A DNA stretch of 64,000 nt, from the NCBI GenBank assembly GCA_001599355.1, contig BCGQ01000004.1, positions 627,249 through 691,248 on the forward strand. Reading direction: 5' to 3'. Shown one piece after another: positions 1 through 64,000 of this stretch. The translations under genes and the position numbers were made by a program. How positions within the stretch are numbered: position 1 is the first letter of the stretch; each line of letters opens with the position of its first letter. This DNA is from Nakazawaea peltata (Eukaryota; Ascomycota; Pichiomycetes; Alaninales; Pachysolenaceae). The notes under the pieces are model-generated. The model saw only the letters and a list, made by a program, of their open reading frames with translations. It did no database searches and had not been told where the DNA came from.

Positions 1-835
1 CACCTGTGCTGAACAACAAGGTTCTGTAATCACCACCAGGAACAAACTCCATAGCCAAGAACAAACTGTCATTGTTTTGGAACAGATATAATAACTTGGT
101 CAACCAATCACTTCTAGTGTGAGTCAAAATGTCTCTCTCGGTTAAAACATGTTTAGTTTCATCCATCTTTAACAAAAGATTCTTACTCAACACTTTCAAA
201 GCAACAATTTCTCTGGTGTCCTTCTTTCTGGCCAAATAAACCTGACCATAACCACCTTGACCGACCTGAGTGATGATATCGAAATCATTGTTTCTAGGCT
301 TTATTCTTCTCTTACGTAAGAGCGCCCTTTCTCTTCCAGTATAATCTCTCCAATTCATCATGGCTTGATGAGGATCAGACATGGTTGAAAGTGTCAGCTC
401 AACTTTCTGGCAACGCTCCTTTCTGCTAATAATGTAATCGAAATAATCACAATAATAGTCCAAAAAATACATCTGGGCCACAGTCACCAATCTCTTAGTA
501 GCTGGCTTGTTGGCCTTCAAGTAAAAGTCTTTGTTCAATCTGGACAGTCTGGATGGAGAAGAAGGTGGAGAAATGTTCATCTCATCTTGCATAGGAATAT
601 TCTCCTTATTAAGAGCAACTCTCTCCATTGGTCTCATTGGTTGTTGGAAATAAGGATCCAACTGGCTGTTTCTCTTGGAATTTGGTGATGGCTCAAAAGT
701 GAAGCGCTCAGTAAAAGACTTGGATGGAGATGAAGTTGGTGTGAAATTGGTACCAATCTCAAACGTTTCGATCTCTCTACTCAAATTCTCGACATCTTGA
801 GTCGGATTCAGTCTACTAGTTCTAAAGAAGTTCAT
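1..835 (-). CDS. DBF2: Dbf2/Dbf20-type NDR protein kinase, N-terminal part (cut by window edge)
   Basis: The first 278 codons of a Dbf2-type kinase, the Mob1-dependent kinase at the end of the mitotic exit network that acts at spindle poles and the bud neck. A Ser/Pro-rich N-terminus (about 1-115) is followed by the basic Mob-binding region (about 130-180, with WRDYTGRERALLRKRR), then the start of the kinase domain: glycine loop GQGGYG near residue 191, the ALKV lysine, and AMEFVPGGDYRTLL close to the edge. The activation loop and C-terminal hydrophobic motif lie outside the window. The start is the ATG at 833-835. The in-frame CTG at 83-85 sits where Dbf2 has alanine in LLYAFQ. Its promoter, shared with the divergent reductase gene, carries an Mcm1/forkhead composite. 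The family call is firm; DBF2 versus a paralogue cannot be separated. Confidence 0.9.
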   Translation of the reverse strand, partial: MNFFRTSRLNPTQDVENLSREIETFEIGTNFTPTSSPSKSFTERFTFEPSPNSKRNSQLDPYFQQPMRPMERVALNKENIPMQDEMNISPPSSPSRLSRLNKDFYLKANKPATKRLVTVAQMYFLDYYCDYFDYIISRKERCQKVELTLSTMSDPHQAMMNWRDYTGRERALLRKRRIKPRNNDFDIITQVGQGGYGQVYLARKKDTREIVALKVLSKNLLLKMDETKHVLTERDILTHTRSDWLTKLLYLFQNNDSLFLAMEFVPGGDYRTLLFSTG

Positions 836-953
836 CTTAACTCTTGTCTTCCTCACTTAAAACTAATTCAATTCATATTATGAAATTTTTAAAACTGCCT
901 TTTTCTCCCTCTTTTTGTTCCCTCTTCCCGTCTCTTCTCTCGCGGCTTTGATG

Positions 954-980
954 TGTTTACATATTTCCCAATTAAGGAAC
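954..980 (-). promoter_or_regulatory. Composite Mcm1 + forkhead (SFF) element
   Basis: Read on the DBF2 strand, an Mcm1-type palindrome (TTCCTTAATTGGGAAA, 964-979) is followed after 3 nt by GTAAACA (954-960). Mcm1 box followed closely by GTAAACA is the arrangement of the S. cerevisiae CLB2-cluster promoters such as SWI5. The element lies 119-145 bp upstream of the DBF2 ATG. Confidence 0.65.
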
Positions 981-1001
981 AGAGCTTTGGGGAAGTAATG
1001 A

Positions 1002-1017
1002 TTTCCTAATTGGGACT
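1002..1017. promoter_or_regulatory. Mcm1-like box
   Basis: TTTCCTAATTGGGACT. The core CCTAATTGGG (1005-1014) fits CCYWWWNNRG; the right flank departs from GGNAA. Confidence 0.45.
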
Positions 1018-1089
1018 AATTGTGCTTCACATGCACGATCAGATCTAAAGAGTGCGCTTAAATAAAAAAAAGTAAGATAGGGGTAATAA

Positions 1090-1105
1090 TTACCGTTTTG
1101 GGTAA
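1090..1105. promoter_or_regulatory. Mcm1-like box
   Basis: TTACCGTTTTGGGTAA fits the palindromic form TTNCC-N6-GGNAA with both outer halves intact. It lies about 85 bp upstream of the reductase ATG. Confidence 0.45.
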
Positions 1106-1186
1106 CAAAAAGCCGCTACTATATAAGAACGAGAGGGAGAGATGTTAAATCAAGTTTAATATTATAGCAACTTTAATTGAGAAGAA

Positions 1187-2038
1187 ATGGTTGGTGTTCA
1201 AAAGTTCTATAAATTGGCCTCTGGTCAATCCTTACCAACAGTTGGACTTGGAACTTGGGAAATCCCAAGATCAAAAACTGCCGAAGTCGTCTACGAAGCC
1301 TTAAAGGCAGGTTATAGATTGATTGATTGTGCTGTTTTGTATGGTAACGAGAAGGAATGTGGTGAGGGAATTGCCAAATGGTTGGCTGAGGATAAATCTC
1401 ATAAGAGAGAAGATATCATCTACCAAACCAAATTATGGAATTCTGAATGTGGTTACTCCAATGCTAAGGCTGCTATTGAGAGATGTTTGAATAAGGTCAG
1501 TTCGATTGGGTATATTGATGTCTTATTGATCCATTCACCATTGTGTGGTCCTAGACAACGTTTGGAGACTTGGAAAGCTATGCAAGAGGCTGTCGATGAA
1601 GGTTTAGTCAAAACCATTGGTGTTTCTAACTACGGAACCCTGCATATCGACCAATTACTTAACTGGGATGGTTTGAAATATAAGCCATCCATTAACCAAA
1701 TTGAGATTTCTCCTTGGTTGATGAGACAAGAATTGGCCGACTATTGTGTTTCTAAAGGTATTGTCGTGGAAGCCTATGCACCATTGGCTCACGGAGGTAA
1801 GATTAACCACCCAACTATCTCTAAGATGGCCAAGAAATACGGTGTCTCTAATTCTCAAATCTTATTGAGATGGTCTATCCAGAAGGGTCATGTTCCATTA
1901 CCAAAGACTCAAACTGTCTCAAGATTGGCTCCAAATGTTGATGTATACTCTTTCGACATCTCTCCAGAAGATATCGAAGCTATTTCTCAACCTGGAGCCT
2001 ACGAACCTACTGACTGGGAATGTACCGATGCTCCATAA
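1187..2038 (+). CDS. Aldo-keto reductase, orthologue-like to YJR096W
   Basis: 283-residue cytosolic NADPH-dependent aldo-keto reductase. It matches S. cerevisiae YJR096W along its whole length, including PKFYKL-like N-terminus, MRQELADYC, and the identical C-terminus YEPTDWECTDAP. The AKR tetrad is visible as D47, Y52, K82 and H116, and the cofactor loop PLPKTQTVSRL lies near residue 232. In S. cerevisiae the protein can reduce xylose and arabinose; the physiological substrate is not certain. The start is the only sensible ATG, 45 bp after the TATATAAG-type box region. The gene is divergent from DBF2 and convergent with DRN1, whose stop is 20 bp away. A second, unrelated-position AKR (xylose reductase) occurs at 40.9 kb. 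Confidence 0.93.
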   Translation: MVGVQKFYKLASGQSLPTVGLGTWEIPRSKTAEVVYEALKAGYRLIDCAVLYGNEKECGEGIAKWLAEDKSHKREDIIYQTKLWNSECGYSNAKAAIERCLNKVSSIGYIDVLLIHSPLCGPRQRLETWKAMQEAVDEGLVKTIGVSNYGTLHIDQLLNWDGLKYKPSINQIEISPWLMRQELADYCVSKGIVVEAYAPLAHGGKINHPTISKMAKKYGVSNSQILLRWSIQKGHVPLPKTQTVSRLAPNVDVYSFDISPEDIEAISQPGAYEPTDWECTDAP

Positions 2039-2058
2039 AAAATTATTCTATCTCTAGT

Positions 2059-3588
2059 CTATTGTAAGGTAAAATCATGTTCTTTGAATGACTCCTTGAA
2101 GAACTCACACTCTTCTGTCTCTTTCTCCACCGTCTGTTTACATTTATCCCAATAAACTCTCTTATGATCATTAAGTACATTTGCCAAAACTCTTCTAGGG
2201 AACTGAAGATCTACAGATTTGGTACCAGCCTCTGATAAGTCACAGTAGAAATGAGTATGTTTCTCAGCTGAGGACCACACAGAGATGGTCATATGTTCTG
2301 CGGAGCTCTGTAATGATAGAAGTTCATCATCTGAGGTCAATTCCTTGAATTGAAGCTTAAAGTTATTAGGGTATTTCTCATTTGACATTTGCAGTTTTTG
2401 TAATGATTTATCAAACTTCAGGTCTAAATATTTACCCAAGATCGGGACAAATTGGACATGATAATGAACAGACTTGGATCTGGAGATCTCATAAAATACA
2501 ACTTTGAAGTCAGGGTTGATTTTTTGGAACATTTCAACTAACCCACTTTTGTATTTATTGATTTCTTTCACTATTTCGGTCTCTCCAAGAGATTCCTTCT
2601 CTTCGATCTCTTTACAACTTTTTAATTCGGGAATATGTGTTACAGGAATGATAATTCCATGTCCAGAGAATCTTATAAGGTCTCTGCGGGGTCTGGTCAA
2701 TGGACCTTTGGCAATTGTCATATAACATTTATCAGCAATAGAGACAATCATATGAGTCTCAATATTTGGATTTGAAAGACAGAAGAAACACTGTCCTGGA
2801 TTAACTGGTTCTTTTTTCTTGGATTTCTTTGGAGCAGGAGCAGACTCTTCTTCATCCTCATCTATTTGTCTCTTTGAATTTGGCTCCTCTACTACAATAG
2901 GCTCAATCTTAGGATATCCTTCAGTAAAATCGGTAAAGTTCTCCAAATCTTTCTTCAGATCCAAATCGAAAGAAAATCCATAATGAAATCTCTCCTTCGT
3001 ACCTAGCAGTGCTAAACTTATGAATCTTGTCACTCTAAGCTCTTCTTTCCAATAAATAGGTTTCCTCTCGAAAAATCGTCCATTGGCTGTACCACATGCA
3101 AAATGATACCTAGGCTTTATTAACTTAACTATGGTATCGATATGGGAATTACCAAATAATGTCAACTTCAATTCTGATGAAATCAGTGATGGCCAATGAT
3201 AAGATATCAAAATATCAACGTACTTTCCCTTATTAAAAGTATTGTTTATCATCTCAGGTGTGATTTCTGAGAAATCTCCAGTGATATAACCAATTCTAAC
3301 ACCGTCATCTCTTTCAAAAATACCCATTTTGCCCAAGAAATTGAAATTTGGCTTAATTTGGGTCATAGTATTACCTACCAGACTTTTCAAACTGATTCCC
3401 TCCGTAAAATATGTAGTTGTCGTCACATCCAATACCTCATCGGCGCTCTCATCACAGTTAAAAACATCCCCTAATAATAGGACAAAATCAAAGGGTCCAT
3501 TAGCTGAACAAATTGAATTTTGTTTCTTTAAGAGTTTGTTCAAGTTATCAGGTGACGGATTCAATACTAAAACTCTTCTACTTGACAT
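2059..3588 (-). CDS. DRN1: Drn1/Cwf19-like debranching-enzyme-associated protein
   Basis: 509-residue CwfJ-family protein. Drn1 stimulates the lariat-debranching enzyme Dbr1 during intron turnover in the nucleus. The N-terminal part (about 1-230) is the metallophosphatase-like domain typical of the family (RRVLVLNPSPDNL, FVLLLGDVF). A Lys/Glu-rich linker with KRQ and KKSKKK (about 238-260) is probably a nuclear signal. The CwfJ C1/C2 domains follow, with CFFCLSNP, the HIT-like GHGIIIPVTH and HYHVQFVPI. Length is like S. cerevisiae YGR093W (507). The upstream 280 bp contain repeated GGGCAARA and AGTACT words. I am confident of the family; function follows from the yeast orthologue. Confidence 0.9.
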   Translation of the reverse strand: MSSRRVLVLNPSPDNLNKLLKKQNSICSANGPFDFVLLLGDVFNCDESADEVLDVTTTTYFTEGISLKSLVGNTMTQIKPNFNFLGKMGIFERDDGVRIGYITGDFSEITPEMINNTFNKGKYVDILISYHWPSLISSELKLTLFGNSHIDTIVKLIKPRYHFACGTANGRFFERKPIYWKEELRVTRFISLALLGTKERFHYGFSFDLDLKKDLENFTDFTEGYPKIEPIVVEEPNSKRQIDEDEEESAPAPKKSKKKEPVNPGQCFFCLSNPNIETHMIVSIADKCYMTIAKGPLTRPRRDLIRFSGHGIIIPVTHIPELKSCKEIEEKESLGETEIVKEINKYKSGLVEMFQKINPDFKVVFYEISRSKSVHYHVQFVPILGKYLDLKFDKSLQKLQMSNEKYPNNFKLQFKELTSDDELLSLQSSAEHMTISVWSSAEKHTHFYCDLSEAGTKSVDLQFPRRVLANVLNDHKRVYWDKCKQTVEKETEECEFFKESFKEHDFTLQ

Positions 3589-3665
3589 CTTCGGTTGTTC
3601 TTGGTATCACCTTCTTGTGGCTATCTCATCGAGTATTTATAGAGAATTTTTCACTAAGATTTGAA

Positions 3666-3821
3666 GGGCAAGAAAGTTCAAGAAAGGGCAAGAAAGGAAA
3701 ATTTAAAAGTACTTCAAAAATTAAAGTATGAGAAAATTGAAAGGGCAAAACTTTGAAGGGGCAAAATTTCAAGTACTATAAAAACTAAGGGGACATCTCA
3801 AGTACTTTTAGAGTACTACCT
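3666..3821. repeat. Degenerate repeats in the DRN1 promoter
   Basis: Four GGGCAAGA/GGGCAAAA words and several AGTACT words recur over about 150 bp between the DNM1 3' end and the DRN1 start. No exact tandem period. Confidence 0.4.
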
Positions 3822-3868
3822 ACAAATCATACAAAGAACAAATAAACAATTGACTATAAACAGTATTC

Positions 3869-6202
3869 TCAGATAACCTCACTGATGATATCACTGGCCT
3901 CTTTATATGTAGCCAACAACTTCTCACATCTTGTACGTTCTGCACTAATGGCCTCGTCCTCGAATAATAACTCATCAAACAACTCTTCCTTATACAATTT
4001 GGATACCAATCTGTTTTGAATGCTTTCTTTGATGTAGTTGACTAAAAGACACATGACCGATTTTGGAACTTGGTCTTGAATCATTTCTCTGACAATTCCG
4101 AAATATGACACGATCAAACGTCTGATAAGCTCACATTCCAATTCTTCTCTCTCGGTCAATTCAGAGACAGCTTCATCGTGATCTTTCAATTTCAATTTGT
4201 CCATATTTTGGGTAATCTTCATCGAGAGATCTTCTTGAGTCTCTAATAATGGGAATTGACCTTCGGTGTCAAGAGGTTGAGGTTCTTGAGGAGGTTGATC
4301 TTTACCAAAGAAGAAATTCAAGAATGAGTCAGAATCTTTGCCTTCATTCTTCATTGAAGCACTCTTCAAAGCATGGTCACCAATATTTGAACCATTTGAT
4401 AAAGTTTTAGAGTGACGATGTTCTTGATTTTTCTTCTCAGCTGAACCATTCTGGACAACTTCCTCATTCTTACCCTTAGACAGAGTATGTGGCAGTTGCA
4501 ATTGATGTTGAGTCAGCAGTATTTGCAGCAGTTGTTGCAGTTGAGAATGCAGTTGAGACAGCAGTTGTTGCTTAGACTGTTTAGCCTTTTGTCTTTCTTC
4601 AACAACAGTGGCCATAGCAGCAGCTGCACCAACAAAGTTAGGGTGATTAGTATTGATGTAAGCCTTATGGATCTCAATAAGACTCTCAACGTATTTAGAG
4701 GTAGGACCTAATCTTTCCCTCAACAATTCAGACACCACCTCGATCAATCTTGTTTGTAATTTAGGGTATCTATCTAATTCAACGGAACCAGAGTTATGAC
4801 AAATTTTCATCAACTCCTCATAAACCAATTCTACACATCTCTTCGATGGACCTTCAAGTAATTGAATTTGGGGCTTTACCAATAAATCGAAAGCCAGTTC
4901 AGGGACGAAAAGTGATGGTCTTGGACCTGTGGAGTTTCTAATAGCAGTTCTGATATCATTGATTGCCAAATTGGAAGTAGGATTAATGGTGAGCAATGAT
5001 TGTCCAAAGACCTCATTGTAAATATAATAGATTCTTGCACCACCGCATAATTCTTTGGTTGAAATGTCAATGGCATTACCTTCAATTGAGTTGACAAAGT
5101 TATTAGCAAACTTGGTCATCAATTGCAAGATCAAAATACCTCTATTTTCCAAGGCAATAGAACCGACATCACCATAACTGGCCAATTCTTGTTCGGTTTG
5201 ACCCATCAAAGTGTTCAATTTGGCTTTAATATCAGGTAACTTCTCCCTAATATGGTGCATCAAAGTTTGATTCAATGTCTTGGCCAAGAATTTAGTACCA
5301 CATTTACTTGAAATACCACGATAAGCTGGGTGATTATGGAAGAATTCTTCCTCAGATCTAAGACTCTCAGATAAACTCTTGTTAACAGCGATATCTTGTT
5401 GAGATCTATTGACAATACCAATGAATCCCAACTTCAATGGGTAGACTTTGCCAGTCAAAATGTCCAATGCATTAGTTCCTTGGTCCATCAAATCAATCTT
5501 GGATAAAATACCAATAGTTCTCTTTCCTTGAGGGTCAACTTGTCTGGCTAACTTCAAAGACTCAGAGTTAACTAAGTCAACATTAGCAGGACTGACAGCT
5601 AAAATGATAGAGTTAGGTTTGGCAATGTATTCCAAAATCAAATTCTTGATTTGTCTCTCAATATCAGTTGGTTGGTCTCCAATTGGAATCTTGGTCAAAC
5701 CAGGTAAATCCACCATAGTCAAATTCAAAACATGAGGAGAATAGATCTTCAAATTGATAGGTAATCTACTAATACCTTTGTTCTTACCGGCGATTCTGGC
5801 AGTCTCATTCTCAATCTCCTTTCTGATATCATTGAAATTGTAGAAACGCTTATTAGGAATATGTAAAAATTCACCCCATTCATTTTTACTTGGACCTTTC
5901 AAGTGGTCTTCTAAAGTCAATTCTTCAGCATCCATGCTTCTATCAGCATCGTGATAATCGTGAACCAATGACTCATTGGTCTCATTCAAGTTGATCAACT
6001 GTAAAACCAAAGGTCTTCTAGTCACAATACCAGTACCTCTTGGTAAGAAATCTTTGCCAACGATGTTCTCCAAAACCGACGATTTACCAGCACTTTGAGA
6101 ACCGATGACCGTTAAGATTGGAAGATCCAAATCGGTCAAGTTGGTGTTGGTTACAATGTCTTGTAACTTGTTCACAACCGGGATAAGATCAACTAAAGAC
6201 AT
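3869..6202 (-). CDS. DNM1: Dynamin-related GTPase Dnm1 (mitochondrial and peroxisomal fission)
   Basis: 777-residue dynamin-related protein. Dnm1 assembles on the outer mitochondrial membrane and constricts mitochondria and peroxisomes. G1 is GSQSAGKSS (34-42), the switch threonine is T57 in RGTGIVTRRP, G3 is DLPGLT and G4 is SKID (usually TKLD). The stretch ANVDLVNSESLKLAR and the GTNALDIL block resemble Dnm1 rather than Vps1. Middle domain and GED follow; the last 100 residues are the GED. The variable 'insert B' region (about 530-640) has a tract of nine CTG codons within codons 547-570. With CUG read as alanine this becomes a Gln/Ala-rich linker rather than a leucine-rich one. S. cerevisiae Dnm1 has 757 residues. 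The start is the ATG at 6200-6202. Confidence 0.93.
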   Translation of the reverse strand: MSLVDLIPVVNKLQDIVTNTNLTDLDLPILTVIGSQSAGKSSVLENIVGKDFLPRGTGIVTRRPLVLQLINLNETNESLVHDYHDADRSMDAEELTLEDHLKGPSKNEWGEFLHIPNKRFYNFNDIRKEIENETARIAGKNKGISRLPINLKIYSPHVLNLTMVDLPGLTKIPIGDQPTDIERQIKNLILEYIAKPNSIILAVSPANVDLVNSESLKLARQVDPQGKRTIGILSKIDLMDQGTNALDILTGKVYPLKLGFIGIVNRSQQDIAVNKSLSESLRSEEEFFHNHPAYRGISSKCGTKFLAKTLNQTLMHHIREKLPDIKAKLNTLMGQTEQELASYGDVGSIALENRGILILQLMTKFANNFVNSIEGNAIDISTKELCGGARIYYIYNEVFGQSLLTINPTSNLAINDIRTAIRNSTGPRPSLFVPELAFDLLVKPQIQLLEGPSKRCVELVYEELMKICHNSGSVELDRYPKLQTRLIEVVSELLRERLGPTSKYVESLIEIHKAYINTNHPNFVGAAAAMATVVEERQKAKQSKQQLLSQLHSQLQQLLQILLTQHQLQLPHTLSKGKNEEVVQNGSAEKKNQEHRHSKTLSNGSNIGDHALKSASMKNEGKDSDSFLNFFFGKDQPPQEPQPLDTEGQFPLLETQEDLSMKITQNMDKLKLKDHDEAVSELTEREELECELIRRLIVSYFGIVREMIQDQVPKSVMCLLVNYIKESIQNRLVSKLYKEELFDELLFEDEAISAERTRCEKLLATYKEASDIISEVI
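4493..4573 (-). repeat. CAACTG-rich coding repeat in DNM1
   Basis: On the gene strand CAACTG occurs five times, with further ACTGCTG words, giving nine CTG codons in 24 (codons 547-570) alternating with Gln codons. It looks like a trinucleotide/hexanucleotide expansion within the variable domain. Confidence 0.75.
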
Positions 6203-6538
6203 TTTTCAGGTTTGGATTGTGTTTATAGCCGCCACTTGATTGAGTTTAGATGATTTAATTGGCGTTAATTCGATACGCCAAAATATTGCGCGGATTGGAG
6301 AAAAGAAGAGAATTGCTGGTGTTACGATGTTGGAGAGAATTGGGGGGAGTTTATTGTTAGGGAAAATTAAGGATGATTAGGTAGGGAAATTAGGGAGGGA
6401 AATTAGGGAGAGAAATTAGGGAGGGAAATTAAGGGGCGAAATTAAAAGGGGGATAATGTGAGAAGTGGTAGAGGAGTGACAGAGGGTGGCGGAAGAGTTG
6501 TAGAAGGATAATTAGTGAATGGTTATACTAAAGTCTAT
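6203..6538 (-). promoter_or_regulatory. DNM1 upstream region
   Basis: 336 bp between the DNM1 start and the RTT109 stop, both genes on the minus strand. It contains the 13-bp TTAGGG-bearing minisatellite at 6384-6448. No gene seen. Confidence 0.5.
6384..6448. repeat. 13-bp minisatellite GGGAAATTAGGGA, five decaying copies
   Basis: Copies begin at 6384, 6397, 6410, 6423 and 6436. The first three contain TTAGGG, the core recognised by Tbf1 in yeasts; copies four and five have lost it. Confidence 0.8.
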
Positions 6539-7819
6539 TTATACCCTATTTATGTTAATTGGAGCAACTTTCTTCTTTTTACGTACAATCATCATTGGCT
6601 GCTGAGCGACCTGTTGATCAACTTGTGTTATTAATCTCTTCCTAGCCTCCAGTTCCCCCATCACTTTAATCACCCCCAAATTCATCTTTTTCAAATTATT
6701 GTACACTTCTAATTCTTCAGGCCTAGAATAATCTTCTCCAATAACGAAATCTTTAATTTTTTTCATAAGCTTGTTATTTTTCACAATGTCAATTCCAGTA
6801 GTATCACTGTCACTATTTGAAACACCCCCAGTGACACCAATGACTCCCACCACCATTCCTAAACGGAATTCTTGACGTACCGACAATTCTAACCAGAATT
6901 GTTTCATTCCAACTTTTTGAATACGTCTCTCTACTATAAGATGTTCTAAGAATCGAGCTTTTGGATCATCTGGGAAGAATGGAATTTGGTGGATCAGTAC
7001 TCCCAGCCCTTCCTTTTCAAAAATATCTCCTAGACTCCATCTCTCACTTGGGAAATACCTTTGTACTGTTCTTGGCTCTGCACCGGGAATCAACAATTTC
7101 ACATTCAATTTGTCATCTTTGTTGTAAACATCCAGAACTACACGGTCCACAATCTTACACCACCACCTTAATAATTGATCTCCACTCAACATATGCTTTC
7201 CTTTGTTTTTGTTGGAATATGGGAATAAATATTGTGGCTCAGGACGAGTGAACAAGCAAATCTTGGAAATCACAGGCCCATTAGACTCGAGATTCATCTT
7301 TGTATAACGAACATTCTCATTAGACAATGGTTTTTCTAGCGATTGGTGTGATTTCCATCTTTGTATCAAAATATCAAGTGATCTTTCAATTGCCGTTAAT
7401 GATTTATGATCTTGTGGAACCGATACCTTCCCCTCTGAAGGGACAATAACTTGATTCAAATAGAAACTAATCGGCAACTTTAAAACATATTTCATTACCC
7501 CCTCAGTAATATCACCAATTCTAATATCTATTCCCTCACATAAACTCTTGTCATATAACCCAGTAGTATCAGCTTTGGACACAAATAACAACCTCTCCGT
7601 ATGATCTTGATACAATATCACATACACAAACAACTCAATTCCAAATATTGGAGTCTCATTCTGTAAAATTGTTATGAAATGCTGTGTCTTAATAGTCTTC
7701 TGAGAGATCTTATTATAGAAGATGCGTTTAGAGATCTTGGGATTCGAAGCTACGTTCAAAATATGGTACGGAGTGTGACTCTTTGGTAGCAATTTGGCCA
7801 CGATATCTTCCAATGACAT
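6539..7819 (-). CDS. RTT109: Rtt109 histone H3-K56 acetyltransferase
   Basis: 426-residue Rtt109, the fungal acetyltransferase that works with Asf1 or Vps75 to acetylate H3 K56 (and K9) on new histones during S phase. Diagnostic blocks match S. cerevisiae: TIKTQHF, ERLLFVSKADT, CLFTRPEPQYLFP, KHMLSGDQLLRWW, SLGDIFEKE, IPFFPDDPKARF and QEFRLGM. A basic tail RKKKKVAPININRV is a likely nuclear signal and Vps75 contact, as in yeast. I chose the ATG at 7817-7819 because it begins MSLEDIVAKLLP, like the yeast protein; the longer open frame to 7870 begins with TTG. Upstream, GACGCGC near 7834 is close to, but not, an MCB box. Confidence 0.93.
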   Translation of the reverse strand: MSLEDIVAKLLPKSHTPYHILNVASNPKISKRIFYNKISQKTIKTQHFITILQNETPIFGIELFVYVILYQDHTERLLFVSKADTTGLYDKSLCEGIDIRIGDITEGVMKYVLKLPISFYLNQVIVPSEGKVSVPQDHKSLTAIERSLDILIQRWKSHQSLEKPLSNENVRYTKMNLESNGPVISKICLFTRPEPQYLFPYSNKNKGKHMLSGDQLLRWWCKIVDRVVLDVYNKDDKLNVKLLIPGAEPRTVQRYFPSERWSLGDIFEKEGLGVLIHQIPFFPDDPKARFLEHLIVERRIQKVGMKQFWLELSVRQEFRLGMVVGVIGVTGGVSNSDSDTTGIDIVKNNKLMKKIKDFVIGEDYSRPEELEVYNNLKKMNLGVIKVMGELEARKRLITQVDQQVAQQPMMIVRKKKKVAPININRV

Positions 7820-8090
7820 TCTCAAATGGTGAACATGCGCGTCAATTCTCAACTTTCTCTTTATACACAACTCTCCTCACCCAACTCTTGTCGTCTGAAC
7901 GCCAAAAATTCGAGTGAAAAAATAATTCTAATTGAAAAATGTGTGGGTTATCGATCGTATAAAAAATCTCCACTTTGGTTACCCCTCCCCCTTTACAAAG
8001 ATAAATCATAATTGTGCATATTGCACGTCTTCAAATCAAATCATTAGATCTCTACATTATTCATACTTTACAGTTTATTCATTTATACTT

Positions 8091-8741
8091 TTAAGCATTT
8101 CTGTAATCATCAGGGTAGAAAATTAATCTCTCTGGCCCATCTTGAGTCAACACCACCATTCTAATAACACCACCAGAAGATCCATCCCATCTGATAGCTT
8201 GGGACAACGAAGTCTTAATAAAAGATATTGTCTCATCTTTAGTCATTCCAGATTTGAAATTCTTCTTACAATAACCATAAATATATGACGAACCACTACC
8301 AGCAATTGCATATTCCTGTTTGTGAATGGAACCACCAAGTGGGATACTATAAACAGATCCTCCATTCTTGGAATCGTAGCCAGCACAAATTATTCCGGCA
8401 GATAACAGATCCTTGTTGGTGTAACATAATTCTTGGAATAAGGAAGCTGCAATATGAGTCGATGGAGCTTGTCCAGTCTGGGCAGTGTACATTTGTAAAT
8501 GATATTTGACAATGTCGGCAATGGCTTGTGTGTCAGCAGCAGATCCAGATCTACAACACCAGATAGTCTTGTGAACTTCCGTCAATTTGTCTGCAATACG
8601 ATTGGCAACATATGATCCGGTAGAGGTTCTACTATCGGCACCTAATACAACACCACCATCAAAGGTCACCGCCATGATGGAAGTTCCCAAGTTGACTTCT
8701 CCTTTCTTCAAATGGTTGATATCTACGCTAATTGAGTCCAT
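8091..8741 (-). CDS. PRE3: 20S proteasome beta-1 subunit (caspase-like)
   Basis: 216-residue beta-1 subunit of the 20S core, which cleaves after acidic residues. The short propeptide (1-19, ending NLG) precedes catalytic Thr20, and K52-region motifs GADSRTSTGSYVANR and WCCRSGSAADTQA follow. GSGSSYIYGYC and SSGGVIRMVVLT are also diagnostic. Length and sequence track S. cerevisiae Pre3 (215) throughout. The ATG at 8739-8741 gives MDSISVDINHLKKGEV, aligned with the yeast start. A PACE-like word lies 54-62 bp upstream and an 11-bp minisatellite about 160 bp upstream. Confidence 0.96.
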   Translation of the reverse strand: MDSISVDINHLKKGEVNLGTSIMAVTFDGGVVLGADSRTSTGSYVANRIADKLTEVHKTIWCCRSGSAADTQAIADIVKYHLQMYTAQTGQAPSTHIAASLFQELCYTNKDLLSAGIICAGYDSKNGGSVYSIPLGGSIHKQEYAIAGSGSSYIYGYCKKNFKSGMTKDETISFIKTSLSQAIRWDGSSGGVIRMVVLTQDGPERLIFYPDDYRNA

Positions 8742-8794
8742 CTTTGCTTCAATTCGTTGGTGATGTTATCAATCTCGTATAGTCTTCAGAAGGC

Positions 8795-8803
8795 GTCGCC
8801 ACT
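8795..8803 (-). promoter_or_regulatory. Possible PACE/Rpn4 site
   Basis: AGTGGCGAC on the PRE3 strand, two changes from the S. cerevisiae proteasome element GGTGGCAAA. Position (54-62 bp from the ATG) is suitable. The match is weak. Confidence 0.3.
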
Positions 8804-8899
8804 TCAATTTGCCTGGCTTTTTCTTTGGATATTTTGGGTGGCCGAAAAAGGAAAATGGAGTTTTGCGCACTACTAAAATAGGGGTATATCAAGTGGATA

Positions 8900-8954
8900 C
8901 CGAGGGTAAACCGGGGGTAAACCGGGGGTAAACCGGGGGTAAACCGAGGGTAAC
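8900..8954. repeat. 11-bp minisatellite CCGGGGGTAAA, five copies
   Basis: Copies begin at 8900, 8911, 8922, 8933 and 8944; the first and last read CCGAGGGTAA(A/C). Runs of five G separated by six bases make it G-quadruplex-capable on the plus strand. It lies between the PRE3 promoter and the eIF3d stop. Confidence 0.9.
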
Positions 8955-9029
8955 CAAAACTACATCAAACAGACTCAGAGCTCACAACTACTTCATTCAC
9001 TCTATATATTCACTTATACTTCATCTTTA

Positions 9030-10658
9030 TTACTCATCAGCAAATTCCTCATCCAGTGAAACCCTGTAAATGATAATCTTTGCACTATTTGGATCCTTCA
9101 AGATAACAAACTTCTCATTATCCAGTTCACTGAAGTGAATAATCATATCGATGATGGATCTAAGAATACCCCAACCATTGTTGAGAGACAAGTTCATTTG
9201 CAAAGCTAACTCAGTTGGTTTGAATTGAGTATCAGCAACGACAACATGTCTAGTATTATCCTTAGGGTTGGCTCTGGCGACAAAACCGAACTTCATCATA
9301 TCGATACCAGCCAATAAAGCCTCAACAGACCACTTAGAGATCTTGTTGTTGTTCTTCTTCATCTCGGCAGCTAAGATAGCACCTCTTTGTTGATTTAATT
9401 TGGTCTTCCAGTCGGTAGTACCTGGGTTATATTGGTTCAAAGTGTTAATAGATAACAATTGGTTGTTAGATGGTTCGAAAGCATCGACTTCGGTACGGAT
9501 AACAATTGGTAAGTTCTCCTCATTAGGATTAGAAGAAGGTAACAAGAATTTTCTGTAACGGTAACCTCTTGGTAAGGCATTGTCGGCAAATGGACTAGAT
9601 GGGACATCAAATTCACGTTTTGGAGTCTCATTAATAGAAGAAGCAATGTAATTATTGTTGATCAAAACAGCTTCTGAAGCTAATTTGTGGGCATTATTGA
9701 TATCACCATCATTAGCATCCAGAGGAGGTTGAGAAGAATTCTCATCAACGGTGATTTTCTCCAAAATGGATCCCTCACGTTTGTCCAAAAAGATTTGATT
9801 ACCCTTCTTGGTGACAATGACATCCCAAGAGTATACGGATTTGGTAGCACACATCAATTGAGAGACAACTTTATCGGTAGAGTAGATAGTTAATCCTTCA
9901 GAATCATCGGTAGAACTCAATTTTTGTAAAATTGGATCCTCAGAAGCTGTAGGATGTTTCAAAGCCTTATCAACAATAGATAAAGGCAGAAGAGTACCAT
10001 TTAATCTCTCATATTTCTTGTTGTAGGCACCTAAAGTACCATGAGAAGTGACATCTTCACCTTTACCGACTTCCAAAGTCAATTTGGTTAATCTACTGTA
10101 CTCAATCTCAGAAACAATTGACCAATCATTCTTGGCCTTGATAGAAGGCTCTCTAGTTTTCTTCTCTTCGTTTCTGTTATTCCATGGTTGGTATGGACGG
10201 TTGTAATTGTTGTTTTGTGGAGCTTGCTTGGTAGCTTGCTTCAAAGGCCTGTTAGCTTGGGCATTAGCAAGTTTTCCGGCCATAGTCAAAGGTTTCTTGG
10301 ATCTGGCCAGCTTACCTCTTAAGACAGTTTGCTGAGTGGTCTTGTCTCTGCTAGCAGCGTTCTTATCAACGACAGAGAATTCTCCACCTTCATCGGTCTC
10401 AGCAGCAAAAGAAGAAGCTGCCGAAACACCATAAGCATGGTATTGATCTCTTTGACCTCTTTGATATTGTTGCTTGGTCTTTTCCTTCTCTTTGAATTGA
10501 TCCGCGTTCCAATCAGCGGCTTTACCCAACTTGTCACCCTTGGAGAAAGGAGCATAAGGAACATCGCTGAAACGTAACAGTCTTGGAACTTCCTTTGGTG
10601 GACCCCATGGAGAGGTCACAGATGATAATAATTTGAATGAAATGTCTTCAACTGGCAT
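9030..10658 (-). CDS. Translation initiation factor eIF3 subunit d
   Basis: 542-residue eIF3d, the mRNA-contacting subunit with a cap-binding-like fold. The N-terminus SPWGPPKEVP, DVPYAPFSKGD(K)LGKAADW is the family signature, and an arginine/asparagine-rich linker follows (about 120-170). The C-terminal domain includes SVYSWDVIVTKKGNQIFLDKR, GYRYRKFLLP, WKTKLNQQRGAILAAEMKKNN, KFGFVARANPKDN and GWGILRSIIDM. The acidic tail EEFADE is common. S. cerevisiae has lost this subunit, while other yeasts and S. pombe (Moe1) keep it. The upstream region has an RRPE-like TGAAAATTTTT at 10717-10727 and a 13-bp repeat. The identification is firm. Confidence 0.93.
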   Translation of the reverse strand: MPVEDISFKLLSSVTSPWGPPKEVPRLLRFSDVPYAPFSKGDKLGKAADWNADQFKEKEKTKQQYQRGQRDQYHAYGVSAASSFAAETDEGGEFSVVDKNAASRDKTTQQTVLRGKLARSKKPLTMAGKLANAQANRPLKQATKQAPQNNNYNRPYQPWNNRNEEKKTREPSIKAKNDWSIVSEIEYSRLTKLTLEVGKGEDVTSHGTLGAYNKKYERLNGTLLPLSIVDKALKHPTASEDPILQKLSSTDDSEGLTIYSTDKVVSQLMCATKSVYSWDVIVTKKGNQIFLDKREGSILEKITVDENSSQPPLDANDGDINNAHKLASEAVLINNNYIASSINETPKREFDVPSSPFADNALPRGYRYRKFLLPSSNPNEENLPIVIRTEVDAFEPSNNQLLSINTLNQYNPGTTDWKTKLNQQRGAILAAEMKKNNNKISKWSVEALLAGIDMMKFGFVARANPKDNTRHVVVADTQFKPTELALQMNLSLNNGWGILRSIIDMIIHFSELDNEKFVILKDPNSAKIIIYRVSLDEEFADE

Positions 10659-10716
10659 ATTGGCTATGGTGTGTAGTAGTTGAAGAGGTTGATTCGAAGG
10701 GTTTTCAATGTGAGTA

Positions 10717-10727
10717 TGAAAATTTTT
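10717..10727. promoter_or_regulatory. RRPE-like word upstream of eIF3d
   Basis: TGAAAATTTTT, 59-69 bp before the eIF3d ATG. It resembles the ribosomal-RNA-processing element TGAAAAATTTT. Confidence 0.35.
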
Positions 10728-10846
10728 CTTATAGAAATTCCTAAAGGGGGAATTTGAGATTACTTGATTAGGAAGTTAAATGGAGATGTATCCCTTTTTT
10801 AGCTTTGGGGGTGATCTTGGGAGGTGAGAGAGGGAGGGGCCGTGAC

Positions 10847-10898
10847 GGTGGGTAGCAATGGTAGGTAGTTATGGTGGGTAGTTATGGTGGGTAGGTAG
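10847..10898. repeat. 13-bp minisatellite GGTGGGTAGTTAT, four copies
   Basis: Copies begin at 10847, 10860, 10873 and 10886, with small differences in the first, second and last. It lies in the 291-bp interval between the SFI1 stop and the eIF3d start. Confidence 0.85.
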
Positions 10899-10949
10899 GA
10901 AGAGTAATCTTATACTACAATACAAATTCTATCAAATATTCATTAGTCA

Positions 10950-13900
10950 TTATTCATTCTCAACAAACGTCAGAGAACTACTTCGAGTATCCTGTTGACC
11001 ATATAAATTAACAGGATATTGTTTAATTTTAGATAACACAATTCTTGGTTCGGGAATCAGATCCTGAGGAAGAAATGGCCCATCATTAAATATGTCACTC
11101 CTTCTGGGTATTGATCCTTTACTTTGAGGTGATAAAACAGGTGAAGGCGAGGGGGTAGGTTGAGGGAATGTACTTCTCACTGTAGTATAACTCCCAGAGC
11201 TTAATTCTGTACGAGCTGGTGTACGGAAAAGTCTTGGGGATCTAGATCGACGAGACGCTATAGATTTAACTGGGGAAATTTGAGCCCGACGAACTAAAGG
11301 TGTAGAAGAATCAAAACTATTCCGACCTGATTTTACCGACTTCAATAAAAGAGGAGAAAATTGAACACTTCTATCAAAAGATTCATCCAATATTGAATTC
11401 GTTTGATATTTTCTGAAAACCAGCTCTTTCCAGATCACCATATAATTTCGTAAAGTTGAGGTCACGGTCCGCTTTGAAAATTCCACTAGTAACCCATCAA
11501 GGCTACGAATCTTAAGCGATTTCAAAGTCCATTTCTTCAATATTTCACCCAGAGTATGAGTATCGCTGAGAGTACGAAACTCTAAAGCCGCTTGCTCAAA
11601 ATATCTCTGATCATCATATCTATCAAGAAGTAATCCCAAATATTCCAGAGTGGTCACGGACTTCTCAAATTTGGAAGCACGATTTTGTAAGATTCTCAAT
11701 TGACCCAATTTCTTTCTCCATTTGTTGAATGTGAGACCTACTACTACGGTTGATTTATAGTTGTTACATAATCCTTCCAATACTTCCTCTCTTTCTATAG
11801 ATCGAATAGACGAATCTACCCATCCATAGAAATAATGCCTTTTGTATGCTTTTTCTCGTTGGGATTCAAAATGAGATGCCTTAGAATTGTACAATTCTTC
11901 AAGTCTTCCAATCTTTTCACGTTTTACAAGTTCGGCTTTATCTCTCCAATTTTTGAAAATGGTGTATTTGTTCCGATTTTCAGTGATTTTTAGGTGTCTT
12001 CTCATCAAATAAGTCAACTTCCAAGTACTGAATGTGTTAGTTAAAACATCTAATTCAGAACTACTTGTCCAAAGACGATAATTGAACTCTAATTTCATCT
12101 GCTCCATCTGCCTCTTCATCAAATTCTTCTGGTAGATTTCCTCGGCAATTTGATTATTTTCAGAAATTATCACTAACTTCATAAGATATTTCTGTTTCAA
12201 TTGATCATCTCGAAGTTTATGATAGTCCAGAACAAGAGTTTGCTCAAGAGCACGTCGACTCCAGAATTTCAATACCCGTTTCTTGAATGAATTCTCAATG
12301 TTATTTTCTACTATCTCAGACACCAGTGATAAATGTAGAGACTTCTTCCATTTGTTGAGATAGTTTACTTTTTGATATTTAGTAAATGAGTTTTTCAGTT
12401 CTTCATACTTTAAATGTCTATCTTGAAGTAAGAGGAAGTATTTTGAAACCAAGAAGTTCTCAGCTAAAGAATTCATAGACTTTCTAATCTGATATTTCTC
12501 TTTCATTATATCGAAATGTCTCTTCTTCTTTAAACATAGAACATACTCAAAAGTATCTTGAAGGTCGGAATCAAAAGCTTTACGGATCCATATCTTCATA
12601 TATCCTGAATGGAAGAATTTAGTAGCGAGAGCCTCCATTTGGACTAGATCAGCTGACTGATTGTACCATTTTCCAAAGCGAAGTTTACGACTATATGCAT
12701 CATGATACTTCTGGGACTGGATTTCCAAAGATTTGACAGTAATAAACTTGTTAACCCATTTGTTTAAAGACCTTTTCTTCAAGTTTTTCTTATAAATCTT
12801 CAATAATTCCACCAGTTCTTGTTGTTTCATAGCAAGCTCGAACCATGAATTTAAATAAATTCGCTTAGTCGATTGTCGTTTCTTATATATGAATATGGCC
12901 AGTCGATGAAGTGTGGTGTTTGGAAGCGACAGATAAATAGGAATTCTACCAAACATAAGTTTACAAAGATTATGTAATTCCAAATCCCAGCAGTGGGCTT
13001 CAATGTTATGACCATCATACTTCAATACCTCGCTTTGTACTTTCTGATAGAATGGATCATCATAAATGTTATGTTCCATTTCGATGAGTAAATGAACATA
13101 GATTTTAAAGATCTCTGGGAATTTGAATTCGTAATAATTGGGGTCAATTTCTGGGATATCCTCAGATTTAGGGTCCCGAAGGTATAATTCGTATCTCTTG
13201 AAAGCGAAAGTGATCTCATTTAATAAGGAAAACACATATTGAACCGGCAGATATGGCGTAGTTGGCAGACGAGTAGGCTCATTTGGATAAGCAAGCGCTA
13301 ATTCTGGCAAAATTGAGTGATCTGAGAAGTAAGTCTGGACAAAACCCGTGATAATATCTTGATTTTCAATTGGAAGTGATACGAGGAAATCGGAAATCAG
13401 GTAATTGATCTCACGAGAAGTTTCATATTGATAAAAATAACATACTGAGGCTAACTTTTTGAATAGCAGGACAGTAGATTTTGAATATTCGGTGATTAAT
13501 GTTGCTTTATCCAGTTGAGACGACTTCTTCAGACATGATTCAGCTAATTTTACATACATTGTCTCGAATGCAGCCTTAAATGTAGGATCATTCACAGCTA
13601 ATTCCAATTTTTCATCGGAGAAATAGCGACTTGCAAAGATCGATTCCACTCGTGAGACAAGATCCAATTCCAGCTTGATATACTTCAAGTCGTACATTTC
13701 ACAAATATTCACGATAAAATCGCATATTAACAGTAAGAACGCGTTATTGTTCTGAGTGACTTGCAGTTTGATCAGTGATGAGATCAGCTTGATACGGCGG
13801 AAGTCAATTGGAGAGTGGGGATTGTAAGGGATCAGATCCTTCAAGCACTCTCGAAGACTTGGTGTTTCAGAGTCTTTGTAGATGAGGTACGGGAACGCAG

Positions 13901-14108
13901 TGGCGTTGACTTGAAGTTCATGTTGTTCGACATATTGATCCGATGGGATTCTTAGAAGCGCTCTAAGAGAGTTATTAATTTGGGATAGATTGTGGTTGAT
14001 TTCCAATCGCACATCGTCATATGAAAGTTGGGAATAGTCATTGTAGAGGTTGTTGATTGAGACGAGGACGTCCAATACGGGGAGTTCTTCTTCAATTGGT
14101 GAATCCAT
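10950..14108 (-). CDS. SFI1: Sfi1-type centrin-binding spindle pole body protein
   Basis: 1052-residue Sfi1-like protein, the filament of the spindle-pole-body half-bridge that binds Cdc31/centrin along its length and drives SPB duplication. From about residue 395 to 910 there is a run of degenerate repeats, each with an aromatic/Leu pattern ending in W (for example LNKWVNKF, FGKWYNQS, LNKWKKSL, FKNWRDKA, FNKWRKKL, LKKWTLKS). The N-terminal 390 residues are helical and less conserved. The C-terminal part (about 930-1040) is Ser/Pro-rich, with SPVKS, RTPAR and SPSP, like the Cdk/Cdc5-controlled tail of yeast Sfi1. It is divergent from EGH1 over 811 bp. Family identity rests on the repeats; sequence identity to S. 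cerevisiae is low. Confidence 0.82.
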   Translation of the reverse strand: MDSPIEEELPVLDVLVSINNLYNDYSQLSYDDVRLEINHNLSQINNSLRALLRIPSDQYVEQHELQVNATAFPYLIYKDSETPSLRECLKDLIPYNPHSPIDFRRIKLISSLIKLQVTQNNNAFLLLICDFIVNICEMYDLKYIKLELDLVSRVESIFASRYFSDEKLELAVNDPTFKAAFETMYVKLAESCLKKSSQLDKATLITEYSKSTVLLFKKLASVCYFYQYETSREINYLISDFLVSLPIENQDIITGFVQTYFSDHSILPELALAYPNEPTRLPTTPYLPVQYVFSLLNEITFAFKRYELYLRDPKSEDIPEIDPNYYEFKFPEIFKIYVHLLIEMEHNIYDDPFYQKVQSEVLKYDGHNIEAHCWDLELHNLCKLMFGRIPIYLSLPNTTLHRLAIFIYKKRQSTKRIYLNSWFELAMKQQELVELLKIYKKNLKKRSLNKWVNKFITVKSLEIQSQKYHDAYSRKLRFGKWYNQSADLVQMEALATKFFHSGYMKIWIRKAFDSDLQDTFEYVLCLKKKRHFDIMKEKYQIRKSMNSLAENFLVSKYFLLLQDRHLKYEELKNSFTKYQKVNYLNKWKKSLHLSLVSEIVENNIENSFKKRVLKFWSRRALEQTLVLDYHKLRDDQLKQKYLMKLVIISENNQIAEEIYQKNLMKRQMEQMKLEFNYRLWTSSSELDVLTNTFSTWKLTYLMRRHLKITENRNKYTIFKNWRDKAELVKREKIGRLEELYNSKASHFESQREKAYKRHYFYGWVDSSIRSIEREEVLEGLCNNYKSTVVVGLTFNKWRKKLGQLRILQNRASKFEKSVTTLEYLGLLLDRYDDQRYFEQAALEFRTLSDTHTLGEILKKWTLKSLKIRSLDGLLVEFSKRTVTSTLRNYMVIWKELVFRKYQTNSILDESFDRSVQFSPLLLKSVKSGRNSFDSSTPLVRRAQISPVKSIASRRSRSPRLFRTPARTELSSGSYTTVRSTFPQPTPSPSPVLSPQSKGSIPRRSDIFNDGPFLPQDLIPEPRIVLSKIKQYPVNLYGQQDTRSSSLTFVENE

Positions 14109-14176
14109 GGGTGTTGATTGGGTTAGAGATGATCATCAAAGGGAGGGAAGAAATACGCGGTAAACGCCAGCCCTAG

Positions 14177-14191
14177 TTTCCTATTAGGGAA
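14177..14191. promoter_or_regulatory. Mcm1-like box upstream of SFI1
   Basis: TTTCCTATTAGGGAA; the core CCTATTAGGG fits CCYWWWNNRG. About 70-83 bp from the SFI1 ATG. Confidence 0.45.
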
Positions 14192-14255
14192 GGAAAGAAA
14201 AGAGAGAAGAGTTGGCAAGGATGGGAAGGTCGTGTATGAAATGCAAATCAGGTAA

Positions 14256-14279
14256 GGGTAGTAGGGTAGTAGGGTAGTA
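14256..14279. repeat. 8-bp repeat GGGTAGTA, three copies
   Basis: Three exact copies at 14256, 14264 and 14272, continuing into GGGAGGGG. Confidence 0.8.
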
Positions 14280-14395
14280 GGGAGGGGTATAGGATAGGGG
14301 TTATGAGAAGTGTCAGGATACTGTACAGATCATCATGAGAATATGAGTCATGTTCTTTAGTAAAGTCCCCAGTTCATTCCTCCATTAAGTCTCCC

Positions 14396-14520
14396 TACTT
14401 AATTTGCCATACTTAATTTGCCATACAAAATTTGCTGTGACAAAACTGCCATACAAAATTTCCTACTTAATTTGCCGTACAAAATTCCCATACAAATTTC
14501 CTACTTAATTTCATTAAATT
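14396..14520. repeat. Degenerate TACTTAATTTGCC / ATACAAAATTTGC repeats
   Basis: The words CTTAATTTGCC, CATACAAAATT and CCTACTTAATTT recur with variable spacing over about 125 bp. It looks like an eroded minisatellite upstream of EGH1. Confidence 0.6.
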
Positions 14521-14919
14521 CCCCTGTATCTTCTTCTCCACCATTTTCCCTCCCTTGCGCCAAACCTTAATCCTTATCGGTCTGGAACTACGGCACCGTC
14601 TATCCGATAACACTACACAACAAACAAACATACAATTAAATACCTATCTAAATTAACCACCATCTCCCACCCTCTGTCACTCAAACCTTCTCTTCGCTTA
14701 GTTTTGTCCCCACCCACCTGAACTCCCCCTCTACTCCTATCGTGTGAGCAACCGGCAAATCTCCAAAAATCCAAAAAGAAAAGAGACGCAATTTACGTAA
14801 GCCCAATAAATCTTAAATTTGATAGATAAAAATTGGTAGAGAATATCAATACATTCTGCGATAAATTCAGATCATATCGATTACTCAGATAACACAAACC
14901 ACAACTCCTCAAACAGTCA

Positions 14920-17259
14920 ATGCCAAATAAATACAAACCCCTACCCAGAGCCTCATCGTATACAGACAATTTTGACAGATCTTTTGATTCTGGGATGACC
15001 TCAGTCGATTCAGAAGTGAAGAGTTTCGAATCTCTTGTGGATACAGATGTTCCTATTGTTACTGACAGGTTAGGTAACTTTGTCGAGAGCAGGACTGGTA
15101 GAAGGATCCACCTTAAAGGTATCAATTTAGATGCTTCTGCTAAATTACCCACTTTCCCTGAAGATATGACCAGTTATAGATCAGCTAAAGATGGTTTATT
15201 CTGGGATGGTGATCATGTATCTTTTGTGGGACGTCCATTCCCGTTGGAGGAGGCCGAGACTCACTTTAACAGAATCAAATCTTGGGGTTTCAATACCATC
15301 AGGTTTATTATCACTTGGGAAGCCATCGAACATTTTGGTCCAGCAAAGTATGACGATGAATATATCGAGTATACTTTTGAGATTTTCAAGATAATTGAAA
15401 AGTTGGGTGGATTGTACGTTATTATTGACCCTCATCAGGATGTGTGGTCACGTTATACTGGAGGAAGTGGTGCTCCACTTTGGACATTATACGCAGCAGG
15501 ATTTAATCCTCATAGATTCGCCAATACTGAAGCTGCTTTCCTTCAAAATCTTTACCCTGATCCACAAAATTATCCCCGAATGGTCTGGCCAACCAATTAT
15601 ACCCGTTTAGCCACTTTCACCATGTTCACCATGTTCTTCTCTGGTCGTATGTTCTTCCCTAAATGTATCATCAACGGAGTCAACATCCAAGATTTTTTGC
15701 AATCTCACTTTATTAACAGTATTGGATATTTCATGAAAAGATTGCAAGATGATCATCCTGAGTTGATGAATACCGTGATTATTGGTTTAGAAACAGTCAA
15801 TGAACCTTCATGTGGTCTTTTGGGTCGTGAAGATTTATCTGTCATCCCTAAAGAGCAGCAGTTAAGAGTCGATACTTGTCCTACTCCATTCCAAGCTATG
15901 AAATTAGGTATGGGTATCCCATGTACTGTAGATATCTATGAAATCAGAATTACCGGTCCAACCAAGACTGGTTCTACTCTAGTAAACCATCCGGAAGATA
16001 ATTGTTGGGTCCAAGATGATAGGTGGGATAAACATTACAATTTCCAACGTGATAAAGACTGGAAAATTGGTCAATGTGTGTATGCCTTGCATGGTATTTG
16101 GGATGTTGACTCCGAGACATTGTTAATCCCTGATTATTTCAGTAAGAACCCACTTAAACCTTCCGATAAACTTAATATGGATACTTTCATCAATAGGAAT
16201 TTTGTCGAATTTTACGTCTCTTACAAGAAGATGTTAAGATCGATTAATAATGATATCTTTTTATTGATGCAAGTACCAGTATTTGAGTTACCTCCAGATT
16301 TGATAAATTCCAATATCATTGATGACCGGACAGTACTCTGTCAACATTATTACGATGGAATGTCATTGATGTTTAAGACTTGGAATACTAAATATAACGT
16401 AGATACCTTGGGAATCTTGAGAGGTCGGTACTTGAACCCAGTATTAGGCGTAGTATTTGGAGAAAAGAATATCCGTAATTGTATTCGTAATCAGTTCTTC
16501 GAATTGAACCAAGAGAAAATCGAATACTTAGGTAAAAGAATTCCGATGCTTATTAGTGAGACAGGTATGCCATTTGATATGGATAATAAGAAGGCTTATG
16601 AAGATGGAGATTATTCATCTCAAACTTCAGCTTTAGACTGTATCAGTTACGCATTGGAATCAAATAATTTATCCCACACTTATTGGACGTATTGCTCAAT
16701 TAACTGTCATAAATGGGGGGATAGATGGAATAATGAAGATTTCTCATTTTGGTCACCTGACGACTCGTCTAGTGATCTGAGTTCAATTCTGAAGTCTACT
16801 TTCACGTACCAATCGAAAGGTTCCGAAGAGCATAGTCTGGAGTCGATTCAATTGAATAATCGCTACGAAAAAGATGATACCGATTTATATAGTGATGGAG
16901 TACGTGCTATTGACCTGATAATCAGACCTTATCCTGTGCTGGTTAATGGTGTAGTGAAGGAATGTGTTTTTGATTTAGAGAAAAAGAGCTTCAAGCTCGT
17001 TTTGGTTACCAAAACTTCTGCGCAGAAAACAGCCCCAACCACTATTTATCTCCCACTGCATCATTTCCCTATTGAAGAGGTGAGAATCTCGGTATCTACG
17101 GGGACTACTTGTTATAAATTCAATAGTTTTTTGCAAGTATTGGAATGGGATCATGATACGAATATTGGAGAGATTGAGTTGAATGTTGAATCATCAAAGA
17201 GCCAGTCACTTTCTTTAAAAGAACTTGCCTGTGGATCTGGGGGGTGTGTTATCCAATGA
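14920..17259 (+). CDS. EGH1: Steryl-beta-glucosidase / endoglycoceramidase-related GH5 enzyme
   Basis: 779-residue GH5 hydrolase matching S. cerevisiae Egh1 (YIR007W, 764), which removes glucose from ergosteryl-beta-glucoside. The catalytic pair is visible: acid/base E295 in ETVNEPSCG and nucleophile E547 in LISETGMPFD. Other GH5 blocks are RIHLKGINLDAS, FNTIRFIITWEAIEH and VIIDPHQDVWSRYTGGSGAP. A C-terminal beta-rich domain (about 640-779) ends in a Cys-containing tail CGSGGCVIQ; no signal peptide is present, fitting a cytosolic enzyme. The N-terminal 35 residues are Ser-rich and probably disordered. The ATG at 14920 follows an A-rich leader. It is followed in the same orientation by the bZIP gene. 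Confidence 0.9.
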   Translation: MPNKYKPLPRASSYTDNFDRSFDSGMTSVDSEVKSFESLVDTDVPIVTDRLGNFVESRTGRRIHLKGINLDASAKLPTFPEDMTSYRSAKDGLFWDGDHVSFVGRPFPLEEAETHFNRIKSWGFNTIRFIITWEAIEHFGPAKYDDEYIEYTFEIFKIIEKLGGLYVIIDPHQDVWSRYTGGSGAPLWTLYAAGFNPHRFANTEAAFLQNLYPDPQNYPRMVWPTNYTRLATFTMFTMFFSGRMFFPKCIINGVNIQDFLQSHFINSIGYFMKRLQDDHPELMNTVIIGLETVNEPSCGLLGREDLSVIPKEQQLRVDTCPTPFQAMKLGMGIPCTVDIYEIRITGPTKTGSTLVNHPEDNCWVQDDRWDKHYNFQRDKDWKIGQCVYALHGIWDVDSETLLIPDYFSKNPLKPSDKLNMDTFINRNFVEFYVSYKKMLRSINNDIFLLMQVPVFELPPDLINSNIIDDRTVLCQHYYDGMSLMFKTWNTKYNVDTLGILRGRYLNPVLGVVFGEKNIRNCIRNQFFELNQEKIEYLGKRIPMLISETGMPFDMDNKKAYEDGDYSSQTSALDCISYALESNNLSHTYWTYCSINCHKWGDRWNNEDFSFWSPDDSSSDLSSILKSTFTYQSKGSEEHSLESIQLNNRYEKDDTDLYSDGVRAIDLIIRPYPVLVNGVVKECVFDLEKKSFKLVLVTKTSAQKTAPTTIYLPLHHFPIEEVRISVSTGTTCYKFNSFLQVLEWDHDTNIGEIELNVESSKSQSLSLKELACGSGGCVIQ

Positions 17260-17441
17260 TCTATGGGCTAGTATTTATTATTTTAGTTGAGATTATTTTG
17301 AATATAATATAACACAATATGATGATGGGTGTAGGAACGTTAGAGAAGCTATTACTAGTTAGAGTAGACCAGTTAGTAGAGCAGGCTGTCTACTACTTAT
17401 GTAGATCCCATCTAATAATCTGTGGTGGACCTGCGCATATT

Positions 17442-17450
17442 TTCACGTGA
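17442..17450. promoter_or_regulatory. Cbf1-type E-box
   Basis: TTCACGTGA, containing CACGTG (17444-17449), with the RTCACRTG-like flank preferred by Cbf1. It is about 330 bp upstream of the bZIP ATG. In S. cerevisiae Cbf1-Met4-Met28 acts through such sites. Confidence 0.55.
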
Positions 17451-17607
17451 CTTTGAACAATTAAAAATAAAAATGTGGATAAAGAATGGGGCTGAGAAAT
17501 GGCTCAATGCGCGGGGCTTCATAAATTTGAGTAAAAATACACTCCCACTAGCCATCTCTTCAGCCTCATCACTAGCCCAAATTTCCTATTTTGACATAAA
17601 GGAAAAT

Positions 17608-17616
17608 TTACTGTGG
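17608..17616 (+). promoter_or_regulatory. Met31/32-like core
   Basis: TTACTGTGG, close to the AAACTGTGG bound by Met31/Met32. A second CTGTGG is at 17421-17426. Confidence 0.35.
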
Positions 17617-17655
17617 GGGCTAATATGGGGGCTAATATGGGGGCTATTTTGGGGG
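17615..17655 (+). repeat. 12-bp G5 repeat, G-quadruplex-capable
   Basis: Four runs of exactly five G (17615, 17627, 17639, 17651) separated by 7-nt CTAATAT/CTATTTT spacers, 120-160 bp upstream of the bZIP ATG. Confidence 0.9.
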
Positions 17656-17775
17656 TTAGGCATATTTACACAGTTGCCATACTCAATGAAATTAAGATAT
17701 ATATGAAAAGTGATATGGTGAAAAATTCAACAATCAACCACAAGAGTTATATTAGAAGACCCAAACATCGGTAAA

Positions 17776-18576
17776 ATGGACCCTCCTCACATAAGTAACA
17801 CCGAAGACTTGATCTTAGCCCAACTCTCCTATATGCAGGAAACAAAATCAGGTCTTGACGGCAGTAGCAGTGCATTATCCACACTTTTCGAAACACATGA
17901 ACCGATTCACGAAGATTTATCGATATTTGCAAATGATGAGTTTGTATTTCCTGGTGAAGACAAACCATCATCATCTTCAAGAGTTTCACCAAGGACTCCT
18001 CAGATGCCATTTGACTCTTTCACTCTGAATATTGCCGGCGATCCTATACTTGAGAGTTTAACTGCGTTATTATCTTCTAATCAGGATTCCAATCAGATAG
18101 TTCAAGAGGTGGCTGAAGAGTTACTTGAGGGTCTTCCCAAGGTGAACGTACCTGATGGAGTTCGTACAATGTTATCAGAACAAGGATGGACCACTCTTAA
18201 GATTCAACTGTTGGCTGCTTTGATTTATCACCAACAACATGACAAGCTGACTTCGGCAAGAGAGATTGAACAGATATTCCTCGATTTGAAGACATCATAT
18301 CCATTCACCGAATCCCACAACTCTCTCACTTCCCCTTCAAGTTCCTCTGCCGCTTCATCTTCCCAAAGTCCTTCAAATGTACAAGATATTAGAAGAAAAC
18401 GTAGTACAGAAGCTTCTGCTAGATTCAGAATCAAGAAAAGAAAGAAGGAGATGGAGATGGAGAGAGAGTTTCGTCAATTGAATCTCACCTTGAAGAAACT
18501 CAACAAAAGAATTGACCATTTGTCGGCCGAGAATAAGCTTTTAAAAGATTTATTATTGGAAAAGAATCGTAAATAA
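17776..18576 (+). CDS. Met4/Met28/Cys3-type bZIP transcription factor
   Basis: 266-residue bZIP protein. The C-terminal 62 residues (205-266) hold the basic region RRKRSTEASARFRIKKRKKE and a leucine zipper (LNLTLKKLNKRIDHL, AENKLLKDLLLEKN). ASARFRIKKK is characteristic of the sulphur regulators Met28, Met4 and Neurospora CYS3. The N-terminal half is acidic and Ser-rich, fitting an activation region, with a conserved-looking helix around VRTMLSEQGWTTLKIQLLAALIYH that I cannot assign. The promoter carries a Cbf1 E-box and Met31/32-like cores, as expected for a sulphur-metabolism regulator that feeds back on its own gene. Whether it is the Met4 or the Met28 orthologue cannot be settled. It is convergent with NOC4, whose stop is only 19 bp away. 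Confidence 0.8.
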   Translation: MDPPHISNTEDLILAQLSYMQETKSGLDGSSSALSTLFETHEPIHEDLSIFANDEFVFPGEDKPSSSSRVSPRTPQMPFDSFTLNIAGDPILESLTALLSSNQDSNQIVQEVAEELLEGLPKVNVPDGVRTMLSEQGWTTLKIQLLAALIYHQQHDKLTSAREIEQIFLDLKTSYPFTESHNSLTSPSSSSAASSSQSPSNVQDIRRKRSTEASARFRIKKRKKEMEMEREFRQLNLTLKKLNKRIDHLSAENKLLKDLLLEKNRK

Positions 18577-18595
18577 CAAAATACACTAATATTTA

Positions 18596-20248
18596 TTACC
18601 AAGTCCAGCTGTCGATGTAGGAAGTAGACTCATTTGAATCCAGTTTCAGGAATAAAGTGTCGAATTTCTCGAACTCCAATGACAAATCTCCTTTGAATCT
18701 CTTAGTCAATTCACTATTAAGTAAATTTGGATAATTCCAGTCGAGGAAATCTTCCAAATTATAGGAGTATTTGTTGAAAGGTTGAGAAAATATCTTTGCT
18801 AAGGAAGCGACATTTGGATGGAAGTGGTTCATCATAGATGCCAATTCCCATAATGAAGATTCCAAAGCATTGGTCTTAAGAGGATCCAGTTCTGTTACTT
18901 CAAATGGATCGGTATACTCTGTGTATGTAGTGGTGTTGTGGATTAAAATCATACATGTTGGATGTCTCTTCAACAAGTTATAGATGAATGGAATGACAAT
19001 GACAATACCAGAAGGAGGCAGGGTAAGCGATAATCTGGAGAGTCTCTTGATAAAAGAGGCGATCAAATTGGCTGGAAGATGAGTCGAGGCCAAAAAGAGG
19101 TCGAGCATTCTGAAGAATCTCGATTTTTGACCTAAATGCAATAACTTGTTGTTTAAAATCAGGTACAAATTCTCGTAAAATTGAGGATATTCCAAATTGT
19201 AATCTTTCATTAAGGCAAATAACCCATTCAAAGCCAAAATTGAGATGGTGATGCTGTCTTGCAGGTCATTGTTGAAACCTAAATCGTATGACTCGGTAAG
19301 GAAGTCCATCAATTTGGTTGGCTCAGCAAAGAATGGAATAATACGTTTATGCAAAATCAACAAGGTCTGCTTGTTTTGAGAATCAAGTAAATTGAAGTTC
19401 AATACTTCAAGTAATGCTTTTTGGAAATTCTGAAGGAAGGTTGATCTTTTGCTGATTTGCTTTGTAGGTTGGGTGTTGGTGTATAAGGAGTCCAATTCCT
19501 CATTGAAATCGGTGTACATGCTGTTCTTTAATACTATCAAGAAATTAGAGTAAAAAATTTGTTGATCTTCGTCATTCTCAGGAAGAATATTCGGGATCTC
19601 ACTGATGAAATGGAATCTTAAATCCCAATATTTCATTAAGAATTGATCAACAAATTCCACCAACAAAAAGTTGTCGATATTAATACCACCCGACAGTTTT
19701 ATTACTTGCAAATCTCCTAAAGTGACCAATTTCTCGATTAATGACCGATATAATGGTAAGCTAAAGAATGGTTCCTTTGGATTTGGAGAAAGCCATTTAC
19801 TCTCCAGTCTAACTAACTTCAATAATATGTGTAAAATGTCAATTTGGAACGATTGGAATAACTCTGAATCGATCTTCGAATCATTAAGGAACTCCAAAAG
19901 CTGATCTGTATAAGTAGTATATTTGGATTTCAACCATTTAGTGATCTTTATAAGAGACTCATCGGTGATTGATTTCTTAAGAACAATAGATCTATTAGAG
20001 ATCAATTTCTCGAAAATTTTGAATAATCCAACACTCAAGGTTCTTAATTTGACAATTTCATCCTCATTTGAACTGTCCAACTTTGAATATATTCCTAAAA
20101 GGATTGCGATGGAGTTGTACTTCAGGGGGGTCAAATCTGATAAATCAGAGAGGAGTTGGTTGATGGACTGTAAGGATGTTTCGTCAACCTTGGACGATTT
20201 GGTTTTCTTTGAGGTAGTACGAGCCTCAGAAGCCTTTCTTTTAACCAT
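18596..20248 (-). CDS. NOC4: Noc4 ribosome biogenesis factor
   Basis: 550-residue CBF/Mak21-family protein matching S. cerevisiae Noc4 (552). With Nop14 it is needed for 40S subunit maturation and export from the nucleolus. The C-terminal CBF domain (about 370-500) has FFRMLDLFLASTHLP, SFIKRLSRLSLT, IVIVIPFIYNLLKRHP and MILIHN. A basic N-terminus MVKRKASEARTTSKKTK is a likely nuclear signal. The codon at 19019-19021 (CTG, residue 410) lies where Noc4 proteins have alanine before PP. A PAC box next to an RRPE-like tract stands about 100-120 bp upstream. The start is the ATG at 20246-20248. Confidence 0.92.
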   Translation of the reverse strand: MVKRKASEARTTSKKTKSSKVDETSLQSINQLLSDLSDLTPLKYNSIAILLGIYSKLDSSNEDEIVKLRTLSVGLFKIFEKLISNRSIVLKKSITDESLIKITKWLKSKYTTYTDQLLEFLNDSKIDSELFQSFQIDILHILLKLVRLESKWLSPNPKEPFFSLPLYRSLIEKLVTLGDLQVIKLSGGINIDNFLLVEFVDQFLMKYWDLRFHFISEIPNILPENDEDQQIFYSNFLIVLKNSMYTDFNEELDSLYTNTQPTKQISKRSTFLQNFQKALLEVLNFNLLDSQNKQTLLILHKRIIPFFAEPTKLMDFLTESYDLGFNNDLQDSITISILALNGLFALMKDYNLEYPQFYENLYLILNNKLLHLGQKSRFFRMLDLFLASTHLPANLIASFIKRLSRLSLTLPPSGIVIVIPFIYNLLKRHPTCMILIHNTTTYTEYTDPFEVTELDPLKTNALESSLWELASMMNHFHPNVASLAKIFSQPFNKYSYNLEDFLDWNYPNLLNSELTKRFKGDLSLEFEKFDTLFLKLDSNESTSYIDSWTW

Positions 20249-20345
20249 GTCGACAAAATACCTCGTTACCTGTTGTTAAGTGTCTACTCTCAGCTTCACT
20301 CTGTACCTCAGCGCTTAACCCTTAACGCTCTAAAAAATTTTAATA

Positions 20346-20368
20346 TGAAAAAAAATTTTAGCTCATCG
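20346..20368 (-). promoter_or_regulatory. Adjacent PAC and RRPE-like boxes of NOC4
   Basis: On the NOC4 strand CGATGAGCT (20360-20368) matches the PAC consensus GCGATGAGMT except its first base. Directly next to it is AAAATTTTTTTTCA (20346-20359), an RRPE-like tract. The pair marks ribosome-biogenesis genes in budding yeasts. Confidence 0.7.
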
Positions 20369-20859
20369 GTCGTGTACAAAATGAGAATTCTCTTTTAGGG
20401 AAGAAAATTTTTCATATAAAAATCGTTTGGTGAAGAAGATTTTTATTCTTCTTCTTCTCTTTAATGACCTTCCAAGTTTTATACTGATATGATGAAATCT
20501 CGCGTTTTCTTATTACTTGACCCTCTGGTTCTGGTGTTGTGATCTCCTGTTATCTTTTGATGATGGTTGAGGACACGATGCTGTTTATGGATCAGAATTG
20601 TCTTAGTTCCTACGGGGATTGAGGTTGGTGTCTGTGTGGGTAACGACGTTTGGCGCAACCTTTACCTTGTTTACAATTTAATTGTACAAACGTTAGGAGA
20701 GTTTCTGACCCTAATTCTATGGAATGGGAAGTTGATTGGTATAGGTCATTCCATATCAGTTGGTTACTAGGTGATTTTAGTAGCTAGTGATATGTCGTAG
20801 CATTTTATGATTTTTTATTTAGAGAGTTTCTTTGAATTTGCTCATTTTTTATTATTTTC

Positions 20860-21155
20860 TTAGTGAGCTCTCTCTGCTCGTACTTTATTTTCTTAGTAAG
20901 TTCTGCACTTGGGTTTGCTCATTTTTTATCACTTTTCGCCTAAGTTTTCTAGCACTGCCTTAGTAATATGCAGATCGGGCCGAAGTATCAGGCAAACTTT
21001 AGGCCAACTATCATGCTGCCTGACATGATCTCTATTCTTGCTCCCCGGAGTTCCAACTTATTCACTCAATTGCTATAAATCTTACTAAGTCTAATCAACC
21101 GCATAACGGTCATCTTCTGGTTATCTTATGGTCATGTTATACATCACCTTACTAA
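20860..21155. promoter_or_regulatory. Cluster of Yap1/AP-1-like sites
   Basis: TTAGTAA at 20893-20899 and 20960-20966, TTACTAA at 21082-21088 and 21149-21155, and a near match TTAGTGA at 20860-20866. These are the two classic Yap1 recognition words. They lie 630-930 bp upstream of TKL1. Confidence 0.5.
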
Positions 21156-21535
21156 GGCTTTACTTATTATTCATTCAGCTGCACCTAGAACTTTTTTAGC
21201 GGAGCCCTATGAAACTTCATCCCTTGAGATGTTGGTTTCCTGATACGAGAGGTGTCTGCAGTGAAAAATTAATCCTTAAAGTTATACCGAAAAACGCAAA
21301 AGCAGGCCCACGTAGCGAAATAATAAAAAAGAAAGAAGTATTTACTATGCGTGGGGTCAACTCGAGCAACTATACACCGAGGGAAGATATTATGATTTCG
21401 ATGACCTTTGATTGAATCAATAATATTGCCACTCACTTTCAATTGCTCTCGCTATGCTTCTAGAAAATTCATCCCCTCATAGATCATCCCGCTTACCTCT
21501 TCTCAACCCTTCTCATCTCTTCGCACCTCTGATAT

Positions 21536-21698
21536 CCGGAATTCCAAAAAGTCGTGTACACCCAATTATCGTGACCTCTTGATCCGCAACGGACAATAAA
21601 CCTCCTTGAACAGGATTTTTCTCTCTCCTTACTGATGCAGTCTCCGGAATTGAAAGGGGTCAGGTGTGTTGAATTTTTGCGATCGAATCCAATTCCGG
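21536..21698. promoter_or_regulatory. Three CCGGAATT words upstream of TKL1
   Basis: CCGGAATT at 21536-21543 and 21644-21651, and its reverse complement at 21691-21698. The factor is unknown; the CCG/CGG core suggests a zinc-cluster protein. Confidence 0.4.
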
Positions 21699-21787
21699 CA
21701 TTGCAAATATATATAAATATATCCCCTACTACATAGGAGAATTTTATATACATTTCCTAATTCACCATTCGTCAGACTCTTGAGAAA

Positions 21788-23827
21788 ATGACCGATTTAG
21801 ATCAATTAGCTATTAACACTATCAGATTGTTGGCAGTAGACGCCGTTGCTAAGGCCAACTCTGGTCACCCAGGTGCCCCAATGGGTTTGGCCCCAGCCGC
21901 CCACGTTGTCTTCCAACAAATGAACTTCAACCCAAAGAACCCAGACTGGTTGAACCGTGATAGATTCGTTCTTTCTAACGGTCACGCCTGTGCCTTGTTG
22001 TACACCGTCTTGCACTTGTACGGTTACGACTTCTCCATCGATGACTTGAAGTCTTTCAGACAATTGAACTCCAAGACCCCAGGTCACCCAGAGCATGAAT
22101 TGCCAGGTGTCGAAGTTACCACCGGTCCATTGGGTCAAGGTATCTGTAACGCTGTTGGTTTGGCTATGGCTCAAAAGCAAATTGCCGCCACTTACAACAA
22201 GCCAGGTTTCACTCTTTCTGACAACTACACCTACTGTTTCTTCGGTGATGGTTGTATGATGGAAGGTGTTGCTTCCGAAGCTTGTTCCCTTGCTGGTCAC
22301 TTGCAATTGGACAACTTGATTGCCTTCTACGATGACAACCATATCTCCATTGATGGTGACATCAACTGTGCTTTCACCGAGGACGTTACCAAGAGATTGG
22401 AATCCTACGGATGGAACGTCATCTGGGTTAAGGATGGTAACAATGACTTGGCTGGTATGGCTGCTGCCATTGAAGAGGCCAAGAAGACCACCGGTAAGCC
22501 AACCTGTATTAGACTTACCACCACCATTGGTTACGGTTCTTTGGCCGAAGGTACCCACGGTGTTCACGGTGCTCCATTGAAGGCTGACGATATTGCTCAA
22601 TTGAAGTCCAAGTGGGGATTCCCACAAGAATCCTTCTACGTTCCAAAGGAGGTTTACGAATTATACGGTAAGACTGCTCTGAGCGGTGCCGCTAAGGAAC
22701 TGGAATGGAACGCTTTGTTCGAGAAATATCAACAAGAATATCCAAAGGAAGGTGCTGAATTGGCCAGAAGAATCAAGGGTGAATTACCAGCTGGATGGGA
22801 AAAGACCTTGCCAGTTTACACTCCAGCTGACTCTGCTGTTGCTTCCAGAAAGTTGTCCGAGATCGTTTTGAGTAAGATCCAAGACACCGTTCCAGAATTG
22901 GTTGGTGGTTCTGCCGATTTGACTGGTTCTAACTTGACCAGATGGAAGGAGGCTGTTGATTTCCAACCTCCATCTACTGGTTTGGGTGACTACAGTGGTC
23001 GTTACTTCAGATTCGGTGTCAGAGAACACGGTATGGGTGCCATCATGAACGGTATTGCCGCTTATGGTGCTAACTTCAAGGCTTACGGTGGTACTTTCTT
23101 GAACTTTGTTTCTTATGCTGCCGGTGCCGTTAGATTGTCTGCTTTGTCTGGCCACCCAGTCATCTGGGTTGCTACCCACGACTCCATCGGTTTGGGTGAA
23201 GATGGACCAACCCATCAACCTATCGAGACCTTGGCTCACTTCAGAGCTTTGCCAAACTGTATGGTTTGGAGACCAGCCGATGGTAACGAAACCTCTGCTG
23301 CTTACTACAAGGCTTTGACTGCTACCCATACCCCATCTATCATTGCTTTGTCTAGACAAAACTTGCCTCAATTGGAAGGTTCTTCTATTGAGAAGGCTTC
23401 TAAGGGTGGTTACGTCCTTGTCGATGAGCCAAATGCCGATGTTATCATCGTTGCTTCTGGTTCTGAAGTTTCTATTGCTGTTGAATCCTTGCCAGTCTTG
23501 CTGTCTAAGGGTGTCAAGGCCAAGATTGTCTCCTTGCCAGACTTCCACACCTTTGACCAACAATCTAACGAGTACCAATTGAGTGTCTTCCCAGATGGTA
23601 TTCCAATCATGTCCGTCGAGGTCATGTCTACCATGGGTTGGTCTAAGTACTCTCATGAGCAATTCGGTATCAACAGATTCGGTGCTTCCGGTAAGGCTTC
23701 TGATGTTTACAAGTTCTTCGAGTTCACCCCAGAAGGTATTGCCGACAGAGCCGCTAAGGTTGTTGACTTCTACAAGGGTAAGCCACTTATTTCTCCATTG
23801 AACAAGGCTTTTGACTCTATTTGTTAA
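21788..23827 (+). CDS. TKL1: Transketolase
   Basis: 679-residue transketolase of the non-oxidative pentose phosphate pathway; it moves two-carbon units between sugar phosphates using thiamine diphosphate. Visible are NTIRLLAVDAVAKANSGHPG, the GHxxALLY block, HPEHELPGVEVTTGPLGQG, the ThDP motif FGDGCMMEGVASEA, and FRFGVREHGMGAIMNG with the catalytic Glu. Length equals the S. cerevisiae enzyme (680). Codon use is strongly biased (TTG, GGT, GCC, AAG) with only a few CTG codons, as expected for a highly expressed gene. This bias opens long meaningless antisense frames. In a yeast with xylose reductase it would also serve pentose use. A TATA-like run lies about 70-80 bp upstream. Confidence 0.97.
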   Translation: MTDLDQLAINTIRLLAVDAVAKANSGHPGAPMGLAPAAHVVFQQMNFNPKNPDWLNRDRFVLSNGHACALLYTVLHLYGYDFSIDDLKSFRQLNSKTPGHPEHELPGVEVTTGPLGQGICNAVGLAMAQKQIAATYNKPGFTLSDNYTYCFFGDGCMMEGVASEACSLAGHLQLDNLIAFYDDNHISIDGDINCAFTEDVTKRLESYGWNVIWVKDGNNDLAGMAAAIEEAKKTTGKPTCIRLTTTIGYGSLAEGTHGVHGAPLKADDIAQLKSKWGFPQESFYVPKEVYELYGKTALSGAAKELEWNALFEKYQQEYPKEGAELARRIKGELPAGWEKTLPVYTPADSAVASRKLSEIVLSKIQDTVPELVGGSADLTGSNLTRWKEAVDFQPPSTGLGDYSGRYFRFGVREHGMGAIMNGIAAYGANFKAYGGTFLNFVSYAAGAVRLSALSGHPVIWVATHDSIGLGEDGPTHQPIETLAHFRALPNCMVWRPADGNETSAAYYKALTATHTPSIIALSRQNLPQLEGSSIEKASKGGYVLVDEPNADVIIVASGSEVSIAVESLPVLLSKGVKAKIVSLPDFHTFDQQSNEYQLSVFPDGIPIMSVEVMSTMGWSKYSHEQFGINRFGASGKASDVYKFFEFTPEGIADRAAKVVDFYKGKPLISPLNKAFDSIC

Positions 23828-24413
23828 ATTTAATAAAAGATTGGTTAGGAATCTGGCCATTATGAGTGTTAGTGAAGTGTAGTGTAGTGTAATTAAACGA
23901 TCGAAGTATTTCCTCTACAGGTCGTGTAGGGTAAAAATGAAAAGCTTAAAGCCATGACGATCTGCAGGGGCAGATTTTGTGAAATATTGTGTAGAAGGGG
24001 GAAATTGTGGAAATTTGCCTTCGGAGTGCGCGAATGCCCTAAGTTGTGCCCTTATTGCCCTTCACCTTATTTGCCCTTTCATCCCCTAGGTCAGCCTTAG
24101 GGGCTGAACAAAAGCAGTAGAAAAGTACGTGGGACAGTAGGAGGATATAAATTCTATATATAGAATGTAAAGAAGATAGTGGAGAATATGGTGGAGAATA
24201 TAGTCGAGATGTAGTGGAGTAATGAATTCTCTGCAATACGGAAACCGAACAATTCCAACCCTATTTCTCCACCTTTCGGCTACCTCCGGCCCTTGCCCAT
24301 CCTCTACTCTGCCCATTCCCTGCGCATATCCCGCCTTGCCCTCACTTGCCCTCCCTCTACGAAAATTGCTTCAATTTCTGAACACATTTAACTTTTATTA
24401 CTCCCAACTGATC
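23828..24413. other. Intergenic region TKL1 / PTC1
   Basis: 586 bp with no recognisable gene. It has short GTGTAGT repeats just after TKL1 (23873-23892), several TTGCCCTT words (24030-24080), and an ATG at 24222 in frame with PTC1. Confidence 0.5.
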
Positions 24414-25703
24414 ATGTCAACACCAACCAATCCAACTATGACACTGAAGGGATTGAATGATCTGGTCACCCCAGAATCTCCAGTCCAAGAAGGACATGGA
24501 ATCTTGAATAAACTCTTCAGGCGTAGATCATCAGCCAGTTCCAGAAGATCAGACGAATTCTCCAGAGAATCTTTGGGTCAACTTTTAAGTCCTGGCGGAT
24601 CCGGTGGTGGCAACTCCAATTCGGGTCTTAAATCAAGATCAGGTTCAGGGAAATGGAAACATTCGCGCGCAAACAGCTCAAATAACCCTTGTTATCGGTT
24701 GTCCTTCGAAGTGGGCGTGGCTGAAAATAAAAACACCAAATATAGACCCACTATGGAAGATGTGCATACTTACGTGGCTAATTTTGCCGAAAGATTGGAT
24801 TGGGGATATTTCGCCATCTTTGATGGACATGCCGGTAAGCAACTGCTGAGATGGTGTGGGTCAAATTTACATGCCGTGATAGAAAAGAATATATTGAAAA
24901 ATGACAATTTGGATCTTCGGATCCATTTGAACAATTCCTTCATTGAAAGTGATGAATTGATGAGAGAGGAGTGTAGTGGATCATCTGGTTGTACACTGGC
25001 TGTGGCGATTCTTCGTTGGGAAGAATTGGATAGTAATTCGAAACCAAGTTCTGCATCGACACCGGCCCCAACTAATGCTCCATTCGATTTCATCCCTTCC
25101 CCAAATCATCGTAGGGTTTTGTATACGGCCAATGCTGGAGATTCAAGACTTGTTCTTTCGAGAAACGGAAAACTGGTCCGATTATCTTACGATCATAAAG
25201 GTTCTGACCGTATTGAACAAGAAAGAATCGTTAAATCTGGTGGTGTCATCTTAAAGTCTAGAGTTAATGGTATGCTTCTGGTAACCAGATCCTTGGGAGA
25301 TAATTATATGAAGGATTTGGTCATTGGTAATCCTTATACTACACTGACGGAAATTACTCCAGAAGATGAACTCTTAATTATTGCATGTGATGGTTTATGG
25401 GATGTTTGTTCGGATCAACTTGCTATTGATTTGATCAAAGATGTCAAAGATACTACAAAAGCTGCTAAAATTTTGTGTAATTATGCGATTTCTAATATGA
25501 CCACGGACAATGTCACTGTTATGGTGATAAGATTTGACAGCAGTGTTTTTGAGTATCAACGTGGAACTGCTTCTGCCAAAAGAACCGGTGAAGAAGTTCC
25601 AATTGCTACCTCAGATTCGGCTGTTATCTTAACAGATGATGAGTCGCTGCCTGCTGACAAACTTGATGAAAATCTTCTGGATTTGTCTATCAGACATGAA
25701 TAA
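24414..25703 (+). CDS. PTC1: Type 2C protein phosphatase Ptc1
   Basis: 429-residue PP2C matching S. cerevisiae Ptc1 (281), which dephosphorylates Hog1 and other targets and affects organelle inheritance. Family blocks: VGVAENKNTKYRPTMEDVHTYV, FDGHAG (metal-binding Asp), SGCT, ANAGDSRLVLSRNGK, SYDHKGSDRIEQERI, CDGLWDV and TTDNVTVMVI. It is longer than the yeast protein because of a Ser-rich N-terminal extension with RRRSSASSRR (about 30-40), a Pro/Ser insert near 205-225 and an acidic C-terminal tail. Four CTG codons (residues 144, 145, 195, 289) all align with alanine in Ptc1. I use the ATG at 24414 (MSTPTNPTM); an in-frame ATG at 24222 would add 64 residues without family resemblance. Confidence 0.92.
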   Translation: MSTPTNPTMTLKGLNDLVTPESPVQEGHGILNKLFRRRSSASSRRSDEFSRESLGQLLSPGGSGGGNSNSGLKSRSGSGKWKHSRANSSNNPCYRLSFEVGVAENKNTKYRPTMEDVHTYVANFAERLDWGYFAIFDGHAGKQLLRWCGSNLHAVIEKNILKNDNLDLRIHLNNSFIESDELMREECSGSSGCTLAVAILRWEELDSNSKPSSASTPAPTNAPFDFIPSPNHRRVLYTANAGDSRLVLSRNGKLVRLSYDHKGSDRIEQERIVKSGGVILKSRVNGMLLVTRSLGDNYMKDLVIGNPYTTLTEITPEDELLIIACDGLWDVCSDQLAIDLIKDVKDTTKAAKILCNYAISNMTTDNVTVMVIRFDSSVFEYQRGTASAKRTGEEVPIATSDSAVILTDDESLPADKLDENLLDLSIRHE

Positions 25704-25950
25704 ATGATTAATGGAATTGATAAATGTAGGTTTAATGTTTCTCCACTGTTGTCCATCAACGTCATCCCTCCAACCTCCCCCATCTCATCTCATCCCACTC
25801 GATTTCCTAATCCGGTAATATCGCCTTCTCGAAATTTCCTAAACAGGAATCTAAAAATTTTTACCTCTATAAAAAATTTTTCACTATACAAGAGATGATC
25901 TCTGAAGGTTGAGAAAGAGGTTGGTTCATTGGGATAATTATTTAGACAAG
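25704..25950 (+). promoter_or_regulatory. DRS1 promoter
   Basis: 247 bp with two Mcm1-like boxes (25803-25818, TTTCC-TAATCC-GGTAA; 25835-25850, TTTCC-TAAACA-GGAAT) and an exact RRPE (25873-25883). Confidence 0.5.
25873..25883 (-). promoter_or_regulatory. RRPE box upstream of DRS1
   Basis: AAAATTTTTCA, the exact reverse complement of TGAAAAATTTT, 68-78 bp before the ATG. DRS1 is a ribosome-biogenesis gene, so the site is apt. Confidence 0.6.
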
Positions 25951-28227
25951 ATGGCCAAGAAAGCAGGTAGAATTCAAGAGAAGAAGAAGAAGGATGATTT
26001 CGTCTTTACTATTGATTCTGATTCTGAAGCTGAGGTTCCAGATTTGGATGTAGAAGAGGAAGAAGAGACCAAGATCGAGCTTGAGCCGGAGACTAAGACC
26101 AAGACCAAGGGTAAGAAGGGAAAGAAGGCCAAAGAAAGTGTCGAGGAGGAAGAAGCTGAGGGTAGTAAGGATTTGAATCCAGATTTTGTGTTCTCTCTTG
26201 ACGGTATGGAAACCAGTTCTAACTTTGATGGGTGGGATTTCCAACTGGATGAGAAAAAAGAGGGAGATGAGATGAGGAGGGATGTTGATTTGGATAGTAT
26301 TCTTAGACGTAAGGGAGGATTGGGACTGATCGCTAAGACTAAAAAGGAGATTGAGGGAGAGCAGGAAGAGCAAGAGCAAGAACAAGAACAAGAGGATGAG
26401 GAAGCCGATGAGGGTGAGGAAGCTGAGGAGGACGAAGATGAGTTAGCTATGGATGGTTTTGGAATGGGAGCAGAAAAAGAAGAAAGTGACGAAGAAGAGG
26501 ATGAGGAGGAAGAGGAAGAGGAAGAAGAGGAAGAGGAAGATGACGACCATGTTGAGATCGGTGACTTAGGTGCCGATACCAAGAAAGAAGAAGAAGAAGA
26601 CTCCGCTGAACAAATCGCCGAATTCTATGCTGATGAAAGCGAATCTTCCCTGGCCAAAAGTCAAACTCACCAATCTTTCCAAACTCTTTCCCTTTCTCGT
26701 CCTGTCTTGAAAGGATTGTCCCAATTGGGTTATACCAAACCTTCGCCCATCCAAAGTGCCTCCATCCCTATTGCATTACTCGGTAAAGACATTGTCGCCG
26801 GTGCCGTCACCGGTTCCGGTAAGACTGCTGCTTATATGATTCCAGTCATTGAAAGATTGTTATATAAGCCAGCTAAAGTTGCCTCCACTAGAGTCATTGT
26901 GCTAACCCCAACCAGAGAATTGCTGATTCAAGTTTCCGATGTCGGTAAAAAGATTGGTCATTTCGTCAACGGTATCAGTTTCGGTTTGGCCGTTGGTGGT
27001 TTGAACTTAAGACAACAAGAACAAGCATTGAAGGCAAGACCTGATATTGTCATTGCTACCCCAGGTAGATTTATCGATCATATCAGAAACTCTCCAAGTT
27101 TCAACGTGGACTCTGTCGAAGTTTTGGTAGTCGATGAGGCCGATAGAATGTTGGAGGAAGGTTTCCAACAAGAATTAACCGAGATCTTGGAATTGTTACC
27201 TCGTAAAAGACAGACATTGTTATTCTCTGCTACTATGAACTCCAAAATTAAGCAATTGATTCAATTATCTTTGGACAAACCAGTTAGAATCATGATTGAT
27301 CCTCCTAAACAAGCCGCATCGGGATTGGTTCAAGAGTTCATTCGTATCAGAAAGAGAGAGGCCTTGAAACCAGCCTTGTTGTTCCATTTGTTGAAGAAGA
27401 TCGATTCCAGACAACAGAACAGAATCGTAGTGTTTGTCTCTAGAAAGGAGATGGCTCATAGATTAAGAATCATCTTGGGATTGTTAGGTATCAAGGTTTC
27501 TGAATTGCATGGTTCTTTATCACAAGAACAACGTTTGAAAAATGTCAGTGATTTCAAGAAATTGGTGGTTCCCGTATTGATCTGTACCGATTTGGCTGCC
27601 AGAGGTTTAGATATTCCAAAGATTGAATATGTGATCAACTTTGATATGCCAAAGAGTTTCGAGATTTATTTGCATAGAGTTGGTCGTACAGCCAGAGCTG
27701 GTCGTGAAGGTAAATCGATCTCATTTGTTGGGGAGTCATCTCAAGATCGTTCGATTGTCAAAGATCTGATCAAGAGTGTCGAGACCAATAAAACTGGTCA
27801 AGCCGTTGGTAGAAACGTCGACTGGAAGGATGTCGAAGAGATTAATGAGCATATTGAAGGTAAGGACTCTGTCATTGAGGAAGTTTTGTTAGAGGAGAAG
27901 AGAGAGAAGGAGATCTTGCTGGGAGAATTGCAATTGAAGAAAGCTGAGAATATCTTGAAATATCAAAGTGAGATTCAAGCAAGACCAAGACGTACTTGGT
28001 TCCAAACTGAAGAAGAGAAGAAAGCTGCTAAGGGATCTTTACAGATTGTTGATAAAAGTAAGAAGAAGTTGAACAGTAAGAAGAGAAAGGTTCAAGAGGC
28101 CAGAGATGAAGGAAGTAGAAGTTATAAGAAGACCAAGAGTGATAGAAAGGCTGATCAAGAGCTGTCATTTGTTAAGAAGTCTAATGTGAACAAGAAGGGG
28201 AAGAAGGGGAAGAAGGGGAAGAAATAG
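25951..28227 (+). CDS. DRS1: DEAD-box RNA helicase Drs1
   Basis: 758-residue nucleolar DEAD-box helicase needed for 25S rRNA maturation and 60S assembly. An acidic N-terminus with a Glu tract (about residues 130-220) precedes the helicase core: Q-motif [16 protein letters not shown], motif I AVTGSGKT (K291), DEAD at 395-398, SATMNSKIK and [11 protein letters not shown]. The C-terminus is Lys-rich ([11 protein letters not shown]). Blocks such as [31 protein letters not shown] and [11 protein letters not shown] match Drs1 specifically. The start at 25951 ([12 protein letters not shown]) is chosen over the longer frame from 25909, which begins with TTG. In motif Ia a CTG codon (26923-26925, residue 325) replaces the near-invariant alanine of TRELAIQ. 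Confidence 0.96.
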
Positions 28228-28298
28228 TGTATAGTAATCGATAGATTAAGAGGTAGTGTAGAGGAGTAAGTAGTTGGAGTAGAGTAGGTACTAGGGAA

Positions 28299-28390
28299 GA
28301 GCAGTTACTTAGGGTGAGCAGACACTTAAGGTAGAGCAGACACTTAAGGTGTAGAGCAGACACTTAAGGTGTAGAGTAGTCACTTGGGGT
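28299..28390. repeat. 17-20 bp minisatellite (GAGCAGACACTTAAGGTGTA)
   Basis: Five copies; the middle three are nearly identical, the outer two (GAGCAGTTACTTAGGGT and GAGTAGTCACTTGGGGT) have diverged. Confidence 0.85.
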
Positions 28391-28925
28391 CTGTTGGTGC
28401 GCAAGTATCTAGGGTATGCTGTATAGGGATAGATCACTACTAGAGGTTTTCCGGAAATGATAGTGCGCGAGGAATATGTGGAAGGATAGGGAGAGGGCAT
28501 AGAGTGCAAAGATCTAATTGATCTGCGGGGATGAAGGAAATTAAGTAGGGGAAAATTATAAGTGAGAGCGTAAAGGGGGATGGGGGTCTAAAGGGGGCAC
28601 AAAGGGGTAATTGAAGTTGAACTTTTTTTATATAAATTAATGAAGAATGGAAGGGGAAAGGTGGTGGGGGTAGTGCTGAGGGGGGTAAGAGTGGATAAGA
28701 GGGGGAGGGCATCCCGAATAAGAATTCCATATAGATATACTTTCATCTAAACAATTCTCTAATGTTCTTTTAATAACTACATAACTCATTACTACAGTTT
28801 TTTTCCATATTATCACACCTATGATAATTACCCCGCACATCACCACCTCATCACCACCTCATATCACCCCCTTAATACCCTTCAAACTCCCAGTAGACCC
28901 CCCTTTAAATCCCCCTTTTCCCTAT

Positions 28926-28972
28926 TTTTCCTAGCTTTTCCTAGAGTTTTTCCTAATGCTTTTCCTTTCGAT
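28926..28972 (+). repeat. TTTTCCTA repeats upstream of SYS1
   Basis: Four TTTTCCTA/TTTTCCTT words at 8-13 bp spacing, 70-115 bp before the SYS1 ATG. A pyrimidine-rich tract of this kind often lies near yeast transcription starts. Confidence 0.5.
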
Positions 28973-29041
28973 TTTCGCTCAGTCTCAACTCAGACAAAAA
29001 TAACAACAGAGCCTTAATATCCTCACCTGGGACTAATCATC

Positions 29042-29698
29042 ATGGATAGAGCTATACAAACATACTACACGATCAAATCCACCCTGAAAGAGAGATTGAG
29101 TGGACTCGTGCCTTCGATTTATGAGGCCGTATCTCAAGGCTCATACAGAAGCCTCTTAGATCTCGAATCATTCAAAGACACCTTCTCACCTTCACGTATC
29201 TTTGCCCAAATCGTGATACTACAAAGCGTTTATTATCTGACAGCAATGCTGATGTTTGCCTTATTGCTGTCTTTAGCGGGGTATCCGTTCTCGTTTGATT
29301 GGTTATTCTCATGGGAACCAATCACTTTAGAGAATGCGTTGGGTTTAGCCTTAACTTTATGTTGGCTCGCCGACTCTTTGTTTTGCATTGGTTTCATGAC
29401 TGTCATTGTAGGGAGATCGAAATTGGCTTGGGATTTTGCTCTTACGATTCATGCTATCAATTTCATTGTATGTTGGACATATTCTAAAAAGTTCCCTAGA
29501 TCTATTCTTTGGTGGGTATTACAAGGGGTCTCATCTGCTATATTAGTTGGATTGGGTACATGGACTACCCGTTGGAAAGAGTTAAGAGATACATTCTTCG
29601 ATGGGTTGAATGATGCCGAGCTTGGACAATCCACTACCCTGCCTACACTGACTACACTGACTACCGAGTCTATTCCACTTGAGACAGTATCCAAATAA
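29042..29698 (+). CDS. SYS1: Golgi membrane protein Sys1
   Basis: 218-residue Sys1, a polytopic Golgi protein that recruits the Arl3 GTPase and so the Arl1/golgin pathway. About four hydrophobic segments lie between residues 58 and 180. Signature blocks are FSPSRIFAQIVILQSVYYLTA, AGYPFSFDWLFSW, TVIVGRSKLAWDFALTIHAINFI and LGTWTTRWKELRDTFFDGL. The C-terminal tail is short and polar. The N-terminal 40 residues are longer than in S. cerevisiae. The CTG at 29267-29269 (residue 76) sits before SLAG, where the yeast protein has alanine. Its 3' end faces CYR1, with only about 39 bp between the stops. Confidence 0.92.
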   Translation: MDRAIQTYYTIKSTLKERLSGLVPSIYEAVSQGSYRSLLDLESFKDTFSPSRIFAQIVILQSVYYLTAMLMFALLLSLAGYPFSFDWLFSWEPITLENALGLALTLCWLADSLFCIGFMTVIVGRSKLAWDFALTIHAINFIVCWTYSKKFPRSILWWVLQGVSSAILVGLGTWTTRWKELRDTFFDGLNDAELGQSTTLPTLTTLTTESIPLETVSK

Positions 29699-29737
29699 CT
29701 ACTGTAACTACATCATAATAAATGTACATTATCTATT

Positions 29738-32700
29738 TTATTCAGCCGCACTTCCGTGCAACTTCTTCAATTGTTCGAGTTCTTTCAAGGCACTAGTTAA
29801 CATTCCCATCACCTCGATCGATGACATCACTCCTGTAATCTGTAACTCTTTCCTCACATATAACAGATCAGTCAATGCTTCAATTCTAGTCACCACATGG
29901 TCAAAGAACGATAAGAACCCAAGATTACTGAATTTGGAGATCTGATCCGAACTATTAACAAACTTTTCATCTGGCACTTCCTTTGAGATCGAGATTCCCT
30001 CAGACAAGTACGATAAGATCTCCTCTAATCTCAATGAAAGTGTTCTCAACTTCCAAACAAGATCGGTATTATTAGATACAGTAGCCAAACTAGCAGCAGT
30101 ACGTTCACCCAGTAAGTCTTGTTCAAAGAATTTGAATCTGGTTTCCAATGATTTAGTGAACATCACAGTCACCAATTCCGGAGTTTCCAAACCTTTCAAT
30201 TTCTTTTCACCAATCTCATGAACTAACCAACCGATTTGTTCCAACTCGTTCATCTCGGATTCCAATTTGTTCATCATTGGTCCATATTTAGTACCATAAG
30301 CCTCTTCGATAGGTTTCTCTTTAGCCAAATTATGACAAGCCAAGATCTCGTTGAACTCTCTCATGAAATCTGAACTTAAGAACAACTGTCCACCATCGGC
30401 AATACTACTAATTCTAGAGGTTCTGTTAACCATTGGACCGAAGTAGTCCATTCTCTTAGTAATGATATCACGTTCACATACAGGAGCACCCCAATGAGCT
30501 CCCATTCTTACAGACAACCCTTTGAATACTACATTACCATTCTCATCACGGACTTCACAACATTGATTACTCTCCAAAATCTCTTTAGGCCAGTCAGCTT
30601 GAAGTAACTGTTCTTGTACTGTGAAACACCATAACAATGCCGAGATTGTAGTTGGGAAGGACACAATGAAAGCATCTCCTTCCGTCTTGACTTCGTATCC
30701 TCCGACAATACGTAATTGTCTACGCATAATGGTGTTATGAGTTCTGATAGCCGAACGCATAGCTACAGGATGGTTATCCCATAAAAGAGTGGAGCTCTTG
30801 ATATCGGTGAAAACCATAGCAACATGACCAACAGGAGGCTCGATCTCATCTTCTAATCTACGTAAAGTCGAATCTTCAGGCAACGAGGAACGGTCCTTTC
30901 TTACCTTCAACAATGCCTCGTCATTCTCAGTAGATCTTTTCCACATCTTACCTTGCTCATTATTCAATGAGATTATGATAGCAGCCACTTTATCACTGGC
31001 ACCATAAGAGATGGCATAATCTCTTAACTTCTCAGCAGCCACTTGTGGATCATCTTTATCTTTTCTAATCACATCTACAGCCACATGATATGGAACATAT
31101 TTCCAAATCTCATGAGTTCCAATAGCGATCATTTGATCACTTGGAGAAAGTTCAAGCACAGTGATATCAGGACCAGAATGAATATGAGGTAAGAAATCAC
31201 AGAACCCAATAGCTCTCGAGACGTCTACTACACCATCCAATTTACCATCGTTAGTCACATACCCTCCACTATCTCTAATACGTTTATATTCTTCTTCAGA
31301 GTAAGGTGAATGTTCAGTAGTTAACAATTGATAACTACCATTAGATCTGGTGAGCATGGCCATCGAGTCTCCGATATTCGCAGTATAAATCACCTTGTCC
31401 TTGATGTAGATAATAGTAGCACAACATCCACTTAACCCGTCTCTTGGAGTCAATTCATAACTGGTGGAAGTACGATGAGCTTCAGGAACAGAAGCAAACG
31501 AAGACGTATCGTTTTTAATGATTAACGAGTTAATATCACGATTCAAATTCAAGAATGCCCTTCTCAAAGCATCATTAACACTACAATTGTTCTGTTTAAG
31601 TTCTTCTTGGAAGATAATACCAAACGTTTCTTGGACAATCTTCGAAATCTTATGACCATGTTGATCATCACCATTCTTTCCATCGAATATACCAATTAAT
31701 ACCTCGTCATTACCACCAAACTTCTCCAATACTACATCTCTAATACTAATGGAATCATTGGTACCCAAGGAATCAGAAATACCATACCCAATATTGGCAA
31801 ACAGAGAAGACGTTGTACGAACACGAGTGTCCAGAGTCTGATCAGGTAAATTCTGAGTGGTGATCGTTACATCAGTCAAACCTAACATCTTCAAATCCTT
31901 CAAAACCAAGAAAGAATCCAAATCTCTGAATTTGGAGTCTCTGTTATGAGTCGGTTTGATCTCAAGTCTCTTATTACCGGAGAAATTCAAGTATTTCAAG
32001 TCAGTATTCCAATGCCAATTCCAATCGTAAGGCCAATTCGAAATGTTATACTTCAACTGGTTAGACCCCACATCCAAACTATTCAAATGAACAAGTTTCG
32101 ACAACTCCGAAGGTAACGAATGTAACTTATTACCATTGATATGTAAAGTGGATAAAGTCTGTAACCCTTCGAAATCCTCGGCTGGTAAAGTGGTAAGTTT
32201 ATTTCCCGAGAGATACAAATCGGCCAAGTTGTGCATCCGACGTAACGAGCCCGATGGTAACTCAATAAGATCGTTATAAGACAAGTTCAACGACTTGAGT
32301 CTATGTAATAACGACAATACTTGGATATTTTGGTCATCCAATCTGTTATCTGCTAATGAGAGGAACAACAAAGAATCCGATAAGAATTGGTATTGAGTTT
32401 TCAGGATAGTTGGACGTCTAGTATTGAGAGGGGAGATGGAACCAACAGAGTCATTTCTTACCAGATCACCTTGACCTTCATAATCGACATTTACAGTAGC
32501 ATTCTTAGCCAGGAAGAACTCGGCTGGTGGTCGAGGAAACTCCACTAACAAATTACTTGAAATATTCAATACTGCCAATGAAGATAAATGCCAGATATCC
32601 TCTGTCAAAGTGTGTAAATTGTTCAAATGTAAGTCTAAATACTGTAATGAAGTCAACGAGCCGAATCCTTGAGGTAAATCTTGAAGTTTATTGTGAACAG

Positions 32701-35032
32701 CCGAAAGGTAGACCAATCTTTTCAAGCTTGAAATCTCTGCCGGTAAGTAAATCAAATCGTTATCGTCAAGAGTCAACTTTTCCAAGTTGGGAATACTGCT
32801 GAACACACTTCCCGACAAGGTAGTCAATTTGGCCTTGGATAAGTCGATCAAAGTCAATGAAGAGAAGGTGTTTTGAAGGACTAATGAGGTCAAAGGGTTA
32901 CGGTCCATAATGAACGAACGTAAATTTGGCAGGTTGTCCTTCATTTGAGAGATATTATTGGAAGTGGACTTGAGGATCTGTAAATTAGGCAACGAACTGA
33001 TCGACTCAAGACTCGAAATCTGATTGTACCGAATATCTAACATTTTAAGACAGGTCATTTGAGAAAGGAAGTCGGGAGATTCCTTCTTTAATAAGTTGGC
33101 ACTCAAGTTCAATCTCTCTAATTTGGATAAATTGATAATGTTGGGTGAGACAGACGTTAATGAGTTGTATGACATATTCAAGTTGACCAAATTGACTAAT
33201 TCTGTGACTGGTTGTGGAATGGACTTGAAATTATTCGACGATAAATCCAACACTTGAAGGTTCTTCAAGCTCCCAAAACTCTTTGGTACAGTTGTTAATT
33301 GATTACAAGCCAAATTCAAGGTGGTCAAGTTGGCTAAAAGGTCGATATTACGAGGAATCTCGGTGATGAAATTGACTTCCAAATTCAATTCGGTCAATCT
33401 CGACAGTTGGAGAATATTGATAGGGAAATGAGTAGCCCGATTGTCAGCATACACAAACTTGGTCAAATTATTACAAGCCTGAATGAAATCTAATGGAATA
33501 CTGATAGAAGGATTCCTCGAGACATCTATAGATTCGATATCAAAAGTTCTTTGGAATAACACTAAGGGAATAGATTGGATCTGGAAGCCGGCCAAATTCA
33601 CATTCTTATAGTCTCTTGTGATGATATTCTCTTCTTCATCACTCAATTGTCTGAAGAATGAACGTTCTATAGTGAATTTTACTAAGTAACTGATGTCTGT
33701 AGCCGGAGTGAAGTCGCTCGATTGGTACCCTGAGAGTAAAAGTAGACTCATTTGAAGTCTTAATGGGCGGTCGTGCATGTCTAAGATCTTTGAAAGACGT
33801 CCGATTCTGACTGTGAGTTGGTATTCTCCATGACTATTGAAATGATACTTCTTTTTATATCTTCTTAATAATTCCAGAGTGGTCATCTCTGTATCGCAGG
33901 GCATTACTTTAGAGGAGTTGTCTGTGGTGAAGATACGAATGAAGGCCCTTTGGACAGTTGAAGCTGAAGATACAGAGCCTTTTTTAGAAGAAGGTTGAGA
34001 CAGAGGTTTGACTGTTGGAGAGACCGTAGATACGGCAGAAGGTGTAGCTGTAGCTGAGTTTGTTCCATTGGTCTCCGAGATCGCCAGCAGATGAGTCGTT
34101 GGGCTTATTGGTTCAACAACTTTGTTAATATAATGTTGGTCGATACTGTTGCCTCTTGATTTTGAAGATTTACGACCTCCAAATGACATCTGAAGAGTAG
34201 ACGAGTTAGAAGACGATGTACTGTTCATACGTTCTTTATCGAGATCGTCATTTTTGACATTCCATGATTCGGGAGCTACCCAATTAGAAGACACACTGGG
34301 GTTATGTTCACGGAGACCAACACTTGCGGGGACTCCATTACTCGAAGAACCACTTGCTGCACTGATTGAGTTGTGGTTATTTTGACGTCCCAATTCTTGT
34401 AAATTGACCGAGGAAACCAACTGACTCAAGTCGGAGAAATCGGTTAAATCGATATTTGGGATGAGGGACAGAGCCGTTGACGGTTCGGTTGGTTTCGAAT
34501 TTGGTGACGATCTCTCAGCGCTCGCCGTGCTCTTATTGTCATGAGAATTATTATTGAACATCTCTTCTGACAATTCAGGTGGGAACTTTGTAGCTAGAGG
34601 AGAGCTTGTACTTGTGGCTCTGGATGGAGACCTGAAAGGTGTGTGTCTCGAAGAGGTTGAAAAATGTCTACCAGCATGTTCATTGGATGTGTCAGATGAG
34701 ATCGAAGTACCTACTCTTTCTGACAGAGTGGAAGTATTGGAATCTCTTCTTAAGTTGGTGCTTGAACCTATCAATAATTTGCCGAATAAACTGGAGGATT
34801 TCTTGGCTGGCTTCTTTGTCTTACGGGATGTGACTTTGATTGGCAGCTTTAATGGCGGGATAGTTTCTTCACTCCCCTTCAGAGTGGCAGCTGATGGCCG
34901 TGAATGGAACCCTTTGTAGGCCGACGAGAGAGGGTTCATTGATCTCAGATGAGACTCATGATCGGTGTTCTCGTCCTCGGTACTATGGTGGTGGTCGATT
35001 GAGGACCTCTTTTCACCATTAGTATTGGACAT
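29738..35032 (-). CDS. CYR1: Adenylate cyclase Cyr1
   Basis: 1764-residue fungal adenylate cyclase, the Ras-activated source of cAMP for PKA. Domain order is typical: Ser-rich N-terminus (1-360); Ras-association domain (about 365-460, FIRIFTTDNSSKVMPC); more than 20 leucine-rich repeats (about 490-1070); PP2C-like domain (about 1090-1360, DGKNGDDQHG, YTANIGDSMAML); class III cyclase domain (about 1395-1580, VFTDIKSSTLLWD, GGYEVKTEGDAF, VRMGAHWG); and a C-terminal helical region that in yeast binds Srv2/CAP. S. cerevisiae Cyr1 has 2026 residues. No membrane segment is visible. The promoter has a perfect Mcm1 palindrome and a 12-bp AATTCCGGAATT palindrome next to the ATG. Confidence 0.96.
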   Translation of the reverse strand: MSNTNGEKRSSIDHHHSTEDENTDHESHLRSMNPLSSAYKGFHSRPSAATLKGSEETIPPLKLPIKVTSRKTKKPAKKSSSLFGKLLIGSSTNLRRDSNTSTLSERVGTSISSDTSNEHAGRHFSTSSRHTPFRSPSRATSTSSPLATKFPPELSEEMFNNNSHDNKSTASAERSSPNSKPTEPSTALSLIPNIDLTDFSDLSQLVSSVNLQELGRQNNHNSISAASGSSSNGVPASVGLREHNPSVSSNWVAPESWNVKNDDLDKERMNSTSSSNSSTLQMSFGGRKSSKSRGNSIDQHYINKVVEPISPTTHLLAISETNGTNSATATPSAVSTVSPTVKPLSQPSSKKGSVSSASTVQRAFIRIFTTDNSSKVMPCDTEMTTLELLRRYKKKYHFNSHGEYQLTVRIGRLSKILDMHDRPLRLQMSLLLLSGYQSSDFTPATDISYLVKFTIERSFFRQLSDEEENIITRDYKNVNLAGFQIQSIPLVLFQRTFDIESIDVSRNPSISIPLDFIQACNNLTKFVYADNRATHFPINILQLSRLTELNLEVNFITEIPRNIDLLANLTTLNLACNQLTTVPKSFGSLKNLQVLDLSSNNFKSIPQPVTELVNLVNLNMSYNSLTSVSPNIINLSKLERLNLSANLLKKESPDFLSQMTCLKMLDIRYNQISSLESISSLPNLQILKSTSNNISQMKDNLPNLRSFIMDRNPLTSLVLQNTFSSLTLIDLSKAKLTTLSGSVFSSIPNLEKLTLDDNDLIYLPAEISSLKRLVYLSAVHNKLQDLPQGFGSLTSLQYLDLHLNNLHTLTEDIWHLSSLAVLNISSNLLVEFPRPPAEFFLAKNATVNVDYEGQGDLVRNDSVGSISPLNTRRPTILKTQYQFLSDSLLFLSLADNRLDDQNIQVLSLLHRLKSLNLSYNDLIELPSGSLRRMHNLADLYLSGNKLTTLPAEDFEGLQTLSTLHINGNKLHSLPSELSKLVHLNSLDVGSNQLKYNISNWPYDWNWHWNTDLKYLNFSGNKRLEIKPTHNRDSKFRDLDSFLVLKDLKMLGLTDVTITTQNLPDQTLDTRVRTTSSLFANIGYGISDSLGTNDSISIRDVVLEKFGGNDEVLIGIFDGKNGDDQHGHKISKIVQETFGIIFQEELKQNNCSVNDALRRAFLNLNRDINSLIIKNDTSSFASVPEAHRTSTSYELTPRDGLSGCCATIIYIKDKVIYTANIGDSMAMLTRSNGSYQLLTTEHSPYSEEEYKRIRDSGGYVTNDGKLDGVVDVSRAIGFCDFLPHIHSGPDITVLELSPSDQMIAIGTHEIWKYVPYHVAVDVIRKDKDDPQVAAEKLRDYAISYGASDKVAAIIISLNNEQGKMWKRSTENDEALLKVRKDRSSLPEDSTLRRLEDEIEPPVGHVAMVFTDIKSSTLLWDNHPVAMRSAIRTHNTIMRRQLRIVGGYEVKTEGDAFIVSFPTTISALLWCFTVQEQLLQADWPKEILESNQCCEVRDENGNVVFKGLSVRMGAHWGAPVCERDIITKRMDYFGPMVNRTSRISSIADGGQLFLSSDFMREFNEILACHNLAKEKPIEEAYGTKYGPMMNKLESEMNELEQIGWLVHEIGEKKLKGLETPELVTVMFTKSLETRFKFFEQDLLGERTAASLATVSNNTDLVWKLRTLSLRLEEILSYLSEGISISKEVPDEKFVNSSDQISKFSNLGFLSFFDHVVTRIEALTDLLYVRKELQITGVMSSIEVMGMLTSALKELEQLKKLHGSAAE

Positions 35033-35040
35033 TTTGGATC

Positions 35041-35052
35041 AATTCCGGAATT
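35041..35052. promoter_or_regulatory. 12-bp palindrome AATTCCGGAATT
   Basis: Perfect palindrome 9-20 bp upstream of the CYR1 ATG. It contains the CCGGAATT word found three times before TKL1. Confidence 0.5.
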
Positions 35053-35145
35053 GTGAATGGGGTTGAATATTGGGGAGGTATTTTGATGGAAATTCCAGTT
35101 AAAATCTTAGGCTGCTATGGTGAATTTTGCACGACCTTTTAAGGT

Positions 35146-35203
35146 AGGGGGGAAGTTGGAGGGGGGGATTCTGGGACTAGATTGGGGGACTAAATTGGGG
35201 GCA
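35146..35203 (+). repeat. G-run cluster, G-quadruplex-capable
   Basis: Runs of 6, 7, 3, 5 and 5 G within 58 bp, the last two in a repeated ACTARATTGGGGG word. Confidence 0.7.
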
Positions 35204-35535
35204 ATTGATGAGAGAGATAGTGTAGATACTGTTAGGGTTACGTTCTGATTCCTGGCCATACTTTCAAGTGAATCTCTCTAGTTTTCATTTCTCGATTCCA
35301 TTCTGATCCGCTCAATATGCGGCTATTAATATGCCATACTTAAGCGAGTACAATAAGTTTATATACATATACTAGGTTGGGGTTAACAGAGGACCAGAAT
35401 AGCAGATACACTTTAGAAGGGTTTGAGATGGACAGACACACACAGATATAAAGGTTCACAGACCTTTGTTAAGCTTCTTATTCCCCCCCTCTCTATCATT
35501 ATCTCCTCTGGATTAGAGCCGACGAGACAAGTAGT

Positions 35536-35551
35536 TTTCCTAATTAGGAAA
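35536..35551. promoter_or_regulatory. Perfect Mcm1 palindrome (P-box)
   Basis: TTTCCTAATTAGGAAA, identical to the idealised Mcm1 P-box palindrome. It is about 500 bp upstream of CYR1 and 310 bp downstream of the Rab gene. Confidence 0.65.
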
Positions 35552-35860
35552 TATAAGGGAGAAATCTCCCACAATAAAAATTTCACCTAAGTATGGGGAA
35601 AAGCTAAGTAATTTAAGGTGGGATTTGTGGGAACTGAGAACAACTGTCAGCACATATTGATCATTAGACTGATAAAGTATATCCAGGTGGTCATACATGG
35701 TATAGAAGTACTGTTAGGCTTTAGTGAGAAATTAATCATAAAACGCAGAACAATTTATAGTGTGTCATATTTTTTTCAACTTCATTATGCAATATATAAT
35801 TTATATACACTTTGAGTGTAATTTATACAAAACTTACATACAAAGCTATATATATCATCC

Positions 35861-36628
35861 CTAATACCCACAACACCATGACCCCTCAGTATTCTCTTTT
35901 CCCCTGATAACTAAATTCATATTACTTTCACTATGAGCAATCTGATCCGTCCCCACTTGAACTCCACAACTTGAATCTCGAATATCTATCACCCCCGAAT
36001 CCAATTTCTCCGTGATTTTTATAGCCAAAAGTTCAAATACATCATAAACATTTTCTCCCGTCACACTTGAACAATTATGTATGCAATGAATATCTAGGGA
36101 AAATTTCATTTTCATCAGCCCCACAAACTCCAATAATTGTTCCAAACTAACTTTAATATCCAGCTCTAAATCACTCTTATTTCCCACCACTACACATGTC
36201 ACTATGGCATCATTTGTTAGCAGTTTCAAATCGCTGAAATCTGTTTCCAAACTTAATAAACTCATTTCATCTGTTAAATCAAAACATAAAACAACTCCCA
36301 GTGATCCTCTATAATAACTGGAAGTTATACTTTTAAATCTCTCTTGTCCTGCAGTATCCCAAAGTTGCAACTTCATAGTTAATTTCGGTGATAGAAGATG
36401 GATCAATTTCGAATGAAATTCTACTCCTATAGTTTGTTTCACTTTTGGTCTACCTTCCATTTCGAAATCGAGGAACTTCCTCAAAAGACTAGTCTTTCCT
36501 GCTCCTGACGGCCCAATAATAATGATCTTAGCCAAATAGTCATAATTCTCCAATATAGCAGGCAACACTACATTGCTTTGCAAAGTTGAAGAACTAATTA
36601 TTGATAATGTAGAAGGTTTTTTATTCAT
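35861..36628 (-). CDS. Rab4-type small GTPase
   Basis: 255-residue Rab GTPase. P-loop GPSGAGKT (39-46), WDTAGQERFKS, NKSD and SSVTGEN (in place of the usual SAL/SAK) are visible. The stretch KLDSGVIDIRDSSCGVQVG after the G domain resembles Rab4/Ypt4, where EKIDSGELDPERMGSGIQYG is typical. The C-terminus WCCGY is a CCXX prenylation motif. Rab4 proteins act in recycling from early endosomes; S. cerevisiae has no clear Rab4. The N-terminal 35 residues and the switch I region (LDFEMEGRPKVKQTIGVEF) are longer than usual. Subfamily assignment is by eye and could be wrong. It is divergent from MCM3. Confidence 0.75.
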   Translation of the reverse strand: MNKKPSTLSIISSSTLQSNVVLPAILENYDYLAKIIIIGPSGAGKTSLLRKFLDFEMEGRPKVKQTIGVEFHSKLIHLLSPKLTMKLQLWDTAGQERFKSITSSYYRGSLGVVLCFDLTDEMSLLSLETDFSDLKLLTNDAIVTCVVVGNKSDLELDIKVSLEQLLEFVGLMKMKFSLDIHCIHNCSSVTGENVYDVFELLAIKITEKLDSGVIDIRDSSCGVQVGTDQIAHSESNMNLVIRGKENTEGSWCCGY

Positions 36629-36799
36629 TGTAGCTATAGCGACCTAGTATACTATATTTGATGAGTTACAATTTTCAAATAACTAACCACTAACATGCTC
36701 CACTCACTCACTCACCCACTCACTCAGGGGTTACCCTCACTAAAAAACAAAAACAAAGCGAAAACTTAAAAAATAACGCTCCCTCTCAAAAAATGCAAG

Positions 36800-36805
36800 A
36801 CGCGT
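36800..36805. promoter_or_regulatory. MluI cell-cycle box (MCB)
   Basis: ACGCGT, in context GACGCGTC, about 140 bp upstream of the MCM3 ATG. MBF binds this word in front of G1/S genes. Confidence 0.65.
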
Positions 36806-36833
36806 CATTTTTCATACAATGCAACTAATAATA

Positions 36834-36849
36834 TTTCCTAATCGGGTAA
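36834..36849. promoter_or_regulatory. Mcm1 / early-cell-cycle-box-like site of MCM3
   Basis: TTTCCTAATCGGGTAA fits TTNCC-N6-GGNAA, with the core CCTAATCGGG. It is about 95-110 bp upstream of the ATG. In S. cerevisiae ECBs drive MCM genes at M/G1. Confidence 0.65.
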
Positions 36850-36943
36850 ATTAAGTACCAATTTGTTGATCATAAAATTTTTCCCGTCTTATATTTATCA
36901 AATCACTTGAGTATCTATTGGTTTTGTAGTAGGGACAAGTAAT

Positions 36944-39430
36944 ATGGACACCACGATCAGACCAGAAGAGAACACTGACGCTGTTTTCAGTGACAGGGTC
37001 AGAAGATTCCAAGAGTTCTTGGATTTGACCGACAAAACCGACTACAAAGAGCAGATTAGAAGCTTATTGATCAAGAACCAGAGAAGATTGGTTGTTTCTG
37101 TTGATGAGATTAGAGATTTCGATAAAGAGTTATGGCAAGGATTGTTGAGTATGCCAACCGAATTTTTGCCAGCTGCCGAGAGAGCTTTAAGAGATACCGT
37201 TATGATTGTTTACGACCCATATGAATTCCCTAATCTGGAGGTTGATAATGATACTGATTTCTATCTTTCGTTTAGAGGATCATTTGGTGATCACCAATTG
37301 ACTCCAAGAAGTATTAATTCCTCATTCCTTTCCAAAATGGTCAGTATTGAAGGTATTGTTACTAAAGCTTCTTTGATTAGACCAAAGATTATCAAGTCTG
37401 TCCACTATTGTGACGAGACCGGTAGATTCCATCAAAGAGAGTACAGAGACCAAACCACCTCTTTCAATCCTATCACCACAAATGCAGTATACCCAACTGA
37501 GGATCCAGAAGGTAATAAATTGGTTACCGAGTACGGACTTTCCAAGTACAGAGATCATCAAACCGTGTCGATTCAAGAATTGCCAGAAACTGCTCCTGCT
37601 GGTCAATTGCCTAGATCTGTCGACATTGTTGTCGATGATGACTTGGCTGATAAGGTCAAGCCTGGAGACAGAGTTCAAGTTATCGGTGTCTACAGAAGTT
37701 TAGGTAATGGTACTAACTCTTCAGCCTTCAGAAGAGTCATCTTGACCAATTCTATCTATATGTTGAAAGAGGTCAAAGAAACCAAGGCTATTTCCGATCA
37801 AACTTTGAGAACGATCAACATCTTGGCCAAGAAGAAGAACATCTTTGAGATTCTTTCTGAATCCTTGGCTCCTTCCATTTGGGGTTATGAGTATATCAAG
37901 AAAGCTGTCTTGTTAATGTTATTAGGTGGTGTCGAAAAGATCTTACCTAATGGGTCTCATTTAAGAGGTGATATTAATATCTTGATGGTGGGAGATCCTT
38001 CTACTGCTAAGTCTCAAATGTTAAGATTTGTCTTGAATACAGCTCAATTGCTGATTGCTACAACTGGTAAAGGTTCTTCCGGTGTAGGTTTGACAGCTGC
38101 CGTCACCACAGACAGAGAAACCGGTGAACGTAGATTGGAAGCCGGTGCCATGGTCCTCGCCGATAGAGGTGTAGTTTGTATCGATGAATTTGACAAGATG
38201 AGTGATGCCGATAGAGTCGCTATCCACGAAGTGATGGAACAACAAACTATCACCATCTCCAAAGCTGGTATCCATACATCTTTGAATGCTAGATGTTCGG
38301 TTATTGCTGCTGCTAACCCCGTATATGGACAATACGATGTCTTTAAGACTCCTCAACAAAACATCGCCTTACCTGATTCTTTGTTATCGAGATTTGATGT
38401 CTTATTCATTGTTACCGATGATGTTTCCGACGAGAAGGACAGAAGGATCAGTGAACATGTCTTGCAAATGCACCGTTACATCCCACAAGGGTACGAAGAA
38501 GGTGAACCAATCAGAGAGAAATCCGGTGCTACTTTAAGTGCTGGTGATTCTCATAATGCCGATGAACTCGACGAGGAGAATGAAGAGCGTGTCTTCTTGA
38601 AAGGTTCTGAACAATCCAGAGATGCTCTCGTATCGATCAACTTCCTCAAGAAATATATCCAATATCTGAAACAAAGAGTCAAGCCAGTCTTGTCTGCCAA
38701 GGCCTCGAACAAGGTGGTCAAATTCTACACCGAGTTGAGAAACGAGGCCGACTCGGTCAACACCAATAAGACATCTCCTATCACTGCGAGAACTTTGGAG
38801 ACCATTATTCGTCTTGCTTCTGCTCATGCTAAATTGAGATTGAGTCCAGTAGTGGAGTCGAAGGATGTCGAAGTGGCCGAGGAGATCTTGAGATACTCGA
38901 TCTTTAAGGAAGTATCGAAGAAACAGAGAAAGAGACAAAAGCTTGCCTCAAAGAAACAAGAACGTAAAGACAGAGGAGACGATGCTCAAGAGCAAGATGC
39001 CGAAAGTGAGAGTGAGATAGAATACAGTGCCGAATCGGAACTCGAAGATGTCGCTGAAGAACCAGAATACGTCCCAAGAGGAACTAAAACTAGAGGACTT
39101 GCGTCCTTAAGAACCGACTCACCAGAACCTGAATTAGAACTGATCACCACCGACTTGGAACAATTACCATTGCAATCACAACAAGCTCAACAACAAGGGG
39201 GAGCTATCTCTCTGCAAAGATTACAACAATTCACTAGAAAGATGTCCGAATTGATTCAATCTGAGGTGTTTGCCGATGAGAATTGTCCAATCGAGAGATT
39301 ATTCCAACAAGTGAACGGTGACTTGAGTGTTGAGAATAAGTTCACTCAAGAAGAGTTTGACCAGCTGTTGGAAATCATGAGCGAGAAAAACCAAGTTTTG
39401 ATTTCCGATGGAAAGGTTTGGAGAGTTTAA
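36944..39430 (+). CDS. MCM3: MCM3, replicative helicase subunit
   Basis: 828-residue Mcm3 subunit of the MCM2-7 helicase. Mcm3-specific text includes PAGQLPRSVDIVVDDDLADKVKPGDRVQV and SLAPSIWGYEYIKKAVLLML. The AAA+ core shows Walker A GDPSTAKS (K356), Walker B with CIDEFDKM, and the arginine finger LLSRFD. A charged Glu/Ser-rich linker (about 640-740) separates the core from the C-terminal winged helix ending DGKVWRV, as in yeast. Two CTG codons (residues 370 and 575) lie where Mcm3 has alanine, the clearest being QYAK(E/Q)R at 38666-38668. The promoter has an MCB and an Mcm1 box, fitting cell-cycle control. Confidence 0.96.
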   Translation: MDTTIRPEENTDAVFSDRVRRFQEFLDLTDKTDYKEQIRSLLIKNQRRLVVSVDEIRDFDKELWQGLLSMPTEFLPAAERALRDTVMIVYDPYEFPNLEVDNDTDFYLSFRGSFGDHQLTPRSINSSFLSKMVSIEGIVTKASLIRPKIIKSVHYCDETGRFHQREYRDQTTSFNPITTNAVYPTEDPEGNKLVTEYGLSKYRDHQTVSIQELPETAPAGQLPRSVDIVVDDDLADKVKPGDRVQVIGVYRSLGNGTNSSAFRRVILTNSIYMLKEVKETKAISDQTLRTINILAKKKNIFEILSESLAPSIWGYEYIKKAVLLMLLGGVEKILPNGSHLRGDINILMVGDPSTAKSQMLRFVLNTAQLLIATTGKGSSGVGLTAAVTTDRETGERRLEAGAMVLADRGVVCIDEFDKMSDADRVAIHEVMEQQTITISKAGIHTSLNARCSVIAAANPVYGQYDVFKTPQQNIALPDSLLSRFDVLFIVTDDVSDEKDRRISEHVLQMHRYIPQGYEEGEPIREKSGATLSAGDSHNADELDEENEERVFLKGSEQSRDALVSINFLKKYIQYLKQRVKPVLSAKASNKVVKFYTELRNEADSVNTNKTSPITARTLETIIRLASAHAKLRLSPVVESKDVEVAEEILRYSIFKEVSKKQRKRQKLASKKQERKDRGDDAQEQDAESESEIEYSAESELEDVAEEPEYVPRGTKTRGLASLRTDSPEPELELITTDLEQLPLQSQQAQQQGGAISLQRLQQFTRKMSELIQSEVFADENCPIERLFQQVNGDLSVENKFTQEEFDQLLEIMSEKNQVLISDGKVWRV

Positions 39431-39505
39431 GGGTATGGGTATTTTATTTCTTGTTTTTTGTTTGATATTTAGTTAATAAATGGGTAATTAAATGGGTGTA
39501 GATAA

Positions 39506-39597
39506 TTAAAGGGGGGTAGGTAAATGAGGGTATTAGGTGAAAAGGGGGTAATAAATGAAGGGGGGGGGGGAGTATAAAGAAGTTTTAAGGGGGGAGA
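39506..39597 (+). repeat. G-run tract after MCM3
   Basis: Repeated AAAGGGGG / TAAATGA words with G runs of 6, 3, 5, 11 and 6 over about 90 bp. Confidence 0.6.
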
Positions 39598-39798
39598 TTT
39601 AAAGGGCAATGTGCAAGATAGGGAACCTTGGGAAACTCCTGACCAAAAACGCCAAATCAACCTATCTACAACCCCTCATCATCATTATCACCTTCTCTTA
39701 AAAGAAATCAAAGATCAACTAGACCTCACTCACCATCCCCCCTACCGCCTATCATCTCCCCTAATTGATAATTTACCCCTTTATAAATCCGCGCACAA

Positions 39799-39805
39799 TG
39801 AGTCA
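39799..39805. promoter_or_regulatory. Gcn4/AP-1-type site TGAGTCA
   Basis: Exact TGASTCA match 111-117 bp upstream of the chosen NIT3 ATG and 6 bp before the in-frame ATG at 39811. Confidence 0.35.
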
Positions 39806-39915
39806 GCAAAATGCGCACCTCAGCACTTTACTGCGATTATTTAAACACACTTTATCGCTCATTTTTCACTGATAAGCTTAGCCGATACACCACTACATCA
39901 CTACACCACCACACC

Positions 39916-40788
39916 ATGGTCTCACCGTTAGCTAAAACTCTCAAAGTTGCTTTGATCCAACTCCACACTTCCCTGAACAAACTGCTGAACTTGGCCAAAG
40001 TTTCGGCCAAGATCCAAGAAGCTGTCTCGGGTAAAAGTGTCGATGTTGTGGTTCTTCCAGAGTGTTTCAATTCACCTTATGCTGTTGATGCCTTTGGCAA
40101 GTACGCCGAGGCTATTCCAGGTGGCGAAACTACCGACATGTTGAGCCAATTGCTGAAAAAATTGGGTATCTTCATCATTGGAGGTTCGATCCCAGAGCTG
40201 GATGAAGGTAAGGTTTATAACACTTCTGTCTCTTTCAACCCAGCCGGTGAGATTATTGCTAAGCACCGTAAGTTACATCTCTTTGACATTGACATTCCTA
40301 ACAAAATCACTTTCAAGGAAAGTTTGACCTTGACCGGTGGTGACAAGGCCACTTGTTTCAAAATGGATGGTTATGGTTCAGTCGGATTAGGTATTTGTTA
40401 CGATATCAGATTCCCAGAACTTCTGATGATCCTGGCTCGTGAGAAGAGTCTGTTTGCTATGTTCTACCCAGGTGCTTTCAACACCACCACCGGTCCATTG
40501 CATTGGCAATTATTGGCCCGTGCTAGAGCCGTTGACAACCAAGTGTTTGTTGTATTGTGTTCTCCTCTGAGAGATATGTCTAGTGGGTATCATCTGTATG
40601 GTCATTCTTTAATTGTTAGTCCAAATGGTGAAGTACTTGTTGAGGCCGGAGAAGGAGAGGAGATTGTTTATGGAGAATTGGATCCACTGTTGATCGAGTC
40701 CACCAGAGCTGGAATCCCAGTCACTACTCAAAGAAGATTCGATGTATACAGAGATGTCGGTAAAGATGCGACCGTCAAAGATATGTAA
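39916..40788 (+). CDS. NIT3: Nit3 nitrilase-superfamily amidase
   Basis: 290-residue Nit2/Nit3-type amidase; this family hydrolyses deaminated glutathione and alpha-ketoglutaramate-type repair substrates. The Glu-Lys-Cys triad regions are visible: VVLPECFNSPY, KHRKLHLFDIDIP and GICYDIRFPE (Cys161). PGAFNTTTGPLHW and RARAVDNQVFV are also diagnostic. CTG codons at residues 170, 218 and 227 align with alanine in PELAM, SPARD and YHAYGH of other family members. I chose ATG 39916, which gives a normal N-terminus. An in-frame ATG at 39811 would add 35 mostly basic and hydroxylated residues and could make a mitochondrial form, since yeast Nit3 has been found in mitochondria. Confidence 0.93.
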   Translation: MVSPLAKTLKVALIQLHTSLNKLLNLAKVSAKIQEAVSGKSVDVVVLPECFNSPYAVDAFGKYAEAIPGGETTDMLSQLLKKLGIFIIGGSIPELDEGKVYNTSVSFNPAGEIIAKHRKLHLFDIDIPNKITFKESLTLTGGDKATCFKMDGYGSVGLGICYDIRFPELLMILAREKSLFAMFYPGAFNTTTGPLHWQLLARARAVDNQVFVVLCSPLRDMSSGYHLYGHSLIVSPNGEVLVEAGEGEEIVYGELDPLLIESTRAGIPVTTQRRFDVYRDVGKDATVKDM

Positions 40789-40876
40789 TTACAAAATATA
40801 TTAACTTTTGAAGATCAATGTATTAATTCTTAAAAGACTAAAAAAGACCATTTTTACTAAAAATACAGCTCGCTGC

Positions 40877-41839
40877 TTAGTAGAAGATTGGGATGTTGTC
40901 CCAGTCCCATGGGTCATTAAATCTCAAGTGCTTGTCCAACTTAGCAATCTCGGCAAAGTCTTCATCGTCCAAGTCAAAGTCATCAACAACCAAGTTAGAC
41001 AGTAATCTGGCTGGACTGTTGGACTTTGGAATAATGGCCAAACCTCTTTGGTTAGCCCATCTAAGCAAAACTTTAGCAGGGTCAACCTTGTGCTTAGTAG
41101 CAATAGACTTGATGGTGTCGTGCTCGAACAAGTTTGGAGTGTCCAAAGCAGTCTTGTTTTGAAGCTCCAAGAAAGATTGAGGACCGAAAGAAGAGTAAGC
41201 AGTGACGACAATTCCCAATTTTTGCAGGTATTGGATCAATTCTGGTTGTTGCAAGTATGGGTGGTGCTCGATTTGCAAAGAAGATGGGAAAATCTTCAGG
41301 CTCTTGACCAAATCTTGGATCAAAGCAGCAGAGAAGTTGGAAACACCAATGGCCTTAACCTTACCGGCTTCAACCAAACCCTCCATAGCTCTCCAGGTGT
41401 CCAAAATTGGAATGTCTTCGTAGTGGAAGTTGTCACCGTCACCACAGTAGAAAGTTGGTGGATACTTCTCTTCGAATGGGACGAATTTGAAAGAAATTGG
41501 GAAATGGATCAAATACAAGTCCAAGTAGTCCAATTTCAAGTCGGTCAAAGTCTTGTTCAACAGCTTCTTGACGTTGTCTGGGTGGTGGTAGTTGTTCCAC
41601 AACTTGGAGACAATGAACAATTCCTCTCTCTTGACAAGACCCTCGTCAATGGCTCTCTTGAAACCATCACCAACCTCGACTTCGTTACCGTAGTCAGCAG
41701 CACCGTCGAACAAACGGTAACCTTGCTTAATGGCATCGTAAATAGTTTGGGCGGCCTTGTCCTTTGGGATCTTCCACATACCCAAACCGACGGATGGAAT
41801 CTTCATTCCATTGTTCATATCAAAGCTCTTAACAGACAT
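40877..41839 (-). CDS. XYL1: NAD(P)H-dependent xylose reductase
   Basis: 320-residue AKR2B-type xylose (aldose) reductase, first step of xylose use: xylose to xylitol. The catalytic tetrad is D45, Y50, K79 and H112. The cofactor motif [10 protein letters not shown] and the C-terminus [16 protein letters not shown] are typical of xylose reductases from pentose-fermenting yeasts; the S. cerevisiae relative is Gre3. [17 protein letters not shown] and [14 protein letters not shown] are also conserved. A CTG at 41225-41227 (residue 205) lies where other yeast xylose reductases have alanine in (E/K)FAQK. Whether it uses NADH as well as NADPH cannot be read from sequence. A 1.1-kb upstream region with a CGG-rich island follows on its 5' side. 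Confidence 0.95.
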
Positions 41840-42958
41840 CTTTATAGTTATTTTTAAGGTCTCGAAGTAAATTCAATTATACTGAGTTAATTGTTCAACG
41901 CAATTGAATATCAAGGGAAATACTCCTCTATTTATATATTATTTCTGCCCAATACGCAACTGGGGAATTCGTACTGCAGCCCAATGCAAGTGTTGTATTT
42001 TTTTGGCTGGGATTTTCTTACTCCACATTTGAATAAAAAAGCATGAAATTTTTTACGGTGTTAGTGTTTAAGAGTATGTGTGAACAATATTTAATACAAT
42101 AAGGGGCTGAAATAATTAGGGTAAGTTTTTGGAGAGGCTCAGGTGATCACGGTGTGAAAAAAATGATTGGGCAAGAGATCAAGATTGGAAAAAAACACGA
42201 GTATCCCAACCGAATATCGTAATTTAATGTTGTAATTTGTAGGCTATTTTACCATAACAAGGCTATCTTTTTTCCGTATTCTAAGTAACCCCACCTTGGA
42301 TCGCAATTGGCAATCTGTGCCCCAGATTTTAATTTTATGTCCATGTACTTCTTGTCAATCGTCATGCAGGTTGCTCAAGTTAGTACTAGGCACTTCCGCA
42401 CTCGTCATCCCAAAATTGACCTCTCTCCGCTTAGTGAAGGTGTCACTCCACATTCGGACGGATCTCGCCAGAGACTAAACTCCGTTTTTGCGCTGACACC
42501 AGGGCTGACCTGCATAAATTCTTTGTGTGTGGAGAACTCGGCCCTATTCTTTTCCGAAACAGCAAGCAAAAAAATTACCTATGTCAATGTTACATTAGAT
42601 CGGCTCGGTTTAACTTTGAGGGGCAAGACCGATTTGTGCGTGCACGCCCTTTTTTCGCTAGTGCGGACAATAGGAAGGCAGGTTAGTCCGAAGATTAAAC
42701 GGAGCGCCGGACCACAGAAGCGGATCTCTATCCCCCCACTTCGACAAGGGAATTTTCCGGATCCACCGAGTGGAGAACTGTTTCGGAATCATATTCACCG
42801 TTTCTGTTACTCATTTCTTAACGCATCCAATTTCTACTATACGTTTATTACTATGCGTTTTTGATACCTTTTTAGCTTACAAATCTTAAAAATAAACGTT
42901 CTATTTACAATGAACTATCTAAAGTATTTACATGTTATTCTCTTTTAGTTTAGTCAGT
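41840..42958. promoter_or_regulatory. Xylose reductase upstream region
   Basis: 1.1 kb between the xylose reductase start and the COX17 stop. The proximal part is AT-rich with a TATA-like TTTATATATT (41930-41939). From about 42380 to 42800 the sequence is distinctly GC-richer and holds some 20 CGG/CCG triplets. Open frames up to 185 codons show no family resemblance and the longest begins with TTG. Confidence 0.5.
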
Positions 42959-43187
42959 TTAGTTGACACTGAATCCATATCCTTTCATACAAACTTTGTA
43001 TTGCAGAATAATGTCATCACACTTTCCCGAGTCTTGACCGTTGATTAATAAGCATTGGTCTCTCTCTTGTTTTTGTGGGATACAGACACAACAAGGTTTT
43101 GGCTCTGTAATGAAGTTAGTATATCTGATGTGAACAGAAATTTTCAACGATTTACTTACTTGATTCAGTTTTAGCTGGTTCAGACAT
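42959..43187 (-). CDS. COX17: Cox17 copper chaperone (two exons)
   Basis: 57-residue Cox17, which delivers copper to Sco1 and Cox11 for cytochrome c oxidase assembly in the mitochondrial intermembrane space. Exons are 43160-43187 and 42959-43104, in frame after removal of a 55-nt intron. The joined N-terminus reads MSEPAKTES then KPKPCCVC. The copper-binding CCxC and twin CX9C cysteines are present (RDQCLLINGQDSGKC, YKVCMKGYGF). Length is close to S. cerevisiae Cox17 (69). The intron has GTAAGT, TACTAAC and TTACAG. An unspliced frame from 43210 starts with GTG and would give an unrelated N-terminus. It is divergent from the YPL162C-like gene. Confidence 0.93.
43105..43159 (-). other. COX17 intron, 55 nt
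   Basis: 5' GTAAGT at 43159-43154, branch point TACTAAC at 43121-43115, acceptor TTACAG ending at 43105. Only about ten bases separate branch box and acceptor. Confidence 0.93.
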
Positions 43188-43416
43188 TGTCCTCTAATTT
43201 GATTAATCACTTAAAGGGTTCTGCTTTATGGGTAGATTTTTCTATTTTTTTTGTTTTCAGAGCCCATTCGGCAGAGTCGTGCATCACCAGCTAAATTCCA
43301 AAAACAAATAGCTCATATTGCATCTGGGTTTCATTACACGACCGCAATTTATATATAAACTAGTTACAAGTAGACGTTTGCCATTGGAACTGATAAGACA
43401 ATTAAAAAATATAGAA

Positions 43417-44178
43417 ATGGCTTCCGATTCTTGTGATCTTATGGGCCCGTTAGGGATAGTGATACAAGCCATGCTCGGCCTTCTTGCCCTCTCTTCATTA
43501 ATATACAAAAGATCTAAAGAATATCCAGTACGAAGACCTTGGAAAGTGTGGTTCTACGATGTTTCTAAACAGGTCTTTGGAGCATTTGGACTCCATATTT
43601 TGAATTTGTTGATGAGTATCATTAGTGGACATGATACAAATATATTATTGCGTTTGGCAAGTGATAGCACTGACCCTGGAGATGACCCTGGAGATGACCC
43701 TTGCAACTATTATTTCCTCAATATTTTATTCGATACCACTATTGGAGTGCCTATTTTATACCTTTCATTGTTGATCATCTATAGATGTATTGGAGCAATT
43801 GGAGAGTTCGAAGGTATCCAAAGTGGTGAATATGGATCTCCTCCAAAGTTTATCAATTATTTAAAGCAGCTTGTCATATATATTGTTGGATTGGTCTTGA
43901 TGAAGATCCTCATCTACATCACTTTGATCTTTTGCCCTGTACTTTTAACATGGGCAGATTGGATACTTTCAGTGTTCGATAATGTAGACCCTACAAATGA
44001 TCTTCAGTTGGTGTTTGTGTTGATGATTTTCCCATGCATTATGAACTCTATTCAATATTATTTGGTCGATAATATCATTCAAAGTCCCGAATATAAAAAT
44101 TCTAAATCTAAAGAAGATAAGGGATTATTGGGACAGCCGCAGCCAGAGATACCTGAAGGTGATTATGGATCTATATAG
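43417..44178 (+). CDS. YPL162C-like vacuolar membrane protein (STIMATE/TMEM110 family)
   Basis: 253-residue polytopic membrane protein resembling S. cerevisiae YPL162C (273), a vacuolar membrane protein of the TMEM110/STIMATE family with no settled function in yeast. The N-terminus CDLMGPLGIVIQAMLGLLALSSLIYKR, then PRRPWKVWFYDVSKQVFGAFGLHILNLL, are family blocks. About five hydrophobic segments span residues 10-230. The luminal or loop segment has a DPGD duplication (about 86-94) from a 12-bp repeat. The tail is polar and acidic. I chose ATG 43417; the open frame extends back to 43318 but starts with TTG. The family call is good; the function is unknown. Confidence 0.8.
   Translation: MASDSCDLMGPLGIVIQAMLGLLALSSLIYKRSKEYPVRRPWKVWFYDVSKQVFGAFGLHILNLLMSIISGHDTNILLRLASDSTDPGDDPGDDPCNYYFLNILFDTTIGVPILYLSLLIIYRCIGAIGEFEGIQSGEYGSPPKFINYLKQLVIYIVGLVLMKILIYITLIFCPVLLTWADWILSVFDNVDPTNDLQLVFVLMIFPCIMNSIQYYLVDNIIQSPEYKNSKSKEDKGLLGQPQPEIPEGDYGSI
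43672..43695 (+). repeat. 12-bp coding repeat GACCCTGGAGAT x2
   Basis: Two exact copies followed by a third GACCCT, encoding DPGD DPGD DP in the loop of the YPL162C-like protein. Confidence 0.9.
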
Positions 44179-44578
44179 AAATAATACGATATAGTGATTT
44201 ACATAGTAGTGTTGTGTATAGCTCAGTTTGCTCGACTTCGTTCTGTCTTGGTTGGTTTTGGCTCATTGCCAGCTGCCCTGCCCAGATGCCCTACCTGCCC
44301 ACCACAATTTCATTCCTATCACACATTTTCCTTACTGTGCTCTAAGGTTTCCTAAGATTTTCCTTATTTTTCCCTAACGTTTCCCTAAATTTTCCCTTAA
44401 TTTTCCCTAACGTTTCCTAAGTTCCTTAATTTCCTCACTCTTTAACGTTTCGCACATGGCTCGTTTAATCATCGCTATGAAAAAATAAACCGCTCGCAAT
44501 CAGTTGGTAAATTTAAACGCCATTCGGAAAGTATTCAAAATTAAACGTATTCCACTTCTTACTTTTAGACGAGCTCGA
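44179..44578. promoter_or_regulatory. MEU1 upstream region
   Basis: 400 bp. From 44346 to 44434 TTTCCCTAA-type words recur nine times. Downstream of 44486 the frame is open into MEU1 with a basic, MTS-like reading but no ATG. Confidence 0.5.
44346..44434 (+). repeat. TTTCCCTAA(CG) repeats
   Basis: Nine TTTCC(C)TWA words at 9-12 bp spacing, 145-235 bp upstream of the MEU1 ATG; two share the longer form TTTCCCTAACGTTTCC. Confidence 0.7.
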
Positions 44579-45562
44579 ATGTCTGCCCATAGAGATAGCG
44601 CTGCTGCTGGCATTGAATTGCCACATGAGTTTCACGAGAAAGTCGAATTACTGATCATTGGTGGTACCGGTTTGTACAAGTTGGACAACTTGACCCCAGT
44701 TGCCCGTTTGACTGTTTCTACACCATGGGGATTCCCTTCGCTGCCAATTACCATCTCTAAGACTGCTTCTGGATTCCCTATTGCATTCTTAGCTAGACAT
44801 GGTCTGCATCACGACCTTTTACCTTCTGATGTCCCATCTAGAGCTAATATCGCTGCTTTGAAGAAGATTGGTGTCAAGGCCATTGTCGCTTTCAGTGCCG
44901 TAGGCTCTTTACAACAACATATTCTGCCAAGAGATTTCGTTTTGCCTACTCAAATTATCGACAGAACTAAAGGTATTAGAGACTCTACTTTCTTCGAGAA
45001 AGGATTTGTTGCTCATGCTGGATTTGGTGAACCTTTTGATCTCAAGTTGAACAGCATTATTGCTGAGACTTGTACCAAATTACCTGAGTTCAGTGCACCA
45101 AAAACTCAAAAATTCCACACCAATAAGACTGAAAATGGTGATTTGACCGTTATTTGTATGGAAGGACCTGCTTTCTCCACCAGAGCCGAATCCCGTTTAT
45201 ACCAATCTTGGAATGGATCTGTTATTAACATGAGTGTTATTCCAGAAGCTAAGTTGGCTCGTGAACTGGAAATCCTGTACCAAATGATTTGTATGTCCAC
45301 TGATTACGATGCTTGGCGTGAAGATGAAGAACCTGTCACGGTAGAGACCGTCGTTGGTAACTTGAAGGCCAACAGTGCCAACCTGCACGTTGTTCTGGAG
45401 AAATTAGTCGAGGTTTTGGAACACGAGATCAAGGCTGGTAATGTCGGTAACGATTTGCTGGGATCCATGAAATTCGCCGTAAGTACCTCTCCTGCAGGCG
45501 TCAAGAAAGAATTATTAGAGAAGATGCACTTCCTCTTCCCAGGTTACTGGCCTGTAGAATAA
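44579..45562 (+). CDS. MEU1: 5'-methylthioadenosine phosphorylase Meu1
   Basis: 327-residue MTA phosphorylase of the methionine salvage pathway; it splits methylthioadenosine into adenine and methylthioribose-1-phosphate. Family blocks: LLIIGGTGLYKL, PSRANIAALKKIGVKAIVAFSAVGSL, DRTKGIRDSTFFE, EGPAFSTRAESRLY, VINMSVIPEAKLARE and MSTDYDAW. S. cerevisiae Meu1 has 337 residues. I chose ATG 44579 (MSAHRDSAAAG). The frame is open for about 25 codons upstream without an ATG, beginning TTG. CTG codons at residues 230 and 233 fall in ARE-x-EI-x-YQM, where fungal enzymes have alanine at both positions. Confidence 0.95.
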   Translation: MSAHRDSAAAGIELPHEFHEKVELLIIGGTGLYKLDNLTPVARLTVSTPWGFPSLPITISKTASGFPIAFLARHGLHHDLLPSDVPSRANIAALKKIGVKAIVAFSAVGSLQQHILPRDFVLPTQIIDRTKGIRDSTFFEKGFVAHAGFGEPFDLKLNSIIAETCTKLPEFSAPKTQKFHTNKTENGDLTVICMEGPAFSTRAESRLYQSWNGSVINMSVIPEAKLARELEILYQMICMSTDYDAWREDEEPVTVETVVGNLKANSANLHVVLEKLVEVLEHEIKAGNVGNDLLGSMKFAVSTSPAGVKKELLEKMHFLFPGYWPVE

Positions 45563-45707
45563 GCCCTTCTAAATAGACTAATATTTAAAGATCAACTTAT
45601 TTCCTTTTTGGGTAATTCCGTTTGTAGTATTAAAAAAATAATCAGTAGTAAAATTTTTAAGGCGAGTTCAAGAGACGCCAGTTGGTTAGAAGAGGCGATA
45701 GTATACA

Positions 45708-46751
45708 ATGTCATATAGAACGCCAGTTAAAGCTTCGTCACCTTTGGCAAACTCGTCATTCACGACGCCACCGGAGTCTTCAAGTGATCAAAATGACGCT
45801 TTTATCGAGAAAAAGAAACCTTCGAATGGGCTCTTACAATTTGCGACTTTAAACAATTGGAACACGCCTAAGAAACTGTCTATATCGGAGGAAACACACC
45901 AGGATATCAAGCTGAAATCTAGACCTGATATATTCGGAAGATCGGAGAAAATCAAACCGGAATCTCTGGCTCCACTTTTCAGTACACCTGTGAAATTACA
46001 ACCTATGGTCGCGTCACCTTTCAAATCAAAAGTTGAGACCCTGGCGCCAATACCATCTCAAGATTCATTGAAACCAAATGGGAATGGTTCTTCGGTGTCT
46101 GGGCTGACAGAATATGTTCCTTTCAGTAAACGTGTGGCATCTGTAAGACTGACCGGATTCCTGTTAGAATCTGGTACTAATCTGCTCCATCATGAACCTG
46201 GCAGATTCCATTCTTCAGAGCCTTTACCAAATAATACCAATAGCACGCATTTCAAGCCAATGCTTGATAATAATGTCGTTATCCTGATGTCCAGATTACA
46301 GAATAAAGAGTTTGCTGCGAAGAGATTTATTGTCACTATCTTTGCTTTATTAGTATTGAAATTGGCCAATTCTTTCATCAGTTTTGTATATTACAACACT
46401 TCATATTTGGACCTCCTACATGATCACATTTACAATGAGGTTGCAGTTTCGGTGATAAATTATATTGTGTTACTGTTGATCCTGATAAACTTGTTATCAA
46501 GTTCGATTCGACTTTTACAAAAGCAAGATCAATGTTATGATTTAAATTTAAGCAATGATCAAAGAGCTTTGTTGGGGTTGAAACCAATTATCACCGACAA
46601 AGGTAACGAAATAACGACTAAAAATGATTCCACTCCAATCGATTCCACTCCCATCAAACAAATCCTCAAGGGACCTCCAGCTGAGATGGATACCATTTCC
46701 AAAACTAATGAGCTCCTACTGCATTTACAAATTTCTACACCAAAGCCATAA
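45708..46751 (+). CDS. POM34: Nuclear pore membrane protein Pom34
   Basis: 347-residue Pom34-like nucleoporin, an integral protein of the pore membrane ring with Pom152 and Ndc1. Two hydrophobic segments in the middle (about 205-228, IVTIFALLVLKLANSFISF, and 246-268, VINYIVLLLILINLLSS) form the membrane hairpin. Just after them CYDLNLSNDQRALLGL matches the yeast SDLNLTDRQKKLLGV block. The N-terminal 190 residues are Ser/Pro/Lys-rich with repeated TP and SPF motifs. Yeast Pom34 has 299 residues. Sequence identity is low, so the call depends on architecture plus the LNL..QR.LLG motif. It is convergent with INO1, with 18 bp between the stops. Confidence 0.75.
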   Translation: MSYRTPVKASSPLANSSFTTPPESSSDQNDAFIEKKKPSNGLLQFATLNNWNTPKKLSISEETHQDIKLKSRPDIFGRSEKIKPESLAPLFSTPVKLQPMVASPFKSKVETLAPIPSQDSLKPNGNGSSVSGLTEYVPFSKRVASVRLTGFLLESGTNLLHHEPGRFHSSEPLPNNTNSTHFKPMLDNNVVILMSRLQNKEFAAKRFIVTIFALLVLKLANSFISFVYYNTSYLDLLHDHIYNEVAVSVINYIVLLLILINLLSSSIRLLQKQDQCYDLNLSNDQRALLGLKPIITDKGNEITTKNDSTPIDSTPIKQILKGPPAEMDTISKTNELLLHLQISTPKP

Positions 46752-46769
46752 AATATATAAAAGAATAAA

Positions 46770-48350
46770 TTAGACTAATCTTTCTTCAAATCTCAACTCA
46801 TCCAAAGCTGGCAACCCGATCAATAATCTCAAGAAGTTTTCCAAACCTTGTCTTTGCTTGTTCAAACCATTAATGGATTGGAAACCTGGTCTGGTCAATG
46901 GTGCCTTCAACCAGTAACTCAAGAATGACAAGACAGAGTAGAACTTCTCGTATTCTTGGTCAGTCTTCTTCTTGTATGTGACACGGGACAAGAATTCAGA
47001 CATGACAACCAAATCAATGATCAATGGGGTAGCCAACAAAGAATCCTCACAAGTGTTGTGGATTGCAATTCTGTTATGACCTCCCAACATTAATTCAGAA
47101 TAGTATTCATCCATGGCGACCTTGGAATCTCCGACAGCTGGAACATATTTGATAACAATACAATGGTCAACCTTGTCTCCCAACTTCTCATTATAAAGAA
47201 TCTTGTTGGACTCGATAATATCATCGACAACAGATTTCTTAGAAATCTCCTTAGATCTGAATTGTCTTTGGGAACTCAAATTGTAACCGTCATTGTTACC
47301 TAAATGGTTATAAGAAGCGATGGAGACCGGTTTGATACCAGCATCAACCAAGTATTGAGCCAAGACCGATTTGACCTTAGTTTGACCGGTCTTGAAATCA
47401 TCACCCCCAATGTACAGGTTGTTTTCCTCGGCTAATTGAATACAACCAGGAACGAAAGTGTTTTGTGGGGAACCGTTGATAAATGGAACACCCTCCAAAA
47501 TACTGGCGACTGCAAAAATAGTGGATGGACTGACTTCATCATGGTCCTCTTTAATGGACTTGATCAAGTTCTCACTAGTGTCATTGACACCGTCAATGAT
47601 TTCAGAATAACGTTCAGTGTTGGCAGTCCATAAAACGATGACAGAATCCAAGTCATTCTCCTTCTTGAAGTTCTTGATGTCGCTTCTGATGTGCTCAACA
47701 TGTTCCCACTTGTTCTTAGTGGAAACTTCACCGGCTGGTCCGTTTCTGTTAATACAGTTATCAGCTCTGGTGTCTTGGTTAGCCAGAATGTAATCTGGGT
47801 AGTAAATGGAAGGCATTGGCTTGAATTTCTCCATATCGGATCTCAATTGCTTTTGCAAATCAATGTCCAAGACTTTCAGCTTTTGCATAGCCAAGGCCAA
47901 GTTATCACCATTAATGTCCCAGCCACTAATGACGAAATCGTTTGGACTAGCAAAAGGTAAGATGTCCTTGAATGGGATGTAGACATCCTTACCGTTGGCG
48001 TCGACCCCCAATTTGATCGTGGCAGATTGAGTAACGGAACCAAAATAGTTAGCCTTCTTGACACCATCTTTGGTCTCAAAGCTGAGCTCATTCTTGTTGG
48101 CCAATACAGATGCAACAAGTGTAGTACCGTTGTTACCTCCAAGACCAACTAACAACAATCCCACCTTTGGAACTTTCAAGTCAACTTTGAATTCGTAGTC
48201 AATTGCCTGAGGTTCAACAACGTATTGTTGTTCATCAGTGACATGAACACGTTGACTAAGGTAGGTGTACTCGGAGATCAATGATTCTTCATTGATAGTT
48301 ACCTTGTCATTGATAACTTTAACCTTTGGAACGTAAGGGGCGACAGTCAT
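46770..48350 (-). CDS. INO1: Inositol-3-phosphate synthase Ino1
   Basis: 526-residue myo-inositol-1-phosphate synthase, the NAD-dependent first step of inositol synthesis from glucose 6-phosphate. Visible are the NAD loop [13 protein letters not shown], the block [41 protein letters not shown], and [24 protein letters not shown]-like text near the C-terminal half with [14 protein letters not shown]. Yeast Ino1 has 533 residues. The start [12 protein letters not shown] is the ATG at 48348-48350. An exact UASINO (CATGTGAAAT) lies about 540 bp upstream, and an Mcm1-like CCCAAAAAGG near 48734. The call is firm. Confidence 0.96.
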
Positions 48351-48889
48351 TGTTGATTATTATAGATTAAATTATAAATCTGAATATTATTAATGTTGAG
48401 AAAGATATATAAAATTAATGAGATATTTGGAGGGATTCATCAGTTTAAATATTGCAACTTCAAGAATATGTGGCAATTGATAATTCCCAACAAGTGATGA
48501 AAAGGGGGAATCCGAATATTCCCTCTTTTGCAGCAAGAGGGGTGAATTATGTGTTTTACACTCTATTTTGCAGATTTTGAGTAGCTAGAAAATTCTACTA
48601 AGAGACAATCTGTACCACTGCCCCCTATTTCCAAACTGGAAATAACAAAATATGCACTCGTGTAATGTCAGGGTTCCGAAGTTTACCCTGTGTTTTTCAA
48701 TTTTACCCATATAAAAACGAGTCCGAACGGATTCCCAAAAAGGAAATTCGGTGAAATGGCCGAGATTTTAAGTTTAATTTTTTAATTTTCGTGCTACTTT
48801 TCGTTTATTTGTTAGGAAACCTGCAGAAATGCGGCTCCTGTTGAAATGGAAATGAATGGAGCTCAACAATTATGCAATAAATAAAACAG

Positions 48890-48899
48890 CATGTGAAAT
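48890..48899 (+). promoter_or_regulatory. UASINO / ICRE
   Basis: CATGTGAAAT, identical to the consensus bound by Ino2-Ino4. It is about 540 bp upstream of INO1 and in the reverse orientation relative to that gene. Confidence 0.55.
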
Positions 48900-49090
48900 G
48901 AACGGGTTGTTTTGAATTTCCAGTGTTTTTGGTCCCTGATCAGAAATAGCCTATAGATGAGGGGATGAAAATGTATTTGGATTAATTGTTTCAAGCACTA
49001 AAGCTTTGGGTTTTCCAGCGATTCGGAATTGATAGGAGTTCAATATTCGAGAAACTAATTAGATTTAAATGTAGTTCGTTGCAATAGCAC

Positions 49091-49114
49091 CAATAAGTGT
49101 TGCTTCGCTTATTG
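49091..49114. other. Small inverted repeat
   Basis: CAATAAG (49091-49097) and CTTATTG (49108-49114) form a 7-bp stem, extendable to nine pairs with one G-T wobble. About 290 bp upstream of the LETM1-like ATG. Confidence 0.45.
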
Positions 49115-49404
49115 TAGTACAGCGTATCAATCAATCAGCTCAATTCATTCGTAATGACTTCTACGTTCACATTAAAGATCCAGAGATCTCGTATTATTGA
49201 GTCTATGTAGACAACTCATACCACCAACACCTCCTTAATTTCACCCCTTCAGCCTCATTAACAGGTAGCCATTAACACCTACAAATACTGCGTATCCCAG
49301 ATCTGGTGTAAAGATGTTACTTTGCTCATCGATCGAGGAAAACCTTAAAGTGAAAAAAGATCCTGCAGTCGCCGAGGTCAGTTCGATGAGGAAGCAGAGT
49401 CAGT

Positions 49405-50586
49405 ATGAAGCTTGTTGGTTTGGGGAATAGAACTGCTATCGATTCATTGTTGAAGTCGAGTCCAATATTCAAGGCTACTACTATAGCGGGTATTCCTTCG
49501 AATAAAAAGTTATTGAATGCCGCTGGTTCACTCTCAAATATAAGCCTGTTGAAAACTAGATACAACTTCACTAAGGATTATAAAGCTGAGGAACCTAGTC
49601 TGGGTAATATCAAAGTCTTTTATAAATACTGTGTTCAATATTTGAAGTTCTACAAGGACGGCATTAAGGACATCTACCAAAATTACAAATATGTTAGGGC
49701 GCTTAACAAACAGTTTTCAGTGAACAACAAAGACATCATTCCAGGACTGAAAAACCAGCATAAATTGATCCGTTTGAAGGACAACAATCAACTTGTAAAT
49801 ATTTTGAGTAATACTGTGAGAAATTATGTGAATGAATTCAAACTGACCGGGGATATGAACAGATTACTCTCTAACGCCCATCAAATCGGGTTATCTAGAT
49901 CAGACTACCAATTAATGTTGAGAACACAAAGAGATATTTGGAAACTCCCATCATTTCTGATAATTTTCCTTATTTTTGAAGAGTTGACCGTTCTCATGTG
50001 CTATTTATTTCCGGATATCACCCCGTCCAATTGTTTGATTCCACAGATGACCTCAAGATTTTACCTGAACGCCGCTGAAGCGCAGAAAAAATTGTATGGG
50101 TTACAAGCAAGGGTGGAGCAGGAAAAAATTTACACCAAGTCAGCCTTTATGCTCTCAAGCGAAGAGGTGAAATTGGTAGTGGATGTTTTACAATTGAAGT
50201 CACGGTATGTGCCAACATGGATGTATCAAGAAGAACTGTTACGTGACCGAATCCACCAGAGATTCCAAGAAGTTTGTGTGGATAACTACCTTATTTTGAG
50301 AGACGGTGGGGTATGGAATTTGGATAAGGTGGAGTTGATCGATGCCTGTTTGAAAAGGGGGTTAATCGATCTCCACATGTTTATCCAACACTCGAAATCC
50401 AAAACAGAGAATTTTATAGATTTGGTGGATGAAGATGACTTACGGTACAAATTGTTATGGTTCATCAACAATTGTTACGTGGATGGGGTTAATGTGGGGA
50501 TCTTGGTGATGGATCAGAGCGCTTGTTTGCCGACAGATTGCCATTCGGTAGCGGAATTACTACTGTATATAAAAGAAGCTAAATAA
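49405..50586 (+). CDS. LETM1-like mitochondrial membrane protein
   Basis: 393-residue protein with a LETM1-type ribosome-binding-domain layout. A basic N-terminus rich in Lys, Ser and Thr (1-60, few acids) suggests mitochondrial import. The segment WKLPSFLIIFLIFEELTVL (about 182-205) followed by YLFPDITPSNCLIP matches the LETM1 pattern of a membrane helix and LFPNMLPS. After it come RYVPTWMYQEELLRDRIHQRF and KVELIDACLKRGLIDL, like the helical repeats of LETM1. LETM1/Mdm38 proteins act in mitochondrial K+/H+ balance and ribosome contact; Mdm38 itself is longer. I could not name a direct yeast orthologue. The ATG at 49405 is the first in frame. Confidence 0.6.
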   Translation: MKLVGLGNRTAIDSLLKSSPIFKATTIAGIPSNKKLLNAAGSLSNISLLKTRYNFTKDYKAEEPSLGNIKVFYKYCVQYLKFYKDGIKDIYQNYKYVRALNKQFSVNNKDIIPGLKNQHKLIRLKDNNQLVNILSNTVRNYVNEFKLTGDMNRLLSNAHQIGLSRSDYQLMLRTQRDIWKLPSFLIIFLIFEELTVLMCYLFPDITPSNCLIPQMTSRFYLNAAEAQKKLYGLQARVEQEKIYTKSAFMLSSEEVKLVVDVLQLKSRYVPTWMYQEELLRDRIHQRFQEVCVDNYLILRDGGVWNLDKVELIDACLKRGLIDLHMFIQHSKSKTENFIDLVDEDDLRYKLLWFINNCYVDGVNVGILVMDQSACLPTDCHSVAELLLYIKEAK

Positions 50587-51166
50587 AGAAAAAGTGATGT
50601 AATCCTCCTCCCCCTGACTTAACGTGGATTTCCATTTCTCCGGTCATCCTGTAATTCTGTGTCAAATCAAGAAAGAGTGGGACCTGCACACACACACACA
50701 CAACTTTAAGCGGGTTAATAAATTTTGCGGAGAAACGTCAGTGTATGCGCGCATTTTAAGCCTACGCAAAATCTTTCTGCGCACTCTCTTCTGTTATTGT
50801 ATGACTACACTGTATCGCCGCTCATGCACCTCGGTGTAGAGTGGGTCGGGGTTATTTTCAGGAGCGGGGGGACAAGCGGGAGAAGAAGAGATGGGGTCAG
50901 AGGGGCTTTTGAAGGGTGGCACCGTATAAACGGGGCTGCAAAAAAGAATGATAATAGGAGCACAATACCACCGAATTCGGAAACTGTATTCGATGCGCTC
51001 GGAGGGGTCGATATGGGGTGGGCCCCTAATTTTACCCCAGATTTTATCTAAATTTTCCTTGTAATCTTGCATTTTCTTTGCTGGGGTAGAGAAACTATTT
51101 TATATAAATTGGGGAAGATCTCGCTATTCTTTGAAGATCCTGAAAGTTATCTCAATACTAATTATC
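50587..51166 (+). promoter_or_regulatory. Upstream region of the Dal5-family permease
   Basis: 580 bp. (CA)8 at 50687-50702, G-rich tract 50846-50900 and a palindrome CCGAATTCGG at 50971-50980. Small open frames here look random. No GATA cluster was seen. Confidence 0.45.
50687..50702. repeat. (CA)8 microsatellite
   Basis: Eight CA units in the intergenic region after the LETM1-like gene. Confidence 0.95.
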
Positions 51167-52726
51167 ATGACTTCAGTAGTAGAAGAATACGAGAAGCCTA
51201 GCACACAGTTTGTGGAGACCAGATCAGATGAAGGAGTTGCTTCGCCTTCCAGTATGGGTTTGAAAGATGAAATCCCAGGTAAGACTGCCGATGTTGCCAT
51301 GGCATATTTAGCTGATGATGAAGATGTGGTGTTTGAGGAGGGAGAAGAAAAAAGATTAAGAAAGAAGATCAATATGACAATCATTCCTTTCCTTGCTGTT
51401 TGTTACGTCTTCTTCTATGTCGATAAGACTACTCTTTCATATGCCCTGATTTTCGGTATCAAGACCGATTTGGATTTGTCTGGATCCGAATACTCATGGT
51501 TGTCTTCCATTTTCTATTTTGGATTCTTGGCCTTTTCCTTCCCAACCAACTACCTTTTATTGAAGTTGCCTATTAACAGATACCTTGGAGCCAATATCTT
51601 TGCTTGGGGTGCCTTCCTTATGTTGCAAGCCGCCTGTACAAATTTCAGCGCTTTGGCCCTGATGAGACTGCTTGGTGGAGCTGGTGAAGCTTGTGCCGAT
51701 CCAGCCTTCTTGTTGATCATTTCCATGTACTACACTGTTCTGGAGCAACCAAAGGCTATTGGATACTTCTACTGTTTCAACGGTTTAGGTATTGCTTGTG
51801 GTGGTCTTTTAGGAAGAGGTCTTGGTAGTATTGGAGGATCTATTCCTTCTTGGAAGTACGAATTCTTGATTATTGGAGCTCTGTGTGCCACTTGGGGTAT
51901 TATTGTATTCTTATTCTTACCAGAAAACCCGGTCAAAGCCAAATTCTTCACCGACAGAGAGAAGAAGTTGATCGCTGCAAGAATCAGAAGAAACCAAACT
52001 GGTATGGAGACCAAGACATGGAAGAAGCACCAAGTTCTGGAAGCTTTCAAAGATTACAAGACCTATATCTTCTTTGGAGTTGCGTTGTTCGGAAACATTC
52101 CTAATGGTGGTTTCAGTAATTTCGGTACTATCATTGTCGATGGTATGGGATTCTCACCTTTGAACTCGGCTTTATTGCAATTACCTTATGGTCTGTATAT
52201 TATGTTCATTGTCTTATTTGTGGTATTCTTGAATGAATGGATCAGTAAGAGAACTAAGATGAACACCAGAGTCATCATGATCATTGCTTTCATTCTTCCA
52301 AATCTTGCTGCTGCCTTTGGGTTGTATTTCGTTCCTTCAAAACACAAAGTTGGAAGATTGATTTGTTACTATCTTACTGGTACTTACAATTCTTCATTTG
52401 TGTTATTATTATCGATGAACACTTCTAACACTGCCGGACATACCAAGAAGCTGATCACTAATGCTTTGTTGTTCTTGGGATACTGTGTTGGAAACATCGT
52501 AGGACCTTTCTTCTACAAAGAAAGCCAATACCCAAGATACCAATTGGGAATGGGATCTTTGATCTTCAGTCATTGCATGCAAATTATTCTTGTAGCCATC
52601 TTGGGTGTCTTGCTTAAGAGAGAAAACGCTAGAAGAGATGCTATCCAAAAGGGTGAGGTTGATGTCACTCTTGGAATGCACGATATGACCGACAGAGAGA
52701 ATATGAATTTCAGATATGTTTATTGA
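51167..52726 (+). CDS. Dal5-family MFS permease (anion:cation symporter)
   Basis: 519-residue major facilitator of the Dal5/Tna1/Thi73/YIL166C group, which imports carboxylates such as allantoate, nicotinate or related anions. About 12 hydrophobic segments follow an acidic N-terminus of 60 residues. The start of helix 1 FLAVCYVFFYVDKTTLSYALIFG and the block GSEYSWLSSIFYFGFLAFSFPTNYLLLKLP are typical. The large central loop has FFTDREKKLIAARIRRN. The substrate cannot be told from sequence. I chose ATG 51167 (MTSVVEEYEKPS); the frame begins upstream with TTG. Its last codons overlap the 3' end of ERG7: the two stop codons lie within 52720-52726. Confidence 0.85.
   Translation: MTSVVEEYEKPSTQFVETRSDEGVASPSSMGLKDEIPGKTADVAMAYLADDEDVVFEEGEEKRLRKKINMTIIPFLAVCYVFFYVDKTTLSYALIFGIKTDLDLSGSEYSWLSSIFYFGFLAFSFPTNYLLLKLPINRYLGANIFAWGAFLMLQAACTNFSALALMRLLGGAGEACADPAFLLIISMYYTVLEQPKAIGYFYCFNGLGIACGGLLGRGLGSIGGSIPSWKYEFLIIGALCATWGIIVFLFLPENPVKAKFFTDREKKLIAARIRRNQTGMETKTWKKHQVLEAFKDYKTYIFFGVALFGNIPNGGFSNFGTIIVDGMGFSPLNSALLQLPYGLYIMFIVLFVVFLNEWISKRTKMNTRVIMIIAFILPNLAAAFGLYFVPSKHKVGRLICYYLTGTYNSSFVLLLSMNTSNTAGHTKKLITNALLFLGYCVGNIVGPFFYKESQYPRYQLGMGSLIFSHCMQIILVAILGVLLKRENARRDAIQKGEVDVTLGMHDMTDRENMNFRYVY
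52720..52726. other. Convergent CDS overlap, permease / ERG7
   Basis: The permease stop TGA is 52724-52726 on the plus strand; the ERG7 stop TAA is 52722-52720 on the minus strand. The coding regions share 7 bp. Confidence 0.9.
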
Positions 52727-55022
52727 ATTGTTTTGTTATATAATCCTAATGCCTTGATGGTGAATAAGAACCTGTAGTTTGGATATTCGATTGCACTTTA
52801 TTTTGTTAGTATTTTGACGATTGAATCAGTGTAGATATTACTTACCATGAATGATTGAAAACACCTTCTACAGCCTCAAATGGCCATTCTCCTGAAGGTT
52901 TTTGTCTACTCATAATTAATTGTATCCCCTTCTCAATAACTGATTTATCGGGGTACTGAGCTAAAATTAAGCCAATAATTGCCCAAGAAGTTTGAATTGC
53001 TGTCGATTTAGAATGAACATATGAGTGAGTTTCACATGACTGTTAATGTTAGTATCATTGCTCGTGCCCAGATATACAATTTAATTTACTCACCTTCATG
53101 CTTTCTCCCCAACCCCCATCCGCTTGTTGTTTCCTAATAAGGAAATCGCACCCCTTCCTTACCGTCTCATTATTACTATAAGTTTGATCAATGGTAGATA
53201 AAGCTTCCAAAGCAAACATGCCAGCATACGTATAACAAATCCCCCAGCATCCATACCAAGAGCCATCTGGACCTTGGGCCTTCATAATATACGAAATAGC
53301 CCTATCTATAGCCAATTCCACCTCTTTGGAACGATAGTCATAATACTTTCTAAAATAGGTAAGCCCAAGCACCGAGGAATCGGTACATTCTACGTAAGGA
53401 TATTCGACCATGATATTCCCAAATACTTCGGCAGGGTTGATCAACTCTAATAATGGAGTCAGTTTGATCTTCTCGTACGTTGCAAACGAGCCGAACTCGA
53501 AACTACCCACGTTTTGTAAGCTTAATAACACATCTACTGAGTCTCTAAGAAGACTGTCATTATATAGATCATGATAATGCTTGAAGGTTGGAGATTTCTT
53601 CACCATAATAATCAGCTTCATAGCTTCAGATGTACAGTCAGATACAGTATATCCTTGTTCCTTTGTTGAGAATGGCCAAGCACCTTTTCTTTTATCTCTG
53701 AAACTCCCCTCTACACAGTCCTCAGTGAATTGAGATCTAATGAGAAATTTGTAACTACTAACAATGAAATCATGGTACTCTGGAAGCTCGGCTAAACCTG
53801 TCATGAAAAGATATTGAACAGCAAAACTTGTATCCCAGACTTGAGATCCATTAGTACCCATTACAGCCATTCCTTGGGGTCCTAAGAACATGACATCATC
53901 GAATCTTGCAGCTGCTCTTTTCCAAGCTTCAGATTTACCTTCTTCTAAATAAACTACGATTAAATCAAAGGCAGCACTGACTGGAGCAATAGTTAAATCT
54001 ACGGTGTTTTCCATCTCCTTCTTTACAAGTTGATAAACGTAATCATTGGACTTCTTAAGAAGCCAATTAGGTCTGATCCAATCCTGATACTTCACTACCA
54101 TTTCATTCAAAGCATTTAAAGCTGTAGTATGTGGATAATACAAATCGACACCACAGACGGTGTTTCTATGCTTGGAGAAATCGATGGAATTGAAATCTTG
54201 GACATAAATTTCAGATCTCAATTCTTCAAGAATCGGATCTAAATCACATGACACTTTATAAGATGAGAGATACAGTAATGGGATGTAGATGGCCCTAGTA
54301 TGAACCCACCATCTTGCTGGGTGGATTGGAAATTCATAAGGTAAAAGCCATAATTCAGGAGGAGCAGGATTCACTCCTTCCCATTTATATAAATTGAGAA
54401 TCGAGAGCCATGCCTTACCCCAATGAGGAACTCCAATTGCTCCTCCTAATCTCAATAATGTTTGTCTAGCCCTTACACACAGTGGATTATCTTTAGGTAA
54501 ACCTAACAACCTCAAGATAACATAATTGATAGCTGTTCCAAAACAAGTAGACTTGTCTTCACTATGCAACCCCCAACCACCGTCAACAGGATGAGCATTG
54601 TTCACAATATACCTTATCAATTCAGTCTTTACATGCTCTGGGATCTCCTCTTTACAGAAACGGAACAGAGCCACATACCCAATGGTCATGAACATAGGGC
54701 CGATATATTGACAAGGTAAGATGGCACTGTTTTGGTCTTGAATCAATTTCAAGTAATCGGCACCTCTTTTCAGCAGTTCCAATGGTGTTTGAGCCCTCTC
54801 ATCATACTGAGGTGTAGGGAAGTCAGGAGAGTCCAAAAGGTACTGAGTACACGAGTCTTGAGGGTCTTGTTCAGCATCTTGGGGAGAGATATACTCCCAT
54901 TTCGTGGCACCTAATTGGGTCGTACGTAAACGCCATCTCTTGACGTCGGTTCTAGGTACACCAATGGTATCAGAATAATACTGTTTCATGTCGTTAATGG
55001 TGGTTGAATGATTAGTGAACAT
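52720..55022 (-). CDS. ERG7: Lanosterol synthase Erg7 (three exons)
   Basis: 732-residue oxidosqualene cyclase, which forms lanosterol in ergosterol synthesis on lipid droplets. Exons: 53094-55022, 52846-53039 and 52720-52795, in frame and giving the yeast length (731). The catalytic Asp is D462 in SDCTSEA; QW-type repeats such as GGWGESMK and PDGSWYGCWGICYTY are present. The unspliced frame stops after GESMK, but exon 2 restores SCETHSYVHSKST, and exon 3 restores C-AIEYPNYR-FLF-IKALG, all as in yeast Erg7. Both introns lie near the 3' end. The final intron seems to use an AAG acceptor. The 179-bp promoter carries three Mcm1-like boxes and two TCGTATA sterol elements. It overlaps the convergent permease gene by 7 bp. 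Confidence 0.95.
52796..52845 (-). other. ERG7 intron 2, 50 nt, AAG acceptor
   Basis: 5' GTAAGT at 52845, branch box TACTAAC at 52811-52805, acceptor ATAAAG ending at 52796. A CAG 24 nt further on would also keep the frame but would remove the conserved AIEYPNYR. Confidence 0.85.
53040..53093 (-). other. ERG7 intron 1, 54 nt
   Basis: 5' GTGAGT at 53093, branch box TACTAAC at 53054-53048, acceptor TAACAG ending at 53040. It falls between the codons for K643 and S644. Confidence 0.93.
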
Positions 55023-55201
55023 TGAGAGTTGGGTTTATATACGAGAGGACACTTAATTTCCTATTACGGGAGTTCTGTAGAATTATACTATATATTTCCC
55101 ATTCGGGTAAGCATAGATTTAGTCTGAAAAATTATATACGATAAACGGTTGATTTCCTATTCCGGTAATTAATATAACCCCATATTAAGTAATTCTATAC
55201 A
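55023..55201 (-). promoter_or_regulatory. Compact ERG7 promoter
   Basis: 179 bp to the stop of the next gene. Two TCGTATA words on the ERG7 strand (55038-55044, 55135-55141) match the sterol element bound by Upc2. Three Mcm1-like boxes have cores CCTATTACGG (55060-55069), CCCATTCGGG (55098-55107) and CCTATTCCGG (55156-55165). The last two fit TTNCC-N6-GGNAA fully. Confidence 0.6.
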
Positions 55202-57808
55202 TCATAAATACTTATTCTCAGAAAGCCAGTCATGAACATCTTTAGCATCATTTTGTACCCACAGACTATTAGTCTTGACTTGGTCCAACAGTTGATAGAA
55301 TGCTCTATCGAATCCATCCTTTGGAGTGTCTTTAAAGAACGTATCAATCTCTTCATGAGCAGCCTCACTAGCGAAATTTTGAAGAGATGACTTCAAGAAT
55401 CTCTCCCAGACAACAATATTAGTACTCAACTTGGCATGTAATTCCTTGTAGTTCAGTTTCATAAAGTTCCAGAATGGCCATCTCAAAGTGTTGTTATTAG
55501 CCACACAAATACCAAAGAGATGAGCATTCATTGGCTCGACGTACTCACCAAGTAACAATTCCAATACTTTGCTGTGGAAGTCAGGATGTGTCACCTTAGC
55601 TAAGGCTCTGATAGCGATTTCTCTGGAGTCGACAGCTGGAGGAGAAATCAACTGTTGTAAAACCAGATCAAAGTCATCTTGAGTGATGTCTCCACCTAAA
55701 ACTGTTTGGAAAACAAAAGATCTCATTGACGATTCGATTTTACCAGTGGCCTTGAAAGTATCGAATAATTCTCTAGCGTAAGAAGTAACCGAGTCAACTC
55801 CACAACCACCTGAAGCCATCAAAACGTCCATTCTCAATGCCTTAGTAGAGTAAGATTCTCCTTCTTGAGCTTGTAAACCTACAGTAGTCAAGATATTGGA
55901 CAATAATTCTCTCTCAAACTTTTGAATACCCTGTTGGACCTCTTGAGGCTGTTCGAACCACAGCTTTCTCAATGTAGTAAAAGAGTTGAGGATTTGGATC
56001 CAACAGATCTGGCTAGTCTCACCTTTGAAGTTCTTCAAAATACTAAGGAAACGAGAAGTTTTACCAATCGAAGCAATAGCCAAAGACAAGTTATCGGCTA
56101 CCAAGCCCACCTTATCTCTGACGGACAACTTATCAAAGTTCAGGAAGATCAGTTCCAACATCAGATCATCATAAGAAACACGATAGAAACCAAAGGAATC
56201 CTTGTTAAGCTTGACGAAATCGAGATCAGAAACAGAGAACTCTTCGGAACGACCTTCAAGGAACTTTGGAGTCTTATCACCAACGAGATCAAGAGGGACC
56301 CACCAGTTGATTTGATCTTCCTCCTCAGTGGCATCTCCAGCTGCTAAGAATCTCTTCTGGCTCACCTTAATAACTTCCCCATCTCTTGTTACTGACAAAT
56401 AAGGGAACCCAATCTTACCAATCCAGGCTGCCATGAACTTATTAATATCTGTACCTGAACTTTCGGCGATTCCAGACCATAAATCGTCAGTTCTGGCGTT
56501 ACCAAACTTGTGTTTCTTCAAGTAAATAGACACACCCTTCAAGAAGACATCGATACCAATAGCATTACTTAACATATTGATAACGGAAGCTCCCTTGTCG
56601 TAGGAAATCAGATCAAAGACCTGGCCGATATCAAAGACCGACTTAATTGGAACTTCAACTGGATGAGATCCACGTAAAGCGTCTAAGTCAAGCAGATTTT
56701 GAGTCTTGTTGGAGAGGAATTCGGCAAAGTAATCCCATTCAGGGAACAATGTGTCCACAGCAAGGTATCCTACCCAGGTAGCAAACCCTTCATTCAACCA
56801 TAACTCATCCCACCAGTTCATAGTGACCAAATTACCGAACCATTGATGAGCAATCTCATGGGAAATCACATACAGAACAATCTGTTCATACTTGGCCTCG
56901 GAATGCTCAGGATCGAAAAGCAAAGTGGTCTCTCTAAACGTGATCAAACCATAGTTCTCCATAGCACCATGACTGTACAGTGGGATGGAGATCAAATCCA
57001 ATTTTGGCAATGGGTAATCGATATCGAAGATTTTTGAGAAGAAATCCACCAGGTTTTGAGCAACTTTCAAAGCCAACAGGGTCTGATGTTCAAGCCCAGG
57101 CTTGGTGTAGACTCTGATTGGGATCTGACCGACACCTTCGAAGCTCTTCTCGGACTTTGTCTCGACATAACAGAACTCACCACAAGCCCAAGCAACTAAA
57201 TAAGTACTCATACGAACAGATTTCAAGAAGGAAACAGTCTTGAGTCCATCACCAGCTGGAGTCTCATCCTTCACAGGCATATTTGATAACAGAGTCCATT
57301 CTTCAGGAACGGTCAAAGTAACACCAAAGGTGGCCTTGAAATTTGGCTCATCCAAACATGGGAACAGAGTTCTCAGATTCGGAGCCTCAAATTGAGTACT
57401 AAGACAAACCTTCTTTTGAGAAGGATCACGAACATCGGTGTAATCCGAACGGTAGAACCCGGTCATGTTGTTCTGAATTTGTCCAATATACTTCAATAAG
57501 ACATGAAGTTTAGAGCCCACTGGAATTGACTCGGTGAATTCCACCTTCCATTTCTGTTCCTTCTCAGAGGTGGAGGTAGCGCCGACACCAAGAGGAGCAT
57601 CTGATCCTTCAATGGTGGCCGTAACTGACACTATTTCTATATTATTGATATTTAATTCCAAATAATTGGTCTCCTCGGTACAGTCGAGGTCAATTGCAAC
57701 AGTTCCACCAAAAGTGTCTTTGGTGACATCCATATCAAAGATATGTAACTCATAGTGTTGTGGTAAGAGGGATCTCAGAAGCCCGTCGTGGGCAGCAGTT
57801 TCAGTCAT
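55202..57808 (-). CDS. APE2: M1-family zinc aminopeptidase (Ape2/Aap1 type)
   Basis: 868-residue M1 metallo-aminopeptidase. Substrate-binding GAMENYGLITFRE and the zinc site HEIAHQWFGNLVT with the third ligand in ELWLNEGFATW are present, followed by the long ERAP1-like C-terminal helical domain (about 530-868). S. cerevisiae has two near relatives, Aap1 (856; glycogen-linked) and Ape2 (Leu aminopeptidase); the sequence does not tell which role this one has. No signal peptide, so cytosolic. The ATG at 57806-57808 gives MTETAAHDGLLRSLLPQHYEL. Two TGACTCA words lie upstream, fitting control by Gcn4. Confidence 0.92.
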   Translation of the reverse strand: MTETAAHDGLLRSLLPQHYELHIFDMDVTKDTFGGTVAIDLDCTEETNYLELNINNIEIVSVTATIEGSDAPLGVGATSTSEKEQKWKVEFTESIPVGSKLHVLLKYIGQIQNNMTGFYRSDYTDVRDPSQKKVCLSTQFEAPNLRTLFPCLDEPNFKATFGVTLTVPEEWTLLSNMPVKDETPAGDGLKTVSFLKSVRMSTYLVAWACGEFCYVETKSEKSFEGVGQIPIRVYTKPGLEHQTLLALKVAQNLVDFFSKIFDIDYPLPKLDLISIPLYSHGAMENYGLITFRETTLLFDPEHSEAKYEQIVLYVISHEIAHQWFGNLVTMNWWDELWLNEGFATWVGYLAVDTLFPEWDYFAEFLSNKTQNLLDLDALRGSHPVEVPIKSVFDIGQVFDLISYDKGASVINMLSNAIGIDVFLKGVSIYLKKHKFGNARTDDLWSGIAESSGTDINKFMAAWIGKIGFPYLSVTRDGEVIKVSQKRFLAAGDATEEEDQINWWVPLDLVGDKTPKFLEGRSEEFSVSDLDFVKLNKDSFGFYRVSYDDLMLELIFLNFDKLSVRDKVGLVADNLSLAIASIGKTSRFLSILKNFKGETSQICWIQILNSFTTLRKLWFEQPQEVQQGIQKFERELLSNILTTVGLQAQEGESYSTKALRMDVLMASGGCGVDSVTSYARELFDTFKATGKIESSMRSFVFQTVLGGDITQDDFDLVLQQLISPPAVDSREIAIRALAKVTHPDFHSKVLELLLGEYVEPMNAHLFGICVANNNTLRWPFWNFMKLNYKELHAKLSTNIVVWERFLKSSLQNFASEAAHEEIDTFFKDTPKDGFDRAFYQLLDQVKTNSLWVQNDAKDVHDWLSENKYL

Positions 57809-57924
57809 AGTAAATCCGAATTCTATATAGTGATTCTATATGTGGAGCGAGAGGGACCTGGTTCGAATCGGGTTCGGTGTCTCTTTATATTCTTTTAACT
57901 AGTGCGGCTTTCGATCTCTCAGTT

Positions 57925-57931
57925 TGACTCA
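57925..57931. promoter_or_regulatory. Gcn4-type site TGACTCA
   Basis: Exact match, 117-123 bp upstream of the aminopeptidase ATG. A second copy is at 58169-58175. Confidence 0.5.
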
Positions 57932-58045
57932 CTAAAGTGGTTACACTGCAGGAAAGGCTTTTTTTCTGCGCGGACAGTGCAACCAATCAATGCCTTGGAG
58001 CCGTTTAGGTTTGGGGGGTAGGGGAAGATAGGAGAGATAGGAGGT

Positions 58046-58109
58046 AGGTAAGGTGGAATGTAGGTGAGGTGGAATGGAAGTGAGTTGGAATGTATGTGAG
58101 TTGGACTGC
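58046..58109. repeat. 16-bp minisatellite (ARGTGAGKTGGAATGT), four copies
   Basis: Copies begin at 58046, 58062, 58078 and 58094; each shares GTGAGKTGGAMTG-like text. Confidence 0.85.
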
Positions 58110-58168
58110 AGGAGACGTCGATCTGAGTTTGAGCCGTACATCAGCTGCATTAGTTGCCGATGCGTCTA

Positions 58169-58175
58169 TGACTCA
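58169..58175. promoter_or_regulatory. Gcn4-type site TGACTCA
   Basis: Exact match, about 360 bp upstream of the aminopeptidase ATG. Confidence 0.4.
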
Positions 58176-58585
58176 CCACTTCAAGCCCTCCTCTGCGCAT
58201 CATCTTAGGATCCCCCTACCCCAACCCCAACCTTAATTTAATACCAAAACGGAAGGAAAAACTTTATGCGCGGCTGCCGGTATTAAACGAGGGTATTATT
58301 GGCGGACGTTACATAGATAAGGAGGAGAGGGATGTGAAACGAGATCTCATGATCTGATTATTTCGGATAATATGAGAACCGAGTTCTCGCATCTCATCTG
58401 GAATACAGACTTTATTCGAGTACACCTATCTGAAGAAATCTGAAGATACTCAGACCTATTGGCTGGATACTCTATGTCTCACGCTGTACGCCTTACGAAA
58501 CTATATAGATACCTCGTTCAACCCCACATTTTACTCGTTCCCTTACACTTTTCATCATATGGTAATCAATTAAATACTATAAACC

Positions 58586-60688
<2,103 letters not shown>

Positions 60689-60856
60689 TCACTACAGTTA
60701 TATATTCGCGTTAACCCGTCTTCAGCGCCGATACCTCAACTATATATATAATTAAACACAGGGCGGATCTGGAAAAAACAGCGGGACTGAAAATGAAAAC
60801 ATTTTTCCTAGAATAGAATTTTTTTCTTTGTATTTTGGAGAGTTAAATTGTGAGTT

Positions 60857-60872
60857 TTTCCCGATTGGGAAT
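60857..60872. promoter_or_regulatory. Mcm1-like box upstream of GFA1
   Basis: TTTCCCGATTGGGAAT, one base short of TTNCC-N6-GGNAA; about 180-190 bp from the GFA1 ATG. Confidence 0.35.
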
Positions 60873-60944
60873 TTTGTTGTTGTTTGTGCAGGGAGGAGCA
60901 TGGGTGGAATTTGCGATGGGAAGGGGGGATGGTAGGGATTGTAG

Positions 60945-61040
60945 AGAGAGTGAAGAGAGTGAAGAGAGAGTGAGAGGCGAGGAGGCGAGGGGTGGAGGGG
61001 AGGAGTAGCAGAGGGAGATGAGTAGCAGAGGGGAGAGGTG
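60945..61040. repeat. Purine-rich GAGAGTGAA / GAGTAGCAGAGG repeats
   Basis: GAGAGAGTGAAGAGAGTGAAGA, then GGCGAGGAGGCGAGG, then two AGTAGCAGAGG words, in nearly pure purine sequence of about 95 bp. No single period. Confidence 0.55.
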
Positions 61041-61944
61041 ACTACCCTGGAAGGATTAGCAGACACTGGGGCTATACTCTCTCCACCACCTTACTCCTTA
61101 CGCGGGTGAAGTTTTTTTCTTGGACAATTTTAGTGCACACATGAAATTTGCAGGGGAAGACGCATTCATTAACGTGTTCATTTCACTACGCCTACACTAC
61201 ACCTAGACTACAATTAGACTACAAACCTATTTTTGGGAACCTGTACGCTGCGGCATTAAGCCCCTTATTTTGAGCGTCCATAATCTATGGTCTATTTTTG
61301 GACAATGCACCAAAACATACTATACCATTCTAAGCACTCGGCTTAAACATCGGGCTTAAACATCAGACCTAACCTACTTATCACCCTACTCATCACCATA
61401 CTCATCACTTAACTTAGCCTCCTTAATCTGTGTCATTTTTACTGTGTCATTTTCACTCGATTAGGAAATTTAAAAATACCTTTGAGACAAAATCTATTTC
61501 TTCTTGCGTTAATAGCCTCTGTTTTTAGGTGATGGACCGATGAGCTCTGAGTGCAGTGTAAGGGATCATTGTAGATATTTCCGTGACATTTGGCATTATG
61601 TCACTTCAAGACTAGTTACTTAAGTAGTGCTTTGGTCTTGTTTGATTAAGATAATGACAATTAAATTAATCCCTATACTCTATGTGACTGCTTAATTATG
61701 AGTGGATTCTATATATATTTTATATATGCTATTTGAGAACAATTGAGAGGAAGTGATATCACCAATAAAAACTCCTGAACTTATTGACCTTAAAGAAGCT
61801 CAATTCAGCATGACTCCAGTCTCATTCTTGGATAGCTTGCACCTAAAAAGACTTCTCAGATTTCTTCACCCCCAATACTCCCTACCTCTCATCGTATCTT
61901 TTGTCTCCTTACTGTTTTTCCTGTTTTTCCCTTTATCGACAATA

Positions 61945-61960
61945 TTACCTAATTAGGATA
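61945..61960. promoter_or_regulatory. Mcm1-like core upstream of APE1
   Basis: The perfect core palindrome CCTAATTAGG at 61948-61957; flanks TTA and ATA fit less well. About 355 bp upstream of the APE1 ATG. Confidence 0.35.
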
Positions 61961-62311
61961 TGTAATTGAATACAAACCCAGACAAACACATCCTTCATAT
62001 ATCAATTGATTTATTTCCAATAATCTCCCAGCCAGCAAGATTGAAGCCTAGCTACTCAACTACCCATAACCATATCCACCCATCGGTTGCACCTACCCAA
62101 CCTCATCATAAATCTCTCTCTGTCTTTCTGCTCGCCTCTTCCGATCATCTCAGCCCCGAGAGGCGAGCGGCCACACTTTTGCCCAAAACGGAAACCTCTC
62201 CGCCCAATTTAGGCAAGAGGAAAAACGATAAAAGTGAACGGCTCCACAAATAAACTAGTCATATTGATAACGTAGATACCACAACCCAACTACTAACGAT
62301 TAACTCAAATC

Positions 62312-63964
62312 ATGTCTGCTCAAGATATCTCATCCTTGAAGACCGAGGATTTGCAAAGATTGCTCGAATTGATCAAATTGACCGGTGCCAGAGATGCCGC
62401 CAGCTTGAAGGAAAAGGTAACTTTAGCCGATAACAAGGCCCCAACTCCGGCCCCAGCTAAGGCTGACGAAAGTGACATTGAAGACGAAGAGGAGCTCGAT
62501 TCTGATTACAGTGACATCCCAACTCCAGTTTCCGAAAAGATTGTCGACAGAACCTCAGAGTCTTATTTCTTGGACTATTCCAAAAAGTACATCGATTTCA
62601 CTTATGAGAACCCAACTACTTTACATGTTGTCTCTACTTTTGGATCTTTCTTGGAATCAAAGGGATTCAAATACATTTCCGAGAAGGATGACTGGAGTAA
62701 GTTGACTGCTGGTAAGTACTATACCTCCAGATCTGGATTGTGTCTTGCTGCCTTTGTTGTTGGAGCCGAGTGGGTTCCAGAGAAAGGTGTTGGTGCCATT
62801 GGTGCTCATATTGATGCTCTTACTACCAAGTTAAAACCTATTTCTGTCAAAGATAAGGTCGAAGGTTACGAATTGATTGGTATTGCCCCATACTCAGGTG
62901 CCTTGAGTGACAAATGGTGGGACAGAGACTTGGGTTACGGTGGTCGTGTATTGATTAGAAAGAAGGATGCTTCTTCGAAGACCGGATACAAGACCATTTC
63001 CAAGTTGATTAACTCCACTCCAAAACCAATTGCCAGAATTGCCAGTCTTGCTCCTCATTTCGGTGCTCCACTGTTAGGTCCTTTCAACAAGGAAACTCAA
63101 ATGGTTCCAATTGTTGGTTATGACACTGGTGAAGTCGAGCCTACCGAGCTGGAAAAACTGGCTCCATTGTATGGCAAACATTCGTTGAAGTTCTTGAGAC
63201 ACGTTGCCAAATTGGCTGGTGTCGAGGTTCTGGATTTGTACGAATTGGAATTGGATTTGTTCGATGTCCAGAAGGGTGTAATTGGAGGTTTGAACAATGA
63301 GTTCTTGTTTGCTCCAAGAATCGATGACAGAATTTGTTCCTTCACCGGTATTAACTCGATTGCCGAATTCCTGGATGCCGAAGTCCCAGCTGACTCTTTC
63401 TCTTTATGTGCTGTCTATGACAATGAGGAATTAGGTTCTTTATCGAGACAAGGTGCCAAGGGTGGATTACTCGAGAGCTGTGTCGAAAGAGTCATTGGTG
63501 CCTTGTTCCCAGAACAAGACCTGTCTCTGCAAAGCAAGCTCTGTTTCGCCAACTCGATCATCCTCTCTGTTGATGTCACTCATTTGTACAATCCAAACTT
63601 CCCTGGCCAATATTTGGAGCACCACAGACCAAAACCAAACGTTGGTTTGACCGTTCTGTTGGACTCCAATGGACACATGGCTACCGATGCTGTGGGATTG
63701 ACCTTGATTGAACAGCTTGCCGAATCCAACGGTGATAAGATTCAATACTTCCAAATCAGAAATGATTCCAGATCTGGTGGAACTATCGGTCCTTCCATCT
63801 CCAGTCAAAGTGGTGCTCGTACCATCGATATGGGTATCCCTCAATTAAGTATGCACAGTATTAGAGCTGCTGCTGGAAGTAAGGATATTGGTTTAGGTGT
63901 CAAGTTCTTTGTCAATTTCTACCAAAATTGGAGATCGGTCTATGATACTTTTGAGGATATGTGA
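62312..63964 (+). CDS. APE1: Aminopeptidase I (M18 family, Cvt cargo type)
   Basis: 550-residue M18 aminopeptidase matching S. cerevisiae Ape1/Lap4 (514), the vacuolar enzyme delivered by the Cvt pathway. Zinc-site and family blocks: GVGAIGAHIDALT, LAPHFGAPLLGPFNKE, FAPRIDDRICSF, YDNEELGSLSRQGAKGGLLES, SVDVTHLYNPNFP and GARTIDMGIPQLSMHSIRAA. The N-terminus is longer than in yeast: a helix SLKTEDLQRLLELIKLTGARDAA (residues 8-30) could be the propeptide, then an acidic linker DESDIEDEEELDSDYSD (about 51-67). Whether it acts as a Cvt propeptide is inference. Start is the ATG at 62312, the first in frame. Confidence 0.92.
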   Translation: MSAQDISSLKTEDLQRLLELIKLTGARDAASLKEKVTLADNKAPTPAPAKADESDIEDEEELDSDYSDIPTPVSEKIVDRTSESYFLDYSKKYIDFTYENPTTLHVVSTFGSFLESKGFKYISEKDDWSKLTAGKYYTSRSGLCLAAFVVGAEWVPEKGVGAIGAHIDALTTKLKPISVKDKVEGYELIGIAPYSGALSDKWWDRDLGYGGRVLIRKKDASSKTGYKTISKLINSTPKPIARIASLAPHFGAPLLGPFNKETQMVPIVGYDTGEVEPTELEKLAPLYGKHSLKFLRHVAKLAGVEVLDLYELELDLFDVQKGVIGGLNNEFLFAPRIDDRICSFTGINSIAEFLDAEVPADSFSLCAVYDNEELGSLSRQGAKGGLLESCVERVIGALFPEQDLSLQSKLCFANSIILSVDVTHLYNPNFPGQYLEHHRPKPNVGLTVLLDSNGHMATDAVGLTLIEQLAESNGDKIQYFQIRNDSRSGGTIGPSISSQSGARTIDMGIPQLSMHSIRAAAGSKDIGLGVKFFVNFYQNWRSVYDTFEDM

Positions 63965-64000
63965 GATAGATATTAAGATAGATATTAAAATAGAATATTA

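What the first reader, a model, noticed from the sequence alone, without database searches (positions are those of the whole stretch)
83..45277. CUG codons read as alanine: a CUG-Ala yeast
In-frame CTG codons sit at positions where the families have alanine: DBF2 83-85 (LLYAFQ); NOC4 19019-19021 (TAPP); PTC1 24843-24848 (two codons, KQAARWC), 24996-24998 (CTAAV), 25278-25280 (MLAVTRSLGD); DRS1 26923-26925 (TRELAIQ); SYS1 29267-29269; MCM3 38051-38053 and 38666-38668 (QYAK); NIT3 40423, 40567 (SPARD), 40594 (YHAYGH); xylose reductase 41225-41227 (AQK); MEU1 45266 and 45275 (AREAEIAYQM). Leucine or serine would be odd at most of these. CUG-Ala is known from Pachysolen and relatives (code 26). 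The comparisons are from memory of family sequences.
Basis: partly seen in the sequence, partly recalled or inferred. Interest (0 to 1): 0.95.

Follow-up and report, generated by a model that had tools for sequence, protein, structure and literature searches.

The report
Yeast reading CUG as alanine
This stretch comes from a yeast that appears to read the codon CUG as alanine instead of leucine, a rare but already described change of the nuclear genetic code, and its genome carries a matching alanine-type transfer RNA.

Summary
The finding holds but is already known. With CTG masked as X, 55 of 57 CTG codons in six window proteins fall in alignments with solved homologues; Ala is the best of 20 residues (BLOSUM62 totals A +54.8, S +25.8, L -68.2; best in 9859 of 10000 bootstraps). 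Over 41 Pfam domain rows of 22 proteins, Ala beats Leu by 137.6 bits and Ser by 58.9. Control: CTC read as Ala lowers or leaves unchanged 10 of 10 rows. The 11.63 Mb genome has one detected tRNA with anticodon CAG (C4:81426-81498): short variable loop, G3:U70, A73, which marks alanine tRNAs. None of the 15 class-II Ser/Leu tRNA genes listed has CAG. This matches NCBI table 26, the CUG-Ala code of Pachysolen, Nakazawaea and Peterozyma (PMC5951914). Species not identified; no peptide evidence here.

The parts
83..85 (-). CTG codon in DBF2-like kinase (LLY[CTG]FQ); gene cut by the window edge
   Evidence: in frame; protein kinase domain; column not aligned here
19019..19021 (-). CTG codon in NOC4 (LT[CTG]PP)
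   Evidence: CBF domain 167.1 (Ala), 163.3 (Leu), 166.6 (Ser) bits
   Evidence: PP2C domain 219.8 (Ala), 203.9 (Leu), 213.8 (Ser) bits
26923..26925 (+). CTG codon in PTREL[CTG] of the DEAD-box gene DRS1
   Evidence: DEAD domain 161.3 (Ala), 159.0 (Leu), 159.1 (Ser)
29267..29269 (+). CTG codon in SYS1
   Evidence: SYS1 domain 176.1 (Ala), 174.4 (Leu), 174.2 (Ser)
38051..38053 (+). CTG codon in MCM3 (residue 370); best homologue 3ja8 MCM3 has Ala
38666..38668 (+). CTG codon in MCM3 (residue 575, QY[CTG]K); best homologue 3ja8 MCM3 has Ala
40423..40425 (+). CTG codon in NIT3 (residue 205, PEL[CTG]M); Ala in YLR351C and nitrilase homologue 2, Ser in three others
40567..40569 (+). CTG codon in NIT3 (residue 253, CSP[CTG]R); Ala in the two best homologues, Thr, Glu, Gln in three others
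40594..40596 (+). CTG codon in NIT3 (residue 262, YH[CTG]YGH); Ala in the two best homologues, Ser in three others
41225..41227 (-). CTG codon in aldo-keto (xylose) reductase
   Evidence: domain 181.0 (Ala), 175.2 (Leu), 179.8 (Ser)
45266..45268 (+). CTG codon in MEU1 (residue 230, ARE[CTG]E); Ala in 4 of 4 homologues counted
45275..45277 (+). CTG codon in MEU1 (residue 233); Ala in the best homologue, Cys in three others
57290..57292 (-). CTG codon in M1 aminopeptidase (residue 173); Ala in 3 of 3 homologues counted
57374..57376 (-). CTG codon in M1 aminopeptidase (residue 145); Ala in 3 of 3 homologues counted; next CTG at 57365-57367 (Ala, Ser, Ala)
59207..59209 (-). CTG codon in GFA1 (STK[CTG]YTS); GFAT1 (6r4e) has Ala
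59435..59437 (-). CTG codon in GFA1 (VEL[CTG]SDF); GFAT1 (6r4e) has Ala

Best explanation
The window is nuclear DNA of a budding yeast that uses the CUG-Ala code. CUG is decoded as alanine by a dedicated tRNA with anticodon CAG, encoded by one detected gene (contig C4, 81426-81498, outside the window). Alanyl-tRNA synthetase is expected to charge this tRNA because it carries G3:U70 and A73; that enzyme does not need anticodon bases, so a CAG anticodon can be loaded with alanine. No tRNA-Leu(CAG) was found, so CUG has no detected leucine reader, and CUU, CUC and CUA are presumably read by tRNA-Leu(AAG). Shown here: the codon columns, the tRNA gene and its features, and no CAG anticodon among the Ser/Leu tRNA genes listed. 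Inferred: charging with alanine, incorporation into protein, and the division of labour among the tRNAs.
For: 16 of 16 listed CTG codons in frame. Ala is best of 20 residues over 55 columns; the best-scoring homologue has Ala in 26 of 55, Leu in 4, Ser in 4 (columns read). Pfam: Ala beats Leu in 28 of the 32 rows that differ by more than 0.15 bits (Wilcoxon p = 1.8e-5) and Ser in 25 of 31 (p = 8.8e-5). Control: CTC read as Ala costs 8.6 bits over 10 rows of three proteins, where CTG read as Ala instead of Leu gains 46.1 bits (sums by hand; 15 CTC against 29 CTG codons in those proteins). tRNA(CAG): Rfam tRNA 50.9 bits, variable loop AGGTC, G3:U70, A73, T run downstream. None of 15 class-II Ser/Leu tRNA genes listed has CAG. 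The 13 hits of the strict CAG pattern were all looked at: one tRNA(CAG), one tRNA-Leu(AAG), two tRNA-Lys(CTT), nine without a tRNA. A tRNA-Ala(CAG) reading CUG in Pachysolen, Nakazawaea and Peterozyma is described in PMC5951914 (abstract, section 4, section 5 part 1 and section 11 read) and PMC11415595 (one passage read).
Against: No peptide data. The LRR region of the adenylate cyclase gene scores higher with Leu (LRR_8 144.1 against 137.4 bits; LRR_4 and LRR_1 too). Three of the 55 columns are mainly Leu, 15 are mixed and many are not conserved. tRNA searches were by pattern, so an unusual second gene could be missed; the tRNA family scan scored only 63 of 608 candidates and did not list this tRNA, and the looser pattern was printed only in part. 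The D-arm is closer to tRNA-Val and tRNA-Gln than to tRNA-Ala, and the whole tRNA is as close to tRNA-Val(TAC) as to tRNA-Ala(AGC).
Confidence: 0.96

Rival explanations
1. CUG is read as serine, as in Candida albicans relatives (code 12).
For: Ser is second best of 20 over the 55 columns, and best in 5 of the 30 Pfam rows with a clear winner, M18 and Ras among them.
Against: Ala beats Ser by 58.9 bits over 41 rows and is best in 21 of those 30. The CAG tRNA lacks the long variable arm of tRNA-Ser and has G3:U70 and A73. None of the 7 tRNA-Ser genes listed has CAG.
Confidence: 0.02
2. Standard code: CUG is leucine, and the Ala-like columns are chosen cases.
For: The LRR region of adenylate cyclase prefers Leu. 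Leu is best in 4 of the 30 Pfam rows with a clear winner.
Against: Over 55 CTG columns in six proteins Leu ranks 15th of 20 residues. Leu loses 137.6 bits to Ala over 41 rows. None of the 8 tRNA-Leu genes listed has CAG.
Confidence: 0.01
3. CUG is read mainly as alanine with some leucine by mischarging of the same tRNA.
For: The tRNA(CAG) has G37 and A73; I recall, from no call, that yeast LeuRS uses A35, G37 and A73. G37 is held responsible for 3% leucine mischarging of the C. albicans tRNA-Ser(CAG) (PMC5951914, section 5).
Against: The body is class I, unlike tRNA-Leu. Nothing here measures charging.
Confidence: 0.08

Closest known systems
CUG-Ala code, NCBI translation table 26 (Pachysolen tannophilus, Nakazawaea, Peterozyma)
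   Same: CUG reads as alanine; a novel tRNA with anticodon CAG of alanine type; no tRNA-Leu(CAG) found
   Different: No difference in kind seen.
CUG-Ser1 and CUG-Ser2 codes (Candida; Saccharomycopsis, Ascoidea)
   Same: Same codon reassigned, also through a new tRNA with anticodon CAG (PMC5951914)
   Different: Amino acid and tRNA class differ: here a class-I tRNA with G3:U70, and columns favour Ala over Ser

Membership tests
CUG-Ala nuclear code (table 26) | CTG codons lie at positions where homologues have alanine | tested here: met
   Ala best of 20 over 55 of 57 CTG codons in six proteins; Pfam +137.6 bits over Leu, +58.9 over Ser for 41 rows of 22 proteins
CUG-Ala nuclear code (table 26) | tRNA with anticodon CAG bearing alanine identity (G3:U70) | tested here: met
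   C4:81426-81498
CUG-Ala nuclear code (table 26) | no tRNA-Leu(CAG) or tRNA-Ser(CAG) | tested here: inconclusive
   none of 15 class-II genes listed by pattern has CAG and no other tRNA(CAG) among the 13 hits, but neither search is exhaustive
CUG-Ala nuclear code (table 26) | alanine found in peptides at CUG positions | not testable with these tools
   no proteome data
CUG-Ala nuclear code (table 26) | species lies in the Pachysolen/Nakazawaea/Peterozyma clade | not tested
CUG-Ser codes (table 12 and Ser2 clade) | class-II tRNA-Ser with anticodon CAG | tested here: not met
   the detected tRNA(CAG) is class I; none of 7 tRNA-Ser genes listed has CAG

The most novel reading that the evidence does not exclude
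The CUG tRNA of this yeast is of mixed make-up: acceptor stem and variable loop are closest to tRNA-Ala, while the D-arm is closest to tRNA-Val and tRNA-Gln. It keeps G37 and A73, so a small share of CUG codons might be leucylated, which would leave a statistical proteome in a CUG-Ala yeast.
Probability: 0.08. Interest if true: 0.55.

Novelty: already known. Interest (0 to 1): 0.25.

Why it matters
Reassignment of a sense codon in a nuclear genome is very rare, and CUG in budding yeasts is the main example (PMC5951914, introduction). Rediscovery from raw DNA shows that the change can be read from codon columns and tRNA genes. For anyone using this genome, its proteins should be translated with table 26: about 1.3% of codons in the listed ORFs are CTG (229 of 17,201).

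Tried and rejected
Leucine and serine readings were scored on the same proteins and lost overall. The first tRNA pattern gave 135 matches against 105 for its backward control, and the stricter one 13 against 16, so the counts themselves prove nothing. The candidate was picked by eye because its variable region matched tRNA-Ala, appeared again, and was then borne out by ARAGORN and Rfam. Only part of the list was printed; four of its places were fetched (L049-L052), three of them without a tRNA. The DNA search with tRNA-Leu(TAA) found only 4 genes and missed tRNA-Leu(AAG), so it was not used to argue absence. Pfam rows dropped before the count of 41 were overlapping, weak or listed under one code only. 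Among them LRR_4 and LRR_1 favour Leu, LRR_14, Arf and AAA_22 favour Ser, Roc and Transketolase_C favour Ala. In the CTC control the dropped row Mg_chelatase falls by 2.0 bits. Nine proteins were scanned only under code 26 and are not in the comparison. Near-identical PDB chains of one protein were counted once. Naming the species was tried through papers only (and 63 listings, passages) and left open. PMC4986446 was seen in passages only and decided nothing.
Full report
Setting. Its genes look like ordinary yeast genes: dynamin, RTT109-like HAT, proteasome subunit, eIF3d, NOC4, transketolase, PP2C, DRS1, SYS1, adenylate cyclase, a Ras-family GTPase, MCM3, NIT3, aldo-keto reductase, MEU1, inositol-phosphate synthase, M1 aminopeptidase, GFA1 and M18 aminopeptidase. 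ARAGORN finds no tRNA in the window.

Observation.

Column test. Six proteins (M1 aminopeptidase, NIT3, MEU1, GFA1, M18 aminopeptidase, MCM3) were translated with CTG as X, so that the query favoured no residue, and aligned to solved structures. I chose these six because I expected solved relatives. Of their 57 CTG codons, 55 fall in an alignment. Over the 55 columns the BLOSUM62 total is +54.8 for Ala, +25.8 for Ser, -8.2 for Thr and -68.2 for Leu (15th of 20). Ala is the best residue in 9859 of 10,000 bootstraps over columns, Ser in 140 and Lys in 1. The best-scoring homologue has Ala in 26 of 55, Leu in 4 and Ser in 4. By majority, 17 columns are Ala, 5 Ser, 3 Leu and 15 mixed, and 15 are spread over other residues. 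Clear single cases are STK[CTG]YTS in GFA1, the two CTG codons before FPCLDEP in the aminopeptidase, and ARE[CTG]E in MEU1.

Profile test. Twenty-two proteins were scanned against Pfam with CTG as Ala (code 26), Leu (code 1) and Ser (code 12). Over 41 domain rows Ala exceeds Leu by 137.6 bits (28 up, 4 down of 32 that differ by more than 0.15 bits) and Ser by 58.9 bits (25 up, 6 down of 31). Of 30 rows with a clear winner, Ala wins 21, Ser 5 and Leu 4. The main contrary row is LRR_8 in adenylate cyclase, 6.7 bits in favour of Leu. As a control, reading CTC as Ala (with CTG already Ala) lowered or left unchanged each of 10 rows in three proteins, by 8.6 bits in all. In the same 10 rows reading CTG as Ala instead of Leu gained 46.1 bits. 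Those proteins hold 15 CTC and 29 CTG codons.

The tRNA. A pattern search for anticodon-loop CAG followed by a T-arm led to C4:81426-81498. ARAGORN folds it as a cloverleaf with anticodon CAG, and Rfam scores it 50.9 bits against a cut-off of 29. A search with its own sequence finds one copy. Its acceptor pairs are G:C, G:C, G:U, C:G, U:A, U:U, A:U with A73; tRNA-Ala(AGC) of the same genome has G3:U70, C4:G69, the same U6:U67 mismatch and A73, while tRNA-Val(TAC) has U3:G70 and U73. The variable loop AGGTC is identical to that of tRNA-Ala. The T-arm matches tRNA-Ala(AGC) at 14 of 17, but tRNA-Glu equally well. The D-arm is closer to tRNA-Val (17 of 20) and tRNA-Gln (16 of 19) than to tRNA-Ala (13 of 19), and the anticodon arm is closest to tRNA-Glu (12 of 17). 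Over the whole length it is 70% identical to tRNA-Val(TAC) and 69% to tRNA-Ala(AGC). Its descent is therefore not settled by this set, which lacks several tRNA families. A run of T follows the gene (L049), as expected for a polymerase III terminator.

Other readers of CUG. A pattern for the A-box and T-arm of class-II tRNAs gives 15 genes and none in the backward control. Read by eye, they are Leu(CAA) x5, Leu(TAA) x2, Leu(AAG) x1, Ser(TGA) x1, Ser(AGA) x3, Ser(GCT) x2 and Ser(CGA) x1. None has CAG. The 13 hits of the stricter CAG pattern hold no second tRNA(CAG). These are pattern searches, not an exhaustive scan, and the family scan scored only 63 of 608 candidates and did not list the tRNA(CAG) at all.

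Comparison with what is known. PMC5951914 (abstract, section 4, section 5 part 1 and section 11 read; further passages) reports CUG read as alanine in a clade of Pachysolen, Nakazawaea and Peterozyma, with a novel tRNA(CAG) formed from tRNA-Ala; it determined the codes of 18 yeast species by LC-MS/MS. It also states that AlaRS and SerRS do not require particular anticodon bases. PMC11415595 (one passage read) repeats the clade and its tRNA-Ala(CAG). The window fits this code in the features that I could test. I therefore call it already known, with the species unnamed and the protein-level proof outstanding.

Noticed in passing
window 4481-4564 (-): A glutamine-rich tract in the dynamin gene holds ten CTG codons within 84 bases (QQ[CTG][CTG]SQ[CTG]HSQ...), which looks like repeat expansion using the reassigned codon.
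   Followed up: no
window 29738-35032 (-): In the adenylate cyclase gene the leucine-rich-repeat profile prefers Leu (LRR_8 144.1 against 137.4 bits); the CTG at 32930 (DN[CTG]PNLRSF) sits in an LRR-like stretch.
   Followed up: partly
G000:C1:2857671-2858094: Two tRNA-Leu(CAA) genes of the same sequence lie 352 bases apart next to a tRNA-Met gene; both lack an intron, while another Leu(CAA) copy (C7:154354) appears to have one.
   Followed up: partly
G000:C2:142794-143060 (L045, L059): Two tRNA-Lys(CTT) genes with introns of 14 and 12 bases lie close together, with a third tRNA-like match cut by the end of the stretch.
   Followed up: partly
window 22784-23860 (-): A 358-codon open frame runs antisense to the transketolase gene and has no CTG codon; probably a by-product of codon bias.
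   Followed up: no
window ORFs: CTG (229) is far commoner than CTA (36) in the listed ORFs and makes up about a fifth of alanine codons under table 26 (229 of 1105), so the reassigned codon is in regular use.
   Followed up: partly
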